Origin: Corynebacterium faecale
Lineage (GTDB): Bacteria > Actinomycetota > Actinomycetes > Mycobacteriales > Mycobacteriaceae
Length of the DNA stretch: 64,000 nucleotides
Assembly (NCBI RefSeq): GCF_030408735.1
Contig: NZ_CP047204.1
Location: 2,666,001-2,730,000 of the forward strand
Direction of reading: 5' to 3'
Shown here: one piece after another, positions 1 to 64,000 of the stretch
How the letters are laid out: each line of letters begins with the position of its first letter
How positions within the stretch are numbered: position 1 is the first letter of the stretch
Notes under the pieces: generated by a model
The model's database searches: none
What the model was told of the DNA's origin: nothing
The model's input: only the letters and a program-made list of their open reading frames with translations
Translations under genes and position numbers: made by a program

Positions 1-108
1 TCCGAGGTTCGCCCGGACAGAGATGGCCACGCCGAAGGCGAGTATGAACAGACCGAGGGGGAACAAGCCTGTTCTTTTGAGCAGATGAACAAGATCCCTG
101 AAGCTCAT
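1..108 (-). CDS. YczE/YitT-like membrane protein, 5' part only
   Basis: This is the first 36 codons of a minus-strand gene that runs off the left edge of the window. The N-terminus begins MSFRDLVHLLKRTG and continues into a hydrophobic stretch ending in SVRANLG. A first membrane helix followed by an (S/A)(I/V)(R/K)ANLG motif is typical of YczE/YyaS-type integral membrane proteins of unknown function. An in-frame TTG four codons upstream, preceded by AAAGAA, is an alternative start. The family call rests on this short stretch only. Confidence 0.5.
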   Translation of the reverse strand, partial: MSFRDLVHLLKRTGLFPLGLFILAFGVAISVRANLG

Positions 109-209
109 ATCCGTGGCCAACCATTCTTTATCAACTTGCACTATATGTTTCTATAGCAATCATAGTAAGGCCCACTATGTTGGTGTCCGCCACGCACCCA
201 CCGCAGGCG

Positions 210-401
210 TCAGGTCGCCAGATCCCTGCGCCGGAACCCCACCACACCCACTGCCATAAACACGCAGGCGATGAATCCAACCACACCGATTCCCAACCAC
301 CTGGAATCCCCGGTGATCTGTGGGATATGCCAGAAGGGACTGATCGCCAGCACCCACTCCCGGGCCCGACCTGTCAAGCCCCGGGTTTTGTAGAGGGTCA
401 T
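210..401 (-). pseudogene. C-terminal fragment of an ABC-2 type permease
   Basis: The 63 readable residues contain ISPFWHIP, then a hydrophobic helix, and end in VGFRRRDLAT. This matches the last transmembrane segment and the G-(F/Y)-RRRD tail of ABC-2 type exporter permeases. An in-frame stop lies directly before the first ATG, and upstream sequence changes into an IS3 remnant. The rest of the permease is therefore missing, probably removed by transposition. The fragment should not yield a working protein. The family assignment is by eye from a short tail. Confidence 0.5.
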
Positions 402-429
402 TTACTTAACTATCAGGCCGCTTGAACCT

Positions 430-706
430 GAAGCATCGTCTAGTCCTGGTGGGCCTCCCGCGGCGGTCGGTAATCCAGTGACGAGTGCAGCCGGCGACTG
501 TTGTACCACCCAATCCACTTCGAGGATTCCACCAAAACATCTGTTAAAGATGGCCACGTCCCGCTGATCGATAAGCTCCGCCTTGAACACTTCAATTCAA
601 TTCAATGCCTCAGCCATCGCATTGTCATAAGAGTCCCCCTTGGATCCCACCGAGGCAACTACGTCTGATTCCGCCAGGGTCTCACCGTAGACAATGCTGC
701 GGTATT
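430..706 (-). mobile_element. IS3-family transposase (OrfB) 3' remnant
   Basis: Read on the minus strand this segment gives the end of an IS3-type DDE transposase. Recognisable pieces are QYRSIVYGETLAES, SYDNAMAEA (the second catalytic Asp region), FKAELID and, in another frame, WYNSRRLHSSLDYRPP. The coding frame is broken by a stop and a frameshift at the GAATTGAATTGAAG run near position 600. Only the 3' third of the gene is present. Its 5' edge abuts the terminus of a second IS3 copy in the opposite orientation. Confidence 0.8.
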
Positions 707-710
707 GAAG

Positions 711-1130
711 GACCTGACCCCCGTTTGGTGGACACCTTGAAACCAGCATGATGCTGGGAAAGGTAATCTGCCACCATGCCGATCAAGACCTATTCAGAGG
801 AGTTCAATCGCGACGCCGTCGCCTTGTATGAGAACTCCCCAGGCACCTCGATCCAGACCATCGCCACCGATCTTGGGGTCAATCGCGCCACGTTAGCGAA
901 CTGGGTGAAAAAATACCGCACCACAACTCCCACCGAAACGCCTTCACCAGCCTCGGTGACTGAAGCTGAGCGGATCCGCCAATTGGAACGCGAGGTCAGC
1001 CGCTTGAGAGAAGAGCGCGATATCGTGGCGGAAGGCCGCCAAATATTTTCCCGGCAAGAGACGAGACTTTGATCAGCTTTCGGTTCGTTGATGACACCTC
1101 CAAGACCTATTGTTACGGAGCGCTTTTTGG
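711..1130 (+). mobile_element. IS3-family element, 5' end with orfA and start of orfB
   Basis: The segment starts with an IS3-like terminal repeat (CTGACCCCCGTTTGGTGGAC around 714-733), followed by orfA and the first ~20 codons of orfB (SFRFVDD...). The remainder of orfB is absent because an IS481-family element begins at about 1153. Together with the adjoining 3' remnant it shows that at least two IS3-family copies decayed here. Confidence 0.75.
776..1072 (+). pseudogene. IS3-family OrfA (HTH protein), damaged C-terminus
   Basis: The 98-residue frame begins MPIKTYSEEFNRDAVALY, the standard OrfA opening, with an HTH_Tnp_1-type helix-turn-helix (about residues 20-50) and a leucine-zipper-like segment containing RLREERDIV. 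Intact OrfA proteins continue with a (R)KAAKYF-type motif. Here one extra G in the GTGGCGG run at about 1024-1030 shifts the frame and gives a wrong tail. The downstream OrfB is truncated, so no active transposase can be made by frameshifting. It belongs to the IS3 remnant that surrounds it. Confidence 0.75.
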
Positions 1131-1152
1131 TAGCGCAGTTGGGTCTATCCGG

Positions 1153-2853
1153 TGTAAAGTATCAGCACCTTGTGCACAGTCAGTATCACTAGGTTATGCA
1201 CACTCAACATCACCACCTTGTGCACATCAGTACCAAGGGGTGGGGCCTGCTGGGAATGGGATCAAGGACCTCAATCCCAGGCCTGACGATCAATCGATGT
1301 TGTCGAGAGTTTCCCAGAACTGGGCATGCCGTTTCGTCCACGTCGTTGACGGCTCCGCAAGATACACACCTTTGATCTTGTAAGAATTGATAAACTTCCT
1401 TGATTGGGCCATCGCCACCACAGGCAACGGAATCATCAACACCAGCTCACCGGTGTGTTGATCCCACAGGCACAGCTCATCAGCGGTGATAGTCCGATAG
1501 AATAGCCGGCCGGCCAGGGTTCGGGGCACGCCGATGCGCATGCCTTGGTAGAAAACAATGGAGTTTTCCTTGGTGATCTTGATGGTGTCCGGATCCGGTG
1601 CACTGCGATCTGATTCGGGGTCATCAATCACCGCACGGGCCTCAACCAGTCCGGTGTCTGGTTGGCGGTAGATATCGGTTTGGGCTTCTTTCCTACGACG
1701 ATAGTGCTGGACTCGTTGAGCCAATACCGAGGGATCAAGGGGCTCAGTTGCTGGGGCGTGATCAATCATTTCCCAGGCTTGAAATGGGGTCAAATGACCG
1801 GGTAAACCCTGGTGGGGGCGTTTGGTGTTGTAATGCTTGCGAAACATCTCGATGCGCAGTGCTGCCTCTTCCAGGGTGGAGGGCTGGTGAACGCGCAGGT
1901 ATTTCAGCAAGGTGCTGTGGCTGCGCTCATTTTTACCTTGGGTCTGCGGATGAGCAGGGCGGCCACTAATGGCGAGACATCCTTTGCTGGCCAGGAATGC
2001 TTCTAGCGCACCGATGTTTCCTTGGCGGAGCTGGTTGAAAGCAGAGGAATTATCAGAGAGCAGCTCCTGTGGTGCGCCGAATTCTGCAATTGCTGCGCGG
2101 ACCACGGTGACAGCATCGAGGGAGTTCTCTGGATTGGGAAAGCACTGGGTTCCCACATCAAAGCGGGTGGCGTCATCAACGAGCTGGTAGATGCAGATTT
2201 CGGTGGCATCCGGGTTATGCAGGCGAAATTCGAAGGCATCGAGTTGCCACATTTGACATCGCGTGGGCGCGTTGGAATCTGATCAGGGTCTTCTTCGGTC
2301 GCTTCTTTGGGTTTGTTTCCACGACTCCAGCGGCTCGTAGGAGCCTGGCGATGGTGGCGGTGGAGGGGAGGTTGTCGAGCATGCTGGATTGTTCGATGGC
2401 TTCATAGCGAATTGAAATGGGTCCGTAGTCCCAACCGTCTGCTTTGAGCTTGTTACGCAACCGGATCAGTTCTCGGGTGGTGGGGCTTCATCAAAGCGGC
2501 GGTGGATGGTGTGTGGGGCGCTGCTATGTGGGTGGAGGGCTGCTGAGGCTTCTTCGTCGAAGCGTTGGCGGATGGTGTAGTAAACCCGTCTGGAGATCCC
2601 TAGGTCACGGCAAAATTGGGTGATCGGCGGGGAGTCGGGGGCTGTGGGGTCGAAGTTGATGATTTTCCGGCGGAGTGCTGGTGGGAGAGGTTTTGGCATC
2701 TGCCCATTGTCGTGAATTCCCAGCGTGATCCGTGGGCTGCTGAGCCCTTTTTCTTAGAGCCGAAAAAGTTCAGGTGTGGTGCGCATAGGGTTGGTGATAC
2801 ATGTGTGCATAAGGTCGTGATACTTACTGTGCACAACGTCATGATAGAGCACA
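1153..2853 (-). mobile_element. Decayed IS481-family insertion sequence with long imperfect ends
   Basis: Both ends carry related inverted sequences with a conserved core TTGTGCACAG-TNAGTATCAC and a second TTATGCACAC/TTGTGCACA block, lying at 1160-1225 on the left and inverted at 2785-2845 on the right. These subterminal repeats resemble transposase-binding arrays. The similarity continues outward past the TGT...ACA tips into the flanking GGGTCTAYCCGG sequence on both sides. The true ends may therefore be about 100 bp long, or both tips may sit in related IS3 sequences. The transposase inside is frameshifted twice, so the element looks immobile. Confidence 0.7.
1290..2699 (-). pseudogene. IS481-family transposase, two frameshifts
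   Basis: Three overlapping minus-strand frames join into one transposase of about 470 residues. The first (2699-2466) has the N-terminal helix-turn-helix with FCRDLGISRRVYYTIRQRF. The second (2460-2215) carries LKADGWDYGPISIRYEA and LLRAAGVV. The third (2252-1290) is the rve/DDE integrase core with MWQLDAFEF (first Asp), ELLSDNSSAF (second Asp) and the QGKNERSH motif with the catalytic Glu. One indel near 2480 and one extra base near 2252 separate the frames. Programmed frameshifting is unlikely because no slippery heptamer is evident at either join. Confidence 0.75.
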
Positions 2854-3279
2854 CCGGGTAGACCCAACCGCGCTACCGAAAAGAGCTCCACAACACCGGA
2901 ATTGCAGTACCATTTCACCCCATTTGGCAAATCTGCTTCCTAAATAAACCCTCGTGTCCACTATCCGGGGGTCGGGCCCACTTTTGAGAATGCGTATCAC
3001 CAGCAAGAAGCCACTGTTGCCGAGAAGTATAGCTCTCCCAAAACAAAAGCTGTGTCTGCGAAGCTAGGCCAGCAAGAAAAGTCCAGCTCATCAGAGTTCA
3101 GACCCGCAACTCTACAAAGCTTTTGTTTTGAGACGGCTATAGCTTAACTAACTGTCCACGATTTGCGGGTAGCCTCAACATGCAAGACACACAGTGTGGC
3201 CAGTCCACCAATGGGGCATTTCGGATGGCCCTGGGACTGACCCCCATTATCAGCGTCTACCAAACAGGGGTTAGGTCCC
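2854..3279. other. Stretch of degenerate IS3-type ends, no gene
   Basis: No supportable coding sequence is present. The sequence at 2954-2980 (TGTCCACTATCCGGGGGTCG core) matches the reverse complement of the IS3 terminus seen at 711-736. A second pair of such ends faces each other at 3233-3279: GGGACTGACCCCC and then TCTACCAAACAGGGGTTAGG. These look like solo termini or the footprint of an element whose interior was deleted. An unrelated inverted repeat lies between them. Confidence 0.5.
3028..3141. repeat. 23-bp imperfect inverted repeat, MITE-like
   Basis: The left arm (3028-3050) and right arm (3119-3141) match at about 19 of 23 positions, sharing TATAGC and CAAAACAAAAGC. They enclose 68 bp without an open frame. 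The size and arrangement are those of a small non-autonomous element, but no target duplication is obvious. It sits among IS3 fragments. Confidence 0.4.
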
Positions 3280-3379
3280 TACAAAACCCGGGGCTTGCCA
3301 GTCGACTGAGCTGATCTGGTCTCACACCCTCACGCACGCCAGGATGCTATGCCGTGCGCAATACACAGAAGACAGCGAA

Positions 3380-3421
3380 GTACCCCGCGGGAACCTATAT
3401 TTTAGGATTCCCGCGGGGTAC
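3380..3421. terminator. Strong hairpin terminator after the collagen-like surface gene
   Basis: A perfect 14-bp stem, GTACCCCGCGGGAA against TTCCCGCGGGGTAC, encloses a 14-base AT-rich loop. It lies about 40 bp past the stop codon of the large minus-strand gene. There is only a weak T-rich tract on the minus side. It can act in either direction, and it separates the surface gene from the IS graveyard. Confidence 0.75.
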
Positions 3422-3462
3422 TTAACTTATCACTGCCTGATGAACGCTTCTCAGACCCAGCT

Positions 3463-6400
3463 CTATGCCTCAGGCTCAGGAACCGGGCACAGAACGCTGG
3501 CACTACCAAAAGCTGCCAGGACGGCAACTCCAACCAGCACCGGAACGACGATCTGATTGGTCGTCATTCCAACCTGTGCCAGCCCTTGTTCCACCTGAAT
3601 GAGCCAGGCGGGCTTGGGTCCGGTAGAGCTCGAAATCGGCTTCAGGATCTCATCGATCTGTGCTCCAACAATCTGGGAGTACTGGCCGAGCAGAGGTGTA
3701 CCTACTGCTCCAGCAATGCCTACCGCTGCCAACAGTACCAAGATCTCATCCGGAATACCAGCAACACACTGCTGGATTCGGTTATTCGAGCTGAGATTCG
3801 AGCTGCCAAGATCAATGGTTCCGATATCTCCAGAGCCCTGGTCAGAGTAGGGGCCCGCAACGATTCCGGTGTCAATATCACCAATCCACCAGTTATTATT
3901 GCCACCGATGTATGGGGTTAGACCATCAAGCCCATCGGCCCCTTCAGCGTTAATACCGGTGTCGATATCGCCAATCCACCAGTTCTTGTTGCCACCGATG
4001 TGTGGGGTCAGACCATCCTGACCCGGAGCGCCCTTGATCGCCTCGAGGAAATCAGATTCACTTCCAGACTCATTACCCGGAAGCTCCTTCCACACCTCGT
4101 AGGCAGACTTGCCATCAGCACCACGCTGACCGATCAACGACTCCAAGAAATCATCAACCGTGCCAGTGTTACCGGCCTCAACCCACAACTCATACGCCGA
4201 CTTACCATCAGCACCAGTCGCACCAGTCGCACCGGTCGCACCATCAAGACCCTTCAGCGAATCCAGGAAATCCTGAATATCACCGCTGTTACCGGCCTCA
4301 ACCCACAACTCATACGCCGACTTACCATCGGCGCCCTTGATCGCCTCGAGGAAATCAGATTCACTTCCAGACTCATTACCCGGAAGCTCCTTCCACACCT
4401 CGTAGGCAGACTTGCCATCAGCACCACGCTGACCGATCAACGACTCCAAGAAATCATCAACCGTGCCAGTGTTACCGGCCTCAACCCACAACTCATACGC
4501 CGACTTACCATCAGCACCAGTCGCACCAGTCGCACCGGTCGCACCATCAAGACCCTTCAGCGAATCCAGGAAATCCTGAATATCACCGCTGTTACCGGCC
4601 TCAACCCACAACTCATACGCCGACTTACCATCGGCGCCCTTGATCGCCTCGAGGAAATCAGATTCACTTCCAGACTCATTACCCGGAAGCTCCTTCCACA
4701 CCTCGTAGGCAGACTTGCCATCAGCACCACGCTGACCGATCAACGACTCCAAGAAATCATCAACCGTGCCAGTGTTACCGGCCTCAACCCACAACTCATA
4801 CGCCGACTTACCATCAGCACCAGTCGCACCAGTCGCACCGGTCGCACCATCAAGACCCTTCAGCGAATCCAGGAAATCCTGAATATCACCGCTGTTACCG
4901 GCCTCAACCCACAACTCATACGCCGACTTACCATCCTGACCCTCAGCACGAACACCGGTATCAACACCGTTGATAAACCAGTTACCATTCGCCCCAATCG
5001 TCGGCGTCGCACCATCGGCACCATCGGCACCATCGGCACCGTTAAGACCCTCAGCCTTAACACCGGTATCAACCACGCCAATAAACCAGTTACCCGTAAC
5101 TGGATCAACATACGGAGTCAGACCATCCAGACCATCCTGACCCTCAGCACGAACACCGGTATCAACACCGTTGATAAACCAGTTACCATTCGCCCCAATC
5201 GTCGGCGTCGCACCATCGGCACCATCGGCACCATCGGCACCGTTAAGACCCTCAGCCTTAACACCGGTATCAACCACGCCAATAAACCAGTTACCCGTAA
5301 CTGGATCAACATACGGAGTCAGACCATCCAGACCATCCAGACCATCCTGACCCTCAGCACGAACACCGGTATCAACACCGTTGATAAACCAGTTACCATT
5401 CGCCCCAATCGTCGGCGTCGCACCATCGGCACCATCGGCACCATCGGCACCATCGGCACCATCGGCACCATCGGCACCGTTAAGACCCTCAGCCTTAACA
5501 CCGGTATCAACCACGCCAATAAACCAGTTACCCGTAACTGGATCAACATACGGAGTCAGACCATCCAGACCATCCAGACCATCCTGACCCTCAGCACGAA
5601 CACCGGTATCAACACCGTTGATAAACCAGTTACCATTCGCCCCAATCGTCGGCGTCGCACCATCGGCACCATCGGCACCATCGGCACCGTTAAGCCCCTC
5701 AGCCTTAACACCGGTATCAACCACGCCAATAAACCAGTTACCCGTAACTGGATCAACATACGGAGTCAGACCATCCAGACCATCCAGACCATCCTGACCC
5801 TCAGCACGAACACCGGTATCAACACCGTTGATAAACCAGTTACCATTCGCCCCAATCGTCGGCGTCGCACCATCGGCACCATCGGCACCATCGGCACCGT
5901 TAAGACCCTCAGCCTTAACACCGGTATCAACCACGCCAATAAACCAGTTACCCGTAACTGGATCAACATACGGAGTCAGACCATCCAGACCATCCAGACC
6001 ATCCTGACCCTCAGCACGAACACCGGTATCAACACCGTTGATAAACCAGTTACCATTCGCCCCAATCGTCGGCGTCGCACCATCGGCACCATCGGCACCA
6101 TCGGCACCATCGGCACCGTTAAGACCCTCAGCCTTAACACCGGTATCAACCACGCCAATAAACCAGTTACCCGTAACTGGATCAACATACGGAGTCAGAC
6201 CATCCAGACCATCCAGACCATCCTGACCCTCAGCACGAACACCGGTATCAACACCGTTGATAAACCAGTTACCATTCGCCCCAATCGTCGGCGTCGCACC
6301 ATCGGCACCATCGGCACCATCGGCACCATCGGCACCGTTAAGACCCTCAGCCTTAACACCGGTATCAACCACGCCAATAAACCAGTTACCCGTAACTGGA

Positions 6401-9400
6401 TCAACATACGGAGTCAGACCATCCAGACCATCCAGACCATCCTGACCCTCAGCACGAACACCGGTATCAACACCGTTGATAAACCAGTTACCATTCGCCC
6501 CAATCGTCGGCGTCGCACCATCGGCACCGTTAAGACCCTCAGCCTTAACACCGGTATCAGTGGCACCAATAAACCAGTTACCATTCGCCCCAATCGTCGG
6601 CGTCGCACCATCAACGCCCTCGGCTTTAACACCGGTATCAGTGGCACCAATAAACCAGTTACCATTCGCCCCAATATACGGAGTCAGTCCATCAACGCCC
6701 TCGGCTTTAACACCGGTATCAGTGGCACCAATAAACCAGTTACCATTCGCCCCAATCGTCGGCGTCGCACCATCAACGCCATTAGCCCCGTCATCGCCAT
6801 CTTCACCCTTAGGCCCTTGCGCTTTCACCCCGGTATCGGTGGCACCAATAAACCAGTTGCCTGTTTCCGGATCAATGTGAGGCATTGCGCCAGTTGCCGG
6901 TATTCCGGTATCGGTGGTGTCAATAAACCAGTTGCCTGTTTCCGGATCAATGTGAGGCGTTACACCGTCTTCTCCATGTGGAATATCGATAAAAGTATCA
7001 TCTGTGAACGTCACCCTGGTGTAATCGGCGAAACGTTCAATAGTTTTAACACCGAAGGGCGTAGTAACAACATTAACCCGAGCAGGTGCTCGATCTGATG
7101 ATCCATCCTCATAGGTAGCGATCACAGGAACTTCAAAAACAAGCCCAATTGGAGCATCGGTAGGTGCAGTAACAGAGAGCAAACCACTACTAGGTTCAAC
7201 CGTAATAGTCCAACCAGCATTTAGACCACGCCATGTAGGGTCAATACTATAAATAGTATTTGGAGGCATATCGGCATCCCATGTCTGAGCCACGGTTTTC
7301 GTTCCGCCGGCTTCAATAGTGAGCCAATCGTATCCTGGTTCATTCTCCTCAGCGAGGTTGAGACCAGTGTAAGAATACTGCAGCTCTTCAGAACGTGTTG
7401 TTTCACTTCCTAAAGTTATCGGGACTGTACCCCCAACAACATTCAGGTCAACCCACGGAGGAGTTGTAAAGGTAACAGTGCCAGCAACCTCATCATGAGT
7501 TACGGGACTGACACGGTATCCCGCAACATACACGGCATCTACGGGATAAGGGCTTCCCATATCGTCCATGAATCCAAATCGTGTATTAGAGATGGTGACA
7601 GTAGTGCCACCTACACGGGGCCCATTGTCGGGAGCAATCGTAAGATCAGTGACGATGGGACTATCTTCAGCAGCCACAATAGAAGTAGCGAGGGGCAGAG
7701 AAACAGTGCCTGCTCCACCTCCAAGATTCAAGAGGTCTACCTTAATTGCCGTGATGGCAAAAGGATCCGTAGCATTTGTGACCGTTCCTTGAACTGCATT
7801 CGGACGACCATCAACTGGCTGACCATTAGAAGTTAAGACATTCGGCTGCTCATTAATCGTGATATCCAAAACATTCTGAAGAATATCTTGCAGAATCGGA
7901 TCAAGTGTATTAACCACTCCATTGATTGTCGTAAAGACTCCATTTAGAATGCCTGTAGTTGGCTCAAGAAGAGTAGTCCTAATCAGATTTCCAACAGGAT
8001 TAAGCACTCCAATAACGGCATCAAGAAGGTCATCGAGCTCAATGGTTCCGCCAAGCAGACTACCAGTAACAATACCTGGTGCTCCGTTGATAATGTCCCC
8101 AAGTGTGCCGTCGATCTTAACCTGTGCAAGTTCAACTCCACCGCCTAATCCTGGCAAAAGTGAAATCTTTAGTGGAATTTCAATCTCGGTTGCAAGAATA
8201 GCCTGCTCTACCGTGTCCTGGATTTTCTTAGTCAGACCAGTGGCTGGATCAGTAAGAAGAGCACCAATTGCATCTACAATCTGGTTGATTTCACCAGCGC
8301 TAAGCAGCCCAGTATTAGCCGGTAAGTTACTGAGATTTCCACCATGAAGATACTCTAAGTTAACTTGAATATCCCCAGTGCCAAGATTAAGAACAACGAG
8401 GGAAGTTTCCGGAGTGGGCCCATTGTAGAGAGGCTCCAAAAGAAGCGTATTTAAACCATTTTCGATGTCCGTATCAATAATGACCGGGCCATCAGTTACA
8501 GCGCTCAGGGGAGACAAAGGCCCCAAGAAAGTAAGCGCACCATTAACTAACCCAAGTACGCCGTTAATGAGACCACTATCGTCAGCAAGATCTTCTACCG
8601 CTGCGTCAAGACCAGCTCCTACGTTTCCTGGCAGGAATGAACCACTGAGAGTTTGCAAAAGCGGGCTATGAACATTGAGTTCTGCATTCGCAATAGCGTA
8701 TTCAGCGGTGATAGTCCCACCTGCTTCTTGAGCACTCGAACTAACTGCACCAAGACGCAAGGAAAGATCATCAATTATCTGATCAGTCAGGTCTGCTATA
8801 CCCAGCTGAGAGAGGAAGCTGGTGAGCTGAATCTGAGTCTGAATATTGCCAGATCCATCATAAGCATCAACATCAATGAATCCGTCTTGGGTCAGAGCGC
8901 CTGTGGCTGCTTGAGCTCCAGTAGCATTGGGGGCGGCCGCAAAAGAGGAAAGAACTCCGACTCCAGGAGTCCCCAGATCAAGCAATCCTGTCGTGAGACC
9001 ACTTCCTACGAGTGGCAGATTAATTCCACCAATCTCTACCTCGATTGCTTGGAGTAGTGCAATATCAAGGGTACTTGTTTGTGCGGGTTCCCCATCATCT
9101 GCTGGCCACGACTGCTGTGCAGATACCGCTACTAAGGCATCATCAAAAGCACTTTGAGAGCCTGCTGCCAAGAATGGCTCAAATAATGATAAATCAATGA
9201 GAGTTCCATCTGCTAGCGATATATATGTTGCGGGAAGAGTTGCAGCATTAGCAGAGGAAACCATCCCTGCAGGCAATAGTGGATGAGCAGGAACAGCAAC
9301 CAATACACCCCCCACTAGAGCTGTACTTGTTATTGTTGCAACGCCAATCCGCGCCCACCGGCGGCGGAAAGAGTCTCTGGCTGAGAAGGGCCTCGACTTC

Positions 9401-9408
9401 GGTGTCAT
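3463..9408 (-). CDS. Giant repeat-rich collagen-like surface protein (choice-of-anchor G type)
   Basis: This 1981-residue protein has a long N-terminal signal peptide with twin-Arg-like RRRW and a likely cleavage after SSANA (residue ~55). A Leu/Gly/Asp-rich region resembling corynebacterial choice-of-anchor G domains covers about 56-560. It is followed by an IPT/TIG-like Ig segment (about 600-710) and a Rib-like domain (about 715-800). A long array of NWFI...DTGV units with GAD collagen-like triplets and three DGKSAYE repeat blocks comes next. The C-terminus has two hydrophobic segments and ends CPVPEPEA, with no LPXTG. GGAGA six bases before the ATG fixes the start. The role is inferred to be adhesion or a cell-surface stalk, anchored through the C-terminal helices. 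Composition is less GC-rich than its neighbours and it lies next to IS debris, so transfer is plausible. Confidence 0.85.
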   Translation of the reverse strand: MTPKSRPFSARDSFRRRWARIGVATITSTALVGGVLVAVPAHPLLPAGMVSSANAATLPATYISLADGTLIDLSLFEPFLAAGSQSAFDDALVAVSAQQSWPADDGEPAQTSTLDIALLQAIEVEIGGINLPLVGSGLTTGLLDLGTPGVGVLSSFAAAPNATGAQAATGALTQDGFIDVDAYDGSGNIQTQIQLTSFLSQLGIADLTDQIIDDLSLRLGAVSSSAQEAGGTITAEYAIANAELNVHSPLLQTLSGSFLPGNVGAGLDAAVEDLADDSGLINGVLGLVNGALTFLGPLSPLSAVTDGPVIIDTDIENGLNTLLLEPLYNGPTPETSLVVLNLGTGDIQVNLEYLHGGNLSNLPANTGLLSAGEINQIVDAIGALLTDPATGLTKKIQDTVEQAILATEIEIPLKISLLPGLGGGVELAQVKIDGTLGDIINGAPGIVTGSLLGGTIELDDLLDAVIGVLNPVGNLIRTTLLEPTTGILNGVFTTINGVVNTLDPILQDILQNVLDITINEQPNVLTSNGQPVDGRPNAVQGTVTNATDPFAITAIKVDLLNLGGGAGTVSLPLATSIVAAEDSPIVTDLTIAPDNGPRVGGTTVTISNTRFGFMDDMGSPYPVDAVYVAGYRVSPVTHDEVAGTVTFTTPPWVDLNVVGGTVPITLGSETTRSEELQYSYTGLNLAEENEPGYDWLTIEAGGTKTVAQTWDADMPPNTIYSIDPTWRGLNAGWTITVEPSSGLLSVTAPTDAPIGLVFEVPVIATYEDGSSDRAPARVNVVTTPFGVKTIERFADYTRVTFTDDTFIDIPHGEDGVTPHIDPETGNWFIDTTDTGIPATGAMPHIDPETGNWFIGATDTGVKAQGPKGEDGDDGANGVDGATPTIGANGNWFIGATDTGVKAEGVDGLTPYIGANGNWFIGATDTGVKAEGVDGATPTIGANGNWFIGATDTGVKAEGLNGADGATPTIGANGNWFINGVDTGVRAEGQDGLDGLDGLTPYVDPVTGNWFIGVVDTGVKAEGLNGADGADGADGADGATPTIGANGNWFINGVDTGVRAEGQDGLDGLDGLTPYVDPVTGNWFIGVVDTGVKAEGLNGADGADGADGADGATPTIGANGNWFINGVDTGVRAEGQDGLDGLDGLTPYVDPVTGNWFIGVVDTGVKAEGLNGADGADGADGATPTIGANGNWFINGVDTGVRAEGQDGLDGLDGLTPYVDPVTGNWFIGVVDTGVKAEGLNGADGADGADGATPTIGANGNWFINGVDTGVRAEGQDGLDGLDGLTPYVDPVTGNWFIGVVDTGVKAEGLNGADGADGADGADGADGADGATPTIGANGNWFINGVDTGVRAEGQDGLDGLDGLTPYVDPVTGNWFIGVVDTGVKAEGLNGADGADGADGATPTIGANGNWFINGVDTGVRAEGQDGLDGLTPYVDPVTGNWFIGVVDTGVKAEGLNGADGADGADGATPTIGANGNWFINGVDTGVRAEGQDGKSAYELWVEAGNSGDIQDFLDSLKGLDGATGATGATGADGKSAYELWVEAGNTGTVDDFLESLIGQRGADGKSAYEVWKELPGNESGSESDFLEAIKGADGKSAYELWVEAGNSGDIQDFLDSLKGLDGATGATGATGADGKSAYELWVEAGNTGTVDDFLESLIGQRGADGKSAYEVWKELPGNESGSESDFLEAIKGADGKSAYELWVEAGNSGDIQDFLDSLKGLDGATGATGATGADGKSAYELWVEAGNTGTVDDFLESLIGQRGADGKSAYEVWKELPGNESGSESDFLEAIKGAPGQDGLTPHIGGNKNWWIGDIDTGINAEGADGLDGLTPYIGGNNNWWIGDIDTGIVAGPYSDQGSGDIGTIDLGSSNLSSNNRIQQCVAGIPDEILVLLAAVGIAGAVGTPLLGQYSQIVGAQIDEILKPISSSTGPKPAWLIQVEQGLAQVGMTTNQIVVPVLVGVAVLAAFGSASVLCPVPEPEA
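4027..4935 (-). repeat. Three 303-bp tandem repeats coding DGKSAYE blocks
   Basis: The sequence CCCTTGATCGCCTCGAGGAA recurs at 4031, 4334 and 4637, giving a period of exactly 303 bp (101 residues). Each unit encodes three DGKSAYE(L/V)W modules separated by collagen-like GATGATGATG. The copies appear virtually identical at the DNA level, pointing to recent duplication or gene conversion. The array lies near the C-terminal end of the surface protein. Confidence 0.9.
4936..6545 (-). repeat. About 7.5 tandem repeats of 201-237 bp coding NWFI/GAD units
   Basis: Each unit encodes NWFINGVDTGVRAEG, one or two DGL triplets, TPYVDPVTGNWFIGVVDTG, VKAEGLNG and a run of GAD triplets. Successive units are 201, 237, 210, 210, 219 and 219 bp apart. 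The differences are multiples of 9 bp and come from the number of ACCATCGGC (GAD) or ACCATCCAG (GLD) nonamers. This is a variable-number repeat inside a repeat. Older, diverged NWFIGATDTG copies continue to about 6995. Confidence 0.9.
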
Positions 9409-9878
9409 GAAGGTCTCCGAACTACTCGGTCAAATAGTTATGTTTTAGATATTTACAAGGAAAACCTTCAGACAAAACCAGAATCCCAGAGCTTTCCCAG
9501 AAAAACTAAATCTGACACAGAATAATCAATTCACCTACAAGGCACAACACGATAACAATTAAGACTCAGGGCTCTCTAGCCAGAGGAAATTCAAATCATC
9601 TTAAATTCGCCTCAAAATGAGGAAAAATACTAAAATCTACACATTCAAGGCAAAGCGTTAGATTCAATTAATCATCTCGTAAGTAAGATTTCATCCTCCT
9701 GAAAGCTTGTGAGCCTTCCGGATTCTGTACTGGCATCCCCCATTCCCACCCCCAATATAACTATCAATAAAGGCTCCACCCATTTTTCAAATGCCACTAT
9801 TTACTTTTAGTGAAAGTGCAATCATGAAATAAATGCCTTGCTGGATAGCAGATGTTAAATAATGAACCAAATAACCGC
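9409..9878. other. AT-rich intergenic region, promoter of the surface gene
   Basis: These 470 bases are clearly more AT-rich than the surrounding genes and hold no credible ORF. The first ~70 bases must contain the promoter and leader of the minus-strand surface gene; TAAAAC and ATAACT at about 9440-9450 (minus strand) are possible -10 elements but none is convincing. No hairpin terminator is visible for the peptidase gene that ends at 9879. The composition is consistent with foreign DNA extending to this point. Confidence 0.4.
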
Positions 9879-11204
9879 CTACCCCAGAAACTCCCTGACC
9901 AGGGCGTCATAGCCACGAACGGTCAACTCAAGGTCTTCCAGGTGGAGTGCCTCATCATGGGAATGCAGCTGCCCCATCGCCTCTGCCAGGGTGCGCCCAC
10001 GAGCATGCACAGCGAAACCATATCCGACGCCGCCCAGGCGTCGGCCGAAGCGCAGATCGGAGCCTCCGGAGGAGATGATCGGCACCACGGGTGCCTCCGG
10101 GAAGAACTCCCCCAGTACCTTCTCGATCGCGCGGTACAGACCGGAATCGGTGGGACTGACGGTGGCCTCCTCTGAGATGAGGTGTTCGATCTCGACCTCA
10201 TCAGCCAGGTCCCCCAAAGCAGTTCGCAGTACCTCATCCACATAATCATTGGTCTGACCGGGCAGAGTGCGGATATCCAATTCCAGGTAGGCATGCGAGG
10301 GCAACACATTGATGGCCTGACCTGCACGGACCACAGTCTGGGCGATGGTCAGGTGGGACACGGCGTGGGCGAAACGGGCCAGGTCACCGAACTCCCCATA
10401 AGCAGAAGGATCTGTGCCGTTCAGCAGCGCCTGTTCCGTATCCGCATCAAAGCGGAAGGCCTGCACGAAGCCCTGCCAGATATCGTCCTTGGCCACCTTC
10501 AGGTCGGCCGCCGCGATACGCCTGGCCACCTCACCGATTTTCACAATCGAGCTCTCGCGGTCAAAGGGGATTGATCCATGGCCGGCATCGCCGTGCACAT
10601 GCAGACGCCGTTGAGCAGCACCCTTCTCACCAACATTGACCACCACCGCATCGCTGCCATCACGCACCGGAAGGTGGGATCCGCCTGTTTCGGAGAGGCA
10701 GTTCTTCCAACTGAACGCCTCTGGGTGTTCCTCGGACAACCACTTCGCACCGAGGCCGCCACGGGCCTCCTCATCGGCGATGCCCACGAAGGTGAGTGTT
10801 CCGCGAAGTCCACCTTCGCGGGCCACCTGTCGTGTCACAGCCGCCTGGGTGGCGGTGATGAAGAGCATGTCCACTGCTCCCCTGCCCCAGATCTGTCCAT
10901 CGGAGATCTCGGCGCCGAAGGGATCTTTGGTCCACTTCGGTTCGTCGATAGGCACCACGTCGGTGTGTCCGAGCAGCGTCAGCGGCTCGGCGGTCGGATC
11001 GGTGCCGGGCACCGTAAAGATGATGGTGGTTCTGCCGGGCCGTGGTTCCAGCCGCTGGATCTTCACATTGGGCACACCGGCGAAGAAACGCTCGAGGGTG
11101 TCGGCGTTGCGGATCTCCTGGCCGGAATCCGGGGTGAGGTCATTCACGCAGGCATTGCGGATGAGTTCCCGGAGCAGGGGCAGGGTGTCGTCATACAGTG
11201 TCAA
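9879..11204 (-). CDS. M20/M25/M40 family metallopeptidase
   Basis: The 441-residue protein has the metal-binding pattern of M20 dipeptidase/deacylase enzymes: LLGHTDVVP (His and catalytic Asp), GRGAVDML, IADEEARGG (catalytic Glu pair) and a C-terminal SHDEALHLEDL with the last metal His. The dimerisation domain lies between. The start is TTG at 11204, where AGGAG stands seven bases upstream and overlaps the metI stop region. A longer frame upstream would run into metI and is rejected. Position as fourth gene after metQ-metN-metI with no gap implies co-transcription. The cytoplasmic enzyme may release methionine from N-acyl or dipeptide forms brought in by the importer; the substrate is inference. 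Confidence 0.85.
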   Translation of the reverse strand: MTLYDDTLPLLRELIRNACVNDLTPDSGQEIRNADTLERFFAGVPNVKIQRLEPRPGRTTIIFTVPGTDPTAEPLTLLGHTDVVPIDEPKWTKDPFGAEISDGQIWGRGAVDMLFITATQAAVTRQVAREGGLRGTLTFVGIADEEARGGLGAKWLSEEHPEAFSWKNCLSETGGSHLPVRDGSDAVVVNVGEKGAAQRRLHVHGDAGHGSIPFDRESSIVKIGEVARRIAAADLKVAKDDIWQGFVQAFRFDADTEQALLNGTDPSAYGEFGDLARFAHAVSHLTIAQTVVRAGQAINVLPSHAYLELDIRTLPGQTNDYVDEVLRTALGDLADEVEIEHLISEEATVSPTDSGLYRAIEKVLGEFFPEAPVVPIISSGGSDLRFGRRLGGVGYGFAVHARGRTLAEAMGQLHSHDEALHLEDLELTVRGYDALVREFLG

Positions 11205-11214
11205 GTGAATTCTC

Positions 11215-11880
11215 CTAATAGCGGGAACGTGCCGCGAGCCAGTTGCCCAGGGACTGGATGCCCTGGACAACGATGATGAGGATGATCACGGTGGCGATCA
11301 TGGCAACGGTATCGAACTGCTGATAACCATAGGAGACAGCCAGGTCACCCACGCCACCACCACCGATGACACCGGCCATGGCGGTGGCGCCGATGAGTCC
11401 GACGCATGCGGTGGTCATGGCCAGCACGATGGAGCTCTTGGCCTCAGGGAGCAGGAAATGCCGGATGGTCTGCCAGGTGGATGCGCCCATCGACTGGGCG
11501 GCCTCCATGATGCCGTCGGGCACCTCGAGCAGGGAGTTCTCAATCAGTCTGCCGATATACGGCGCGATGTAGATGGTCAGCGGTACCAGCGCAGCCGTGG
11601 TGCCAATCGATGTCCCAGAAATCAGCCTGGTGAACGGCACGATGGCCACCATCAAAATGATGAAGGGCAATGAGCGCACAATGTTCACCACCACATTGAG
11701 CACATTGTAAATAGCGGCATTCGGCTTCAGGCCATCCTTGCGGGTGAGCACCAGAATCACCGCGATCGGGATGCCCAGCAGGCTGCCGAGGAAGAGCGAA
11801 ATGCCCACCATGTAGATGGTTTCATAGAACGCATCCAGGTATTGCTGGTTGGATACGCGGGTATCAAAAAGTTCGGTCAT
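11215..11880 (-). CDS. metI: Methionine ABC transporter permease MetI
   Basis: This 221-residue protein has five to six hydrophobic helices and the ABC permease EAA loop (EAAQSMGASTWQTIRHFLLP, about residues 130-150), which contacts the ATPase. Length and loop match the MetI family, the membrane part of the D/L-methionine importer. The start ATG overlaps the stop of metN by four bases, which indicates translational coupling. It sits between metN and an M20 peptidase in one minus-strand operon. Confidence 0.92.
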   Translation of the reverse strand: MTELFDTRVSNQQYLDAFYETIYMVGISLFLGSLLGIPIAVILVLTRKDGLKPNAAIYNVLNVVVNIVRSLPFIILMVAIVPFTRLISGTSIGTTAALVPLTIYIAPYIGRLIENSLLEVPDGIMEAAQSMGASTWQTIRHFLLPEAKSSIVLAMTTACVGLIGATAMAGVIGGGGVGDLAVSYGYQQFDTVAMIATVIILIIVVQGIQSLGNWLAARSRY

Positions 11881-12881
11881 GACAGCACCTCCACATCCAA
11901 TCCTTCAAGCCCCGATGCCCAGTTGGCGGCCTCGATGGCTTTGTCCCCCTTGATGCCGAGCACGAGTGTGCCCACGGTGGTGCGGCGCAGCGGCGCCTCG
12001 GTGGCGTTCAACAGGGAGATGGACACATTGAAATTTGTGGCCATGTCGGTGATGAGGTCACGCGCCGCGCGTTCCCGGTAGGTCACACGCACGGCGGTGC
12101 CGGCGCGCCCCGAGGCGATGTCATCGGCGACATCTTCAGGCAGGCGGCTGGGCACGACGGTATCCACAAAGCGCCTGGTGAGCGGTTGCTGAGGCTTGGA
12201 AAAGACCTTATCGACGGAACCACTTTCTATCAGTTCCCCATATTCCAGAACTGCCACGCCATCAGCAATCTTGGCCACCACATTCATCTGGTGGGTGATG
12301 ATCAACACCGTGACACCGAGCTCTGAATTGATCTTCACAATCAGGTCGAGAATCTGGTCGGTGGTGAGAGGGTCGAGGGCGCTGGTTGGTTCGTCGCAAA
12401 GCAGGATCTTTGGCCTGGTCACCAACGCACGGGCGATGCCGACGCGCTGCTGCTGACCACCGGAAAGCTGTTTCGGGCGGTTGGCCGCACGGTCTGCAAG
12501 ACCGACGAGCTCAAGCGATTCAGCGACCCGCTTATCGATCTCGCGTTTGGGAACACCCGCGATCACCAGCGGCATGGCGACATTCTCCGCGACGGTCCGT
12601 GATGCCAGCAGGTTGTAATGCTGGAACACCATGGACACATTCGAACGCAGGTTACTGAGATCCTTCACACCGAGTTTCGCCGGTTCAACGCCGAGGACCT
12701 CGACCACACCGGAGGTCGGTGTTTCGAGGCCATTGACGGTTCTGATCAGTGTGGATTTGCCTGCACCTGAGGTGCCGACCACCCCGAAGATCTCACCCTC
12801 GGGGACATCCAGGCTGATGTTCTTCAGCGCATGGAGGTCCCCGTAGTTCTTAGAGACGTTCCGAAAAGAAACAGCATGCAT
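11877..12881 (-). CDS. metN: Methionine ABC transporter ATP-binding protein MetN
   Basis: The 334-residue ATPase has Walker A GTSGAGKST (36-44), signature LSGGQQQRVGIARAL, Walker B ILLCDEPTSALDP and an H-loop TLIITHQM-type segment. The last ~80 residues form the NIL domain. In MetN of E. coli this domain binds methionine and inhibits transport when the cell is replete. The gene overlaps metQ by one base and metI by four. With MetI and the lipoprotein MetQ it powers methionine uptake. Confidence 0.93.
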   Translation of the reverse strand: MHAVSFRNVSKNYGDLHALKNISLDVPEGEIFGVVGTSGAGKSTLIRTVNGLETPTSGVVEVLGVEPAKLGVKDLSNLRSNVSMVFQHYNLLASRTVAENVAMPLVIAGVPKREIDKRVAESLELVGLADRAANRPKQLSGGQQQRVGIARALVTRPKILLCDEPTSALDPLTTDQILDLIVKINSELGVTVLIITHQMNVVAKIADGVAVLEYGELIESGSVDKVFSKPQQPLTRRFVDTVVPSRLPEDVADDIASGRAGTAVRVTYRERAARDLITDMATNFNVSISLLNATEAPLRRTTVGTLVLGIKGDKAIEAANWASGLEGLDVEVLS

Positions 12882-13708
12882 TAGTTGTATTCCGGAACGA
12901 ACCAGTAATTGTTGGAGTTCTCCTCATCGATGAACGCGCCGAATTCCTCGGACTGGTAGGCATCGATCACGGCCTGCGCCCACTCGGAATCAGCCTTGTC
13001 CTCGGTGGTCACAGCAACCAGAATCAGCTCTGGGCGCAGTTCCTCATCAATGAGTGCCAGCTCAGGATCAACACCGGAAGAGTAGGAGATGGAACCCGGA
13101 ATGACACCCCAGTCCAGGTCCTGCAGGGAACGTGGGATGGTGGCGGAATCCATCGGCATGATGTCAAGGTTGAAGGGGTTCTCCGCGATGTCATTCTGGG
13201 TGATCTGGATCGGATCATGCCCCTCGTTCAGCGTGATCCAGCCCGCATCAACCAGGATGTTATAGGCGCGGGACTGGTTGGAGGCGTCCAGTGGAATACC
13301 CACGGTCTGGCCCTCAGCGACATCCTCAAGAGAACCGTGACGCTCCGAGTAGAGCTTGGCCGGAACGGTGGGGATCTCCACCAGGGATGCGAGGTTGGCA
13401 TCGCGCTCGCGGTTGAACACCTCCATATAGGCGGTGTGCTGATCAACATTGAGGTCAACAGAGCCTTCAGCAACTGCAGTGTCTGCCTGCTGAAGATCGG
13501 AGAAGTTGGTGTATTCCAGGGTGTAACCCTGCTCAGTGAGGATCGGATCAATGCCGTCCTTGAAGAGTTCGGAATAAGGCCCGGGGGAAGTGCCAACCTT
13601 GATCACATCGCCATCGCCCTCAGAATCGCTGCCGCAGGCAACGAGGGAGAAAGCCAGTGCCGCCGCGCCGATCGTGGCGCCGATCTTGCGTGAAAGTGAA
13701 ATACCCAC
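12881..13708 (-). CDS. metQ: Methionine-binding lipoprotein MetQ
   Basis: This NlpA-family binding protein of 275 residues starts with a lipoprotein signal (ALAFSLVAC, lipid-modified Cys near residue 25). NlpA-type features include a KVGTSPGPYSELF opening and the QHTAYMEVFN segment that contacts ligand. The start is GTG with AGGAG five bases upstream. It is the first gene of metQ-metN-metI-peptidase. A perfect McbR operator 70-85 bp upstream indicates repression by the sulfur regulator McbR when S-adenosylhomocysteine is low; that mechanism is known from C. glutamicum and is inferred here. Confidence 0.93.
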   Translation of the reverse strand: MGISLSRKIGATIGAAALAFSLVACGSDSEGDGDVIKVGTSPGPYSELFKDGIDPILTEQGYTLEYTNFSDLQQADTAVAEGSVDLNVDQHTAYMEVFNRERDANLASLVEIPTVPAKLYSERHGSLEDVAEGQTVGIPLDASNQSRAYNILVDAGWITLNEGHDPIQITQNDIAENPFNLDIMPMDSATIPRSLQDLDWGVIPGSISYSSGVDPELALIDEELRPELILVAVTTEDKADSEWAQAVIDAYQSEEFGAFIDEENSNNYWFVPEYN

Positions 13709-13777
13709 AATAACTCCTGTGATTTAAGTTCGATATGTTTCTAACAGTCCACCGTAGACCGGAGCGTTCAATTTGTA

Positions 13778-13793
13778 TAGACTATGCGGTCTA
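13778..13793. promoter_or_regulatory. McbR operator upstream of metQNI
   Basis: The sequence TAGACTATGCGGTCTA is an exact match to the TAGAC-N6-GTCTA consensus of McbR, the TetR-type repressor of sulfur and methionine genes in C. glutamicum. The palindrome extends to eight bases per arm with GTA/TAC outside. It lies in the divergent region between metQ and the cytochrome b561-like gene, closer to the far side of the metQ promoter. A lone TAGAC half-site occurs at about 13755. Confidence 0.9.
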
Positions 13794-13908
13794 TACTTGC
13801 CCCCGTTTAGTACCCCGCAGATTTTCCACTGACTCCAAACCTCCAGCTGATATGGAAAATCACCATCCGGGCGCTACCCTGATTACGAAACTAAAGCTTG
13901 GATTGAAC

Positions 13909-15903
13909 ATGACAACGACAACCCAACCTTCAACAAAACCGCAGCAAGAGGCAACTTCCCACATGGACGGCACCCCACCGAAGAACCTGAACACCCCACC
14001 GCCCCCACCGGGATCCGCCATCCCCGTTCCCGGCGGGTCAATCCCTGCTGCAAACACCATCCCGGCAGCACCACCCATGCCCGCCACCGGCGCCACCCCG
14101 CCCCCTGCACCCGGTTCAACCATTCCCGCACCAGGCGGTGTCGCCCCCGTTCCGCTAAGCCCAGTTAGCGCAGTTCCTGCTCCAGGTGGTGCCACACCTA
14201 TCCCCGGTGGCGCAGTTCCTGCCCCGGGAGGTGCGGCGCCCGCCCCAGGTGGCGCAGTTCCTGCCCCGGGAGGTGCGGCGCCCGCCCCAGGTGGTGCTGC
14301 GCCTGCCCCGGGCCAATCGGCTCCCATTATGGCGCCCGCCCCCGGGAGTGCTATTCCAGTTGCAACCAATCTGGCTCCAGGTGCAGCTATTCCAGCTCCT
14401 GGAACCTCCGCCCCGGCAGCCCCCGGCGCGACCACGCCGCTCGCGGGTTCAGCGGTGCCCGCACCGGGCTCCACCATGCCATTCGCCCCAGGCTCAGCGA
14501 TCCCAGCTCCAGGCGGCGCCCCTGCAGCAGTACCAGCAGTGCCGGTTCCAGGCGCAGCGGTTCCAGGCAGCGCGCTACCAACACCAGGTGGCGTCCCCTC
14601 GGTTCCCAGCGCAGCAGCTCCCGGCACGGCAGTACCTGCACCAGGTGGCGTCCCCTCGGTTCCCAGCGCAGCAGCTCCCGGCACGGCAGTACCTGCACCA
14701 GGTGGCGTCCCCTCGGTTCCCAGCGCAGCAGCTCCCGGCACGGCAGTACCTGCACCAGGTGGCGTCCCCTCGGTTCCCAGCGCAGCGGTTCCAGGCAGCG
14801 CGCTACCAACACCAGGTTCCATTCCTGCTCCGGGAGCGGGCGCAACACCAGTTACTCCTGGCGCCGTCCCCACCCCGGCAATTCAAGCAACTCCGGCAGC
14901 CCCGGGCGCAACAGCGGCAACCGCTGCCAGGCCTGCATCCGAAGCAGAACTCAAGCCAGCACGGTCTGAGAACCTGAAGAAGCAGTTCACCCTGCGCTAC
15001 AACCTGATGAAGCCCTTGACCAGGAAACAGTGGTACGGCACGCTCGGGTTGATTTTCCTCGCCGCGGTTGTTGTCGCTGCGGTGGCGGTCGTGGCTGCGA
15101 AGTTGTTCCTCAGCACTGATATGGCTCAGAACTTCATCACGGAGTACCCGGGCAAGTATGACAATCCAGAGGGTGCCCCTGCGGGCATTCCAGGATGGTT
15201 GGCCTGGCAGCATTTCCTCAACATGTTCTTCCTCGTGCTGATCATCCGGACCGGCATCCAGATCAACCAGACGAGGCGTCCGAAGGGGTACTGGACATCC
15301 AAGCGCGGCGGCAAGAAGATTTCGTTGACGTTGTGGCTCCATCTCTCACTTGATCTGCTGTGGGTGCTCAACGGTGTGCTCTTCTACATTCTGTTGTTCA
15401 GTACCGGTCAGTGGATGAGGATTGTGCCCACCAGTTGGGAATTCCTCCCGAATGCACTCAGCTCAGGTCTGCAGTATCTTTCCCTGGACTGGCCCACGGA
15501 GAACGGCTGGGTGAATTACAACAGTCTGCAGGAACTGGTGTACTTCATCACCGTGTTCATCGCCGCACCACTGGCTATCCTTTCCGGTCTGCGGATGTCT
15601 GCCTATTGGCCGAAGGACAACAAGGTGCTCAACAAGATCTTCCCCATTGGAGTGGCGCGCGCGGTCCATTTCCCGGTGATGATCTATTACATCGTGTTTG
15701 TGATCCTCCATGTGTTCCTGGTGTTTGCCACAGGTGCACTGCGCAACCTGAACCATATGTATGGCGGTCAGGATGCGACCAATTGGACGGGTTTCTGGGT
15801 GTTCGTTGCATCGCTGTTTGTCATCGGTGCCGGCTTGGCGGCAGCACGTCCGGTCATCGTGGCGCCGATCGCGAAGCTCTTCGGCAACGTCACCGCCCGA
15901 TAA
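13909..15903 (+). CDS. Cytochrome b561-like membrane protein with Pro/Ala/Gly-rich N-terminal tail
   Basis: This 664-residue protein has two parts. Residues ~1-340 are low-complexity PAPGG/AAPAPG repeats, presumably cytosolic and disordered. The C-terminal ~320 residues contain five to six helices with histidines in WQHFLNM, WLHLSLDLL, AVHFPVMIYY and ILHVFLVF. These are placed as in di-heme cytochrome b561/thiosulfate-reductase b subunits. Start ATG 13909 (MTTTTQPSTK) is preferred over upstream ATGs because the extra N-terminal residues look noncoding; the Shine-Dalgarno site is weak. No partner oxidoreductase is adjacent. A quinone/electron-transfer role is inferred from the fold only. A strong terminator follows. 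Confidence 0.75.
   Translation: MTTTTQPSTKPQQEATSHMDGTPPKNLNTPPPPPGSAIPVPGGSIPAANTIPAAPPMPATGATPPPAPGSTIPAPGGVAPVPLSPVSAVPAPGGATPIPGGAVPAPGGAAPAPGGAVPAPGGAAPAPGGAAPAPGQSAPIMAPAPGSAIPVATNLAPGAAIPAPGTSAPAAPGATTPLAGSAVPAPGSTMPFAPGSAIPAPGGAPAAVPAVPVPGAAVPGSALPTPGGVPSVPSAAAPGTAVPAPGGVPSVPSAAAPGTAVPAPGGVPSVPSAAAPGTAVPAPGGVPSVPSAAVPGSALPTPGSIPAPGAGATPVTPGAVPTPAIQATPAAPGATAATAARPASEAELKPARSENLKKQFTLRYNLMKPLTRKQWYGTLGLIFLAAVVVAAVAVVAAKLFLSTDMAQNFITEYPGKYDNPEGAPAGIPGWLAWQHFLNMFFLVLIIRTGIQINQTRRPKGYWTSKRGGKKISLTLWLHLSLDLLWVLNGVLFYILLFSTGQWMRIVPTSWEFLPNALSSGLQYLSLDWPTENGWVNYNSLQELVYFITVFIAAPLAILSGLRMSAYWPKDNKVLNKIFPIGVARAVHFPVMIYYIVFVILHVFLVFATGALRNLNHMYGGQDATNWTGFWVFVASLFVIGAGLAAARPVIVAPIAKLFGNVTAR
14584..14790 (+). 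repeat. 57-bp tandem repeats in the proline-rich tail
   Basis: The unit CCAGGTGGCGTCCCCTCGGT... begins at 14584, 14641, 14698 and 14755, with a 57-bp period coding the 19-residue PGGVPSVPSAAAPGTAVPA. The three complete copies are virtually identical, so copy number probably varies between strains. Shorter PAPGGAA units occupy 14170-14320. Confidence 0.9.
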
Positions 15904-15924
15904 TCTTCTTTCGCTTCGGCACAT

Positions 15925-15973
15925 GGGCCGTGTCCAGACCCCCGCAACGGGGATCGGGACACGGCCCTTTTCT
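15925..15973 (+). terminator. Rho-independent terminator after the b561-like gene
   Basis: Stem GGGCCGTGTCC pairs with GGACACGGCCC at 15959-15969, separated by a loop that itself contains a CCCCG/CGGGG stem, and is followed by TTTTCT. It lies about 20 bp after the stop codon. Confidence 0.9.
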
Positions 15974-16089
15974 ATGCCCGTCACGTGTCGATCACGCGCA
16001 AATCAATAATTTTTCCGATTTTCAAAAGAGCTTCCCACCAGCACCGGCCCAAGCTATGGCGAACACTGACCACCCCATACCCCTTTAAT

Positions 16090-16123
16090 GTGATATCACT
16101 TTCCTGTAATCTGATATCAGATT
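16090..16123 (+). promoter_or_regulatory. Paired TGATATCA palindromes upstream of the SPFH gene
   Basis: Two perfect palindromes lie 60-95 bp before the SPFH start: GTGATATCAC (16090-16099) and AATCTGATATCAGATT (16108-16123). Their centres are about 20-21 bp apart, two helical turns, as expected for a pair of dimer sites. They share the octamer TGATATCA. No known corynebacterial regulator with this consensus comes to mind. Confidence 0.6.
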
Positions 16124-16184
16124 AATCATTCATCCCCAGCGCGCTCCCCCCCCAGACCACCACCCCCATGAAGGGACCCACATC

Positions 16185-17195
16185 ATGAAGCAGGAACAGC
16201 ACCCCGACATCCCCCACAACCCGGACAACGATGCGGAAGCACCACCCGTCGCGGTATCCACGCAACCTGTGGGCAGCGAAGGCAAACGCGTTCACATCAA
16301 GGAAGTGCCCGTCTGGTCACTCGGAGCCGGCCCGACAGCGATCGTCCTGATCCTTCTCCTCGCCGTCCTGATCGCCACTGTTGTCACCGGGATCAGCGCG
16401 ATCAACTCCCTGGAAAGCACCGGTGGTGCGGAAGGCCTGGCCGGACTGATCGTCTCGATCGTGTTGTTCATCATCGCCACCGTCGTCCTGTCCACCTCCA
16501 TCAAGGTGGTCAGCCCCGGACATACTCTGACCACGCAGTTCTTCGGCCGCTATATCGGCACCCTGCGCCGCACAGGCCTGTCCTTTGTTCCGCCCCTGAG
16601 CGTGACCAAACGCGTCTCGGTGCGTGTCCGCAATTTTGAAACCGAAGAGGCCAAGGTCAACGATTACAACGGCAACCCGATCAATATCGCCTCCATCATC
16701 GTGTGGCAGGTCGCCGATACCGCGCAGGCGAGCTTCTCCGTCGAGGATTATGAAGAGTTTCTGACCCAGCAGGCCGACTCAGCCCTGCGCCATGTGGCGA
16801 CGCAGCACCCCTATGATGCGCCGGTCGACGGCCGCATTTCCCTGCGCGGTTCCACGGAAGAGGTTTCAAGAGAGCTTGCCGACGAAGTGGCCGCCCGCGC
16901 CGCCGTTGCCGGCATTGAAATCATCGAGGCCCGCATTTCATCGTTGAGCTACGCCCCGGAAATCGCTCAGGCCATGCTGCAGCGTCAGCAGGCGGCAGCC
17001 ATTGTTGATGCACGTGAAACCATCGTCGAAGGCGCTGTCACCATGGTCGAGTCCGCCCTCGACCAGTTGCAGGAGCGTGACATCGTGGACCTGGATCCGG
17101 AACGCCGCGCCGCGATGGTCTCCAATCTCCTGGTGGTGCTGTGCTCCGATAACAATGCCCAGCCCATCGTCAACGCCGGCAGTCTCTACCACTAG
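16185..17195 (+). CDS. SPFH (stomatin/prohibitin-like) membrane protein
   Basis: The 336-residue protein has an acidic N-terminus, two adjacent hydrophobic helices (about 46-72 and 84-106), and then a stomatin/flotillin SPFH domain with SPGHTLTTQFFG, a VRNFETEEAKVNDYNGNPI segment and the coiled ELADEVAARAAVAGIEI stretch. SPFH proteins form large membrane scaffolds linked to proteases and envelope stress. GAAGGGA stands eight bases before the ATG. It leads a unit with a ribbon-helix-helix-like protein and tag. The same arrangement occurs in C. glutamicum next to hmp, where the gene has been called ppmA (from memory). Paired palindromes upstream suggest tight regulation. Confidence 0.85.
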   Translation: MKQEQHPDIPHNPDNDAEAPPVAVSTQPVGSEGKRVHIKEVPVWSLGAGPTAIVLILLLAVLIATVVTGISAINSLESTGGAEGLAGLIVSIVLFIIATVVLSTSIKVVSPGHTLTTQFFGRYIGTLRRTGLSFVPPLSVTKRVSVRVRNFETEEAKVNDYNGNPINIASIIVWQVADTAQASFSVEDYEEFLTQQADSALRHVATQHPYDAPVDGRISLRGSTEEVSRELADEVAARAAVAGIEIIEARISSLSYAPEIAQAMLQRQQAAAIVDARETIVEGAVTMVESALDQLQERDIVDLDPERRAAMVSNLLVVLCSDNNAQPIVNAGSLYH

Positions 17196-17198
17196 ACA

Positions 17199-17393
17199 AT
17201 GGCTCGCAAACAGGTGCCACTTCGCCTCGATCCGGCGGTCTACGAGGCGATCGCACGGTGGGCCGGCGATGAGGCCCGCAGCACCAACGCCCAGATTGAA
17301 GTCATGCTCAGGGATCAACTCCGCAGAGCAGGCAGACTGCCCCGCAATATCGGCGAGATCCCTAAACCCGGACGCCCGAAGGAACAACCATGA
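17199..17393 (+). CDS. Small Arc-type ribbon-helix-helix-like protein
   Basis: The 64-residue product reads KQVPLRLDPAVYEAIARWA, then an ARSTNAQIEVMLRDQL helix. This is the strand-helix-helix pattern of Arc/MetJ-type DNA-binding proteins (PLRLDP...I...A...S.NA.IE..L). It starts four bases after the SPFH stop and overlaps the tag start in ATGA, so it is translated with them. No Shine-Dalgarno site of its own is visible. It might bind the TGATATCA palindromes upstream of the SPFH gene, which is only a guess from position. No toxin gene is adjacent. Confidence 0.75.
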   Translation: MARKQVPLRLDPAVYEAIARWAGDEARSTNAQIEVMLRDQLRRAGRLPRNIGEIPKPGRPKEQP

Positions 17394-17986
17394 GCACCAT
17401 CATTGGCCCGGATGGACTGGCCCGACCACCCTGGGCCGCCACCGATCCCCTGCTCATGCAGTACTACGACACCGAGTGGGGCATGCCCGTCCGGGATGAA
17501 CAGGGCCTCTTCGAACGCATTTCACTGGAGGCTTTCCAATCCGGACTCTCATGGGCGATCATCCTGCGTAAACGACTCGCCTTCCGTGAGGCTTTTTGTG
17601 ATTTCGATCCTGAACGGGTGGCGGCGTTCACTGAAGCAGACGTCGATAAGCTTCTGGCCGAGCCAGCCATCGTGCGCAACCAGCGCAAGATCCGCGCCAC
17701 CATCAACAACGCCAAAGCCACCCTTCTCCTGCGGGAGAAGGGTGGCCTGGTGGATTTTGTGTGGGGGTTCCAACCGGCAGACACACCCCGGCCGGAGACC
17801 CCGGAGGAGGTGCCCACACAATCAGCTGAATCCCTCGCGCTGTCAAAAGCGCTGAAGAAGGAAGGGTTCAGCTTCGTGGGGCCCACCACCATGTTCGCTC
17901 TCATGGAGGCGATCGGGATGGTGGACACCCACCTATTGGCCAGCCACCGGCGGGGTAGTTCTGGGATCTGGCCTGGAGCCGCTTAG
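17390..17986 (+). CDS. tag: DNA-3-methyladenine glycosylase I
   Basis: The 198-residue enzyme matches Tag. It has MQYYDTEWGMPVRDEQGLFE near the N-terminus (contacting 3-methyladenine), LEAFQSGLSWAIILRKR, and GFSFVGPTTMFALMEAIGMV with DTHL at the end. Tag removes 3-methyladenine from alkylated DNA as the first step of base-excision repair. Family members usually keep Cys/His zinc ligands at both ends; the N-terminal Cys is absent here, though H-rich LASHRR is present. The start overlaps the small upstream gene, and the 3' end overlaps hmp convergently by four bases. Confidence 0.88.
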   Translation: MSTIIGPDGLARPPWAATDPLLMQYYDTEWGMPVRDEQGLFERISLEAFQSGLSWAIILRKRLAFREAFCDFDPERVAAFTEADVDKLLAEPAIVRNQRKIRATINNAKATLLLREKGGLVDFVWGFQPADTPRPETPEEVPTQSAESLALSKALKKEGFSFVGPTTMFALMEAIGMVDTHLLASHRRGSSGIWPGAA

Positions 17987-19143
17987 GAGATCAACCAGTC
18001 ATTCGGTGCGAACAGCTCGAAGCGGACTTCCTTGGGCTGCTCGTCCAGGTTCTGGATCTGCTCACGCACGTTCTGCAGGAAGGTGGTGCCACCGCAGAGG
18101 TAGACGGAGGCGTCCGGGGTGATGTGACCGGCCACCTCAAGCCACTGGTCGGCGTCCCGGTAGAAGGTGTGGAGGGTGGCGTTGTCCAGGCCCTCGACCA
18201 GGCTGGCCATCTCAGCACGCTGAGCGTGGTCGCTCTCAGACTGGTCGGCGTGCAGAACGGTGACCTGGCGATCAGCAGCCACCTGTGCCAGCATGCCCAC
18301 CATCGGGGTGGAGCCAATGCCCTGGGAGACCAGCACCACCGGGTTGTCATCACGATTCATCACCAGGTCACCGGCGGCCAGAGTGGCCTCCACGGTGTCG
18401 CCGACCTCGACGTTGTCGCGCAGGAAGCCTGCCACCTCACCGTGGTCCTCCACAGCGATGCGGTATTCCATGTCGGTGCCACTGATGATGGAGTACTGGC
18501 GCAGCTGGCGTGCGCCATCGGGAAGCACCACGCCGACGGAGGTGTACTGCCCCGGCTCCGGAGCGCTCAGGTCACCCTGCAGGGTGTATTCCCAGACCTT
18601 GTCACTGATCTGCTTCTTGCCGGTGACAGTGACGTGGCGGAACACATCACCGGGCTCGACTTCCCTGGCGGCGTACAACTTATTCTCCATGGTGATGAGC
18701 ACATCAGCCATGAGCCAGTAGACGGCATCCCAGGCTTCGGCGACCGGCGGGGTGACCACATCTTCGCCGAGCACCTCCACGATTGCTGCGAACAGGTGCT
18801 CGTGGACGATGTTGTACTGGTCCGCGGTGATGCCCAGGGAGACATGCTTGTGACCGATGCGGGCGAGCATGTCCACCGGATCCGGAGCCTCAGGATCCAC
18901 CAGCATGGTGGCGAAGGTGGCGATGGATGCCGCGAGAGCCTTCTGCTGATCGCCCTGCTTCTGGTTGCCACGGTTGAAGGTGTCACGGAGAAGCTCTGGG
19001 TGGGCGGTGAACATTCTCTTGTAGAACACCGGGGTGATCTCGTTGATCTTGCTTCCGACCAGTGGCAGGGTGGCCTTGATCATGTCAGCGTGCTCATCAG
19101 AGAGCCTGCTGCGGTCGGTTACTGGCTGGGTTGAGACGATCAC
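17983..19143 (-). CDS. hmp: Flavohemoglobin (nitric oxide dioxygenase)
   Basis: The 386-residue protein has a globin domain (1-~140) with Tyr41, Gln61 and proximal His100 in GHKHVSLGI. An FAD domain with RQYSIISG (~207) and an NAD domain with GIGSTPMVGML and a terminal FELFAPNDW complete it. It oxidises NO to nitrate with NADH, protecting against nitrosative stress. The start is GTG with GGAGG seven bases upstream. The last four bases overlap tag on the other strand, and no terminator separates them. In C. glutamicum hmp is under nitrate/NO-related control (ArnR, GlxR); I could not pin such a site in the AT-rich 19150-19260 leader. Confidence 0.95.
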   Translation of the reverse strand: MIVSTQPVTDRSRLSDEHADMIKATLPLVGSKINEITPVFYKRMFTAHPELLRDTFNRGNQKQGDQQKALAASIATFATMLVDPEAPDPVDMLARIGHKHVSLGITADQYNIVHEHLFAAIVEVLGEDVVTPPVAEAWDAVYWLMADVLITMENKLYAAREVEPGDVFRHVTVTGKKQISDKVWEYTLQGDLSAPEPGQYTSVGVVLPDGARQLRQYSIISGTDMEYRIAVEDHGEVAGFLRDNVEVGDTVEATLAAGDLVMNRDDNPVVLVSQGIGSTPMVGMLAQVAADRQVTVLHADQSESDHAQRAEMASLVEGLDNATLHTFYRDADQWLEVAGHITPDASVYLCGGTTFLQNVREQIQNLDEQPKEVRFELFAPNDWLIS

Positions 19144-19414
19144 GAGGGAACCTCCGGGTTCGAACTGGATTGATTAACTACGGCTTTACTCTAACTAATT
19201 AAACCCCCGCGATTGAATTTCTACAACTTTAGTTTGACTACCCCGTACTCATGCATTCCGATTTAACCCTGACACCAAGGGCCTAGTGGTCGGGCGAAAC
19301 GACGGAAAAACCCGTATTAAATGTGTCCGACCCCCTCTACCCCCGATTGCCGACAGCAAAACTCCGGGAAAGCCCCGATTTCGGATGACATCAAATCCAA
19401 CTAACCTGGAAGCC

Positions 19415-20011
19415 ATGGGTAAACAGTTTCCGGGAGATCCCCACGTACGGGTCAGTGACACTGAGCGATCAGCAGCACTCGCAGCACTCAGCCAGTTCTA
19501 TGCAGAGGGCAGACTCTCCATGGAGGAAACCGACGAACGCTGCAACGCGGTTGCCGGTGCCAAAACCCGCGATGAGCTCAACAAACTGTTCACAGACCTG
19601 CCCCAGACTGAAGTCGCAGTGGCCGGAAACAGGGAAATGACATTCACCGCCACAGAAGTGGACAACCTCCATAAGCGGGGGGCACGTCCCCGCGCCGGCA
19701 TCCTCGGACTCACCACCGTCGGTTCCCTCACCACCGCAACCATTCTGGCCACCACCACCCCGGCGGCCTGGGCGCTGCTCGCCCTGATTCCCGTGGTGTT
19801 CATCCTCCTCTATGTGATGAAGGTCGGCCCAGCTGACTGGTACGCCCCCAGTGCCCGCCAGCTGGAACGCGAACGCATGGAGGAATTACGCAAGGAGGAA
19901 AAACTCCGTGACCTGGAGATGCGTGCCCGCCGAAAGGAACTGACCCACTCCCTCACCCACAAGGCACTCAAGGCTGCAGAGAGCGCCATCCCCACCAGGA
20001 AGAAGCGGTGA
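19415..20011 (+). CDS. DUF1707 membrane-associated protein
   Basis: The 198-residue protein begins with a DUF1707 (SHOCT-like) domain: VRVSDTERSAALAALSQFYAEG and RLSMEETDERCNAVAGAKT, about 10-60. A hydrophobic hairpin (about 100-140) and a highly charged coiled C-terminus (ERMEELRKEEKLRDLEMRAR) follow. DUF1707 occurs widely in actinobacteria, often next to a membrane segment; its function is unknown. The start MGKQFPGD is chosen because GGAA precedes it by five bases. Upstream in-frame ATGs lack such a site. It is divergent from hmp. Confidence 0.8.
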   Translation: MGKQFPGDPHVRVSDTERSAALAALSQFYAEGRLSMEETDERCNAVAGAKTRDELNKLFTDLPQTEVAVAGNREMTFTATEVDNLHKRGARPRAGILGLTTVGSLTTATILATTTPAAWALLALIPVVFILLYVMKVGPADWYAPSARQLERERMEELRKEEKLRDLEMRARRKELTHSLTHKALKAAESAIPTRKKR

Positions 20012-20122
20012 AATAAACGTCATCCTTTGATTGTTGACTAATAAACAAACCAGGCTCTACCGTGAAACATCCTGGATTTTATTCTCAACATTCTTAACAA
20101 CGATGAAAAGGTGCATCCCCTC

Positions 20123-20758
20123 ATGACGCAGACCATCGCCATCCTCGGTGCCGGACGTGTTGGCTCCTCCCTCGCCCGCGCCGCCGTCGCCGCAGGGTAT
20201 ACCGTGCGGGTGGCCGGCTCCGGGAGCGTGGACAAGATTGCGCTGACCGCCGAGATCCTCATGCCGGGTGCCGTCCCCATGCTCGCCGCCGATGCCGTGG
20301 AGGGCGCAGACATGGTCATCCTGGCAGTCCCACTCCACAAGTACCCGTCCGTGGATGTCGCTGCGCTGCAGGGCAAGATCGTCATCGACACCATGAACCA
20401 CTGGGTGCCGGTCAATGGCCCCATGGAGGAGTTGGACAGTGATTCCCGCTCCACTTCCGAGGTCATCGCTGAGCACTTCGACGGCGCCCGCCTGGTGAAA
20501 TCCCTCAACCACGTCGGATACCACGAACTCGAGCAGGATGCAGTCCACGAACCGGGTGGTGAACGCCGCGCCATGGGATACGCCACCGATGATGCCGATG
20601 CCGGCGAAGTTGTCGCCGAGCTCATTGACCGCCTCGGTTTTGCCCCCATCAATGTGGGCCCCCTGGCCAACGGCCGCCTCCTCGAGCCGGCCAACGAGGC
20701 CTTCGGCGTGTGGCTGACCGCCGACGCCCTGCAGGAGCTTGCGCTCAGCAAGCTCTAA
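20123..20758 (+). CDS. NADP/F420-dependent oxidoreductase-like protein
   Basis: This 211-residue Rossmann protein starts with the dinucleotide motif AILGAGRVGSSLARAAVAAGY followed by VRVAGSGS, where NADP-specific enzymes carry a small/positive pocket. It resembles NADPH:F420 oxidoreductase-like proteins (F420_oxidored family) through VILAVPLHKYP, DTMNHWVPVNG and SLNHVGYHELE. Corynebacteria are not known to use F420 widely, so the true cofactor pair and substrate are unknown. ATG 20123 is preferred over GTG 20111 because AAAAGG lies directly before the GTG and at an acceptable distance for the ATG. Confidence 0.8.
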   Translation: MTQTIAILGAGRVGSSLARAAVAAGYTVRVAGSGSVDKIALTAEILMPGAVPMLAADAVEGADMVILAVPLHKYPSVDVAALQGKIVIDTMNHWVPVNGPMEELDSDSRSTSEVIAEHFDGARLVKSLNHVGYHELEQDAVHEPGGERRAMGYATDDADAGEVVAELIDRLGFAPINVGPLANGRLLEPANEAFGVWLTADALQELALSKL

Positions 20759-20781
20759 CCCCCACGCTTATCGACGAACCG

Positions 20782-20810
20782 CCCCACCCTCGCTCCCGAA
20801 TAGGGTGGGG
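20782..20810. terminator. Hairpin between the oxidoreductase gene and alaT
   Basis: CCCCACCCT pairs with AGGGTGGGG across an 11-base loop, starting 24 bp after the stop codon. No U-tract follows, so termination may be weak or Rho-assisted. Confidence 0.55.
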
Positions 20811-20861
20811 TGAAACCCGATTCACTTTAAAGTCCCGGTACAAAGTGGCAACATATACCGG

Positions 20862-22178
20862 GTGACTACCAAAAAGCGCAACACCTCAGAGACCACCAAC
20901 ACCGCTAACCAGGTTGTGGGCTCGGATGCTCAGGCGGCGCGTCCCATACGACGGAAGTCCCGTCGCATCTTCGATCAGTCGGAGAAGATGAAGGACGTGC
21001 TGTACGAGATCCGTGGCCCGGTGGCCGCGGAGGCGGAACGCATGGAGCTGGATGGACATAATATCCTCAAGCTCAACACCGGTAACCCGGCTGTTTTCGG
21101 CTTCGATGCTCCCGACGTGATCATGCGTGACATGATCGCCGCCCTACCCACCTCCCAGGGTTATTCCACCTCCAAGGGCATCATCCCGGCGCGCCGTGCC
21201 GTGGTGACCCGCTATGAGGTCATCCCGGACTTCCCCGATTTTGATGTAGAAGATGTCTTTTTGGGCAATGGTGTCTCCGAACTGATCACCATGACCATGC
21301 AGGCTTTGCTCAATGACGGCGATGAGGTGCTCATCCCCGCACCGGACTATCCGCTGTGGACTGCCGCAACCTCGCTCTCCGGTGGCAAGCCGGTGCACTA
21401 CCTCTGTGATGAGGAGGATGAGTGGAATCCCTCCATAGAGGACATCAAGTCCAAGATCACGGACAAGACCAAGGCCATCGTGGTGATCAACCCGAACAAC
21501 CCCACCGGTGCCGTCTACCCTCGCCACATCCTGCAGCAGATCGTGGACATCGCCCGTGAGCATGATCTTCTGGTCCTGGCTGATGAGATCTATGACCGCA
21601 TCCTCTACGACGGCGCCGAACACATCAATATGGCCTCCCTGTGCCCGGACCTGCTGTGCATCACCTACAACGGTCTGTCCAAGGCTTACCGGGTGGCTGG
21701 ATACCGTGCCGGGTGGATGGTGCTCACCGGCCCGAAACGCTTTGCCAAGGGCTTCATCGAAGGCTTGGAGCTGCTGGCAGGAACCCGTCTGTGTCCCAAT
21801 GTCCCGGCACAGCACGCCATCCAGGTGGCGCTTGGTGGGCGGCAGTCCATCTATGACCTCACCAGTGAGCACGGCCGCCTCCTGAAGCAGCGCAATGTCA
21901 CCTGGGAGAAACTCAATGAGATCCCCGGTGTCAGCTGCTTCAAGCCGATGGGTGCGCTTTACGCCTTCCCCAAACTGGACCCGAATGTGTATGAAATCCA
22001 TGATGACACCCAGCTCATGTTGGATATCCTCCGCGCGGAGAAGATCCTCATGGTGCAGGGCACCGGCTTCAACTGGCCGAACCATGACCACTTCCGCGTG
22101 GTGACCCTCCCCTGGGCCTCCCAGCTGGAAAACGCCATCGAGCGCCTGGGGAATTTCCTGGTCAGCTACAAGCAGTAA
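20862..22178 (+). CDS. alaT: Alanine/glutamate-pyruvate aminotransferase AlaT
   Basis: The 438-residue class I/II aminotransferase has GNPAVFGF, the YSTSKGIIPARRAV segment, VVINPNNPTGAVYPR (Asn contacting PLP), ADEIYDRILYDG (Asp and Tyr) and the PLP lysine in LSKAYRVAGYRAGW. It makes alanine from pyruvate and glutamate. The ~40-residue basic extension before the family core matches the length of C. glutamicum AlaT (from memory ~437). The start is GTG with no Shine-Dalgarno site. CATATA/TATACC sits about 7-12 bases upstream, so a leaderless transcript is likely. A terminator follows the gene. Confidence 0.9.
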   Translation: MTTKKRNTSETTNTANQVVGSDAQAARPIRRKSRRIFDQSEKMKDVLYEIRGPVAAEAERMELDGHNILKLNTGNPAVFGFDAPDVIMRDMIAALPTSQGYSTSKGIIPARRAVVTRYEVIPDFPDFDVEDVFLGNGVSELITMTMQALLNDGDEVLIPAPDYPLWTAATSLSGGKPVHYLCDEEDEWNPSIEDIKSKITDKTKAIVVINPNNPTGAVYPRHILQQIVDIAREHDLLVLADEIYDRILYDGAEHINMASLCPDLLCITYNGLSKAYRVAGYRAGWMVLTGPKRFAKGFIEGLELLAGTRLCPNVPAQHAIQVALGGRQSIYDLTSEHGRLLKQRNVTWEKLNEIPGVSCFKPMGALYAFPKLDPNVYEIHDDTQLMLDILRAEKILMVQGTGFNWPNHDHFRVVTLPWASQLENAIERLGNFLVSYKQ

Positions 22179-22194
22179 CAACTGGCATTATGGC

Positions 22195-22244
22195 AACTCC
22201 GACCGCATGAGCATCCTGGGGATTCTCGTGCGATCGGAGTTTTT
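22195..22244 (+). terminator. Rho-independent terminator after alaT
   Basis: AACTCCGACCGCATGAG pairs imperfectly with CTCGTGCGATCGGAGTT and runs into TTTTTG. It begins 17 bp after the alaT stop. Beyond it, 22245-22437 shows no feature. Confidence 0.9.
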
Positions 22245-22437
22245 GTCATAATCTAGGTAGCCCATTTACGCTCCCCCTGGCCCCAGCGCATATGGAGGAA
22301 CGAGCACTTTCATCTAAGTGGTGCTCTCAAGGCCCAACTTAATTCGTGAATGTCATTTTTGCAGCCATGAAAAGAGGTACCGGGCGCTACCGTCACCGGC
22401 GAAGTCCGTTCAGATCCCCGTTGGGGGCGCCTCAGCC

Positions 22438-23757
22438 TCAGACGTTGCGGCCCAGGGCGTGAATGGTCCAACCGGCGGACTTCCACTGATCCACATCAAG
22501 GACATTGCGGCCATCGATGATGATGGGATCAGTGACGATCCCCCGTGCGGTGACCGGATCCAGATCGCGGAATTCCTGCCATTCGGTGGCCAGCACCACC
22601 ACATCGGCATCCTCCAGGGCCTCCTGCGTGCTGGTGGCATAACTGAGGGTGGGGAACACCTTCCGGGCATTGTCCATGGCCTGCGGATCGTAGACGGAGA
22701 CCGCTGCACCCTGCAGAGACATGGAACCGGCGACAGACAGTGCCGGGGAATCACGCACGTCATCGGAATTTGGCTTGAAGGCGGCACCGAGCACGGTGAT
22801 GCGTTTGCCCAGCAGGTTTCCACCGCAGACTTCACGGGCCAGCTGGACAACGCGGTCACGCCGGCGCATGTTGATGGAATCCACCTCACGCAGGAAGGTC
22901 AGTGCCTGATCAGTACCCAGTTCACCGGCACGCGCCATGAACGCACGGATGTCCTTGGGCAGACAGCCGCCACCGAATCCAAGGCCCGCACCGAGAAACT
23001 TCCTTCCGATGCGGTCATCGTGGCCGATGGCATCCGCCAACTGCACCACATCCGCGCCGGTGGCCTCGCAAATCTCTGCGACTGCGTTGATGAAGGAGAT
23101 CTTGGTGGCCAAAAACGCGTTGGCGGACACCTTGACCAGCTCAGAGGTGGGCAGGTCAGTGACCAGGAACGGGGTGTCATTCTCGATCGCGGTGGCGTAG
23201 ACCTCGCGGGCCACATCATCAGCCGAGGATCCCTCACGGACGCCCAGAACAATCCGATCCGGGGTGATGGTGTCCTTGACCGCGAATCCCTCACGGAGGA
23301 ACTCCGGGTTCCAGGCGATCTCCACGGAAGCACCGGGGCGGGTCAGAGAATCAGCGAGTTCCTGTAATTCCGCAGCGGTACCGACCGGGACGGTGGACTT
23401 GCCGAAGATGAGGTGGTCTCCCTCCAGCAGGGGCACCAAAGAAGTGATGACTGCACGGACATACGTCAGGTCCGCGGCGAAGGAACCCTTCTTCTGCGGG
23501 GTGCCCACGGCCAGGAAGTGGACATCGGCGAAACCGGCAGCATCCTCGTAGGACGTGGAAAAAGACAATCTGCCATTGGTCAGGTTACGTTCCAGGACCT
23601 CGGGCAGGCCCGGCTCGAAGAAGGGAACCTTTCCGTCACGCAGTGAGGCGATCTTTGCCTCATCAACATCCACACCGATCACTTCATGGCCGAGTTCCGC
23701 CATGCATGCCGCATGGGTTGCGCCGAGGTATCCGGTGCCAATCACTGTCATCCGCAT
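22438..23757 (-). CDS. ugd: UDP-glucose 6-dehydrogenase
   Basis: This 439-residue enzyme of the UDP-glucose/GDP-mannose dehydrogenase family starts with the NAD motif VIGTGYLGATHAACMAELGHEV. It has GKSTVPVGT, the EFLREGFAV loop and the catalytic Cys in GFGGGCLPKDIRA (about residue 265), plus a C-terminal UDP-binding domain ending in WTIHALGRNV. It oxidises UDP-glucose to UDP-glucuronate for cell-envelope polysaccharides. AAAGGA lies nine bases before the ATG. It follows dcd by 127 bases on the same strand and may share its promoter. Confidence 0.92.
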   Translation of the reverse strand: MRMTVIGTGYLGATHAACMAELGHEVIGVDVDEAKIASLRDGKVPFFEPGLPEVLERNLTNGRLSFSTSYEDAAGFADVHFLAVGTPQKKGSFAADLTYVRAVITSLVPLLEGDHLIFGKSTVPVGTAAELQELADSLTRPGASVEIAWNPEFLREGFAVKDTITPDRIVLGVREGSSADDVAREVYATAIENDTPFLVTDLPTSELVKVSANAFLATKISFINAVAEICEATGADVVQLADAIGHDDRIGRKFLGAGLGFGGGCLPKDIRAFMARAGELGTDQALTFLREVDSINMRRRDRVVQLAREVCGGNLLGKRITVLGAAFKPNSDDVRDSPALSVAGSMSLQGAAVSVYDPQAMDNARKVFPTLSYATSTQEALEDADVVVLATEWQEFRDLDPVTARGIVTDPIIIDGRNVLDVDQWKSAGWTIHALGRNV

Positions 23758-23884
23758 GTGGGAGATTCCTTTCGATGATGAAGACCAGAGTTCATCTCAA
23801 CACGTTTAGCGCAGGCCCGCGACCGGAGGCATTCCACCCCCGACCCACATCACGCCACTCCCGGTGAACGTGCAGTTCGACGCA

Positions 23885-24454
23885 CTACTTGTCAGCGAAG
23901 TTCAGATAACCCTTTGATGGGGTCGGGCCACGCTGCCCCTGGTATTTGGAGCCCAGTTTTCCGGATCCGTAGGGGGTCTCAGCAGGCGAACTCATCTGGA
24001 ACATGGCCAGCTGGCCGACCTTCATCTCCGGCCACAGGGTGATCGGGAGGTTCGCAACATTGGACAGCTCAAGGGTGATGTGACCACTGAAACCGGGATC
24101 AATGAACCCGGCGGTGGAGTGGGTCAGAAGACCAAGGCGACCGAGGGATGACTTGCCCTCGAGGCGTCCCGCGAGGTGATTGGGGAGGGTGAATTTCTCC
24201 AGGGTGGCGGCCAGGACGAACTCGCCCGGATGGAGGACGAAGGCATCCCCCTTCTCCACCTCGACGAGGCTGGTCAGCTCGTCCTGATTCAGTTTGGGAT
24301 CGATATGGGTGTATTTCGAGTTGTTGAACACCCGGAAATAACGATCCATACGAACATCAATGCTCGACGGCTGGATCAGCTCGGGATCAAATGGATCAAT
24401 CCCCAGGTCGCCGGAGTCAATTGCTTTACGAATGTCACGATCTGAAAGAAGCAC
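23885..24454 (-). CDS. dcd: dCTP deaminase (probably bifunctional with dUTPase activity)
   Basis: The 189-residue protein has the trimeric Dcd/DUT fold motifs: [32 protein letters not shown] (catalytic Ser/Arg region), [18 protein letters not shown] (catalytic Glu) and [10 protein letters not shown] near the end. Length and sequence resemble the M. tuberculosis enzyme, which converts dCTP directly to dUMP; bifunctionality here is inferred. The start is GTG, without a Shine-Dalgarno site and with TAGACT seven bases upstream, suggesting leaderless translation. It is divergent from the tRNA-Gly gene. Confidence 0.93.
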
Positions 24455-24489
24455 GTGCCCAGTCTACGTCACTGGCACAACCCCACCTG

Positions 24490-24496
24490 CTATAGT
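24490..24496 (+). promoter_or_regulatory. Extended -10 element of the tRNA-Gly promoter
   Basis: TGCTATAGT ends about 24 bases before the tRNA 5' end. The TGN extension plus TATAGT is a good -10 for a stable-RNA promoter in this genus. No clear -35 is needed or seen. Confidence 0.55.
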
Positions 24497-24519
24497 TATC
24501 CAGTGGCCGTCAGGCCGAT

Positions 24520-24593
24520 GCCGGTGTAGTTCAATGGTAGAACCCCTGCTTCCCAAGCAGGCGGCGCGGGTTCGATTCCCGTCACCGGCTCCA
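24520..24593 (+). tRNA. tRNA-Gly (anticodon CCC), CCA encoded
   Basis: The acceptor stem GCCGGTG pairs with CACCGGC; discriminator U and encoded CCA follow. The D-arm is AGTTCAATGGTAGAAC, the anticodon stem CCTGC/GCAGG encloses loop TTCCCAA (anticodon CCC, reading GGG), and the T-arm contains GGGTTCGATTCCC. All four arms are intact, giving 71 nt plus CCA. Confidence 0.95.
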
Positions 24594-24695
24594 CTAGAGA
24601 TGTCTGGGGGCATCACACCGAAAATTCCCGCGGGGTGGAAATCGGGCGGTATTTGCGTCGTCAAGCAATCTTTAATCAATTGTTATATACAGCAA

Positions 24696-24725
24696 TTGCC
24701 CAGCTCGCGCCCAGTTTATTATAAT
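24696..24725 (+). promoter_or_regulatory. Promoter of the BCCT transporter gene
   Basis: TTGCCC (24696-24701) and a consensus TATAAT (24720-24725) are separated by 18 bases in an AT-rich stretch. Transcription should start near 24732, leaving a leader of about 100 nt before the chosen ATG at 24831. Confidence 0.7.
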
Positions 24726-24830
24726 TTTCGCTCTTGAATGAGCCCTTTGCTGCGTGACACTGCCCGCGCACGTGGGTATAGATGGATGGGACGTATACCT
24801 ATCCGAATCTCTCATGCGAGGACCCCACAC

Positions 24831-26630
24831 ATGCTTGAACGTATGGCCAAAGCGCTTCGTCTGAAGACCGATCCGGCGGTGTTCTTCACATCGGTGGGCA
24901 TCATGATCGCGTTCGTGATCATCACCATCATCGCCGGGGATACCGTCTCAGATGTTTTTGGAACCGCCTCCGACTGGATTCTGACCAACCTCGGCTGGTT
25001 CTATGTCCTGGGCGTCACGGTGTTCCTCATCTTCCTCGTCCTCATCGCCGTCAGCCGCTTCGGGCATGTGCGACTGGGCAGTGATGATGAACGTCCCGAA
25101 TATTCCACCCCGGTATGGTTTTCCATGCTGTTTGCCGCGGGTATCGGCACGATCCTGATGTTCTGGGGGGTGGCGGAACCGATCTCCCACTTCGCCAACC
25201 CGCCGATCGGCGACACCGAACCGGAGTCAGTGGAGGCCGCCAACCAGGCCATCGCGCTGACCCACTACCACTTCGCGCTGCACACCTGGACAATCTTCGC
25301 CCTGCCGGCGCTGTGTTTCGCCTACTTCATCTACAAACGGAAGATGCCACCACGGGTGAGTTCCATCTTCTCCCCACTGTTGGGGTCCAAGGTCTACGGT
25401 CCGATCGGTAAGACAATCGATGTGGTGGCCCTGATCGGTACCGTCTTCGGTGTGGCTACCTCCGTCGGACTGGGCACCCTGCAGATCAACGCGGGTCTGG
25501 CGGACCTGTTCGGCATCGAGGTATCCCCCCTGGTCCAGCTGGTGATCATCGTGGTGGTCACCTCGATCGCCTCGGTGTCCGTGGCGCTGGGACTGGACCG
25601 TGGCATCAAGGTTCTCTCCAATATCAACATCTTCATGGCGATCGCCCTGCTGGTCTTTGTCATCCTGGCCGGCCCGACCGTCCTGATTCTCAAGGGCACC
25701 TTCGAGTCCGTGGGCACCTATCTGCGCTGGCTTCCCGAGCTGGCGTTCTGGAACAACACCGTTCCCAACAGCCCGGAGAATGAAACCTGGCAGAATACCT
25801 GGACGGTGTTCTACTGGGCCTGGACCATCACCTGGTCACCGTTCGTGGGTATCTTCATCGCACGTATCAGCCGTGGTCGCACCATCCGTGAGTTCGTGGC
25901 CGGCGTCCTCGGCCTGCCGGTTGTGTTCTCCCTGCTCTGGTTCGGTGCCTTCGGCACCGCCGCGTTCAACATCGAGCGCAACGGCGAGGGTGGACTGGTC
26001 GACCGTGTGGTCGGCGACGGCGATATCCCGGGTGCCCTGTTCGAGTTCCTCTCCAACTATCCGGCAGCGACATTCGTTTCCGGCATGTCGATTCTCATCG
26101 TGATCATCTTCTTCACCACCTCCGTGGATTCCGCGGCGATGGTCACCGACATGATCGCCTCCGGGCAGGAACCACGCTTTGCCCCCACCCACCAGAAACT
26201 CATCTGGACCGCACTCATGGGCGCCGTGGCGGCGGTTCTGTTGGTTGCGACAGGTGCGGGCGGTCTCACCGCCCTGCAGCAGACCATCATCGTGGTGGGC
26301 CTGCCGTTCTTCATCATGGGCTTCATCCAGATGTACAGCCTCTATGTGGCGCTGAAAAATGATGCCGGCAGGCCAATCCCTGTGGTCACCCGCCAATGGG
26401 AACCCGCCAATGATCCCGAGGCCTGGGAGAAGAACGAGGCAGTGTCCTCGCCCGAGCCCATCGGCCCCGTTCACCACATCCCCGATGTGGAATCCGATGA
26501 TCCCGTCAACCCAGCTGTCATCGGAGCCGTCCTCGAGGGGATCCGGAGCGGGGATGACCAGGACGATGACTCCAACAAGGTGAAATACGTGGAGATCTCC
26601 AGCCCCAAGGTGCCGGAGGACGACAAATAG
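24831..26630 (+). CDS. BCCT-family betaine/compatible-solute transporter
   Basis: The 599-residue protein has about twelve helices. The BCCT signature segments are GIGTILMFWGVAEPISHF (TM3-4 region), HYHFALHTWTIFALPAL and the TM8 stretch FYWAWTITWSPFVGIFIARISRGRTIREF with the aromatic substrate box. The acidic C-terminal tail (~100 residues, DDQDDDSNK) is a known place for osmosensing in C. glutamicum BetP, though BetP's tail is basic. Related EctP/LcoP carriers exist, so the substrate is open. ATG 24831 is chosen because GAGGA lies eight bases upstream; ATG 24738 has none. A long hairpin follows. Confidence 0.85.
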   Translation: MLERMAKALRLKTDPAVFFTSVGIMIAFVIITIIAGDTVSDVFGTASDWILTNLGWFYVLGVTVFLIFLVLIAVSRFGHVRLGSDDERPEYSTPVWFSMLFAAGIGTILMFWGVAEPISHFANPPIGDTEPESVEAANQAIALTHYHFALHTWTIFALPALCFAYFIYKRKMPPRVSSIFSPLLGSKVYGPIGKTIDVVALIGTVFGVATSVGLGTLQINAGLADLFGIEVSPLVQLVIIVVVTSIASVSVALGLDRGIKVLSNINIFMAIALLVFVILAGPTVLILKGTFESVGTYLRWLPELAFWNNTVPNSPENETWQNTWTVFYWAWTITWSPFVGIFIARISRGRTIREFVAGVLGLPVVFSLLWFGAFGTAAFNIERNGEGGLVDRVVGDGDIPGALFEFLSNYPAATFVSGMSILIVIIFFTTSVDSAAMVTDMIASGQEPRFAPTHQKLIWTALMGAVAAVLLVATGAGGLTALQQTIIVVGLPFFIMGFIQMYSLYVALKNDAGRPIPVVTRQWEPANDPEAWEKNEAVSSPEPIGPVHHIPDVESDDPVNPAVIGAVLEGIRSGDDQDDDSNKVKYVEISSPKVPEDDK

Positions 26631-26665
26631 GCGTAACTCTTCACTGAAACAGCCACACTCCTGAG

Positions 26666-26712
26666 CCCCTCGGTGTTGATAGCTACCCCAGCTATCGGCG
26701 CACACCGGGGGG
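26666..26712 (+). terminator. Two-part hairpin after the BCCT gene
   Basis: An inner perfect stem GATAGCT-ACCCC-AGCTATC is enclosed by an outer stem of CCCCTCGGTGT against ACACCGGGGGG. It lies 35 bp after the stop. A short CGCTT-CCAT-AAGCG hairpin follows at 26719-26732, and no U-tract is present. Confidence 0.65.
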
Positions 26713-26800
26713 TTCAGCGCTTCCATAAGCGAAGCTCCACCTGCGGAGACGAGGTGGCCGGCCAGCCACGGGCCACGGGAAGGGCGCCACAACAACCCAA

Positions 26801-26833
26801 TTACTTGACGCTTCAAGTAATTTCTCTTAGGCT
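26801..26833 (+). promoter_or_regulatory. Palindromic operator overlapping the reductase promoter
   Basis: TTACTTGACGCTTCAAGTAA (26801-26820) is a perfect 8-4-8 palindrome. Its TTGACG forms a consensus -35 box (26805-26810) and is 17 bases from a TAGGCT -10 (26828-26833). Binding there would block RNA polymerase. The shape fits a MarR-, TetR- or HxlR-type repressor; no such gene is adjacent, so the regulator acts in trans. Confidence 0.75.
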
Positions 26834-26866
26834 CGGGTCTAAACCACAAGCCTTAGGAGTTTCCCC

Positions 26867-27979
26867 ATGCCCACCAACATCGGCCTCACCCTCACTGACC
26901 TTCCCACCACCTCCGGCACTGCCGGCACCGTCCTGGTTGCCGGCGATGGCGGACTCATCGGAAGCTACGCGGCAAAGGCCTATCATGCACTGGGATGGGA
27001 CGTTCACGGAGTGAGCCGACGCCCGCTCAATGATGTCCCGTGGACCCACCACAGCGTGGACCTGCTGGATCCGGAGGCTGCAACCACTGGCCTGGCGGAG
27101 CTGAAAGATGTCACCCACCTGGTCTTCGGCGCCTATGTGGAAAAACCCACCGACGTGGAACTCATTGAGGTCAATGACGCACTGCTCCAGAACACCCTTG
27201 ATGCCCTGCGTGCAGCCGGCGCCCCACTTCAGCATGTGACCTTCTACCAGGGTGGCAAAGCCTATGGGCATCACCTCGGATTCTTCAATACACCAGCCAA
27301 GGAGAGCGATCCCCGCCTGATCGCCCCACATTTCTACTACACCCAGGAAGACCTGGTGCGCAGGCTCGCGAAAGAAAGAAACTTCAGCTGGACCGCCCTG
27401 CGCCCGGAAGGTGTCACAGGATATGCCACCGGAAACCCCATGAACCTACTCATGGTCATCGGTGTCTACGCAGCCATCTGCAAGGAACTCGGACTGCCCA
27501 TGCGATTCCCCGGAACCCGCGCTGCCTACGACGTGCTGTACCAGACCACCGATGCTGAACTACTGGCACGGGCCACCATCTGGGCAGGTGCGAATGAATC
27601 AGCACGAGACCAGATTTTCAACATCAATAACGGTGACCAGTTCCGCTGGGCACAACTGTGGCCGCGTTTCGCCGAGCATTTCGGCATGGACTACGCCCCA
27701 CCACAGCAGATGTCGCTCACCGATGCGATGCCTACCCGCAGTGACGTGTGGGAGGCCCTGGTGCAGGCCCATGACCTGGTGGACACCCCGTTCGACGACC
27801 TTGTCGCCTGGCCTGTCGGAGATTTTCTTTTCCATCACGAGGCAGACAACATCACCTCCACCATCAAGGCACGCCAGGCCGGCTTCGCCGATGCCCTGGA
27901 TACAGAGACCCGCCTGCTCGACCTCTTTGATGAACTCATTGAGTTGAAGGTTCTCCCACCCACCCTGTCCGCAGGTTAA
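26867..27979 (+). CDS. PRISE-like SDR family reductase
   Basis: The 370-residue protein is an extended short-chain dehydrogenase. It has the modified dinucleotide motif VAGDGGLIGSYAAKAY (about 27-42), VHGVSRRPL with the NADP-selecting Arg pair, FGAYVEKP, a TFYQGGKAYGHH segment, and HFYYTQEDL, where PRISE enzymes have the catalytic Tyr/Lys-variant pair. PRISE (progesterone-5-beta-reductase/iridoid synthase-like) enzymes reduce activated C=C bonds. The true substrate in corynebacteria is unknown. AGGAG lies seven bases before the ATG. Control by the palindrome over its -35 box suggests induction by an electrophile or aromatic compound, which is inference. Confidence 0.8.
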   Translation: MPTNIGLTLTDLPTTSGTAGTVLVAGDGGLIGSYAAKAYHALGWDVHGVSRRPLNDVPWTHHSVDLLDPEAATTGLAELKDVTHLVFGAYVEKPTDVELIEVNDALLQNTLDALRAAGAPLQHVTFYQGGKAYGHHLGFFNTPAKESDPRLIAPHFYYTQEDLVRRLAKERNFSWTALRPEGVTGYATGNPMNLLMVIGVYAAICKELGLPMRFPGTRAAYDVLYQTTDAELLARATIWAGANESARDQIFNINNGDQFRWAQLWPRFAEHFGMDYAPPQQMSLTDAMPTRSDVWEALVQAHDLVDTPFDDLVAWPVGDFLFHHEADNITSTIKARQAGFADALDTETRLLDLFDELIELKVLPPTLSAG

Positions 27980-28036
27980 AGACTGCTCCTCAGCTCAATC
28001 CGCTTATGGAGAACCCTGGGGTCACCCCGGGAGCCT

Positions 28037-28531
28037 ATGCTGGGCCGCATGACCCCCCATCTGTTGCTTAGAAAGGCAACCCCGCTGGGCGCAGTCGCCC
28101 TGCTATTGGGCGCCTGCTCCACCATCCCCGCGGATGCAGAAGGAACATTCTCCCGCGCGGAGAACGGAACCCTGGTGGTCGGTGTGTCCGAGCACCATCC
28201 CTGGACCGTTATCTCCGATGAGGGAGACATCTCCGGCTCGGAGGTTGACCTCATCGTGGGATTCGCGGACAGCATCAATGCCCAGATCGAGTGGCAGCAG
28301 GGCCCCGAATCCATCCTGGCTGAGCGGATCAAGGAGGGTGAGGTGGACGTGATCATCGGCGGTCTCACCGATTCCTCCCCCTGGTCCTCTCATATGGCCC
28401 TCACCCGCCCCTACGCAGAGGTGGATGGGGAGAAGATGGTCATGGGTGCCCGGTTGGGTGAGAACCAGTTCCTGGTGGAGCTGGAACGCCACCTGGCTGA
28501 AGATGCCGGGGAATCTGGCGAGACACCGTGA
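28037..28531 (+). CDS. Short lipoprotein with periplasmic binding-protein (SBP_bac_3) fold
   Basis: The 164-residue product has a lipoprotein signal (ALLLGAC). It then has the opening of family 3 solute-binding proteins: GTLVVGVSEHHPW, GSEVDLIVGFADSINAQIEW and LAERIKEGEVDVIIGGLTDS. Normal family members are 220-260 residues; this one stops after the first lobe and a short acidic tail, so it is either a minimal sensor or a truncated form. It overlaps the CDF transporter start (GTGA), so the two are translated together. An ATG at 28049 is an equally possible start. It may capture or sense a ligand for the transporter. Confidence 0.7.
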   Translation: MLGRMTPHLLLRKATPLGAVALLLGACSTIPADAEGTFSRAENGTLVVGVSEHHPWTVISDEGDISGSEVDLIVGFADSINAQIEWQQGPESILAERIKEGEVDVIIGGLTDSSPWSSHMALTRPYAEVDGEKMVMGARLGENQFLVELERHLAEDAGESGETP

Positions 28532-29460
28532 AAGCCCACCAAAACCCCGGATTCGGCTCCGGTGTTGAAAGACTTCCCCACCCCCAGCAGGCCACACTGC
28601 GTAAAGCGATCCGCTATGAGTGGATCACCATCGGCACTCTCATCATCACCATCATCCTGGTGGGATTGGTGGCGGGGCAGTCCCAGGCCATGAAGAGTGC
28701 CTGGTCCGAGGACATCATTTCCCTGATCCCTCCGATCGCCTTCCTGGTGGCCACCCGCATCATCAGGCAGGCCCCCAACCGCGATCACCCTTATGGACCG
28801 CACCGGTCCATCGCCGTCGCCCATCTGGTGGCGGGCATGTCTCTCTTCGCCATGGGATGTTTCCTGGTCTACGAGTCCGTCCCGGCTCTGCTGTCAGGTG
28901 AGAAACCGCCGATTGGCATGATGGTGTTGTTCGGAGTCGACTTCTGGGCGGGCTGGCTGATGATCAGCGTCATGGCACTGACCTCGATCCCGTCGGTGAT
29001 CCTCGGCCATATTAAGATTGCGCTGGCAAGGGATCTCCATGACAAGGTTCTCTATGCTGATGCTGATATGGCCAGAGCGGACTGGGGAACAGCTCTGGCC
29101 ACCATCGTCGGTGTGCTCGGCATCGGCGTGGGCCTGTGGTGGGCGGATGCCGTCGCTGCACTGGTGTTTTCCTTATCCATCCTGAAAGACGGGGTCTCCA
29201 ATATCAGAGGATCGATCTCCGGCCTGAGCGATGCCCGCGCCACCATCTATGACAACAGCCGGCCACATCCGCTGACCGATGAGGTGGAGGAGGTGGTTCA
29301 ACAGGTGGACTGGGTGGAGGTCGCCCGTGCCCGGGTACGCGATCAGGGTCATGTATTCCACACAGAGATGTTCGTGGTGCCGGTGGCCGGGCATCAGATC
29401 ACCCTGGAGGAACTGACGGATATCAGGCACCTCATCATGGATCTGGATTGGAAACTATAG
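28528..29460 (+). CDS. Cation diffusion facilitator (CDF) family transporter
   Basis: The 310-residue protein has six helices with CDF landmarks: RDHPYGPHRSIAVAHL (the metal-gate HPYG(P)HR region), FGVDFWAGWLM, and LHDKVLYADADMARADWGTALATI, where CDF proteins hold the (H/D)xxxD metal site. A C-terminal cytoplasmic domain (from ~200) includes VRDQGHVFHTEMFVVP. CDFs export Zn, Mn, Fe or related divalent ions by proton antiport; the exact metal cannot be read. The start is GTG, overlapping the lipoprotein gene by four bases. The gene is convergent with the VanW gene. Confidence 0.82.
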   Translation: MKAHQNPGFGSGVERLPHPQQATLRKAIRYEWITIGTLIITIILVGLVAGQSQAMKSAWSEDIISLIPPIAFLVATRIIRQAPNRDHPYGPHRSIAVAHLVAGMSLFAMGCFLVYESVPALLSGEKPPIGMMVLFGVDFWAGWLMISVMALTSIPSVILGHIKIALARDLHDKVLYADADMARADWGTALATIVGVLGIGVGLWWADAVAALVFSLSILKDGVSNIRGSISGLSDARATIYDNSRPHPLTDEVEEVVQQVDWVEVARARVRDQGHVFHTEMFVVPVAGHQITLEELTDIRHLIMDLDWKL

Positions 29461-29519
29461 GATGTGGTTGTGGTGCCGGTCAGCGATCTCGACCCACATC
29501 AGGTGCCCGGATAGTTCCG

Positions 29520-31220
29520 CTAGCCGCAGATCACATTCGGCTGGGGATCGTAGACCGTGGTGGTGGTCTCCCTGGTGATCTCATTTCCGGCGAGGTCGCT
29601 GATGATGCGGGTGTCCGAGGTGGTGAAACCCGGAGCACCGGAGGAGGGGATGCATTCACCACCGGAGACACGGACCGTATTGGGCTGGGTGGGGGCCCAG
29701 CGACCATTGTTGACCGAACGAACGGAGGTGGTATCCACCCCGAGGATGCGGACGGTGATGCTGTCCGAGCCCATCGACGTATCGATCATCACCGGATACG
29801 GGGTGTTGTTGCGGAACTGCAGATCAATCGCGCCGTCGAAGATGGTGGCCTCACGTCCCGCGGGGTAGCGCGAGATGTAATAACTGTGCGGGGTGTGGGT
29901 GATGTTCTCCAGACCGGCGAAATAATAAGCGTTGTACAAGGTGGTGGCGAACTGGCTGATTCCACCGCCGACCGCGGTGCCGGAGCGACCGTTGATGATG
30001 ATGCCGGAATCCACGAACCCCTGCGCGGAACCACGTGGGCCGGTGTGCCCGTTCAGGGAAAAGGTTTCACCAGGGGACACCACCGCACCGTTGACCATCT
30101 GCGCGGTCAGGCGGATATTCGTGCCGGAGGCGGCGGAGAATCCGGTGGTGGTGAATTCACCCACGACCTCATTGAAGGTGGCTGCCTGGGCATCCGCTGA
30201 GGTGAAGGTGGCAGGGGTGTCCTCATAGACAGCATCCACCTCACGTGGCCCGTCACCGACCAGACCAGCCTCCAGATCCGCAAGTGTCTGCTCCCAGTCG
30301 ATCTCATGACCGTCGATCTCCGGGGTGATCACGCGGGAGCCCCCGGAGAAACTGATCCGGGCGTTGGTGGGTTCGCTTTCCGTTTCAGCCAACTGACCGG
30401 AGAGGATTTCCTCGGATAGTTCGCGGTTCACCACGACCTGAATATCTCCGTCGATCTCCGGGAAGGTGACGATCTCCCCCATGCGCTCTACGGGAAGTGT
30501 CCCCTCCACTCCGTCATCGCCGCGCACAACATAGGGGGCGGAGACCGCCTCGGCGGCAGGGCCGTTGACAAGCTCCTCGATGCGGTCCTGACTGATGGCG
30601 GGTGGCACCACATCCGTGTCCACCTCAACTCCCTCAGGGTCGAGCCAGAACTCGGTGATTTCTGTCTCCAGGACTGCCCGGTCAACGGACTGTCCCTCCA
30701 GAGAAGGATTGGAGACGACAGTGCCGTTATCGATAGAGACATCACCTACGACAGGCTCCCGGTAGAGCTCCCCGACCAGACGATCCAGGGTGGGGCCGAA
30801 TAGTGCTGGATCAACGATGCTCACGATCGGGGCTTCCGTCTCCGTGAACAATCCCATGACTCGGTTGATCGGGTTCCATGACTGCTCCGGCACGCCGGCG
30901 GCTGTACCCTCCCAATCGATGCCCAGGCCGGAGACCGCGGGATCAAACTCGGCGGTGGCCTCATCGGCGATCACGGTGACGGGTTTGGTGTAGGCCTCAT
31001 GCAGCTCGGATTCGAGGGTGCTCCTGGCTTCCTCATTGGTCATGTTGGAGATATTCACTCCACCGACGGTGGTTCCACGGGGGATGCGGTCCTTGGACAG
31101 CATCACATCAGCTGCGTAGATCGCAGCGATGATCAACACCAGACCAGCGAGAACACCGACGATGATGCCACTGGCCCGGTTACGCGCTTTACCTGAGGCA
31201 TGCTTACCGGAATCTTTCAC
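29520..31220 (-). CDS. VanW-domain envelope protein
   Basis: The 566-residue protein has a short cytoplasmic start and one N-terminal helix (about 17-43). Two repeated PG_binding_4-like regions follow (about 45-380, with TVGGVNISNMTNEEA...). The VanW domain is about 400-540, recognised by NGAVVSPGETFSLNGHTG, TAVGGGISQFATTLYNAYY and YISRYPAGREATIF. VanW-type proteins lie outside the membrane and contact peptidoglycan; their biochemical role is unknown despite the name linked to vancomycin clusters. The start is GTG with no good Shine-Dalgarno site. It is convergent with the CDF gene and upstream of the LpqI-type gene on the same strand. Confidence 0.87.
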   Translation of the reverse strand: MKDSGKHASGKARNRASGIIVGVLAGLVLIIAAIYAADVMLSKDRIPRGTTVGGVNISNMTNEEARSTLESELHEAYTKPVTVIADEATAEFDPAVSGLGIDWEGTAAGVPEQSWNPINRVMGLFTETEAPIVSIVDPALFGPTLDRLVGELYREPVVGDVSIDNGTVVSNPSLEGQSVDRAVLETEITEFWLDPEGVEVDTDVVPPAISQDRIEELVNGPAAEAVSAPYVVRGDDGVEGTLPVERMGEIVTFPEIDGDIQVVVNRELSEEILSGQLAETESEPTNARISFSGGSRVITPEIDGHEIDWEQTLADLEAGLVGDGPREVDAVYEDTPATFTSADAQAATFNEVVGEFTTTGFSAASGTNIRLTAQMVNGAVVSPGETFSLNGHTGPRGSAQGFVDSGIIINGRSGTAVGGGISQFATTLYNAYYFAGLENITHTPHSYYISRYPAGREATIFDGAIDLQFRNNTPYPVMIDTSMGSDSITVRILGVDTTSVRSVNNGRWAPTQPNTVRVSGGECIPSSGAPGFTTSDTRIISDLAGNEITRETTTTVYDPQPNVICG

Positions 31221-31379
31221 AGACCAAGGCTATCGCCGAGTTACCGTTTTTCCTACTTTAATGCACGAAAAACAGAAAACCTCACGAATCATTGCCCGTG
31301 TGACCCAGTCACTCACTGGGAACATCCTCCCCGACTTTCCCCGGGGTCAAACCAGTAGCACCTACCCAGCAACCGGCAC

Positions 31380-32549
31380 TCAGCGAATATGCTGCAGCTG
31401 CACCCGCAGTGCGGATTCCAGCATCTGTTCCCTGGGGTAATCGCCACTGGTCACCGCGGCATCCACCCGGTCGATGGCGGCACCGAGCGAATGGAAATCG
31501 ATCCACAGCGCCTGATCCGCACCAGCTTTGAGGGAGGTCAGCACCGCATCGGGTGGGCTGAGTGTTGCAGAGATCGCACTCATGCCGGAGAGGTCATCGG
31601 TGTACACCACACCATCAAAAGGCACCCCGCCCGGATAGTCACCGCTGCGGAGCAATTGGTAGGTGGCCGGATCCAGGGTGGAGGGGACACCATCTGCGCC
31701 CAGTCCGGGGACGATCATGTGTCCGACCATCACCGCTCCCCCGGTGTCGGGCAGGACCTTTCCATAAGGGATGAGGTCATAGGTTTTCATTTCTTCCAGA
31801 TGCGGGGTGATCACATCCTGGAGGTGACTGTCACCGCTGGCACGACCGTGACCAGGAAAATGTTTGAACACGGGGATGATGCCGGCGTTCTCCAGTCCGC
31901 GGGCGAAGGCGTCGGCATAGGTGGCGGCGATATCCGGGTTGTCGGAGAAGGATCTGTCACCGACCACGGGCAGCCCCCAGGCATCCACATCCACCACAGG
32001 GGCAAAGTTGACGGTCACACCATGTGCCGCGAGTCCGGTGCCGAGGATCTCGGCGAGGTCCTCCACCTGTTCCGGTGTCATGGTGTGAGCCATCACGCGC
32101 GGTGCGGGGAAATCCCCCAGCAGGTGGCTGGCGCGTTGGACGCGGCCGCCCTCAAAGTCGATGCTGACGGAGAAGTCCCGGCCCACGATCTCGCGCAGTG
32201 CCGCGATATTCCGGCCAGGTTCCGTGAGCAGTGCCTCATCCGTCCAGGAACCGATGAAGATCCCACCAGCACCCTGGTGGAGGGCATCGAGTGCCTGATC
32301 AAAATTTCCCACGCCCACCATCATCAGCGAGGCCACCTGGGCCCGCTGATCTCCGGGGATCTGCTCACGGGCGAGATCCTCCGGGGTGGGAGCGGCGCTG
32401 GTGGTGGGCGCCGGGGGCGCCGCCGAGGACGCCGCAACTGATGCGGGGTCAGTGGTGGACGGCGAGGGGGGCGTCGACAAGCTCTCGTCAGAGCAGCCAA
32501 CCAGAGCGAGGCAGACAAGTAGGGCGGCTGCGCGAGATTGCTTGAACAC
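31380..32549 (-). CDS. lpqI: GH3 beta-N-acetylglucosaminidase lipoprotein (LpqI/NagZ-like)
   Basis: The 389-residue protein starts with a lipoprotein signal (CLALVGC) and a Ser/Pro/Thr-rich linker. A GH3 N-terminal barrel follows with IDFEGGRVQRAS, PVVDVD, the NagZ-type loop KHFPGHGRASGDSH (catalytic His/Asp) and VVYTDDLSGMSAI with the nucleophile Asp. Such enzymes release GlcNAc from muropeptides during wall recycling. Neighbouring aftD and DUF2613 genes repeat the M. tuberculosis lpqI-Rv0236A-aftD order (known from that genome), which supports orthology. The start is GTG 32549, with TATAGT eight bases upstream and no Shine-Dalgarno site, so it is probably leaderless; TTG 32558 is possible. 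Confidence 0.85.
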   Translation of the reverse strand: MFKQSRAAALLVCLALVGCSDESLSTPPSPSTTDPASVAASSAAPPAPTTSAAPTPEDLAREQIPGDQRAQVASLMMVGVGNFDQALDALHQGAGGIFIGSWTDEALLTEPGRNIAALREIVGRDFSVSIDFEGGRVQRASHLLGDFPAPRVMAHTMTPEQVEDLAEILGTGLAAHGVTVNFAPVVDVDAWGLPVVGDRSFSDNPDIAATYADAFARGLENAGIIPVFKHFPGHGRASGDSHLQDVITPHLEEMKTYDLIPYGKVLPDTGGAVMVGHMIVPGLGADGVPSTLDPATYQLLRSGDYPGGVPFDGVVYTDDLSGMSAISATLSPPDAVLTSLKAGADQALWIDFHSLGAAIDRVDAAVTSGDYPREQMLESALRVQLQHIR

Positions 32550-32713
32550 GATTAACAACTATAGAAACACAACCTGAGAATCTCTTAATCGACAGCTGGG
32601 GGACGTCAGCACCAGGCGTCGGCACCCGGCTGCGGGACCCGGCGTCGGCCCGACGCCTCGACGCGTGCGGGCTAAGCTGGGTCACACTGCTACAAGAAGC
32701 GGAAGGGACATCC

Positions 32714-33181
32714 ATGACCGACCAAGCTGATCAGACCATGCTCATCGCCTATGACGGCTCGGAGGAAGCCCGACGTGCGCTGACCTATTCGGCGAAGCTG
32801 CTGCGACCGCGCAAGGTGGAGATCCTCACCGCCTGGGAGCCTCTGCACCGTCAGGCTGCCCGGGCCATCACGCTGACCACACTGGGTTCGGAGAATGATG
32901 ACCCCGCCTATCTGGCGGCGCGTGATACCTGCCGCGAGGGCGTGGATCTCGCCGAATCCCTGGGGCTGCGCGCACGGGCTCACCTGGTGGAATCCGCCAC
33001 CGCCGTCTGGAGCGCCATCGTGGACGCCGCCGTAGAGTTGCGTCCTGATGTGATTGTCACGGGCACGCGTGGGGTCACCGGGTGGAAGTCCCTGTGGCAG
33101 TCCTCCACGGCCGATAATGTTGTCCACCATGCCGGCATTCCGGTTTTTGTGGTTCCACCATTGGCTACCAGGGAAGAATAA
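32714..33181 (+). CDS. Universal stress protein (UspA family)
   Basis: The single Usp domain of 155 residues begins MLIAYDGSEEARRAL and ends with the ATP-binding-type signature VTGTRGVTGWKSLWQSSTADNVVHHAGIPVFVV (G-2x-G-9x-G(S/T)-like, though the spacing is modified). Usp proteins modulate survival under stress; the target is unknown. AAGGGA lies five bases before the ATG. It precedes the DUF2613-aftD pair by about 20 bases and may be co-transcribed with it. Confidence 0.88.
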   Translation: MTDQADQTMLIAYDGSEEARRALTYSAKLLRPRKVEILTAWEPLHRQAARAITLTTLGSENDDPAYLAARDTCREGVDLAESLGLRARAHLVESATAVWSAIVDAAVELRPDVIVTGTRGVTGWKSLWQSSTADNVVHHAGIPVFVVPPLATREE

Positions 33182-33202
33182 CTGGTACTCTCGACACTCG
33201 TC

Positions 33203-33463
33203 ATGGCTTATGAAACCGATTCACTCAACCGTCGCACGCTCGGCCCTGCAATCGCCAGCGCCGCCATCGGCATTGCACTTGGCGCTGTCGCCGTCGCGGG
33301 TGTCTCTATCATCTCCGGGCAGGACAGCGTCCCCGCCACCAATGCGGTGACCGCTGATGATGCTCTCCTGGGCGGTCCTGAATACGGATCCCGCGAATCC
33401 ACCCAGACCGTCGGCGGCCGGGTGGCGCAGGCAGGTCAGCCTGCGCAGTCCGACTCAGACTAA
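33203..33463 (+). CDS. DUF2613 small membrane protein
   Basis: The 86-residue protein has one N-terminal helix (LGPAIASAAIGIALGAVAVAGVSI) and a short extracytoplasmic tail with DDALLGGPEYGSR, a segment typical of DUF2613. In mycobacteria a gene of this family (Rv0236A) accompanies aftD, and the same pairing is seen here with a 27-bp gap. It may assist the arabinosyltransferase; no function has been shown to my knowledge. Confidence 0.82.
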   Translation: MAYETDSLNRRTLGPAIASAAIGIALGAVAVAGVSIISGQDSVPATNAVTADDALLGGPEYGSRESTQTVGGRVAQAGQPAQSDSD

Positions 33464-33490
33464 CCCCACCCCGTGCGGGAGGCTGAACAC

Positions 33491-36400
33491 ATGAACCGGC
33501 CCCTTCCGGCCTCACCTGGCCACTCCCTGCGGCGTCTTGTTTCAGGTGTTCATGTCCCGGTGTGGCTGATTCTGGGGTTGATCGCGTTTCTCCAGCCTCC
33601 CGGGCAGGTGGCCGCCGATACCAAACTTGATCTGGTGCTCAATCCCGCAGGTTTTCTCGGCGGCGCGCTGCACGCCTGGACGGATGATTTCACCCTGGGG
33701 CAGTTGCAGAACCAGGCCTATGGGTACCTCTTCCCCCAGGGTCTCTTCTTCCTTCTCACTGATCCGCTCCCCGATTGGATAGCCCAGCGCCTGTGGTGGT
33801 GGATGGTGCTGGGCATTGGGTTCTCCGGCTTCTACCTGCTGTTATCCAAGCTCAGCGTAGGTTCCATACCGTTACGCGTCATAGCGGCGTTGCTCTATGC
33901 GTTATCGCCGCGCACGCTGACAACACTCACCGCGATCTCATCCGAGACCTGGCCCGCGATGGTGGCACCGTGGATTTGCCTGCCGCTGCTGGATAAACGC
34001 ATCAACGCCCGCAGCATAGCCCTCTCGCTCATCCCGGTGGCGGCCATCGGCGCGGTCAACGCCACCGCCACCCTGGCGGCGTTGGTGCCTGCCGCACTGA
34101 TCATTGCTTATCGACGCCACTGGCTCCACGGCCTGGCGTGGTCAGCTGGCGTGCTGGCGGTCAACGCCTGGTGGATCGGCCCCCTCCTGATACTGGGCCG
34201 CTACGCACCACCCTTCACGGAATTCATTGAGAGCGCAGCGGTCACCACCAACTGGCTCAATCCCGTGGAGATCCTCCGTGGCACCACCAGTTGGACCCCA
34301 TTCGTGGACACCGAACGCCAGGCCGGTTACCTGCTGGTCAACAACCCACTGTTTGTCATGCTCACGGTACTGGTGGCGGCTCTGGGTCTGGCTGGCCTCA
34401 CGCTTATGGAACGCAGGGGATTATGGGCGCTCATGTTGGCGGTTGGGCTGTTGATCCTGGGCGCTACCCAACTGGAGGCGGTGCAGACCTTCCTTGATGG
34501 CCCCGGTGCGGCGCTGCGCAATATCCATAAATTCGACCTGCTGGTCAGGATGCCACTGCTGGTGGGGGTGGCGGCACTGGGTTCATATATCGCGGTGCCA
34601 CGTGATCTGATCCCAGGCAGGCGGGAAGCCGTGGGAATTCTTGTCATTCTGGTTGCTGTCGGCTCCATCGCGCCGGCGTGGTCCGGTCGCCTACTCCACC
34701 GCGGCACCTGGGAGGAAATTCCCGCCTACTGGTATGAGGCCACTGAGTTCCTCAACCGGGAGGCAGCCGGAACCCGCACGCTCATCCTGCCCAGCTCACC
34801 CTTCGCCCGTCAGGACTGGGGATGGACACGTGATGAACCAGCCCAACCATTACTTGATGTCCCCTGGGCTGTCCGTGATGCCATCCCACTGGTTCCCCCG
34901 GAGGCGATTCGTGGACTGGACGGCCTGGATTCCCTCGGCCCGGATCTTAACGACGAAGCCCTGAAACGCCTGGGGATCGGGGCGGTGATCGTGAGGCATG
35001 ACCTGGAAGCCGGGCCGGAAACGCGAACGATCCCTGAACTGGGCGGACAGAAAACCACCTTCGGTGAGGTGGATGTGCATCTCCTGGACACTGACCGCAG
35101 CATGTGGCTGGCGGATGCCGAGGTGCCCACCGTGGCCGGCGGTGGTGAGATCCTGTCACTGCTGGATACCGTCAACGGGCATTCCCCACGCAGACTCGTG
35201 GCCGGCGGTGCCGATATCGTCACCGACACTCCCCAACTGGTGGGCACCAACTACGGCGATGGGCAGTCCTCTGCCGCCTTGGCGGATCTCTCAGAGACAG
35301 AGGTGCGGAACCGTATCGTAGATTACCCCTCCACCGGGCCCATGACGCAGGTGGCCACAGAGGGTTCCATAAGCGTGTCGTCCTCCGCATCTGATGCCAC
35401 CAGTTTCGGCGGATCGAATCCAGCTCGCTCACCAAACGCCCTGGTTGATGGCCGAACCACCACAGCCTGGTACCCCACACCGGGTGATGTGGAGCCCTGG
35501 ATGAAGATCTCAGGCTCCGGAACCACTCTTGATGTCATGCCGACCGATAACGTCACCGTGACGGTGACTTCCGGTGGTTCGGTGACCGTCCGCGAATTGA
35601 CCAAGGGCGAGTGGACCACTTTTACTCTGCCTGAACCTGACGCACGGATTGATCTGGACCGATATGCCGGCATCGCCGAGATCAGCATGGAAGGACTCTC
35701 CCGGACGATCACGGTCCCCGACACCTCACCCGATGTACAGCAGTTCATCTTCCAACGACTCACGGTGCCCACACCCCACCTGGACCGCGCCTTCACCGCA
35801 CCCCGGGCTATGACCGTGACGGTTGACGCTGAATCCTGTCGCAATATTGAACTCAATGGCGAACGCGTCGATTGCGGGGTCGTGGAACTTCCCCAGGGGG
35901 ATCACCTCCTGCGCACCAGCTCGGAATGGGTCACGCTCACCGCGATGGCTCCGACCGCAGGAGCCGTCCCCACCGGCCCCATGGTGTCCGCGGCGGATAC
36001 TGACCGTCTGCTTCTCACCTCCCGCGCCTTCAACCCGGGGTCACAGGCGTTCATTCAGGATCAGCGTCTTGTCGCAGAGGAAGTGGATGCAGCCGCACAG
36101 GCATTTGTCATTCCTGCCGGGGTGTCCGGAGAGGTTTCTTTCCGCTTCGCCGGCGAGCTGCCTTATCGGATCAGTCTATTCACCGGCGCGGGTCTAGCGA
36201 TTCTTGTCATTTCAGGATGCCTGGTGTTTGTCCGCCGTCCCTCTGAGGGAGGCTCCTTTCAGGATCAGGGCGACGCCCCCCTTGCTGCCTTGCTGTTACT
36301 TCCGGTCTTCGGATGGTGGTTGCTTCCCGCTGTGGCTGCCTGGCTCGTCCCCCGTTTCACCCTCATCCCCCGATGGGTTCTTGCATTGGCCCCCATCACC

Positions 36401-36529
36401 ATCGCAGGCCTCTGGTTAGCCCAGGCGCCTTGGCCCGCAGCGGCATACCCAGGAGATTCCGGGGCATTGAGCCTGCTCGCTGCCATTTCGGTGGCGTCCG
36501 TATATCTCCCTCGAAGGTTTCAGAAATAG
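33491..36529 (+). CDS. aftD: Arabinofuranosyltransferase AftD-like (GT-C)
   Basis: The 1012-residue protein begins with a GT-C membrane part of about a dozen helices. It contains the early loop ADTKLDLVLNPAGFL, where the catalytic Asp of GT-C enzymes is expected, and SPRTLTTLTAISSETWPAM. A large extracytoplasmic part (about 400-900) has carbohydrate-binding-like segments including FGGSNPARSPNALVDGR...TAWYP, typical of F5/8-type discoidin domains. Terminal helices follow. It is shorter than the ~1400-residue mycobacterial AftD, as usual in corynebacteria. It is expected to transfer arabinofuranose from decaprenyl-phosphate to arabinan. The start is ATG 33491, with GGAGG eight bases upstream. 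Confidence 0.87.
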   Translation: MNRPLPASPGHSLRRLVSGVHVPVWLILGLIAFLQPPGQVAADTKLDLVLNPAGFLGGALHAWTDDFTLGQLQNQAYGYLFPQGLFFLLTDPLPDWIAQRLWWWMVLGIGFSGFYLLLSKLSVGSIPLRVIAALLYALSPRTLTTLTAISSETWPAMVAPWICLPLLDKRINARSIALSLIPVAAIGAVNATATLAALVPAALIIAYRRHWLHGLAWSAGVLAVNAWWIGPLLILGRYAPPFTEFIESAAVTTNWLNPVEILRGTTSWTPFVDTERQAGYLLVNNPLFVMLTVLVAALGLAGLTLMERRGLWALMLAVGLLILGATQLEAVQTFLDGPGAALRNIHKFDLLVRMPLLVGVAALGSYIAVPRDLIPGRREAVGILVILVAVGSIAPAWSGRLLHRGTWEEIPAYWYEATEFLNREAAGTRTLILPSSPFARQDWGWTRDEPAQPLLDVPWAVRDAIPLVPPEAIRGLDGLDSLGPDLNDEALKRLGIGAVIVRHDLEAGPETRTIPELGGQKTTFGEVDVHLLDTDRSMWLADAEVPTVAGGGEILSLLDTVNGHSPRRLVAGGADIVTDTPQLVGTNYGDGQSSAALADLSETEVRNRIVDYPSTGPMTQVATEGSISVSSSASDATSFGGSNPARSPNALVDGRTTTAWYPTPGDVEPWMKISGSGTTLDVMPTDNVTVTVTSGGSVTVRELTKGEWTTFTLPEPDARIDLDRYAGIAEISMEGLSRTITVPDTSPDVQQFIFQRLTVPTPHLDRAFTAPRAMTVTVDAESCRNIELNGERVDCGVVELPQGDHLLRTSSEWVTLTAMAPTAGAVPTGPMVSAADTDRLLLTSRAFNPGSQAFIQDQRLVAEEVDAAAQAFVIPAGVSGEVSFRFAGELPYRISLFTGAGLAILVISGCLVFVRRPSEGGSFQDQGDAPLAALLLLPVFGWWLLPAVAAWLVPRFTLIPRWVLALAPITIAGLWLAQAPWPAAAYPGDSGALSLLAAISVASVYLPRRFQK

Positions 36530-36534
36530 GCGAT

Positions 36535-36561
36535 GCCCCCGGGAATTTGATTCCCGGGGGC
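36535..36561. terminator. Bidirectional hairpin between aftD and the EamA gene
   Basis: GCCCCCGGGAA pairs perfectly with TTCCCGGGGGC over a five-base loop. It lies 6 bp after the aftD stop and about 60 bp after the stop of the convergent EamA gene. No U-tract follows on either side. Confidence 0.75.
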
Positions 36562-36619
36562 AGTGAGGAGAATTCACTTTCGTGATTCCGCTTCTGGATG
36601 GGAGCGGAAGGTATCAGGG

Positions 36620-37786
36620 CTAAGTTCTAGCCTTGTCAGTTTCCTCGGAGCCACCTACGATACTGACGACACTGTCTGCTTCTCTCCCCCCGGTGCCGAG
36701 ATGACCCATGTCAGGAAGATTCTCTGGGTGTTCGACTTCAGGGGTTTTCTTCTTGGTGAAGATTGTAAACAGACCATTCTGATAACCAACCGCACCCAAG
36801 ACTAGGATGACACCCATCACCTGCAGCATCGTTGGGATCTCAGTGTAGATCGCGGCAGCGATGAAGATAGTGGAGACCGGGGACAGCAGCAGCAGGCCGC
36901 CGGAGAGGGTTGCGTTCATGTTGGAGGAACCGATCTGGACGAAGGTCCAGGCGATGAACTGGCCGAGCACAGCGAGCAGGATCATGTTGACCCAGTTCAT
37001 AGCGGTGATGGGATCGCCAGCCATGGCCTCGGGATTCTCAAGCGGGAGCTGACCATCGATCATGACACCCTGGGTGAAGTTGAAGCCTTCGCCGCGGATG
37101 AACATCCAGATGATGGGCGCAATACCCTGGAAGATGGAGACGATCGCGATCGGCTGGACATACTTGCCCGGGTTGACCACGGTGGCCTTACGGGAGGTGT
37201 AGAGGTAAACACCGTAACAAACACCGGAGGTCAGACCAGCGAGAGTACCCATGACCGCGGTCGGAACTCCCCATACCTCAGCGGGGCCTGCAGCAGCTTC
37301 ATAACCTGGCAGCAGCATGTCGAAGACACCACCGACTGCGACGATACCGACGGACATGATCGGGAGAACGAACCAGTAGGACTTCGGGATGCGCTCACGG
37401 TCGATGACGAAGGCCAGGACCGGGAGGATGATGACCTGGAGGTTCAGCAGCACCGAAGCGATACCGGCTCCGACGAAGAAGATTGAGTAGTTCCAGGCCG
37501 TGAAGTCAATACCCAGGATGAAGCCGGCGACTGCAGACCAGAAGAAACCGGCCTTGTTGATGCCGCCCTTCTTCTTGTATTCGCGGATAGCGAAGGGGAT
37601 GAAGAGTGCCATTGGCAGCCAACAGCGGAGGACAACTGAGGTGGCTGGCTCGAAGTTGGCTCCCTTGACCCAGATGGCGGTGAATGCGAGACACGCGGTG
37701 CCGAACAGCAGAATCATGACGGCTCGACCGTGGCTCATGCTATATACAGGGCTCTTTGCCTGCTTGGTAGAAGATGGCTCAGACAT
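36620..37786 (-). CDS. EamA/DMT family transporter, copy 1
   Basis: The 388-residue protein has ten helices in two EamA repeats, with KGANFEPATSVVLRCWLP, GILDF-like GFILGIDFTAWNYSIFFVGAG, and the second-half YTSRKATVVNPGKY loop. The C-terminal tail is charged and differs from copy 2. DMT proteins of this type export metabolites. ATG 37786 is preferred because it corresponds to the copy 2 start and has GGAAGG upstream; an in-frame ATG 36 bases earlier is less likely. It lies in tandem with an almost identical paralogue and upstream of urease in the opposite orientation. Substrate unknown. Confidence 0.85.
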   Translation of the reverse strand: MSEPSSTKQAKSPVYSMSHGRAVMILLFGTACLAFTAIWVKGANFEPATSVVLRCWLPMALFIPFAIREYKKKGGINKAGFFWSAVAGFILGIDFTAWNYSIFFVGAGIASVLLNLQVIILPVLAFVIDRERIPKSYWFVLPIMSVGIVAVGGVFDMLLPGYEAAAGPAEVWGVPTAVMGTLAGLTSGVCYGVYLYTSRKATVVNPGKYVQPIAIVSIFQGIAPIIWMFIRGEGFNFTQGVMIDGQLPLENPEAMAGDPITAMNWVNMILLAVLGQFIAWTFVQIGSSNMNATLSGGLLLLSPVSTIFIAAAIYTEIPTMLQVMGVILVLGAVGYQNGLFTIFTKKKTPEVEHPENLPDMGHLGTGGREADSVVSIVGGSEETDKART

Positions 37787-38170
37787 GTGGTCTTCTACTT
37801 CCTTCCTGAAAGGTGCGATCATTTGATGTTTTTCAGATTAGTACCACCATTTAATTAGCGCAATAAGTCCCGTGTTAATTAAGTTGAAGCCCCGCTTTTT
37901 TAGGCCCAAAAAGTGCCCCTGACCTGGAAGTACGATCATCCTATTAACCGCATCACAGGCCCACCTATCAGTGTTATTTGGTTGCCCAAATAGCATCCCC
38001 TCGGCGTTGATGAATAGTGGCGCGCTGCAGTCAAAACAACGGCACATCATCCCACCAAGACAAAAATGTCCCCGGCTACCGAATTCGGCAACCGGGGACA
38101 TCACAGTGGGGAGATCTCATCCCCCGCACGCCATCAAACCTTTACATAAAGAAAGGAAGAGGCACTATTC
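37787..38170. other. AT-rich spacer between tandem EamA genes
   Basis: These 384 bases hold the promoter/leader of copy 1 and the terminator of copy 2. An 88-codon minus-strand frame (38104-37838) has no recognisable motif or Shine-Dalgarno site and overlaps the terminator, so it is not called. AT-rich runs such as TTAATTAAG and GCTTTTTTAGGC lie at 37850-37910. A structured leader is possible but none was recognised. Confidence 0.4.
38061..38100 (-). terminator. Rho-independent terminator of EamA copy 2
   Basis: TGTCCCCGG pairs with CCGGGGACA around an ACCGAATTCGGCA-containing loop that forms a further stem. On the minus strand TTTTTG follows directly. It lies about 70 bp past the stop codon. 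Confidence 0.88.
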
Positions 38171-39331
38171 TCACGAATCGAGCTTTCCGGGGGTGTCGGA
38201 GTTACCTGTCGCCGTGACAGTCCCGCCACCCCCTTCATCATCATGGGGGATCCCCTTGGCCACGTCTTCCTCATGGAAGGACATGGGATCCCTTCTCTTC
38301 ATGACCAGAGTGTGCAAGCCATTCTGGTAACTCACCGCACCCAGCACCAGAACCACTCCGGCGACCTGAAGCAGGGTTGGAATCTCGGCATAGATCGCGG
38401 CAGCGATGAAGATGGTGGACACCGGGGACAGCAGCAGCAGGCCGCCGGACACGGTTGCGTTCATGTTGGAGGAACCGATCTGGACGAAGGTCCAGGCGAT
38501 GAACTGGCCGAGCACAGCGAGCAGGATCATATTGACCCAGTTCATAGCAGTGATGGGATCGCCAGCCATGGCCTCCGGGTTCTCAAGCGGGAGCTGACCA
38601 TCGATCATGACACCCTGGGTGAAGTTGAAGCCTTCGCCACGCATGAACATCCAGATGATCGGTGCAAAACCCTGGAAGATGGAGACGATCGCAATCGGCT
38701 GGACATACTTGCCCGGGTTGACCACGGTGGCCTTACGGGAGGTATAGAGGTAAACACCGTAACAAACACCCGAGGTCAGACCAGCGAGAGTACCCATGAC
38801 CGCGGTCGGAACTCCCCACACCTCAGCAGGACCTGCAGCAGCTTCATAACCTGGCAGCAGCATGTCGAAGACACCACCGACTGCGACGATACCGACGGAC
38901 ATGATCGGGAGAACGAACCAGTAGGACTTAGGAATGCGCTCACGGTCGATGACAAAAGCCAGGACCGGGAGGATGATCACCTGAAGGTTCAGCAGCACCG
39001 AAGCGATACCGGCTCCGACGAAGAAGATTGAATAGTTCCAGGCCGTGAAGTCAATACCCAGGATGAAGCCTGCAACTGCAGACCAGAAGAAACCGGCCTT
39101 GTTGATGCCACCCTTCTTCTTATATTCGCGATAGGCGAACGGAATGAAGATGACCATCGGCAACCAACAGCGAAGAACCACCGAAGTGGCCGGCTCGAAG
39201 TTGGCACCCTTAACCCAGATGGCGGTAAACGCAAGGCAGGCAGTACCGATCATCAGAATCCATACCGCACGGCCATGGCTCATGCTAAAAACCGGACCGC
39301 CCGTTTTATTCGTAGAAGATCGCTCAGGCAT
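38171..39331 (-). CDS. EamA/DMT family transporter, copy 2
   Basis: The 386-residue protein is nearly identical to copy 1 over residues ~15-340, with the same ten-helix layout and the same loops. They differ mainly in the first 15 residues (MPERSSTNKTGGPVF) and the last ~45 (GGGGTVTATGNSD). The DNA also stays almost identical across the shared part, so duplication or gene conversion is recent. GGAAGGGAAG lies about ten bases before the ATG. The gene is divergent from the urease operon across about 600 bases containing a 12-bp VNTR. An export function linked to nitrogen metabolism is only a guess from position. Confidence 0.86.
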   Translation of the reverse strand: MPERSSTNKTGGPVFSMSHGRAVWILMIGTACLAFTAIWVKGANFEPATSVVLRCWLPMVIFIPFAYREYKKKGGINKAGFFWSAVAGFILGIDFTAWNYSIFFVGAGIASVLLNLQVIILPVLAFVIDRERIPKSYWFVLPIMSVGIVAVGGVFDMLLPGYEAAAGPAEVWGVPTAVMGTLAGLTSGVCYGVYLYTSRKATVVNPGKYVQPIAIVSIFQGFAPIIWMFMRGEGFNFTQGVMIDGQLPLENPEAMAGDPITAMNWVNMILLAVLGQFIAWTFVQIGSSNMNATVSGGLLLLSPVSTIFIAAAIYAEIPTLLQVAGVVLVLGAVSYQNGLHTLVMKRRDPMSFHEEDVAKGIPHDDEGGGGTVTATGNSDTPGKLDS

Positions 39332-39471
39332 GTTTTCTCACTTCCCTTCCTAAAAGTCTTATTGTGGAGACCCCCATGGCTCACCAGACTGCGCACAGGA
39401 ATCAGTTTTTGGAAAATAGTGTGCATGGTAGACGCCCGCGGAAAATCCTCGCCGTCCATCCATAGTGTTGT

Positions 39472-39485
39472 CTATCTCACTTTAG
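39472..39485. promoter_or_regulatory. Candidate AmtR site upstream of urease
   Basis: CTATCTCACTTTAG fits the AmtR core CTAT-N6-ATAG with one mismatch. AmtR is the nitrogen repressor that controls urease genes in C. glutamicum. The site lies about 440 bp before ureA, farther than usual, so support is weak. Confidence 0.3.
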
Positions 39486-39667
39486 TAGAACACAACCACA
39501 TCAAGCTCGCCGGAGAACAGCCCACTAGAGGGTGCCTACTGGTAACACGAAACTTGCCCGATAAGCTCATCGATTTCACGCATTGGGCAGATGGGCATCT
39601 CACCGGGCCTCTCAATTGACGCGATCCGCTGCCCTCTTTTAAATAAGTCGATAGACTCGGGAAGTAT

Positions 39668-39763
39668 CCATAATGGCTTCCATAATGGCTTCCATAATGG
39701 CTTCCATAATGGCTTCCATAATGGCTTCCATAATGGCTTCCATAATGGCTTCCATAATGGCTT
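39668..39763. repeat. 12-bp VNTR, eight copies
   Basis: CCATAATGGCTT is repeated eight times without error from 39668 to 39763, preceded by TAT and ended by CACGG. Each unit contains the palindrome CCATAATGG with one central mismatch. Perfect short-period arrays slip readily, so copy number should vary. It lies about 160 bp before ureA. Confidence 0.95.
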
Positions 39764-39925
39764 CACGGAAGAACTCGGAACCGCCATAAACATCGTCACC
39801 CGCAAGGACTACGGCCCTGCACTTCCAATTGGTGGTTATTTTCTCTGTGACATCTCGGATAGAACATGCTAAAACTAAATCAAATGGTTAAGTAATACCT
39901 ATCGACCTCTACTTCAAGGAGTGAC

Positions 39926-40228
39926 ATGCACCTTTCAGCACGCGAGCAGGAGAAGCTTCTCATTGTTGTTGCCGCAGATGTGGCACGGCGTCGCAAGGAC
40001 CGCGGTTTGAAGCTCAACCACCCAGAGGCAGTCTCCTACATCACCGCTGAGGTGATGGAGGGAGCACGTGACGGTCGCACCGTCGCCGAGCTGATGAGCT
40101 CTGGAGCGGAAATTCTCACCAAGGCTGACGTCATGGACGGCGTTGCAGAGATGATCCCGGACATCCAGGTTGAGGCAACGTTCCCTGATGGCACCAAGCT
40201 GGTCACCGTCCACGATCCGATCCGATAA
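39926..40228 (+). CDS. ureA: Urease gamma subunit
   Basis: The 100-residue protein starts [12 protein letters not shown] and contains [19 protein letters not shown] and VPEMI-like [27 protein letters not shown], the standard UreA pattern. It packs with beta and alpha chains in the urease trimer. AAGGAG lies six bases before the ATG. It opens the operon ureA-ureB-ureC-ureE-ureF-ureG-ureD. Confidence 0.96.
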
Positions 40229-40258
40229 TCCACTTCTGAGAACCCTGGAGATTCTGCA

Positions 40259-40570
40259 ATGAAACCTGGCGAGTACTTCATCAGCACCGACGGCCCCATT
40301 GTCTGTAACGATGGCTATGAAGCCATCACCCTCGACGTGGTTAACACCGGCGACCGCCCCATCCAGGTCGGTTCCCACTACCACTTCGCGGAAATCAACA
40401 AGGCGGTCGAATTCGACCGCGATGCCGCCCGTGGCAAGCGTCTCGACATCCCATCCGGCACCGCAGTACGTCTCGAGCCCGGCGATAAGCGAAGCGTTCA
40501 GCTGATCGACTTCGGCGGAGCCCGTGAGGTTCACGGCTTCAACGACGAAATCAACGGCCCGCTCAGCTAA
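40259..40570 (+). CDS. ureB: Urease beta subunit
   Basis: The 103-residue protein has [19 protein letters not shown], the [18 protein letters not shown] motif and [18 protein letters not shown], all standard for UreB. It lies 30 bp after ureA and 48 bp before ureC. It supplies the small domain around the active-site flap. Confidence 0.96.
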
Positions 40571-40618
40571 CCCGGCGCACCCTACAGACCCACAAACTTT
40601 CTAAAGGAGTACTGTCAA

Positions 40619-42331
40619 ATGTCTTTTGAGATGAATCGTCAGCAGTACGCGGAGCTTTTCGGACCAACCACCGGTGACGGTGTGCGTCTGGCCGATACCG
40701 ACCTGGTTCTCCGCGTCGAAAAAGATCTGACCAGCTACGGCGATGAAGTCCGCTTCGGTGGCGGCAAGACCATTCGCGATGGCATGGGCCAGAACGGTCG
40801 CCTCACCCGCGAGGAAGGCGTCCCGGACACTGTCATCACCGGCGCCCTCATCCTTGACTACACCGGAATCTACAAGGCTGATATCGGCATCCGCGAGGGC
40901 CGCATCTCCGGAATCGGCAAGGCGGGTAACCCGGATGTTCAGGATGACATCACCATCCCGATCGGTGCCAGCACAGATATCATCGCTGGTGAGCACATGA
41001 TCATCACCGCCGGTGCGATCGATACCCACATTCACTTTATTTCCCCAGACCAGGTTGATACCGCGCTGGGCAACGGCACCACCACCCTCATCGGTGGCGG
41101 AACCGGACCTTCCGTGGGCACCAAGGCCACCACCATCACCTCTGGCTCCTGGCATATCCAGCGCATGATCGAAGCAACCCAGGACCTGCCGATCAACGTC
41201 GGTTTCCTGGGCAAGGGTCACGCCTCCACCCTCAAGCCACTCGAGGATCAGATCCGTGGTGGTGCCATCGGCCTGAAGATCCACGAGGACTGGGGCTCCA
41301 CCCCGTCTTCCATCGATAAGACCCTGACCGCTGCTGACAACCTGGACTTCCAGGTCGCGATCCACACTGACACCCTCAACGAGGGTGGTTATCTGGAGGA
41401 CACTGTCCGCGCGATTGATGGTCGCGTCATCCACACCTTCCACACTGAGGGTGCCGGTGGCGGACACGCTCCGGATATCATCAAGATCGCCGAGCTTCCC
41501 CATGTTCTGCCTGCGTCCACCAACCCGACGCTGCCGTACACCAAGAACACCATCGATGAGCACCTGGACATGCTCATGGTCTGCCACCACCTGAACCCGG
41601 ATATTCCGGAGGATGTTGCCTTCGCCGACTCCCGTATCCGTGGTGCCACCATTGGCGCGGAGGACGTACTGCACGATCTGGGCGTTTTCTCCATCACCTC
41701 ATCTGACTCCCAGGCCATGGGCCGTGTCGGTGAAGTGGTGCTGCGTACCTGGCAGGTTGCCCACCAGAACAAGAAGCAGCGTGGCCCGCTGGAGGGTGAC
41801 TCCGAGGGCAATGACAACAACCGCATCAAGCGCTATGTGTCCAAGTACACCATCAACCCGGCGATTGCCCAGGGTATCGCCCACGAGGTCGGATCCATCG
41901 AGGTGGGCAAGTTCGCTGACATCGTGATCTGGGAGCCACGTTTCTTCGGCATCAAGCCCTCCATCGTGCTCAAGGGCGGACAGATCGTGATGAGCGCCAT
42001 GGGCGATTCCAATGGTTCCATCCCGACCCCTCAGCCGGTTACCCACCGCCGTTCCTTCGGCTCCCTGGGCACCGCTGTCCACAGCTCCTCCCTCACCTTC
42101 CTGCCCACCGTGGCACTGGAGGATGGACTGCCGGACAAGCTGAACACCACGCGCACCTTCGCAGAAGCTAAGAACATGCGCAATATCACCAAGGCGGATC
42201 TGAAGTTCAACTCCGCCACCCCGAGCATCGAGGTCGATCCCCAGACCTATGAGGTTCGCGTGGACGGCGAGGTCATCACCTCCCAGCCATCCGACGAGCT
42301 TCCGATGGCTCAGCGCTACTTCCTCTTCTAG
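40619..42331 (+). CDS. ureC: Urease alpha (catalytic) subunit
   Basis: The 570-residue subunit carries the dinickel site. His137 and His139 lie in THIHF, the lysine to be carbamylated is Lys220 in GLKIHEDWG, metal ligands are His249 and His275, and Asp363 lies in SSDSQAMGR. The flap contains [13 protein letters not shown] with Cys322 and catalytic His323. All catalytic residues are present. It hydrolyses urea to ammonia and carbamate. AAAGGAG precedes the ATG. A strong hairpin after the stop separates structural from accessory genes. Confidence 0.97.
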
Positions 42332-42345
42332 TAGCCCTCCCCTTT

Positions 42346-42396
42346 AGAACCCACCCACGGTTGTGCCAGGCCGTGCCACAGCCGTGGGTGGGTTCT
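42346..42396 (+). terminator. Perfect hairpin between ureC and ureE
   Basis: AGAACCCACCCACGG pairs over 15 bp with CCGTGGGTGGGTTCT, with a 21-base loop. It begins 15 bases after ureC and has no U-run. It can attenuate transcription into ureEFGD or protect the ureABC mRNA 3' end. Confidence 0.8.
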
Positions 42397-42486
42397 GCCA
42401 TTCAGTGGGCATGGTCTTTATCCAGCCACGCCGCCACTATTACTGATTATTTGAATGATCATCATCACGCGCAAAGGAGCAGTCGA

Positions 42487-42963
42487 TTGTTAATCACTGA
42501 AATCCTCGGCAACCGGTCTGAACTGACCGAATCCGAGCTCAACGGGAAAAAGGAAGAGCGTCTCGTGCTCACCAACCTGGATCTGACCAAGCGGATCCAG
42601 CGTGGCACCACCGACGCGGGCCGGGAAATCGGCCTCCGCCTCCCCAGTACATTCCGTGAGCTCCGTGATGGCGATATTCTCTCCAACGAGGATGACGCGC
42701 TGATCACCGTGGCTGTTGAACCCTCCGATGTCCTGGTCATCCGCGCCGAGTCCATCTATGAGATGGCCTTTGTCGCGCACTCCCTGGGCAACCGCCACCT
42801 CCAGGCACAGTTCTTCGATGCCGATTCTGAATATGGCCAGGCAGTCATGGTGGTTCAGTATGACCACACCGTTGAGCACTTCCTCGACCATGCCAAGGCT
42901 CCGTACACCCGCGAGCAGCGCGTCATGCCCGAGGCTTTCCGCCATGCCGAGCACTCCCACTGA
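42487..42963 (+). CDS. ureE: Urease accessory protein UreE (nickel carrier)
   Basis: The 158-residue protein starts LLITEILGN at TTG 42487, where AAAGGAG lies seven bases upstream; a longer frame upstream would cover the hairpin and is rejected. It has KRIQRGTTDAGREIGLRLP, VAHSLGNRHLQAQFF with the conserved metal-binding His at the dimer interface, and ends HAEHSH, a short His-containing tail. UreE brings Ni to the UreFGD complex. The last 20 bases overlap ureF. Confidence 0.92.
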   Translation: MLITEILGNRSELTESELNGKKEERLVLTNLDLTKRIQRGTTDAGREIGLRLPSTFRELRDGDILSNEDDALITVAVEPSDVLVIRAESIYEMAFVAHSLGNRHLQAQFFDADSEYGQAVMVVQYDHTVEHFLDHAKAPYTREQRVMPEAFRHAEHSH

Positions 42964-43672
42964 CACGCAGGTCGGCAGCCCCCAGGCGCTGCTGACCATG
43001 CTCCACCTGACAGATTCCGCGCTCCCCACCGGCGGGTTCAGCCACTCCCTGGGACTGGAGAACTATCTGCAGCGTGACATTGTCAACTCACCCGACACGT
43101 TTTCCCGCTGGATGTATGCCTATATCCGACAGGCGAGTTTCAATGACGCACTCGTCGCAAAGCTCACTGCGGAGGCCGTAAGGCAACCGCATGCCGACGC
43201 CGTCAAGGAACTCGCGCAATTGGATGCGCTGGCGCACACCACGTTGGTGCCGCGCCAGATCCGCGACGCGAACGCGTCGATGGGTGGGCGGATGGTCAAG
43301 ATCATCGAGGTGGCGGTTCCTGATCACCCGCTGGTCCAGTGGTACGCCGAAGCGGTCCGCGACGGACATGCCTACGGCTGCCCGGCGCTGGCGCATGGTT
43401 TGGCGCTGAGCGCGGTTGGTCTGGATACCGAGATGGTGGTGCGGAGCTACCTGATGCAGACCACCGCATCACTCACCCAGAACACCATCCGCGGTATCCC
43501 CATCGGACAAAATGCAGGTCAGAAGGTCCTCGTCGGGTCCTACCCTGTGATCGAGGAAGCCGTGGCCACCACCATGGGACACGGTTACCTGGATCTCGGT
43601 GCCGCGGCCCCCGGGCTGGAAATTGCACAGATGCAGCACGAATCCCTCCGCTCGCGAATGTTCATGTCTTAA
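42944..43672 (+). CDS. ureF: Urease accessory protein UreF
   Basis: The 242-residue protein has the UreF landmarks LTDSALPTGGFSHSLGLEN, MGGRMVKI, YGCPALAHGLAL and a C-terminal conserved LDLGAAAPGLEIAQMQHE. UreF regulates the UreG GTPase during nickel insertion. ATG 42944 lies inside the end of ureE, with GAGG nine bases upstream; the overlap suggests coupling. Confidence 0.92.
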   Translation: MPSTPTDTQVGSPQALLTMLHLTDSALPTGGFSHSLGLENYLQRDIVNSPDTFSRWMYAYIRQASFNDALVAKLTAEAVRQPHADAVKELAQLDALAHTTLVPRQIRDANASMGGRMVKIIEVAVPDHPLVQWYAEAVRDGHAYGCPALAHGLALSAVGLDTEMVVRSYLMQTTASLTQNTIRGIPIGQNAGQKVLVGSYPVIEEAVATTMGHGYLDLGAAAPGLEIAQMQHESLRSRMFMS

Positions 43673-43740
43673 AACGCGCCCACACGCATAATTCTTAACG
43701 CGCACAATTTTCAATGAAAAGCTCTGAAAGGAACACCACC

Positions 43741-44355
43741 ATGGAACCCATCAAGATTGGTATCGGCGGACCCGTCGGATCAGGCAAGACCCAGTTGATC
43801 GAGCGCATCACCCGCGCCCTGAACGGCAAGGTGTCAATGGCTGCCATCACCAACGACATTTACACCCTCGAAGATGCCAAGATCCTGGCCCGTGAATCCG
43901 TGCTCCCCGAGAGCCGCATCATCGGTGTGGAAACCGGTGGCTGCCCCCACACCGCCATCCGTGAAGACACCTCCATGAACGATGCCGCCTACACAGAATT
44001 GGTGAAAAACAACCCGGACCTGGAAGTTGTCTTCATCGAATCCGGTGGCGACAATCTCTCTGCCACCTTCTCCCCGGAGCTGGTTGATTTCTCCGTCTAC
44101 ATCATCGACGTCGCCCAGGGTGAGAAGATCCCCCGCAAGGCCGGTCAGGGCATGATCAAGTCCGATCTCTTCATCATCAACAAGACCGACCTCGCACCCC
44201 ATGTGGGCGCGGATCTGTCCGTGATGGAATCCGACTCCAAGCACTTCCGTGGTGAAAAGCCATTCGTGTTCACCAACCTCAAGACCGATGACGGCCTGGA
44301 CAAGGTCCTCGAATGGCTCCGCAAGGACGTCCTGATGAAAGACCTGGTTGACTAA
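43741..44355 (+). CDS. ureG: Urease accessory GTPase UreG
   Basis: The 204-residue protein starts [17 protein letters not shown] with the P-loop at 9-17. It has [28 protein letters not shown] with the CPH nickel-binding motif, [17 protein letters not shown] and the base-specificity NKTD. It hydrolyses GTP to drive metallocentre assembly. AAAGGA precedes the chosen ATG; an upstream ATG at 43714 is less likely. It ends one codon before ureD. Confidence 0.95.
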
Positions 44356-45258
44356 ATGCCCACCGACACGCTCCCACACACCCAGGCAGGCAGCCGTCTG
44401 CCACGGTTCCACACCCTCCGCGACCCGGTAGGGGTACTGGACCTCCAGATCACCAATCAGGATGGTCGTTCGGTGGCGGGCCGTCGTTACCATGAAGGCG
44501 CACTGCGCCTCATGCGGGCGCACTACCTGGATGATTCCGGGCAGGTCTACTACACCATCATCAACCCAGGTGGCGCCTACTTCGGTGGGGATGACTACCA
44601 CTTCAAAATCCAGCTGGAAGAGAACTCCTCCCTCCTGCTGACCGGCCAGTCCGCCACCAAGGTGTACAAAACCCCTGACAACTACTCACTGCAGGACTTT
44701 GAGGTGAACCTCGGGCCCGGCGCGGTTTTCGAGTACATCCCCGACCAGCTCATCGCCTACGAGGACGCCACCTACGCCCAGCACATGAACGTGCAGATGG
44801 ACCCCACGGCATCACTGCTCACCGCAGAGATAGTCACACCGGGTTGGGCACCTGACGGCTCCCTGTTCAAATTCGATGAGGTGCGCATGCGTACCGCAGT
44901 CCAGGTCGGCGACGACCTGGCACTGGTGGATAACCTACTGGTGCGTCCCGGTGACGGTTCCTTCAGCGATGATTCCCTGTTGTTCCTGGAGGACCAGACC
45001 CACTTTGCCACCCTCATCGCCGTGGATCAGCGCATCGACGGCGACCTGGTCAAGGAAATCCGTGCCCTGATGGAGGAACACCAGGCAACCTACACCCACA
45101 AGGTACTGGATGCCATCACCCTCACCGATGGGCCTGGCCTGGCAGTCCGTGCGATCGGCACCTACACCGAGGACCTGTACAGCCTCATCATCATGGTGGC
45201 CAATGAGCTGCGGCGTCGTTTCCGTGGCCAGGGTCCCCTGGAGTTGCGTAAGTACTAG
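44356..45258 (+). CDS. ureD: Urease accessory protein UreD
   Basis: The 300-residue protein matches UreD: NPGGAYFGGDDYHFKIQLE, LLLTGQSATKVYKT, VFEYIPDQLIAYEDATYAQ and the C-terminal DLYSLIIMVANELRRR. UreD (UreH) binds apo-urease and scaffolds UreF/UreG. It starts directly at the ureG stop. It is the last urease gene, as in C. glutamicum. No urea transporter gene follows. Confidence 0.93.
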   Translation: MPTDTLPHTQAGSRLPRFHTLRDPVGVLDLQITNQDGRSVAGRRYHEGALRLMRAHYLDDSGQVYYTIINPGGAYFGGDDYHFKIQLEENSSLLLTGQSATKVYKTPDNYSLQDFEVNLGPGAVFEYIPDQLIAYEDATYAQHMNVQMDPTASLLTAEIVTPGWAPDGSLFKFDEVRMRTAVQVGDDLALVDNLLVRPGDGSFSDDSLLFLEDQTHFATLIAVDQRIDGDLVKEIRALMEEHQATYTHKVLDAITLTDGPGLAVRAIGTYTEDLYSLIIMVANELRRRFRGQGPLELRKY

Positions 45259-45588
45259 AAGCACCACACGCCCGGCAAGCCCTTCCATAAGCGAAACAGG
45301 CGGGGCGAAAGGTTCCGGTGTGATCTGGGTAAGCAACCGGTGCGGGTGGTTTCCTTGGCGGGCGCGGTGAGGGCCGCTCCCGCCGCCAGCTGCACCTCTC
45401 ATCTGGACAGGATCATCCGGTTGTCTTGCCGTGCCGTGCTGTTGTCTTGCCGTGCCGTGTCGCTGTCTTCCTGCAGCCTGCCCTACAACCCCTTTTGTGC
45501 AACCTTTTTGGCCGCCTCGGTCCAACCAGCCCGGCGCGCCTGGGTACGCTCTCAGTACAGATATGAGGGGAAGGCTCCGGGAACCATC
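45259..45588. other. Intergenic region with a 21-bp tandem repeat
   Basis: These 330 bases hold no supported gene. A TCCATAAGC motif copy lies at 45284-45292, 26 bases after ureD. A 21-bp unit (GTTGTCTTGCCGTGCCGTGCT) is repeated twice at 45420-45461. TACAGAT at about 45557 is a possible -10 for the GNAT gene. Confidence 0.45.
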
Positions 45589-46065
45589 ATGATCATCATT
45601 CGGGAGATCACCCAACAAGATAATGCTGCGATGAAAGAGATCATCCAGGATTCGCTGGAGGCGCATGGTCTCGACATTCCGGGATCTGCGTATTTCGATC
45701 CCCAGCTCGGAGAGTTGTTCCAGTTCTATGACAGACTGCCCGGTGCTCATTATTGGGTCGTGGAGATGGAGGACGTGGTTGTCGGTGGGGTGGGGATAGC
45801 CCCGTTCGGTGATATTGGAGGGGTGTGTGAGCTTCAGAAATTGTATCTGCGACCCAAGGCCCAAGGTCGGGGACTGTCCCGGAAGCTCATGGATGAAGCC
45901 CTCATCTTTGCCGCCAGGCATTATGAGCAGTGTTATCTGGAGACCATGCACTCGCTGACAACTGCCTGCATCCTGTACCGGAAATATGGTTTCAGACTTC
46001 TCTCCGAACCGCTGCCCGGTTCCGGACATTCCGCGATGGATGCCTGGTACCTGAAGGATCTATAG
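45589..46065 (+). CDS. GNAT family N-acetyltransferase
   Basis: The 158-residue protein has the GNAT fold: strand IIIREITQQDN, GGVGIAPFG, then motif A LYLRPKAQGRGLSRKLMDEAL with the R-x-x-G-x-G/A acetyl-CoA loop (Q-G-R-G), and ILYRKYGFRLLSEPL. It transfers acetyl to an unknown amine. GGGAA lies about five bases before ATG 45589; a longer in-frame extension would cover the 21-bp repeats and is rejected. Short GC-rich direct repeats follow the gene (46075-46150). Confidence 0.82.
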   Translation: MIIIREITQQDNAAMKEIIQDSLEAHGLDIPGSAYFDPQLGELFQFYDRLPGAHYWVVEMEDVVVGGVGIAPFGDIGGVCELQKLYLRPKAQGRGLSRKLMDEALIFAARHYEQCYLETMHSLTTACILYRKYGFRLLSEPLPGSGHSAMDAWYLKDL

Positions 46066-46167
46066 CGCGGCTTGCCACGCCCCGGCTTGCCACGCCCGGG
46101 CTTGCCGCCTCCAACACACCTGCCGCCTCCAACACACCAATAGTCCCAGCGCCCCGCCTATGGAAGG

Positions 46168-46971
46168 TCAGGCCGCACTGGTGAGCACGCGGTACTGCTT
46201 GGCAAGCGGCTGGTGGGAGAGTTGACGGAATACCAGATTCATCTCACCGTCGAAGTCGAAGCGTCGCACCTGGATGCCGTAGATGGGTTCGAGGATCTCA
46301 GGGGTGAACACTTCGGTGGGGGCTCCCTGGGCGACTACACGGCCGTCTTGCATGACCAGGACGTGATCGCAGTAGCGGGCTGCCAGGTTGAGGTCGTGGA
46401 GGACCACCGCGCAGCTGGTGGGGAGTTCCGCGAGCAGGCTGAGCACCTCGTGTTGGTATCGGATGTCCAGGTGGTTGGTGGGTTCATCCAGGAGGATGTG
46501 GGTGGCTTCCTGTGCCAGGGCGCGGGCGATGAGGACGCGTTGGCGTTCGCCACCGGAGAGGTCGGTGAAGTCACGGTCCGCCAGGTTCAGGACGCCCACC
46601 TGTTCCAGCACTTCTCCCACGATGCGTTCGTCCTCTTTGGATGGGCGCGAGGCCAGTCCCTGGTGTGGCATGCGTCCGAGCATGACCAGATCGGCAACCA
46701 CCATGGGCAGGTCGGAGGCTTGTTCCTGTGCCACGACGGCCAGGGTTCGTGACAATGCTTTGCGGGGTACCTTATGGAGGGGTTTGTCATTCACGGTCAC
46801 TTCACCTCCATCGGGTTGCAGAGATCCGTACAGGGTTCGCAGCAGGGTGGTTTTGCCGCATCCGTTGGGGCCTACGAGCCCCACGGTGCCGTGTTCGGGG
46901 ATGGTGATGGTGATGCCGTCCACCACGACGTTGCGTCCGTAGGCGTAGCTGATGTTGTCACCGTGGATCAT
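46168..46971 (-). CDS. FecE-type ABC transporter ATP-binding protein
   Basis: The 267-residue ATPase has Walker A GPNGCGKTT (about 33-41), signature DLSGGERQRVLIARAL, Walker B HILLDEPTNHLD and H-loop VVLHDLNLAARYC. These match ATPases of iron-siderophore, cobalamin and related chelate importers. Its start overlaps the binding-protein stop by four bases. It is the last gene of a minus-strand operon: permease, binding protein, ATPase. Confidence 0.9.
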   Translation of the reverse strand: MIHGDNISYAYGRNVVVDGITITIPEHGTVGLVGPNGCGKTTLLRTLYGSLQPDGGEVTVNDKPLHKVPRKALSRTLAVVAQEQASDLPMVVADLVMLGRMPHQGLASRPSKEDERIVGEVLEQVGVLNLADRDFTDLSGGERQRVLIARALAQEATHILLDEPTNHLDIRYQHEVLSLLAELPTSCAVVLHDLNLAARYCDHVLVMQDGRVVAQGAPTEVFTPEILEPIYGIQVRRFDFDGEMNLVFRQLSHQPLAKQYRVLTSAA

Positions 46972-47981
46972 CGGGTCTCCTCAAGGTAGGTGGCCAGGTT
47001 CTCCAGGCCGTCGACGGTCAGTGGGCTCGGTGGTTCTGCGAAGCTGAGCAGCATGGGGTGAATCGTGTCATTTTGGACTGCGGTCATGGCATTGGCGCCG
47101 GGTAGGTCTTTGATTGTGTTGATGATGGCGTCCACGTTGTCATCGGTATGCAGGGTGATGATGATGTCGGGGTTGCGGTTGATCAGTTCCTCTGCGGTTA
47201 CTTCGAAGATCCGCTCGGTTTCATCGCCGAAGACGTTGTCCAGGCCCGCGGCGTCCACGAGTGGGTAGGACATGGATCCGGTTCCATAGGCGTAGATGAC
47301 TGAGGATCCGGGTGTGGGGAAGAGGACAGCAACGGTGCGATCCTCGCTGTCCGGTACCGTATCCGCCACCTCGGCTACCCGGTTCTTCAACTCGTCGATA
47401 AAGGCCGTTGCCTCGGCCTCCCGGTCAAAGACGGTGCCGTAGAGGTCAACCTGGTCATAGACATCATCGAAGGTGACTTCGCCTTCCAGGGAGCCACAGA
47501 AGGCGGGTTCATCCAGGAGGGGGATGCCGTTGCTTCCGAGGGTCTGGCGGTTGACGGTATCCGAGGATCCGATGACCACATCCGGTCTGGTCTCCACGAC
47601 GGTTTCCCGCGAGATCTGGAGATGCCCCGTTGCGTCCACCTGATCTGTCAGGGTGTGGATCTCCTCCAGCTGGGCGGCCACATCATCGCTGTAGTACTCG
47701 GTGGGATACAGCCCGGCCTTGGCGGTTACCCGGTCAAGCACACCGAGTGCAGCCAGGGTGGACACGGAAGGATTGTCCAGGAGGGTCACGCGTTGCGGGG
47801 CCGCGTCAAAGGTGACGGTGTCCCCGCAGTTCTCCACGCTGATCGCAGCATCAGTGCCGTCAGTGCCACCAGCGCCACCGTTCTCCCCGTCCGCGGTGTC
47901 ATCGGAACCCGCGCAGGCGGTGATCGGAAGCAACGCGCCCAGGGCGAGGGTGGCGGTGATGATTCGGATACGACTGTTCAT
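46968..47981 (-). CDS. FecB/BtuF-type binding lipoprotein
   Basis: The 337-residue protein has a lipoprotein signal (ALLPITAC, Cys near residue 20). A type III periplasmic-binding domain follows, with CGDTVTFDAAPQRVTLLD, LAALGVLDRVTAKAG, VETRPDVVIGSSD and the C-terminal INRNPDIIITLH. A glycine/acidic linker follows the Cys. The start MNSRIRII is preferred because AAGGA lies close upstream. The ligand is a metal chelate or corrinoid; which one cannot be read. It is flanked by a single permease and an ATPase gene. Confidence 0.88.
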   Translation of the reverse strand: MNSRIRIITATLALGALLPITACAGSDDTADGENGGAGGTDGTDAAISVENCGDTVTFDAAPQRVTLLDNPSVSTLAALGVLDRVTAKAGLYPTEYYSDDVAAQLEEIHTLTDQVDATGHLQISRETVVETRPDVVIGSSDTVNRQTLGSNGIPLLDEPAFCGSLEGEVTFDDVYDQVDLYGTVFDREAEATAFIDELKNRVAEVADTVPDSEDRTVAVLFPTPGSSVIYAYGTGSMSYPLVDAAGLDNVFGDETERIFEVTAEELINRNPDIIITLHTDDNVDAIINTIKDLPGANAMTAVQNDTIHPMLLSFAEPPSPLTVDGLENLATYLEETR

Positions 47982-48049
47982 GACTGATTCCTTGTGGGTT
48001 TCGGTGACAACTACGGGTGGCAACTACAGGTAACGGTTAAGAGTGACAA

Positions 48050-49123
48050 CTACCCGGTCGCCCGCATGCGCCGGACGAGGATGAGTAGGAATGGTGCACC
48101 CACCAGAGCGGTGATGATGCCGATGGGCATCTCCTGGGGGGCGACGATGGTGCGGGCGAGGATATCCGCCCAGATAAGCAGGATTGAGCCGATGAGGGCG
48201 GACACCGGCAGGACTGAGCGGTGAGCCCCGCCAACGATGCGGCGGGCGAGGTGGGGGACCACGAGGCCGATGAAACCGATGGAGCCGGCCATCGCGACGA
48301 TCACACCCACCAGGAGACAGGAGACCACCAGGAGAATCAGACGGAAACGTTCAGGGTTGATCCCCAGGGTCAGGGCGGTTTCATCTCCGGCGGTCAGTGC
48401 ATCGAGTTGGCGTCCCCAGATCATCAGGACCGCCGCCACCGAAGTGACCACCACGATGATCACAGCCAGCGGGCCGTTCCATCCGGCCAGCCCGAGGGAG
48501 CCGAGCAGCCAGAACATCACAGAGCGTGCGCCTTCAGCCGAATCAGAGGCGAAGATCAAAAAGCTGGTGGCCGCGGACAGGGCATATCCCACTGCCACAC
48601 CGGACATGAGTAGGCGGATGGAGGTGAGACGACCTGCACCGCGGGCGATGAAGAACACCAGCAGCGATGCCGTCAGCGCCCCGAGGAAAGCACTCCCCTG
48701 CAGCGCATAATCCCCGAAACCTGCACCGGCACCGAAGAGCACCGCGGCTGCGGCACCCACGCTGGCCCCGGAGTTGACGCCGAGGATATAAGGGTCAGCG
48801 AGCATGTTCCGGACCAGCGCCTGCAGGATCACACCCGCCAGTGCCAGCCCCGCTCCGACCGCAGCGCCCAGGAGCACGCGGGGCACCCGGATGTCCCACA
48901 CGATGGCGTTCTGGGTGACCTGGGTTCCCTCCGCCAGGCTGGTGCCCAGCAGGTGGTGGGCGAGGATCCGGATGGAGTCTGCAATCGAGATATCTACCGG
49001 GCCGGCGATGATGCCTGCGCCCATGGTGAACACCAGAGCAATGGTCAGGGCCCCACACCAGGCAGCGGTGCGGTGTCGACGGGCTGCGAAGCCCAGAGCG
49101 TCATCATCGCCCTTGGCATTCAT
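48050..49123 (-). CDS. FecCD-type ABC transporter permease
   Basis: The 357-residue permease has about ten helices and FecCD landmarks: WDIRVPRVLLGAAVGAGLALAG, NPLADPYILG-like NMLADPYILGVNSGA, and SIGFIGLVVPHLARRIVGGAHR. Only one permease gene is present, so it should act as a homodimer as in BtuCD. MNAKGDDDA is taken as start (GGGGT upstream); the frame extends nine codons further. It is divergent from the ArsR-type regulator with about 100 bases between. Confidence 0.88.
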   Translation of the reverse strand: MNAKGDDDALGFAARRHRTAAWCGALTIALVFTMGAGIIAGPVDISIADSIRILAHHLLGTSLAEGTQVTQNAIVWDIRVPRVLLGAAVGAGLALAGVILQALVRNMLADPYILGVNSGASVGAAAAVLFGAGAGFGDYALQGSAFLGALTASLLVFFIARGAGRLTSIRLLMSGVAVGYALSAATSFLIFASDSAEGARSVMFWLLGSLGLAGWNGPLAVIIVVVTSVAAVLMIWGRQLDALTAGDETALTLGINPERFRLILLVVSCLLVGVIVAMAGSIGFIGLVVPHLARRIVGGAHRSVLPVSALIGSILLIWADILARTIVAPQEMPIGIITALVGAPFLLILVRRMRATG

Positions 49124-49227
49124 AGGCCGACCCCGTAACATTGGTAGCATGAAGCGATGGTAACACTCAATCGTTCGCTTGACTATCGGAATGGGAAATT
49201 GAGTTGGACACCGAAGGGGATAATGCT

Positions 49228-49542
49228 GTGAGCCAGGATCAGGACACCCCGGTCAACCTTGCAGAGGAATGGGCGCCGATATTCAAGGTGCTGGGCGATC
49301 CCACCCGCCTCCGCCTGCTGCTGGCCATGCATTATCGGGGCCCGGGCGAAGCCACGGTGTCCGAGCTCGCCGACACCGTGGGCGTGCGCATCCCCACCGC
49401 CTCAGCCGCGCTGATCCACCTCACCGAGGCCGACACCATCACTCCCCATAAGGTGGGCCGCGAGGTCCGCTACCGGCTCAGCGATCCTCGCATCCACGAA
49501 CTCCTGCACCACCTCGGTGGCACCCATTCACACGACCACTAA
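49228..49542 (+). CDS. ArsR/SmtB-family metal-sensing repressor
   Basis: The 104-residue winged-helix protein has IFKVLGDPTRLRLLLAM, VSELADTVGVRIPTASAALIHLTEADTI as recognition helix region, and the wing VGREVRYRLSD. The DxH-type metal residues of the family occur in the last helix (DPRIHELLHHLGG), and the protein ends THSHDH, a His-rich tail suited to Ni, Co or Zn. The start is GTG with GAAGGGG eight bases upstream. It probably represses the divergent ABC importer; AAGCGA/TCGCTT arms at 49152-49157 and 49175-49180 are possible operator halves. Confidence 0.88.
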   Translation: MSQDQDTPVNLAEEWAPIFKVLGDPTRLRLLLAMHYRGPGEATVSELADTVGVRIPTASAALIHLTEADTITPHKVGREVRYRLSDPRIHELLHHLGGTHSHDH

Positions 49543-49571
49543 AAACTGCTTTTCGACGAACCCCCTCCTCC

Positions 49572-50063
49572 TCACTCAGCCCGTGGCACCCTGATCACAT
49601 CGCCGGGGCGGATGAGATTGGCGTCGGTGATCTTCGGGTTGGCCGCCAACAGGCGGTGGTAGAGATTTCCGGCACCGTAGTGCTGGGCCGCAATCGCCCA
49701 GAGGGTCTCGCCGCCCTTCACCACATGCTCCAGATATGTTGCATAACCGGGGACGATGGATGATCCGAGAATCACAGGCACCACCACCAGATCAAGGCGG
49801 GAACCATCTTTTGCTGAGGGGTGGAACACCTCCACATAGGCCACCACATGGGTGAAGGCCGCGCCGGACACATCGGCGGTGACCTGGAACTGTCCATGTC
49901 CCCCGATACCATCGCCAGCAATGAAGTGCCCGATCACCTCATCATGTCCTTCGGTGATCACATAGTTGTACCCGGCTTCAAATGCTCCACCGGCGACACC
50001 TGCGATGTGGATGGTGTCTCCGACGATGTCGAATGGTTGGGGTTGTTGGATGTCGATACTCAT
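49572..50063 (-). CDS. Gmad2-LysM two-domain protein
   Basis: The 163-residue protein has an N-terminal Gmad2 Ig-like domain (about 5-100: IQQPQPFDIVGDTIHIAGVAGGAFEAGYNYV, with the FDIVGDxIxIAG and FEAxY pattern). A LysM domain follows (about 112-162: HVVKGGETLWAIAAQHYG...ANPKITDANLIRPGDVIRVP). It has no signal peptide. LysM binds peptidoglycan or chitin; lack of export signal makes a cytoplasmic or non-classically exported role open. AGGAGGG lies seven bases before the ATG. Longer upstream frame is antisense to the acyltransferase and is rejected. Confidence 0.85.
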   Translation of the reverse strand: MSIDIQQPQPFDIVGDTIHIAGVAGGAFEAGYNYVITEGHDEVIGHFIAGDGIGGHGQFQVTADVSGAAFTHVVAYVEVFHPSAKDGSRLDLVVVPVILGSSIVPGYATYLEHVVKGGETLWAIAAQHYGAGNLYHRLLAANPKITDANLIRPGDVIRVPRAE

Positions 50064-50137
50064 GGCGTGCCCTCCTGGAGGCGAAACGGAACCGACTGGT
50101 AGAAACCATCCTACGCCCCTTATGAGATCCACATCAC

Positions 50138-51208
50138 TCAAGCGACCTTCTGGGATGTCCTCTCCCGGACCCAGCGCAGCACGGGTTCTTCCACGAGGGT
50201 GTAACTGGCTGCAGCCACGGGCACGGTGATCACCGTCGTCGTGATGAGGACGAGCAGAAAATCCCCACTGAACAGGTTGAGCCCCAGCAGTGGGAACACG
50301 ATGGTCAACACCGGCAGGTGCCACAGGAAGATGGAATAAGACCACTTTCCCATCGCCCTCATGATCCCGGTGTTGAGCAGGCGTGAGGGTGTGCCCAGGG
50401 CATAGGGAACCACGATGAATGCGGCGAAGGCTGTGCCTGCGAGGATCCTCATCACGAATTCCCCCGGGGAGGGATGGATGAGCCCGAGGGGGCCAAACCA
50501 TTCCTGCCCGGCGATCCACGCCGTCGATAAGCTTAAAAACCACCAGACCACGCTGGGCACGCGCGGAAAGCGCACGCCCTCGAACTCTGCGGCGAGCATG
50601 CCCACGGCGAACCAGCAGGCATAGGCTGGCGGCCAGATCTGCAGGTTGGGCCACCCGTTGGCGATGGAGTTTTCCACCATAGGCAAATAGGCCCACCCCA
50701 GGCTGAGCACCGCACCCGCCACAATCAACCCGATGCGGGCGCGCCGCCCGAACCGCCCCAACACCACCGCCAGCAGCGGCACCACCAGATAGAAGGCCAT
50801 TTCCACACACAGGGACCACAGGTGGGTCAGGCCGGTCATGAGGCCACCGACCACATAGATCTGCGTCATGGTCAGATTAGCCAGCCACGGACCCGCGGGA
50901 ATGAACAACAGGACCGTTGCCACCGTCAGCCAATAGGCCGGCAGGATCCTGGCCATCCGCTTCAGGTAATACACACCTGGCGCATTGCTGTCGCGTCGCC
51001 GCCACAGCACAAAAGCCGACAGGGCGAAGAACACCGCCACGAAGAAATCAAACCGCGCGAGGAGACTCCCCAGGGTGCCCGCAGGGTCCATTCCTGTCTG
51101 GAAGGCTGCATGCGTGGCCAACACCCCGAGGGCCGCAATCGCGCGGAGCCCCTCGAGTGAGCTGATGAAGCCGACCGTTCCGGGGGCTGCGTAGGATTGA
51201 TGAGACAT
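50138..51208 (-). CDS. Acyltransferase 3 family membrane protein
   Basis: The 356-residue protein has about ten helices with the acyltransferase 3 signature: SSLEGLRAIAALGVLATHAAF (His acceptor), FFALSAFVLWRR, RMARILPAYWL and THLWSLCVEMAFYLVVPLL. Members O-acylate surface glycans or lipids. No SGNH domain is attached. The start ATG has no clear Shine-Dalgarno site. It is divergent from the PorA-like gene with only 41 bases between, so the promoters overlap. Confidence 0.88.
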   Translation of the reverse strand: MSHQSYAAPGTVGFISSLEGLRAIAALGVLATHAAFQTGMDPAGTLGSLLARFDFFVAVFFALSAFVLWRRRDSNAPGVYYLKRMARILPAYWLTVATVLLFIPAGPWLANLTMTQIYVVGGLMTGLTHLWSLCVEMAFYLVVPLLAVVLGRFGRRARIGLIVAGAVLSLGWAYLPMVENSIANGWPNLQIWPPAYACWFAVGMLAAEFEGVRFPRVPSVVWWFLSLSTAWIAGQEWFGPLGLIHPSPGEFVMRILAGTAFAAFIVVPYALGTPSRLLNTGIMRAMGKWSYSIFLWHLPVLTIVFPLLGLNLFSGDFLLVLITTTVITVPVAAASYTLVEEPVLRWVRERTSQKVA

Positions 51209-51249
51209 TGTTTGTGAGTGGGAAGCCTAGCGGATAAGAGGGGACTACA

Positions 51250-52056
51250 TTGGGTCTGCCGGTGAAGAAGTCGGCCACCATACTGATGGTAATCGGTGTG
51301 GTTCTTCTCGTGTTCGCCTTCACCGTACCGCCCTTCGTGCAGGGCGCTGCCAAGTCGATCTCCACCGATCTGGAGCTCACCATGGTCAGTGAGAGCCCTC
51401 AGGGTTTCACCAGGACAGAGCATCTGACCACCTCCCCCACCCAGGAGGATGACGAGATCGCCGTCCGGGTGGAGCACACCACCGAGGGCCCGGGCGATGA
51501 AGTCTTTTCTGAGGGCATGATCATCGATGAGGTGACTTTGATCGGCCACTCCCGTTTCCCCGTGCCGGAACCCAGCGCCTCCATGACGGGATCCAGGGCT
51601 GATCATTCCGGTGAGGCCAGGGAAGGACTCCAATATTTCTTCCCCGCCAACACCATGCGCAACTCCTACCATTACTACGACATCACTCTCGGCGACACCG
51701 AACCTGTGGACTATCTGGACCGCGATGGGGATGTGTACACCTTCTACCAGCACCGCCGGTATCAGCCCATTGATGAGGACACCAGCTACTCGGTGGAACG
51801 CACACTGGACGTGGAGCACCGCTCCGGGATGATCGTGGACAAACATGAGCTGATCACCTTCCACGAACCTGACGGCGACCGCGAGGTGGAATTCTCCTTC
51901 ACCGCCGCTACCCGTGCGAACCTGACTGAGCATGCCGGGGACATCACCGCCACGCTGCGCACGGCGAAGATCCTGGATTTCACCGCCAAGTTCCTCGGGT
52001 TGCTCCTCATCGGCATCGGCCTGTTCCAGACCGGGATCTTCAGAAGAACCCGTTGA
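51250..52056 (+). CDS. PorA-family/DUF3068 membrane protein
   Basis: The 268-residue protein has one N-terminal helix (KKSATILMVIGVVLLVFAFTVPPF), a large extracytoplasmic DUF3068 domain with VRVEHTTEGPGDEVF, FFPANTMRNSYHYYDI and VERTLDVEHRSGMIVDKHE, and a C-terminal helix before FRRTR. The family is restricted to mycolic-acid bacteria. Function in the envelope is unknown; annotated porin names do not mean it is the small PorA porin. TTG 51250 has GAGGGG at a good distance; GTG 51262 is an alternative. It overlaps the next gene's frame at TTGA. Confidence 0.8.
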   Translation: MGLPVKKSATILMVIGVVLLVFAFTVPPFVQGAAKSISTDLELTMVSESPQGFTRTEHLTTSPTQEDDEIAVRVEHTTEGPGDEVFSEGMIIDEVTLIGHSRFPVPEPSASMTGSRADHSGEAREGLQYFFPANTMRNSYHYYDITLGDTEPVDYLDRDGDVYTFYQHRRYQPIDEDTSYSVERTLDVEHRSGMIVDKHELITFHEPDGDREVEFSFTAATRANLTEHAGDITATLRTAKILDFTAKFLGLLLIGIGLFQTGIFRRTR

Positions 52057-52058
52057 CC

Positions 52059-53498
52059 ATGAGCACCACCAGGCGGGCCGTGTTGTGGGCGTGGGTGACC
52101 TTGTTGTTGGGTTCCCTCCTGTGGCCCCTGGCCGCGCCGGGTGAACTGTTGCTGCGGGACATGGTGGTGGTGGATGATCCCGCGCTCTCACTGGGCGCCC
52201 TGGGTTTTGGTGACCTCCCCTCCCGGAATGCACCGCAGGATGGGGTGCTCGCGCTGCTGGCCCTGCCCGGTCTGATCCCCGTGAGCTGGGTGGTCCGGGT
52301 CCTGCTGGTGGCGGCGGGCGTGGCAGGGGCATGGGGTGCCATGCAGCTGGGCAGGGCACAGTTCGCTGCGGTCACCATAGCCATCTACAACCCGTTGGTG
52401 GTGGAGCGTCTCCTGCAGGGGCACTGGTCACTGGTGATGGCGGTGTGGTTATTGCCCTTGATCGTGGCACTGAGGCATAATCCGCGGGCACAGATCGTGG
52501 CGATGTGGGCGGCATCCCTCACCCCGACGGGAGCGGTGGTGGCCGCGGTGGTGGCGGTGTCTACCTCCAGCCGACGGGTTCTGACCACTGTTTTTGCGCT
52601 GCTGGCGTGGTTGCCGTGGCTGGTGCCCGCGCTGTTGACCACACCCACCTCCGGTGGTGCACAGGCTTTCATGGTGCGCGCGGAAGCCTACGTGGGCACC
52701 CTGGGCACCGTCCTGGGCCTGGGCGGGATCTGGAACGCGGGGGCTGTCCCGGCATCACGCGAAGCCGGTTTCGCAGTCGCTGGCGTGGTGTTGTTCGTGG
52801 TGCTGCTGGCCGGGGTGCGGAACTGTCCTCCGGTACTGATCCTGCTGGCGGTGATCGGCATCGGCGGGTGCCTGGTGTCCTGGCTCCTACCGGAGCTGTT
52901 CGGCTGGGCGGTGTCCTATATTCCCGGCGCGGGGTTGGTGCGTGATTCGCAGAAGTTGCTGATGCTGGCGGTCCCCGCCTATGTGGCCATGGCCGCCGGG
53001 TTGAACCGGCCCATGGAGTGGGCGGCGGTGGCCTTGTCCCTGCTGCAGATCCCGGACGCACCCCGGGAGGCCCAGGTGCTGCGCCCGGAATCCAGTGTGT
53101 CTGTTGAACGGACTGAGCTTGTTGAGCTGGCCGCCGGGCGCGACGTGCTCATCGTCGGAGCCCCGACGCTGACCACGCGTAGCGACGCCCTCCCCATCGT
53201 GGATCCCCGCTCCAAGGCGGTCTCCCTCGTGGAATCCGGGGAACTGCGGGTGGATGGTCTCATCACCGATGCACCCAGCCGCCGGTGGACCGAGGCGGTA
53301 CTTGCCTGGCGGGCGCAGGATCTGGAACATCTGGAGCAACTCGGGGTGGGTGTTGTCATCGACGGGGACACCATCGTGGAAACCGGTGCCGGGCCGCAAG
53401 GCGGATGGCGTTTCTGGATGGGGCTAGGGCTCACGGTGTTCTGGGTGGTGCTGCCCCTGGGACTGTTCGGGGCGCGTTTCCGGGACCGAACCAGGTAG
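52059..53498 (+). CDS. Polytopic membrane protein of mycolata type
   Basis: The 479-residue protein has about nine helices in the first ~330 residues, then a soluble region with LVELAAGRDVLIVGAPT and WRAQDLEHLEQLGVGVVIDG, and a last helix before FRDRTR. An early loop with RDMVVVDDPALSLGALG (Asp pair after TM1) is reminiscent of GT-C glycosyltransferases. Together with the neighbouring GT4 and acyltransferase it suggests envelope glycan assembly. I do not recognise the exact family. ATG 52059 follows the upstream stop directly; TTG 52053 would overlap it. Confidence 0.72.
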   Translation: MSTTRRAVLWAWVTLLLGSLLWPLAAPGELLLRDMVVVDDPALSLGALGFGDLPSRNAPQDGVLALLALPGLIPVSWVVRVLLVAAGVAGAWGAMQLGRAQFAAVTIAIYNPLVVERLLQGHWSLVMAVWLLPLIVALRHNPRAQIVAMWAASLTPTGAVVAAVVAVSTSSRRVLTTVFALLAWLPWLVPALLTTPTSGGAQAFMVRAEAYVGTLGTVLGLGGIWNAGAVPASREAGFAVAGVVLFVVLLAGVRNCPPVLILLAVIGIGGCLVSWLLPELFGWAVSYIPGAGLVRDSQKLLMLAVPAYVAMAAGLNRPMEWAAVALSLLQIPDAPREAQVLRPESSVSVERTELVELAAGRDVLIVGAPTLTTRSDALPIVDPRSKAVSLVESGELRVDGLITDAPSRRWTEAVLAWRAQDLEHLEQLGVGVVIDGDTIVETGAGPQGGWRFWMGLGLTVFWVVLPLGLFGARFRDRTR

Positions 53499-53512
53499 CA
53501 CATCCCTTACGC

Positions 53513-53586
53513 CGACATCGCATTGCAGACATCACCCCGTCCAACTACGACATCAGTACTGGTGTCTGTAATGCGATGTCGTAGTT
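53513..53586. terminator. Alternative hairpins between convergent genes
   Basis: The long stem CGACATCGCATTGCAGACA (53513-53531) pairs with TGTCTGTAATGCGATGTCG (53563-53581) with one mismatch. A second stem AACTACGACATC (53543-53554) pairs perfectly with GATGTCGTAGTT (53575-53586). They share the 3' arm, so only one can form. The 3' arm covers the stop of the GT4 gene on the other strand. It probably terminates both genes. Confidence 0.7.
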
Positions 53587-54703
53587 AGGGAAGGCGGGAG
53601 GAATCCGCCGGTGCCAGCGATGCCAAAAGCTCCTCGAACTGCTCTCCGGCAATATCCCAGGAGTAGGACCGTGCCCGCTCGGCGGCGCGCTGGCCCAGAA
53701 GGGTGCGGGAGGGGGCGTCGATAAGCAGGGTACGTACCCCGGCGATCAGCTCAGCCTTGGAATCAACCAGCACACCCGTCTGGCCGTCAATGATGGAATC
53801 CCGCAGGCCACCGGAGCTGCGGTAGCCGATGGTGGGCACTCCGTGTTGCGCGGCCTCGACCACCGCCAGGCCCCACCCTTCCTTGCGGGAGGGCATGAGA
53901 TGGACGGCGGCGCGGCGCAGCAGGGCATGTTTATGATCTTCCGCCACCTGCCCGTGGAAGGTCACACGATCCGATACACCGAGGTCACGGGCATAGTCAC
54001 GGAGCTGCTCATCCCACCAGCCGCTACCCACCACATCAAGGTGCACGCCTTCAATGGCGGCCACCACGTCCATAGCATGCTCAATCTGCTTATGGGGCAC
54101 CAGGCGCGACAGCGTGACCAGGTGGATACCGTCCTCATCCAGGCGGGGGATATGCGCCGGCACCGGATCCAGCCCATTGCGGATGAGGTGGATGCGCGGG
54201 GCATCCACGCCGAGCTCCACCAGCTCATCACGGCTGGGCGCAGACACCGTCACATACGGTGCCGCGCGGTAGGCCCGCGGTGCGACGCGGCTCTCTAAGA
54301 ACCAGCCCACCGGCGCCAAGAGCTTGCCGACGACCGGCCACTGCTCCCGATGACAATGGTGGGTGAGCAACACCGTCGGTTTCCCGGAGAAGAACCTCCC
54401 GAAAAACGGGATGCCATTCTGGGTATCCACCACCACATCCACCCCACGGAAGGTCCCCAGACCCATACGGCCCAACAGCATCGCAGCCCAGGCCTTCGGG
54501 TACACGCTGAACTTCCCACCGCTGAGTGAATAACGCACCCCACCACGCATGGCGCGCCGGGGCGCATCTGTGTGGCCGGCGGTGCGGTAGACCACCTCAT
54601 GGCCCTGCCTGGCCAGGTACTCGCCCACCCTTTCCAGGTAGCGTTCACTACCGCCACCCTGGGGGTGGGTGGATTCACGCCAGCACAACAGAAGGATCTT
54701 CAT
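53585..54703 (-). CDS. GT4-family glycosyltransferase
   Basis: The 372-residue GT-B enzyme has GGGSERYLERVGEYLARQGHEV near the start, LTHHCHREQWP, VTVSAPSRDELVELG, TLSRLVPHKQIEHAM and the donor motif LMPSRKEGWGLAVVEAAQHGVPTIG (EX7E). It likely transfers a sugar from a nucleotide donor to an envelope acceptor. No signal peptide or helix is present, so it acts at the inner membrane face. The start MKILLLCW is at the standard family position. The gene is upstream of no operon partner on its strand. Confidence 0.88.
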   Translation of the reverse strand: MKILLLCWRESTHPQGGGSERYLERVGEYLARQGHEVVYRTAGHTDAPRRAMRGGVRYSLSGGKFSVYPKAWAAMLLGRMGLGTFRGVDVVVDTQNGIPFFGRFFSGKPTVLLTHHCHREQWPVVGKLLAPVGWFLESRVAPRAYRAAPYVTVSAPSRDELVELGVDAPRIHLIRNGLDPVPAHIPRLDEDGIHLVTLSRLVPHKQIEHAMDVVAAIEGVHLDVVGSGWWDEQLRDYARDLGVSDRVTFHGQVAEDHKHALLRRAAVHLMPSRKEGWGLAVVEAAQHGVPTIGYRSSGGLRDSIIDGQTGVLVDSKAELIAGVRTLLIDAPSRTLLGQRAAERARSYSWDIAGEQFEELLASLAPADSSRLP

Positions 54704-54791
54704 AGGGTTACCCAGCTTAGTTATGCTGCGGTTGGGGTGGGAAATTGTGGTGTGGTGAGTGTTCAGGTTGGCCCACAGGTATCGGTGCCTG

Positions 54792-55100
54792 TCACCGATC
54801 TGCAGCTAATCCTCGAACCTGACGGTTATGCCGACGGACGATAAGAACAGCCGGAATAACTCCTGGAAGTACCGCTATCCACGACCAATAACCCATGACG
54901 TGGAACAACGGAAAAATGAACTGAATCATGAGGCAGAGCCCCAACCACTGAAGGAAGAAGATTCTTCCCGTCCGGTGTGGTGGCCATCCGACAAACTGCG
55001 GGATCTCATGATCCGGATTGACCTTGGTCAGCTGCTGAAAACTAACTGCATAAAGGACAGCGCCCACCATCCCTGCACATACTCCCCACCACAGTCCCAT
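54792..55100 (-). CDS. Small membrane protein, three helices
   Basis: The 102-residue product has hydrophobic segments at about 5-22, 48-66 and 70-88, and a basic end RRHNRQVRG. I do not recognise a family. Upstream of the ATG only AGGGCCC resembles a ribosome site. It lies 104 bases after a second small membrane-protein gene on the same strand, with which it may be transcribed. Confidence 0.6.
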   Translation of the reverse strand: MGLWWGVCAGMVGAVLYAVSFQQLTKVNPDHEIPQFVGWPPHRTGRIFFLQWLGLCLMIQFIFPLFHVMGYWSWIAVLPGVIPAVLIVRRHNRQVRGLAADR

Positions 55101-55203
55101 GGGCCTATTTCACCACAAGATGGTGGGCTGAGGTGCCCGGCAGGATTTTTCACCCCTGTGCGGGATCTGCCGTGGTGCTCGGTCTCACCTATGAGAACTG
55201 AGG

Positions 55204-55593
55204 TTAAGGATGCCGCGTTGCTGACGATTGAGCAGGAGCGCCTAGCCATCGGTCAAGCCAGTCACCACTCAGGATGACTGGAATGATCACCAACCAGATG
55301 GCACCTATCCAGAACGCAGTCATCGCGTTAGTGACCAGCAAACTAAGTCCCACTGGAACCGCGCTCAACAGGTAGAGGCGTGGAAGAAGCCACGTTGGTC
55401 GACGGTGGCGTTCCCACACCGCCCACCCCAGGGCCGCTGTGACAGCTGCGCTAATAGCCCACAAGGCCAGGGACCGAGGGGAATCCACCAGGGCAGGAAT
55501 GATATCTCCCAGGGCCAATGCTCCGAAGACGCCTGTGGCCACGAGATTCCAGGTCACATAGGTCACCCGCCCACCAGGCCGCTTATCAGTCAT
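55204..55593 (-). CDS. Small four-helix membrane protein
   Basis: The 129-residue protein has four hydrophobic segments: LVATGVFGALALGDIIPAL, LALWAISAAVTAALGWAVW, LLSAVPVGLSLLV and AFWIGAIWLVIIPVIL. No motif gives a function. TATAGT at 55601-55606 (minus strand) stands seven bases before the ATG and no Shine-Dalgarno site exists, so the mRNA is probably leaderless. Confidence 0.7.
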   Translation of the reverse strand: MTDKRPGGRVTYVTWNLVATGVFGALALGDIIPALVDSPRSLALWAISAAVTAALGWAVWERHRRPTWLLPRLYLLSAVPVGLSLLVTNAMTAFWIGAIWLVIIPVILSGDWLDRWLGAPAQSSATRHP

Positions 55594-55721
55594 GGCCCCA
55601 ACTATAAGGGATGCTGCTGTTTCAAACCGGGCCTAGCTTGAAAACCGGGAAACAACGCCACACGGCACAGGCACCACCTCCACCGGTTATACGAGGATCA
55701 TTTTCCGGATAGCTAAACCGA

Positions 55722-55753
55722 GTTCATATGAACTTTTCCCGTTTCATATAAAC
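55722..55753. promoter_or_regulatory. Two similar palindromes upstream of the 55807 gene
   Basis: GTTCATATGAAC (55722-55733) is a perfect palindrome. GTTTCATATAAAC (55741-55753) is a close imperfect copy, centred about 19-20 bp away. They lie 50-85 bp before the leaderless start and may be operator sites for either flanking direction. Confidence 0.5.
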
Positions 55754-55806
55754 AACTCTCCATCGGAATTCGCCCCACACTGGAAGCCCGCGCCATAATA
55801 GGGTGC

Positions 55807-56433
55807 ATGACTTCCGCAGGCTCTTCTTCCCCCATGCCCCATGATGCGCCACCGAGCACGATCACGCTGTTCTCCCCCACCGGCTCAAGCCCTGACCAGG
55901 TGCGCGCCACCCTGGTGGAGCTGGCGGAGGAGGATGGGATCACGTTTGTCGATGACATTGAGTCCGCCTTTGTTACCACCGCGTCCAACGTCACGGTCAC
56001 GGTGGATGAGAACCTGATCAATGATGCCCTGAGCTGGCTGGATGATGTGGCACTCGCAGAGGGGCTGGGCATGCGCCATGAGGATCAGTCCCTGCGTTTC
56101 GGTGATGAGGATGTGGCTTTCACCATCAAGATGCGCGGGGATGATGATGCCCGCCTCGGCGCCTCCCGCCTCGGCCTGGAACCCCTGATGAAAGCCATGC
56201 GCGATGACGAGGACTTCATCGTGATCACCCGCTTCGACCTCGATGATCCAGCAGATGAATCCCATTTCATCCAGGCCCGCAGCTTCACCGAACTCGACGG
56301 CTGGACCATGGAATACGGCGCTGGTGGCACCGAGCATAAGACAATTGTGGCCGATATCGAGCAGGCCATCAACGCCATCCTTCGGTGGATGAACGGCGAG
56401 GACATCAGTGATCTCGGCTGGGCCCGCAGTTGA
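55807..56433 (+). CDS. Conserved-looking protein of unknown function
   Basis: The 208-residue acidic protein has no signal peptide or helix. It reads as alpha/beta with VRATLVELAEEDGITFVDDI, two repeated halves rich in Asp, and a final ADIEQAINAILRWMNGED. I recognise no family. CATAAT (55794-55799) is seven bases before the ATG, so it is leaderless. Its stop overlaps the methyltransferase start (TTGA), so the two are co-expressed. Confidence 0.75.
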   Translation: MTSAGSSSPMPHDAPPSTITLFSPTGSSPDQVRATLVELAEEDGITFVDDIESAFVTTASNVTVTVDENLINDALSWLDDVALAEGLGMRHEDQSLRFGDEDVAFTIKMRGDDDARLGASRLGLEPLMKAMRDDEDFIVITRFDLDDPADESHFIQARSFTELDGWTMEYGAGGTEHKTIVADIEQAINAILRWMNGEDISDLGWARS

Positions 56434-57203
56434 GTTTTCCCCGCACGCGCAATTTCGCCACGCTCCGCCGTGCTATCGGTTTGCTCCGCGATTTCCGCTT
56501 CGAGCAGACCCGGCCCGACATCTTCTACGGCAACCTTGCCACGGACACCGCTGAGCTCGTGGCCGCCCTGATCGCTGACCTTAAACCCTCCACGGGCAGC
56601 CCTGCCCTGGATGGGCAGTTGATCCTCGATGTCGGTGGTGGACCCGGCTATTTCGCTGATGCCTTCCATAAGCGGGGCGCCACCTACCTTTCGGTGGAAC
56701 CCGATGTGGGTGAGATGTCAGCAGCGGGCATCGATGTCACCGGTTCGGTGCGGGGCTCCGGGTTGGATCTTCCCTTCCGCGACGATGCCTTCGATGTGGT
56801 GTATTCCAGCAATGTGGCTGAACACGTGCCCGATCCTTGGCGGATGGGTGAGGAGATGTTGCGCGTCACCCGTCCCGGTGGCGTGGTGATCCTGAGTTAT
56901 ACCATCTGGCTGGGGCCCTTCGGCGGTCACGAGACCGGGTTGTGGGAGCACTATGTGGGCGGCCATTTCGCCCGTCGACGCTACGAGAAGAAACACGGAC
57001 ACCCACCGAAGAATGTCTTCGGGGAGTCCCTGTTCGAAGTCTCCTGCACTGAGGGCCTGGACTGGGCCCGGCAGGTCGAAGGCGCCCGTCTTGCAGTGGC
57101 TTTCCCCCGCTACCACCCGTCTTGGGCCTGGTGGATGGTGAAGGTACCGCTCCTGCGGGAATTCCTGGTGAGCAATCTGGTGCTCGTCCTGGTGAGGGAA
57201 TAA
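56430..57203 (+). CDS. Class I SAM-dependent methyltransferase
   Basis: The 257-residue protein has motif I LILDVGGGPGYFADAFHKRG (about 63-82), YLSVEPD (acidic ribose-binding residue), DLPFRDDAFDVVYSSNVAEHVPDP and RPGGVVILSY. This is the UbiE/Methyltransf_11 pattern. The target is unknown; proximity to envelope genes suggests a lipid or glycan. The start is TTG, overlapping the previous stop. It lies next to pck as in C. glutamicum (from memory). Confidence 0.88.
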   Translation: MSFPRTRNFATLRRAIGLLRDFRFEQTRPDIFYGNLATDTAELVAALIADLKPSTGSPALDGQLILDVGGGPGYFADAFHKRGATYLSVEPDVGEMSAAGIDVTGSVRGSGLDLPFRDDAFDVVYSSNVAEHVPDPWRMGEEMLRVTRPGGVVILSYTIWLGPFGGHETGLWEHYVGGHFARRRYEKKHGHPPKNVFGESLFEVSCTEGLDWARQVEGARLAVAFPRYHPSWAWWMVKVPLLREFLVSNLVLVLVRE

Positions 57204-57213
57204 AACACCAACA

Positions 57214-57249
57214 ACCCCTGTCAGACCTACAGGTAGGTCTGACAGGGGT
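57214..57249. terminator. Bidirectional terminator between convergent genes
   Basis: ACCCCTGTCAGACCT pairs perfectly with AGGTCTGACAGGGGT (15 bp) around ACAGGT-type loop bases. It lies 11 bases after the methyltransferase stop and 18 before the stop of the PRC gene. Confidence 0.85.
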
Positions 57250-57266
57250 GCGGTTAACAAAGATGC

Positions 57267-58226
57267 TTAACGACGAGGGGCAGTGCCGCCGTCGATATCG
57301 CGGTCAAGATCATGGTCGACTGCTCCGTCGATGTCCACTTCCTCGTGAGCGACATCTTCGCTGACGGTCTCAGTGCCACGGACGGTCTCCTTCTGCAGGC
57401 TGACCTCCTCAACCGGCACCGTTTCCTTGGTCACATTGACGCGCTCCTCAGAGAGGGTCACGGATGCCTCTTCGTCGTGCAGACCCTCGCCCCGGAGAGT
57501 ATCGGCGCGGTCTGCATCAACTGGGGTGCGCTCGATGCGGACCTCTTCACGCTGTACCGGAACCTCGACGGTCTCGGTGTCGTGGACAACGTGCTTGCGC
57601 AGACGTACCTCGCCGGTTTCCACCCGCTGCTTGTCCACGTTGAGTCGCTCCTCGGACAGGGTGAGGGAATCCGCCTCGTGTGCAGCTGGTGAGACATCCA
57701 CCTCCGCCTGATCGTGGTCGCGGTCATGAACGTCGCGGTCACGGTCGTGCAGAGCGCCACCGGCGAGACCGGCTCCACCTGCAAGACCCGCTCCACCCGC
57801 AAGACCTGCAGCATCGCGGTCACGGTCATGTGCGGCTCCGTCGGTCACACCGGCGGTATCGCGGGCACCACGATCGTGATCGCGGAGATCCGAACCGTAG
57901 GTTTCCACGTTCTCGGTGCCCTCCAGGCCGTAGTGGCGGTAAATGGTCGCCTGGTCATCGTTGGAGAGATGCGCGTCGGAATCAAAGTCTGGGGCATCGG
58001 AGATGCGGTCCTTGGTGAAGGCCAGTCGCAGTTCTTCACCCGCAAGCTGGTGGCCACGCAGTGGTACCAGGCTGGAGCTCATTCCGAAAAGGCCGTGGCC
58101 GACCTCAACAAACTCTGGCTGATCGGAGGTGTCATTGACGTAGACCTCCTTGACGGATCCAAGCTTGTCGCCATTGCTGTCATAAGCGGTGGCGTTGAAA
58201 AGGTCGTTGATGTTGCGGGTGTTCAT
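57267..58226 (-). CDS. PRC-barrel/DUF2382 stress protein
   Basis: The 319-residue protein has an N-terminal PRC-barrel (about 1-75: LFNATAYDSNGDKLGSVKEVYV...VEVGHGLFG) and a middle linker rich in Gly/Ala and Asp/Arg (HDRDRD, GLAGGA repeats). A C-terminal DUF2382 domain has two halves with LTLSEERLNVDKQRVETGEV and VTLSEERVNVTKETVPVEEV. Proteins of this type accompany stress and stationary-phase genes. GGGAGA lies six bases before the ATG. The GLAGGAGLAGGA repeat (about 57770-57800) is a small DNA tandem repeat. Confidence 0.88.
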   Translation of the reverse strand: MNTRNINDLFNATAYDSNGDKLGSVKEVYVNDTSDQPEFVEVGHGLFGMSSSLVPLRGHQLAGEELRLAFTKDRISDAPDFDSDAHLSNDDQATIYRHYGLEGTENVETYGSDLRDHDRGARDTAGVTDGAAHDRDRDAAGLAGGAGLAGGAGLAGGALHDRDRDVHDRDHDQAEVDVSPAAHEADSLTLSEERLNVDKQRVETGEVRLRKHVVHDTETVEVPVQREEVRIERTPVDADRADTLRGEGLHDEEASVTLSEERVNVTKETVPVEEVSLQKETVRGTETVSEDVAHEEVDIDGAVDHDLDRDIDGGTAPRR

Positions 58227-58722
58227 GAAATTCTCCCTTTTTCTAGATGTTTTTCATTCATCCCGGATCCTGCATTGGCGGTGTTGTGAACCGTGAACGT
58301 CTGTTTCTCAACCCGAGATGCTGACACCGCCCAGTGTATGGATAAGCACCGATGCAAGTATGACGCACAACACATAAACAGTATCTTCTAGATGCTTGCG
58401 CAGTTCACATCCAGGCGATTGCCAGTCCCGGCCCCCAGGCCCCGGGATCACCCACCACAGGACAAGCAACCTGCGGCCCCCGAATCCGCCGGTCAAACCC
58501 GCGCCACCCCTCCACCCGAACCCTCGACCCCCAATCCCACACCGAATTACTTCCTGAATATGTACACAGGAGAAGATTTCCAGTTAAGAATCGCGGCCTT
58601 GTCGGATTTCCCCCTCCCGGCCCCACAGAACGAGGAACGAAACAACCCCATATCCACCCTCCCGCTTATGGAAGGTGGATATGGGGTTGTTGTTCAGTCA
58701 GCACACGGCCAACAGGCGTTAC
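58227..58722. other. Intergenic region before the PRC gene and after pck
   Basis: No coding sequence is supported in these 496 bases. The first ~150 contain the leader of the PRC gene. The GC-rich middle (58420-58560) is proline-codon-like in all frames without a start. The pck terminator is at 58641-58691 and contains a TCCATAAGC motif copy in its loop. Confidence 0.4.
58641..58691. terminator. Long hairpin terminator of pck
   Basis: AACAACCCCATATCCACC pairs perfectly with GGTGGATATGGGGTTGTT (18 bp). The 15-base loop reads CTCCCGCTTATGGAA. It starts about 30 bases after the pck stop on the minus strand. Confidence 0.88.
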
Positions 58723-60558
58723 TTATGCCTGGGCAGCCTGGATGCGCTTCTTCAGTGCCTCGAACTGCTCGTGGACCTCGTTAGGAACCTTTGGTCCCAG
58801 GAAGGTGAGGTACTCGGCGTTGTCCTCGACATCGCGTGCCCACTGCTCGGCTGGGGCGGTCAGGGCTTCGCGGACATCCTCGATCGGGGTGTCCATGCCC
58901 TCGAGGTCGAGGTCCTCTGCGCGGGCGGTGTAACCAACGACGGTTTCATCGGCCTCGACGCGGCCTTCGATGCGGTCGATGACCCACTTCAGCACGCGGG
59001 AGTTCTCGCCGAAGCCAGGCCACAGGAAGCGACCGTCTTCGCCACGACGGAACCAGTTGACCAGGAAGATGGATGGCATCTTGTCGCCGCCCTTGTTGCC
59101 CATGTCGATCCAGTTCTGGAGGTATTCACCGGCATTGTAGCCCATGAAGGGGAGCATTGCCATTGGGTCGTGGCGCAGTGCACCGACGGTGGCCTCAACA
59201 GATGCTGCGGTCTGACCGGAGGCCAGGAGGGAACCGACCATGGTGCCGTGCTCCCAGTCGTAGGTCTGGGTGACCAGTGGCACGGTGTCGGGACGACGTC
59301 CACCGAAGAGGATCGCGTCGACCTTGACACCCTTCCAGTCGTTGAACTCCGGTGCCGCGGTTGGGCACTGGTCGATGGCCACGCAGTAGCGGGAGTTCGG
59401 GTGGGCTGCAGGCTCGTTGGACTCCGGGGTCCAGTCGTTGCCCTTCCAGTCGATGAGGTGGGCTGGCTTCTCGCCGTCCATGCCCTCCCACCAGATATCG
59501 CCGTCGTCGGTGAGTGCGACGTTGGTGAACAGGGTGTTGCCCGGCTCCATGGTCTCCATGGCGATCGGGTTGGAGGCGTAGTTGGTGCCTGGAGCCACGC
59601 CGAAGAAGCCGTTCTCCGGGTTGACCGCGTAGAGGTGTCCGTCTTCGCGGAACTTCAGCCATGCGATGTCATCGCCGACAACCTCGGCCTTCCAGCCGGG
59701 GATGGTCGGGGTGATCATGGCGAGGTTGGTCTTACCGCAGGCAGATGGGAACGCTGCCGCGATGTTATAGGACTGGCCTTCCGGGTTGGTCAGCTTCAGG
59801 ATGAGCATGTGCTCAGCCATCCAGCCTTCCTCGCGTGCCATGACGGAGGCGATACGCAGTGCGTAGCACTTCTTGGCCAGGATGGCGTTTCCGCCGTAAC
59901 CGGAACCGTAGGACCAGATCTCCTTGGTGTCAGGGAACTGGGTGATGTACTTGGTGTCGCTGCATGGCCATGCAACATCTTCCTGACCCTCCTCCAGTGG
60001 AGCACCAACGGAGTGGAGGCAGCGGACGAAGCTGCCGTTCTCGCCGATCTTGTCCAGCGCGTCCTGACCCATGCGGGTCATGATGCGCATGGACATGACG
60101 ACATAAGCGGAGTCGGTGAGCTGGACACCGAGCTTTGGCTCCGGGTCGGTGATCGGGCCCATGCAGAAAGGAACCACATACATGGTGCGGCCCTTCATGG
60201 ATCCACGATAGACCTCGGTCATCTCGTCCTTCATGGCCTGAGGTGGTGCCCAGTTGTTGGTTGGGCCCGCATCCTCTTCCTTTTCCGAGCAGATGAAGGT
60301 GCGCGACTCAACGCGGGCGACATCCGATGGGTTGGAACGTGCGAGGAAGCTGTTGGGACGCTTCTCCTCATTCAGTCGGATGAGGGTACCCGCTTCGACG
60401 AGCTCCTCCGCCATGCGGTCCCATTCCTGCTGGGATCCGTCAGCGAATACAACTGCCTCAGGCTGAAACAGCTCGACCGCTTCGGCGATCCAGTTCAGCA
60501 GTTCCTGATTTTTGGTTGGTGCCTCGCCCTGCAGGCCCGGGATTGCAGCTGTAGTCAT
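58723..60558 (-). CDS. pck: Phosphoenolpyruvate carboxykinase (GTP)
   Basis: The 611-residue enzyme has the GTP-PEPCK signatures [32 protein letters not shown] (Mn/lysine region), [12 protein letters not shown] with hyper-reactive Cys274, DDIAWLKF and [17 protein letters not shown]. It interconverts oxaloacetate and PEP with GTP, the gluconeogenic entry. ATG 60558 ([12 protein letters not shown]) matches the C. glutamicum start and has GGAGA nearby; an in-frame GTG 27 bases upstream is rejected. The leader (60586-60640) is AT-rich; I could not assign RamA, RamB or GlxR sites known to act on pck. Confidence 0.97.
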
Positions 60559-60674
60559 CACTTCTCCAGATAATTTGTCACTCACTGAGTACTCGCAACT
60601 AGATTAGCGTTGATAGTTGGAACAAGTTAATAAGATTCATGAGACACGGGCCACATTTGTCATTACCAGTGGCA

Positions 60675-61076
60675 TTACCCCCTATCAATGCATATCCACC
60701 GCCCCCGCCCGAAAGTGTCGATGTGCGTTTCGCGCCCCTTTACGGGGGTGACTTCGGACTCCAGACCCCATCCGGCTGCGGGTTTCTCCGCCTCCCCGGC
60801 GGGGATCCCCCATCCAGTCTCGCCGGACGTCCGCGACCACACCTCAAATCCTCCGGAATAATCATGGGCGGCGACGTGGTCGACAACGCCATCCCCATCC
60901 AGATCAGCGAGAATGGTCATCCCATTGCTGCCGGGAATGGTCACACTCTCCTCGCCCACGCCGCCTATTTCCACCAACTCCCCGTCGATCTCCAGGGCAA
61001 GTCCCCCGGCGACTCCGGCGGCGGCTGCGACAAACTCTCTGATACCAAACAACCACGCGGACTCCGCAGAACTCAT
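60675..61076 (-). CDS. Protein with a DUF6802-like LDGDGVVD motif
   Basis: The 133-residue product contains MTILADLDGDGVVDHVAAHDYSGGFEVW. This is the calcium-loop-like LDGDGxxDHV pattern of actinobacterial DUF6802-type proteins (family name from memory). It has no signal peptide. Its start overlaps the stop of the upstream gene (ATGA). Similar domains occur near type VII secretion and surface loci, but no WXG100 gene is here. Role unknown. Confidence 0.7.
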   Translation of the reverse strand: MSSAESAWLFGIREFVAAAAGVAGGLALEIDGELVEIGGVGEESVTIPGSNGMTILADLDGDGVVDHVAAHDYSGGFEVWSRTSGETGWGIPAGEAEKPAAGWGLESEVTPVKGRETHIDTFGRGRWICIDRG

Positions 61077-62233
61077 GTCACTCTCCCACTCTGTCGGGAC
61101 TGCTCATGCACCCATCCGAACGGACCCCGGCGATGACCAACGCCCTCACTGGTTGTATCCAGTGAGAGCATGTGGGCTGCCTGATCCCACCATGTGCGGA
61201 CCCGTCGCTGGTGATGCCTGAACACGTGCATCCCCACGATCCCCAGCACAACAGGCAGCAGATCCACCCGGATCACGCACACTCCGACGATCAGTCCCGC
61301 CGCTGCAGCCAGATACCCGGTGGGAAGCCTCGGTTCCGGAGGCAGCACCTCCCCGTGGAGCTTCGCCAGTTCGCGCATGCCCCGCCGGTCGCCTGACCGG
61401 TGCAGCTGGTGGATCTGCGCCTGCCGCGCCAACCGCATCCGGTCATGGGCCTGGATCCATTTCCCGGTTGGTACAACCGGGATCTCCCACCCGGCGGGGT
61501 GGCCGGCCACCCGGGCGATGGTGTCCACCAGATCACTGCCGGCGGGAACCGCCTGCGGGCACATGCCCGCAGGCAGGGGCGACAGGACAACCAGACGCCC
61601 CACGCGGTGCCAGGCGTCCTGGATGATGGGGGCGTCGATAAGCATGAAACCCCGGCCACCGGGAACCGCGACCACCACATCAGCATCCGCCGACTCCACC
61701 ACCGTGACATGGGGACGCAGGCGGGCACGCACATCATCCACCTGCCCCGGGTCCGGGCCGATCACCACCACACGGGGCAGAGGTGTCTCCGCCGGCCCCA
61801 TCGCAGGAACCAATGCCGTGAGCTGGGGAAACCTCGTGGCCAGCGCCCGGATCCCACCGGAGAGCAGCTGCTCACGGACCTCCACCAACTCAGAAACCCC
61901 AATCGTGTAATTCTCGGCTTGTTCCTTATCTTCTATGTGCACAAATTTCTGGGGCCCGGTGCGCATGCGGGAGCGCACCCTCCCGGGGAGGTCGCCGGGG
62001 TGTACGAGCAGGATCACATCAGCGCCTGAACCCACTGCCGGCCAGGTGGTCCGCACCATGATCGCGCCCGGGATCACCACCTGCACCGGCGCATCCACCG
62101 TGCACACGCCGATCCGCGGCGGGCCGGTGAGCTCATGGAGCAGCTCCCGCACGGCCATGCCCGCGGGATCACCGAAAGGGCGCCCCTCCGCCCACGCGGC
62201 CACCGCCCGGAAAATCGCCGGTACTGAAGTCAT
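61073..62233 (-). CDS. Unknown protein with a C-terminal membrane hairpin
   Basis: The 386-residue protein has a soluble N-terminal ~290 residues, with VVIPGAIMVRTTWPAVGSGADVILLVHPGD and a receiver/Rossmann-like stretch PRVVVIGPDPGQVDDVRARLRPHV. A hydrophobic hairpin (about 300-340) and a basic tail RHHQRRVRTWW follow. No family is recognised. GAGGGGAAGG lies close before the ATG. It is translationally coupled to the DUF6802-like gene and divergent from the TDT transporter. Confidence 0.75.
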   Translation of the reverse strand: MTSVPAIFRAVAAWAEGRPFGDPAGMAVRELLHELTGPPRIGVCTVDAPVQVVIPGAIMVRTTWPAVGSGADVILLVHPGDLPGRVRSRMRTGPQKFVHIEDKEQAENYTIGVSELVEVREQLLSGGIRALATRFPQLTALVPAMGPAETPLPRVVVIGPDPGQVDDVRARLRPHVTVVESADADVVVAVPGGRGFMLIDAPIIQDAWHRVGRLVVLSPLPAGMCPQAVPAGSDLVDTIARVAGHPAGWEIPVVPTGKWIQAHDRMRLARQAQIHQLHRSGDRRGMRELAKLHGEVLPPEPRLPTGYLAAAAGLIVGVCVIRVDLLPVVLGIVGMHVFRHHQRRVRTWWDQAAHMLSLDTTSEGVGHRRGPFGWVHEQSRQSGRVT

Positions 62234-62381
62234 CGCCTCCCCTTCCCCTCATCACACCCCTCACCCCATCACACCCCAGCCGGCGCGCGCCCGCAACAGG
62301 TACGCGGCGCAGATCGGACGCCATGATCACAAACCGCCCCATAACTACCGTTTGTCAGACGTCGGTCCTACTGTGTGGGGC

Positions 62382-63470
62382 GTGTCCCGATTCCCTCTCA
62401 CCCTGCCCACCTTTGTCAAAAACCGTCGCAGGTACACAGCTGTGCTGCCTCCGGCGGGTCCGGCATGGGCGGGTTCGCTGATGGGAACGGCATCCACCGC
62501 ATCGCTGCTGGGTCTGCATGGATTTGATACTGCAGCCGGTGCGATGCTGGCGATCGCGATAGCCGTCACGGTGATCATCACCGTGGGGTGGTTGGTGTAC
62601 CGCACCCCGGGTTTCACACCCCAGGTCATGCCCGCATGGGCGATGGTGTCCATGGGTGTGGTGTCCATGGGCACCGCCGTCATCACGGTGCTGGATGAGC
62701 AGCACCACCCGGCTACATGGTGGTTCCTCTTCGGTTGCTGCGTTGTCGGCGGCGCCCTGGGGCTGGTCACCTGCCTGGTCTATTTGAGACTCCTGATCAC
62801 CGGCCGCGCCGGATCGCCGACGTTCTCCTGGGGCCTGCCGCTGGTCACGCCCATGGTGACCGCCACCTCCGGCATGCGTGTGCATGGCTGGTTGGACAGC
62901 ATCAATGTGGACGATGGGTACACCACCTTCATCTGGTGGCTGTCCCTGGGCGCATTCACCCTCAGTCTGGTGCTGGCACCGGTGGTGTTCGCACGGGTCT
63001 ACTACTTCTACTTCGGGCCGCGGACCCACCGGTCGGCGCAGAACCGCCTGGAGCCGATGGCCGCGCCCACGATGTGGATTCCGCTCGGCATCATCGGCCA
63101 GTCGACGGCCTGCGCTCAGCTTCTCACCGCCGCTTCCGGCCAGGGAGGGCTGGGAAACTTTTATGGTTTTGTCATGTGCGCGGTGGCGGTACCCGTCGCA
63201 TTACTGGCCGCGACGGTGCATTACCAGGCCGCATTGCGCGGCATCAGTTACAGCCCGACCTGGTGGGCCAGCACCTTCCCGGTGAGCACCCTCAGCCTGG
63301 GCACGTGGTGGTTATCGGCATCAACGGGGCTCGAATGGCTGAACTGGGTCAGCCTGTTTTTGCTGGTCATTCTACTCTTTCACGCCGGTGTGGCCACACT
63401 CGGCGGTACCATTGCCCTCATGCGCAAAATGGTGCGCAGGCTGCGTGCGGTGACCGGTGGTCACCGCTGA
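62382..63470 (+). CDS. TDT-family (tellurite-resistance/dicarboxylate) transporter
   Basis: The 362-residue protein has ten helices in the SLAC1/TehA/Mae1 arrangement, with PPAGPAWAGSLMGTASTASLLGLHG and the Phe/Trp-rich middle WGLPLVTPMVTATSGM. TDT members pass C4-dicarboxylates, sulfite or tellurite-linked ions. The neighbouring pck makes a dicarboxylate link attractive but unproven. GTG 62382 is seven bases after TACTGT (leaderless); GTG 62373 is an alternative. A TCGATAAGC copy lies four bases after its stop. Confidence 0.82.
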   Translation: MSRFPLTLPTFVKNRRRYTAVLPPAGPAWAGSLMGTASTASLLGLHGFDTAAGAMLAIAIAVTVIITVGWLVYRTPGFTPQVMPAWAMVSMGVVSMGTAVITVLDEQHHPATWWFLFGCCVVGGALGLVTCLVYLRLLITGRAGSPTFSWGLPLVTPMVTATSGMRVHGWLDSINVDDGYTTFIWWLSLGAFTLSLVLAPVVFARVYYFYFGPRTHRSAQNRLEPMAAPTMWIPLGIIGQSTACAQLLTAASGQGGLGNFYGFVMCAVAVPVALLAATVHYQAALRGISYSPTWWASTFPVSTLSLGTWWLSASTGLEWLNWVSLFLLVILLFHAGVATLGGTIALMRKMVRRLRAVTGGHR

Positions 63471-63555
63471 GATGCTTATCGACGCCGCGCCAGTCCGCCA
63501 TGGACGACTGTGCGCGGATTGAAGTTTCTCGACTGAACAGGAAAAATGATTCTTA

Positions 63556-64000
63556 ATGTCTATTACTGATAATTCCAGAGAAGAACTGGGTGAACTGCCA
63601 GCCGGCCGTCCCCTCCAATCCGAATTCGATAATGATCTCGATTACCCACGCCTGGGTAGCGTGACCTTCCGCCGTGGCACCCTCACGGACAACCAGCAGA
63701 CGATGTGGAATGAGAAGTGGCCTGAACTGGGTCGCCTCCTGGGCGATGAGCTCATTGACATCGATGCCTGGTTCGGCCGCACCGGTGCCAGAACCATCGT
63801 GGAGATCGGTTCCGGCACCGGAACCTCCACCGCCGCGATGGCCCCGCTGGAGGCTGCTACCAACATCGTGGCCGTGGAACTGTACAAGCCGGGCCTGGCC
63901 AAACTCATGGGCTCCGTGGTGCGCGGCGGCATCGACAACATCCGCATGGTGCGTGGTGATGGCATCGAGGTGCTCAACCGCATGTTCGCTGATGAGTCAC
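63556..64000 (+). CDS. trmB: tRNA (guanine-46-N7)-methyltransferase, 5' part
   Basis: The first 148 codons are present; the gene runs off the right edge. It has the extended N-terminus [22 protein letters not shown] with [24 protein letters not shown], then motif [18 protein letters not shown], and [13 protein letters not shown]. TrmB has EIGFG(x)G here; the variant SGTG is seen. AGGA lies about a dozen bases before ATG 63556. This continues the pck-TDT-trmB order known from C. glutamicum. Confidence 0.88.

What the first reader, a model, noticed from the sequence alone, without database searches (positions are those of the whole stretch)
568..63482. Over-represented 9-mer TCSATAAGC across the whole window
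TCGATAAGC or TCCATAAGC (either strand) occurs at least 17 times: 568, 12530(-), 17643, 19668, 20766(-), 26722, 28002(-), 34106(-), 34402(-), 35366, 45284, 50524, 53718, 56665, 58664(-), 61635, 63474(-). About one hit is expected for such a degenerate 9-mer in 64 kb. Longer forms CGTCGATAAGC (7 times) and TTCCATAAGCG (5 times) are even less likely by chance. The six intergenic copies lie close to gene 3' ends (for example 4, 8, 23 and 26 bases after stop codons, or in terminator loops). That is how DNA-uptake sequences are placed in Neisseria and Haemophilus. Recombination (Chi-like), chromosome-orienting or nucleoid-protein sites are other options. I know of no such described motif in Corynebacterium.
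Basis: partly seen in the sequence, partly recalled or inferred. Interest (0 to 1): 0.72.

Follow-up and report, generated by a model that had tools for sequence, protein, structure and literature searches.

The report
Genus-wide self-DNA mark in Corynebacterium
The repeated 9-letter word turns out to be two different signals: a mark found hundreds to thousands of times on the chromosomes of most Corynebacterium genomes examined but not on the plasmids and phages examined, possibly telling own DNA from foreign DNA, and a second word clustered around one gene for a DNA-cutting enzyme.

Summary
The count is right (17 copies against 0.53 expected), but TCSATAAGC pools two signals.

(1) TCGATAAGC is part of CGTCG-NN-AAGC, preceded on its 5' side by about 30 G-rich bases. 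The host has 889 copies (reversed-pattern control 38). Of 201 Corynebacterium genomes, 139 carry 280 to 1,964 copies. Another 13 use a second dialect, CATCG-NN-AAGC. A tree shows dialect 2 nested inside dialect 1, and at some orthologous places the core differs only by that one base. The motif occurs within and between genes, shows no replication-strand bias in the two genomes sampled, is kept between species beyond permuted controls, and is at chance on five plasmids and two phages.

(2) TCCATAAGC (TCCATARRSG) forms a halo that decays over about 100 kb around a DUF222-HNH nuclease gene in 4 of 4 related species examined. The window lies in a distant, unexplained secondary cluster.

My best reading of (1) is a DNA-uptake-type self mark, the first in an actinobacterium as far as I know. 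A Chi-like signal for a non-RecBCD enzyme is the main rival (RecC: 0 of 201 genomes). The reader protein is unknown. Tad and ComEC genes also occur in genomes without the motif, and inverted pairs, typical of DUS, are rare here. The halo suggests a nuclease with its own local mark.

The parts
12392..12402 (+). motif 1, CGTCGCAAAGC
16874..16884 (-). motif 1, CGTCGGCAAGC
17641..17651 (+). motif 1, CGTCGATAAGC
20766..20776 (-). motif 1, CGTCGATAAGC, intergenic, G-rich 5' tract
24656..24666 (+). motif 1, CGTCGTCAAGC
32472..32482 (+). motif 1, CGTCGACAAGC, G-rich 5' tract
34106..34116 (-). motif 1, CGTCGATAAGC, inside an AftD-like gene
43153..43163 (+). motif 1, CGTCGCAAAGC
49548..49558 (-). motif 1, CGTCGAAAAGC, G-rich 5' tract
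50522..50532 (+). motif 1, CGTCGATAAGC
53716..53726 (+). motif 1, CGTCGATAAGC, G-rich 5' tract
54322..54332 (-). motif 1, CGTCGGCAAGC
57265..57275 (-). motif 1, CGTCGTTAAGC
61633..61643 (+). motif 1, CGTCGATAAGC, G-rich 5' tract
63474..63484 (-). motif 1, CGTCGATAAGC, intergenic
568..576 (+). TCGATAAGC without the CG prefix (probably chance)
12530..12538 (-). TCGATAAGC without the CG prefix (probably chance)
19668..19676 (+). motif 2, TCCATAAGC
26722..26730 (+). motif 2, TCCATAAGC, intergenic
28002..28010 (-). motif 2, TCCATAAGC, intergenic
34402..34410 (-). motif 2, TCCATAAGC
35366..35374 (+). motif 2, TCCATAAGC
45284..45292 (+). motif 2, TCCATAAGC, intergenic
56665..56673 (+). motif 2, TCCATAAGC
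58664..58672 (-). motif 2, TCCATAAGC, intergenic, in the loop of a terminator-like hairpin (by eye)

Best explanation
Motif 1 (about 30 G-rich bases, then C[G/A]TCG-NN-AAGC) is a DNA-uptake-type self-recognition mark of the genus Corynebacterium. A DNA-binding protein that meets naked or incoming DNA reads it and favours DNA that carries it, so copies are gained and held at permissive places along the chromosome by biased transfer (molecular drive) and are not gained by plasmids and phages. Shown: the motif and its extended flank, the genus-wide copy numbers, dialects and in-place switching, conservation beyond control, chance-level counts on the plasmids and phages examined, no strand bias in two genomes. 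Motif 2 (TCCATARRSG) is a separate, more local mark concentrated around a DUF222-HNH nuclease gene. I infer that this protein reads it.
For: Core fixed at 9 of 11 positions with free NN: 149 found against 3.6 expected in 464 kb of the host, 140 against 6.8 in 240 kb of G148, 105 against 5.0 in 155 kb of five others. G-rich tract on the 5' side in sense, antisense and intergenic copies alike and in dialect 2. Genus: 139 of 201 genomes have 280-1,964 copies, each at least 3.7 times its reversed-pattern control; 62 have 8-134. Dialect 2 exceeds 150 copies in 13 of those 62; G142 has both, 352 + 1,337. Other genera near control: CGTCGATAAGC 0-7 in 140 genomes; 16 motifs in 413 kb of 20 Mycobacterium loci against 446 in 1,207 kb of 60 loci kept as Corynebacterium. 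At 3 of 7 alignable sites C. tuberculostearicum CGTCGNNAAGC reads CATCGNNAAGC in KPL1814; against C. kefirresidentii 8 of 8 sites are kept. Dialect 2 is nested in dialect 1 on a dnaN tree. Sites kept 70 of 99 in 18 non-overlapping species pairs against 605 of 1,376 for permuted patterns, P=3e-7. Five plasmid records and phage BFK20: 4 copies in 287 kb, 4.4 expected by chance; phi673 0. Host small contigs 3 in 75 kb, about 24 expected at chromosomal density. No strand bias: 142 leading of 286. Density and an extended motif of about 40 bp resemble USS/DUS (recalled). A T2SSE/TadA-type ATPase is in 198 of 201 genomes, ComEC in 200 of 201, and a Tad locus in all 14 loci I chose to look at.
Against: TadA-type ATPase, ComEC and the Tad locus are also present in motif-low genomes, so no competence gene that I tested tracks the motif; the TadA matches of many motif-low genomes were only weaker (best E about 1e-39 to 1e-47), which may be phylogeny. 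[quoted passage not shown] The paper listings I saw held no report of natural transformation in Corynebacterium (0 papers; 15 listed of 74). The G tract lies on one strand and one side only, which a double-strand-binding receptor does not obviously need but a strand-reading recombination enzyme might. 49 of 201 genomes show neither dialect 1 nor dialect 2. The hosts of the five plasmids and two phages were not themselves scored for the motif.
Confidence: 0.42

Rival explanations
1. Motif 1 is a Chi-type signal of a non-RecBCD resection enzyme (AdnAB or a relative). The enzyme runs in from the 3' side, stops cutting at CGTCG-NN-AAGC and leaves a 3' tail whose last 30 bases are the G-rich tract, a good RecA loading stretch. 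DNA with the mark is repaired, foreign DNA is degraded.
For: The one-sided G tract lies where the retained 3' tail would be. The motif is chromosomal, at chance on the plasmids and phages examined.
Against: No replication-strand bias in two genomes (142 of 286), whereas E. coli Chi is strongly biased (recalled). Nine fixed bases is longer than known Chi sites (recalled). AdnAB itself was not searched for here.
Confidence: 0.27
2. Motif 1 is a chromosome-architecture or nucleoid-protein site, or a replication-linked site, bound all along the chromosome.
For: Chromosomal and dispersed; in the host denser in the 200 kb to the right of dnaA (5-13 per 20 kb) than in the other stretches sampled, those left of dnaA included (3-8 per 20 kb); spacing more even than random in 2 of 5 tests (CV 0.72, P=0.003; CV 0.60, P=0.006), not in the other 3.
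Against: No orientation bias. In-place dialect switching across hundreds of sites is hard to explain without a process that spreads sites. G148 shows no origin gradient.
Confidence: 0.16
3. Mutational or codon-usage artefact.
For: 64% of in-gene copies sit in one antisense frame (549 of 863), a frame of tolerable codons.
Against: Copies in genes are about 12-37 times a 3-periodic Markov expectation in the six sets tested, and all six frames are used in the host; intergenic copies keep the motif and G tract; plasmids at chance; sites conserved beyond control.
Confidence: 0.03
4. Motif 2 is a domain or anchoring mark of the origin-proximal chromosome rather than a mark tied to the DUF222-HNH gene.
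For: In the host 87 of 96 TCCATAAGC sites lie within about 302 kb of the origin, including a second cluster at 2.685-2.736 Mb that contains the window's copies; a search with the DUF222 protein found no such gene in the window or the next 8 kb.
Against: Density peaks at the gene, not at the origin: 11 sites within 2 kb of it, 25-30 per 10 kb, falling to 0.03-0.06 per 10 kb beyond 500 kb. The orthologous gene sits at the peak in G144, G156 and C. pacaense.
Confidence: 0.3

Closest known systems
DNA uptake sequence (DUS) of Neisseriaceae, with dialects (PMC3630211, abstract text and passages seen)
   Same: Short core at high chromosomal density, dialects that follow the species tree, intragenic copies common
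   Different: Actinobacterium; no ComP type IV pilin known (recalled, not searched for); spaced core with two free bases; 30-base G-rich 5' tract; few inverted pairs; uptake never tested
Uptake signal sequence (USS) of Haemophilus influenzae (recalled, and named in PMC5217627 passages)
   Same: Core plus an extended flank of about 30 bases on one side (recalled); about 1 per 1-1.5 kb in the densest genomes
   Different: Flank here is G-rich and upstream, not AT-rich and downstream (recalled); unrelated core
Chi sites of RecBCD/AddAB (recalled)
   Same: Asymmetric, chromosomal, species-specific, G-rich neighbourhood
   Different: No RecC in 201 genomes; no strand bias; longer, spaced core
matS, parS and ram-type regional sites (recalled)
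   Same: Motif 2 is regional, like these domain marks
   Different: Non-palindromic, graded around a nuclease gene, includes close inverted pairs

Membership tests
DNA uptake sequence (DUS/USS) | Short sequence strongly over-represented on the chromosome | tested here: met
   889 against 38 in the host; 139 of 201 genomes at 280 or more copies
DNA uptake sequence (DUS/USS) | Both orientations equally used | tested here: met
   142 leading of 286 in two genomes; 77,454 forward and 77,432 reverse copies over 201 genomes
DNA uptake sequence (DUS/USS) | Depleted in foreign or mobile DNA | tested here: met
   4 in 287 kb against 4.4 by chance, 0 in phi673; host small contigs 3 in 75 kb. Hosts of the named plasmids and phages not scored
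DNA uptake sequence (DUS/USS) | Dialects congruent with phylogeny | tested here: met
   dnaN tree, 3 changes of label against 5.8 shuffled; labels rest on about 20 kb per species
DNA uptake sequence (DUS/USS) | Many inverted pairs acting as terminators | tested here: not met
   15 inverted pairs under 60 bp among 1,088 copies
DNA uptake sequence (DUS/USS) | Presence tracks competence genes or a specific receptor | tested here: not met
   TadA-type ATPase 198 of 201 and ComEC 200 of 201 irrespective of the motif; receptor unknown, other genes untested
DNA uptake sequence (DUS/USS) | Raises uptake or transformation of DNA that carries it | not testable with these tools
   needs an experiment
Chi site | Read by RecBCD | tested here: not met
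   RecC family PF04257 in 0 of 201 genomes; among 14 control genomes it rang in E. coli only
Chi site | Skewed to the leading strand | tested here: not met
Chi site | Attenuates AddAB/AdnAB nuclease | not testable with these tools
   needs biochemistry; AdnAB genes not searched for
KOPS / FtsK-orienting sequence | Strong strand polarity from origin to terminus | tested here: not met
   own 71 leading / 75 lagging, G148 71 / 69
Regional chromosome mark (matS, parS type), motif 2 | Confined to one chromosomal domain | tested here: inconclusive
   Graded halo centred on a gene, plus a second cluster at 2.69-2.74 Mb

The most novel reading that the evidence does not exclude
Corynebacterium carries self-DNA marks each read by a DNA-binding protein that biases DNA transfer towards marked DNA. 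Motif 1 is the end state, spread over the whole chromosome of most of the genus and diverged into dialects.
Probability: 0.15. Interest if true: 0.95.

Novelty: new variant of a known kind. Interest (0 to 1): 0.8.

Why it matters
A genus-wide, dialect-forming self mark in an actinobacterial genus with industrial and human-associated species would be the first of its kind outside Gram-negative uptake-sequence bacteria, as far as I know. It would point to gene exchange by a specific route in bacteria not known (to me) to be transformable, give handles on gene transfer in C. glutamicum, and offer a natural experiment (a one-base dialect switch in genomes with about 1,000 sites) for how such marks evolve. 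The halo around a nuclease gene would be a new kind of gene-linked repeat pattern.

Tried and rejected
Chance: rejected. Codon usage: rejected as a full explanation. RecBCD-Chi: RecC absent. KOPS-type orientation: no bias. Copies placed at terminators as in Neisseria: not general. Presence/absence match with TadA-type ATPase, ComEC or the Tad locus: none. ComEC reading frames were longer in several motif-low genomes but length did not separate the classes. DUF222 presence (148 of 201) does not track motif 1. Local words around 19 other DUF222 genes (20 loci fetched, one of them the positive control L232): one weak candidate (CTCCGAGTT, 6 copies against 0.19, L248); L250's word was one tight cluster; L245's words come from an unexamined repeat; in the rest I saw none beyond motif 1 itself. 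NCBIfam gave only a sub-threshold IscB match and PADLOC none for the DUF222-HNH protein; the PDB sequence search gave only weak matches, E 0.05 or worse. The loci returned were too short for a halo test. A first, pseudo-replicated conservation test (653 of 1,406 kept against 2,547 of 11,127 random places) was replaced by the paired test. TCCATAAGC in G199 (54, control 41) and G149 (38, control 56) was near control and not examined.

Literature (search listings unless said): the words TCGATAAGC/GCTTATCGA are in 587 papers; the 40 listed titles looked unrelated. No paper held Corynebacterium + 'DNA uptake sequence' + overrepresented. Other searches. PMC5217627 (spaced motifs; passages seen) reports CRISPR pairs for three Corynebacterium species in the passages seen and has no CGTCG in its main text; supplements not read. 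PMC3630211: passages. PMC7719229 and PMC8002715: passages, nothing used. Chi, USS, matS, ram and KOPS details are recalled.
Full report
OBSERVATION. TCSATAAGC occurs 17 times in the window at the stated places and strands; shuffles give 0.53 on average and never more than 3. The window is C1:2,666,001-2,730,000 of a 3,147,058-base genome, which holds 180 + 181 copies against 13 + 16 for the reversed pattern. C1 begins at dnaA (first gene, my reading of the protein), so coordinates are distances from the origin. The nearest relatives by dnaN among named species are C. gallinarum (94%) and C. pacaense (85%).

TWO MOTIFS. In 464 kb of sampled host chromosome the two forms have different flanks. 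TCGATAAGC is usually preceded by CG (92% at each base) and by a G-rich stretch. TCCATAAGC is mostly preceded by T or C, often followed by G and a purine, and has no G tract. Their maps differ too: TCGATAAGC is dispersed (133 + 132 copies), while TCCATAAGC (96 copies) clusters near the origin.

MOTIF 1. Single-base variants show that the conserved sequence is CGTCG-NN-AAGC: the two middle bases vary (AT preferred), while most changes elsewhere are near background (exceptions include CGTCGATACGC, 7 against 0.3 in G148). Observed/expected (order-4 Markov): 149/3.6 in the host, 140/6.8 in G148, 105/5.0 in five other genomes pooled. Over the 30 bases immediately 5', G is 0.33-0.50 and C 0.17-0.29 on the motif strand per 10-base bin, near background by -40. 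The tract is present in antisense (368), sense (160) and intergenic (106) copies alike (dnaN loci left out) and in dialect 2, so it belongs to the signal and is not a coding effect.

GENUS-WIDE DISTRIBUTION. Across 201 Corynebacterium genomes CGTCGNNAAGC is bimodal: 139 genomes have 280-1,964 copies, each at least 3.7 times its own reversed-pattern control; 62 have 8-134, five of them above twice their control; controls are 22-107. Host 464 + 425 against 25 + 13. Thirteen of the 62 low genomes carry 159-1,184 copies of CATCGNNAAGC instead; G142 carries both (352 and 1,337); most dialect-1 genomes have under 100 of it, a few up to 159. Sampling of low genomes found dialect 2 directly (51/3.5 in G006, 45/2.7 in G110, 33/2.5 in G178, 32/1.3 in G143). 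It found a possible third form, GTGGCGTCGA, in G147 (16 copies against 0.5; GTGGCGTCG 27 against 2.0), weak GGCGTCG-like words in G015, G033 and G065, and no clear form in G162, G119, G132, G030 and G010. G163, low for TCGATAAGC, has 87 CGTCGNNAAGC in 120 kb against 4.9, so the 9-mer alone undercounts in GC-rich genomes. Forty-nine of 201 have neither dialect 1 nor dialect 2 by these thresholds. Outside the genus the 11-mer CGTCGATAAGC is near control (0-7 copies in 140 genomes of 30 other genera). Twenty Mycobacterium dnaN loci hold 16 motifs in 413 kb against 446 in 1,207 kb of the 60 loci kept as Corynebacterium, one of which (L054) is titled only Mycobacteriaceae.

DIALECT SWITCH AND CONSERVATION. 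C. tuberculostearicum sites (L073) are kept 8 of 8 in C. kefirresidentii (90.9% identity overall). In KPL1814 and C. macginleyi 0 of 7 alignable sites are kept as dialect 1. At 3 of those 7 the KPL1814 core reads exactly as dialect 2; in macginleyi the same three show the G-to-A, but two of them carry a further change in the core. The other four are decayed. On a dnaN tree dialect 2 falls in two places inside dialect-1 lineages (3 changes of label; shuffled mean 5.8, 0 of 500 as low); labels rest on about 20 kb per species and some counts are as small as 2. In 18 non-overlapping species pairs at 79-94% identity, 70 of 99 motif sites keep all nine fixed bases against 605 of 1,376 for permuted patterns of the same letters and gap (P = 3e-7); single permuted patterns with 10 or more sites ranged up to 0.86 kept.

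PLACEMENT. Of 1,088 copies 595 lie antisense and 268 sense in called genes, 218 between genes, 7 across an edge (my own simple gene caller; the dnaN loci are orthologous and so partly redundant). Intergenic shares are given under the observation check. One antisense frame (xxG CTT NNC GAC) holds 549 of 863 in-gene copies. This is more than a 3-periodic codon model predicts in five of six sets and less in G163, so codon tolerance explains much but perhaps not all; all six frames are used in the host. Inverted pairs within 60 bp are rare (15). Replication strand: host 71 leading / 75 lagging, G148 71 / 69, taking the contig start as origin (dnaA in the host; GC skew in G148). Spacing is more even than random in two of five tests and not in the other three.

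SELF VERSUS FOREIGN. Five Corynebacterium plasmid records (two whole, three as their first 50 kb) and phage BFK20 hold 4 copies in 287 kb, 4.4 expected by chance; phage phi673 holds none in 44.5 kb. I did not score the chromosomes of their hosts. The direct test is the host itself: samples of its four small contigs hold 3 in 75 kb, about 24 being expected at chromosomal density. One of these contigs matches MobF/Rep plasmids. A general mutational bias would be expected to mark resident plasmids too.

WHAT READS IT. RecC is in 0 of 201 genomes, so RecBCD is excluded. A T2SSE/TadA-type ATPase is in 198 of 201 and ComEC in 200 of 201, with or without the motif; best E-values for the ATPase tend to be weaker in motif-low genomes, which I did not pursue. 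A Tad locus (TadZ, TadA, TadB, TadC, Flp, mostly TadE) lies next to a DEAH helicase in the 14 loci I chose among the listed matches (3 dialect-1, 5 dialect-2, 6 motif-low genomes; gene names assigned by me from order and sequence). A comEA-like gene next to comEC was seen in the host, G148 and G162. So machinery for uptake exists in both classes, but nothing I tested co-varies with the motif.

MECHANISM, MOTIF 1. Density (about 1 per 1.3 kb in the densest genomes), length, an extended flank on one side, dialects one base apart, self-restriction and lack of strand bias together fit a DNA-uptake-type mark best. Against it: no track with the competence genes tested, few inverted pairs, no known transformation. 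The one-sided G tract and the chromosome-only pattern also fit a Chi-like signal for another resection enzyme. I put uptake at 0.42 and Chi-like at 0.27.

MOTIF 2. TCCATAAGC belongs to a looser family, TCCATARRSG: 37 copies in the 20 kb at 60-80 kb and 2 in 200 kb of bulk chromosome. The peak is a gene (C1:70,989-72,359, minus strand) for a 456-aa DUF222-HNH protein (Pfam). TCCATAAGC density per 10 kb is 25-30 within 2 kb of it, 12 at 2-5 kb, 6-8.5 at 5-20 kb, 1.75 at 20-100 kb, 0.1-0.3 at 100-300 kb, 0.5 at 300-400 kb (the window's cluster) and 0.03-0.06 beyond 500 kb. G144 and G156 show the same shape, with the same spacings (+16, +49 bases) of a site trio that in the host lies in the gene. 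Thus 4 of 4 species examined; they are related, so this may be one event. Close inverted pairs recur here. The window's eight copies belong to a second cluster at 2.685-2.736 Mb; a search with the DUF222 protein found no such gene in the window or the next 8 kb, and the third DUF222 match of the host was not located. That cluster is unexplained.

NOVELTY. The searches listed under Tried and rejected found no description of either motif; supplements and subscription papers were not seen.

Noticed in passing
L004:10989-12359 (host C1:70989-72359): DUF222-HNH endonuclease gene at the centre of the TCCATARRSG halo; orthologues at the peak in G144, G156 and C. pacaense.
   Followed up: yes
window 19668-58664: Secondary TCCATAAGC cluster (10 copies in 2.685-2.736 Mb of C1, 8 of them in the window); no DUF222 gene found in the window or the next 8 kb; unexplained.
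   Followed up: partly
L248 (G187), 4978-19598: CTCCGAGTT occurs 6 times in 20 kb (0.19 expected) around another DUF222 gene, one copy inside it: weak candidate for a second halo.
   Followed up: partly
L127-L132 (G147): Possible third dialect GTGGCGTCGA (16 copies in 120 kb, 0.5 expected).
   Followed up: partly
window 1290-6885: Lower-GC stretch with an integrase-core (rve) ORF and a large ORF with collagen-like repeats; no motif 1 copy.
   Followed up: no
L251-L256 and L182: ComEC reading frames are short (468-569 aa) in G148, G006, G162 and the host and longer (653-755 aa) in G030, G127 and G010; open-frame starts are uncertain.
   Followed up: partly
L183 (host C2): A 104-kb contig whose first 20 kb match MobF/Rep and copper-transport plasmid genes of Corynebacterium and others.
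   Followed up: no
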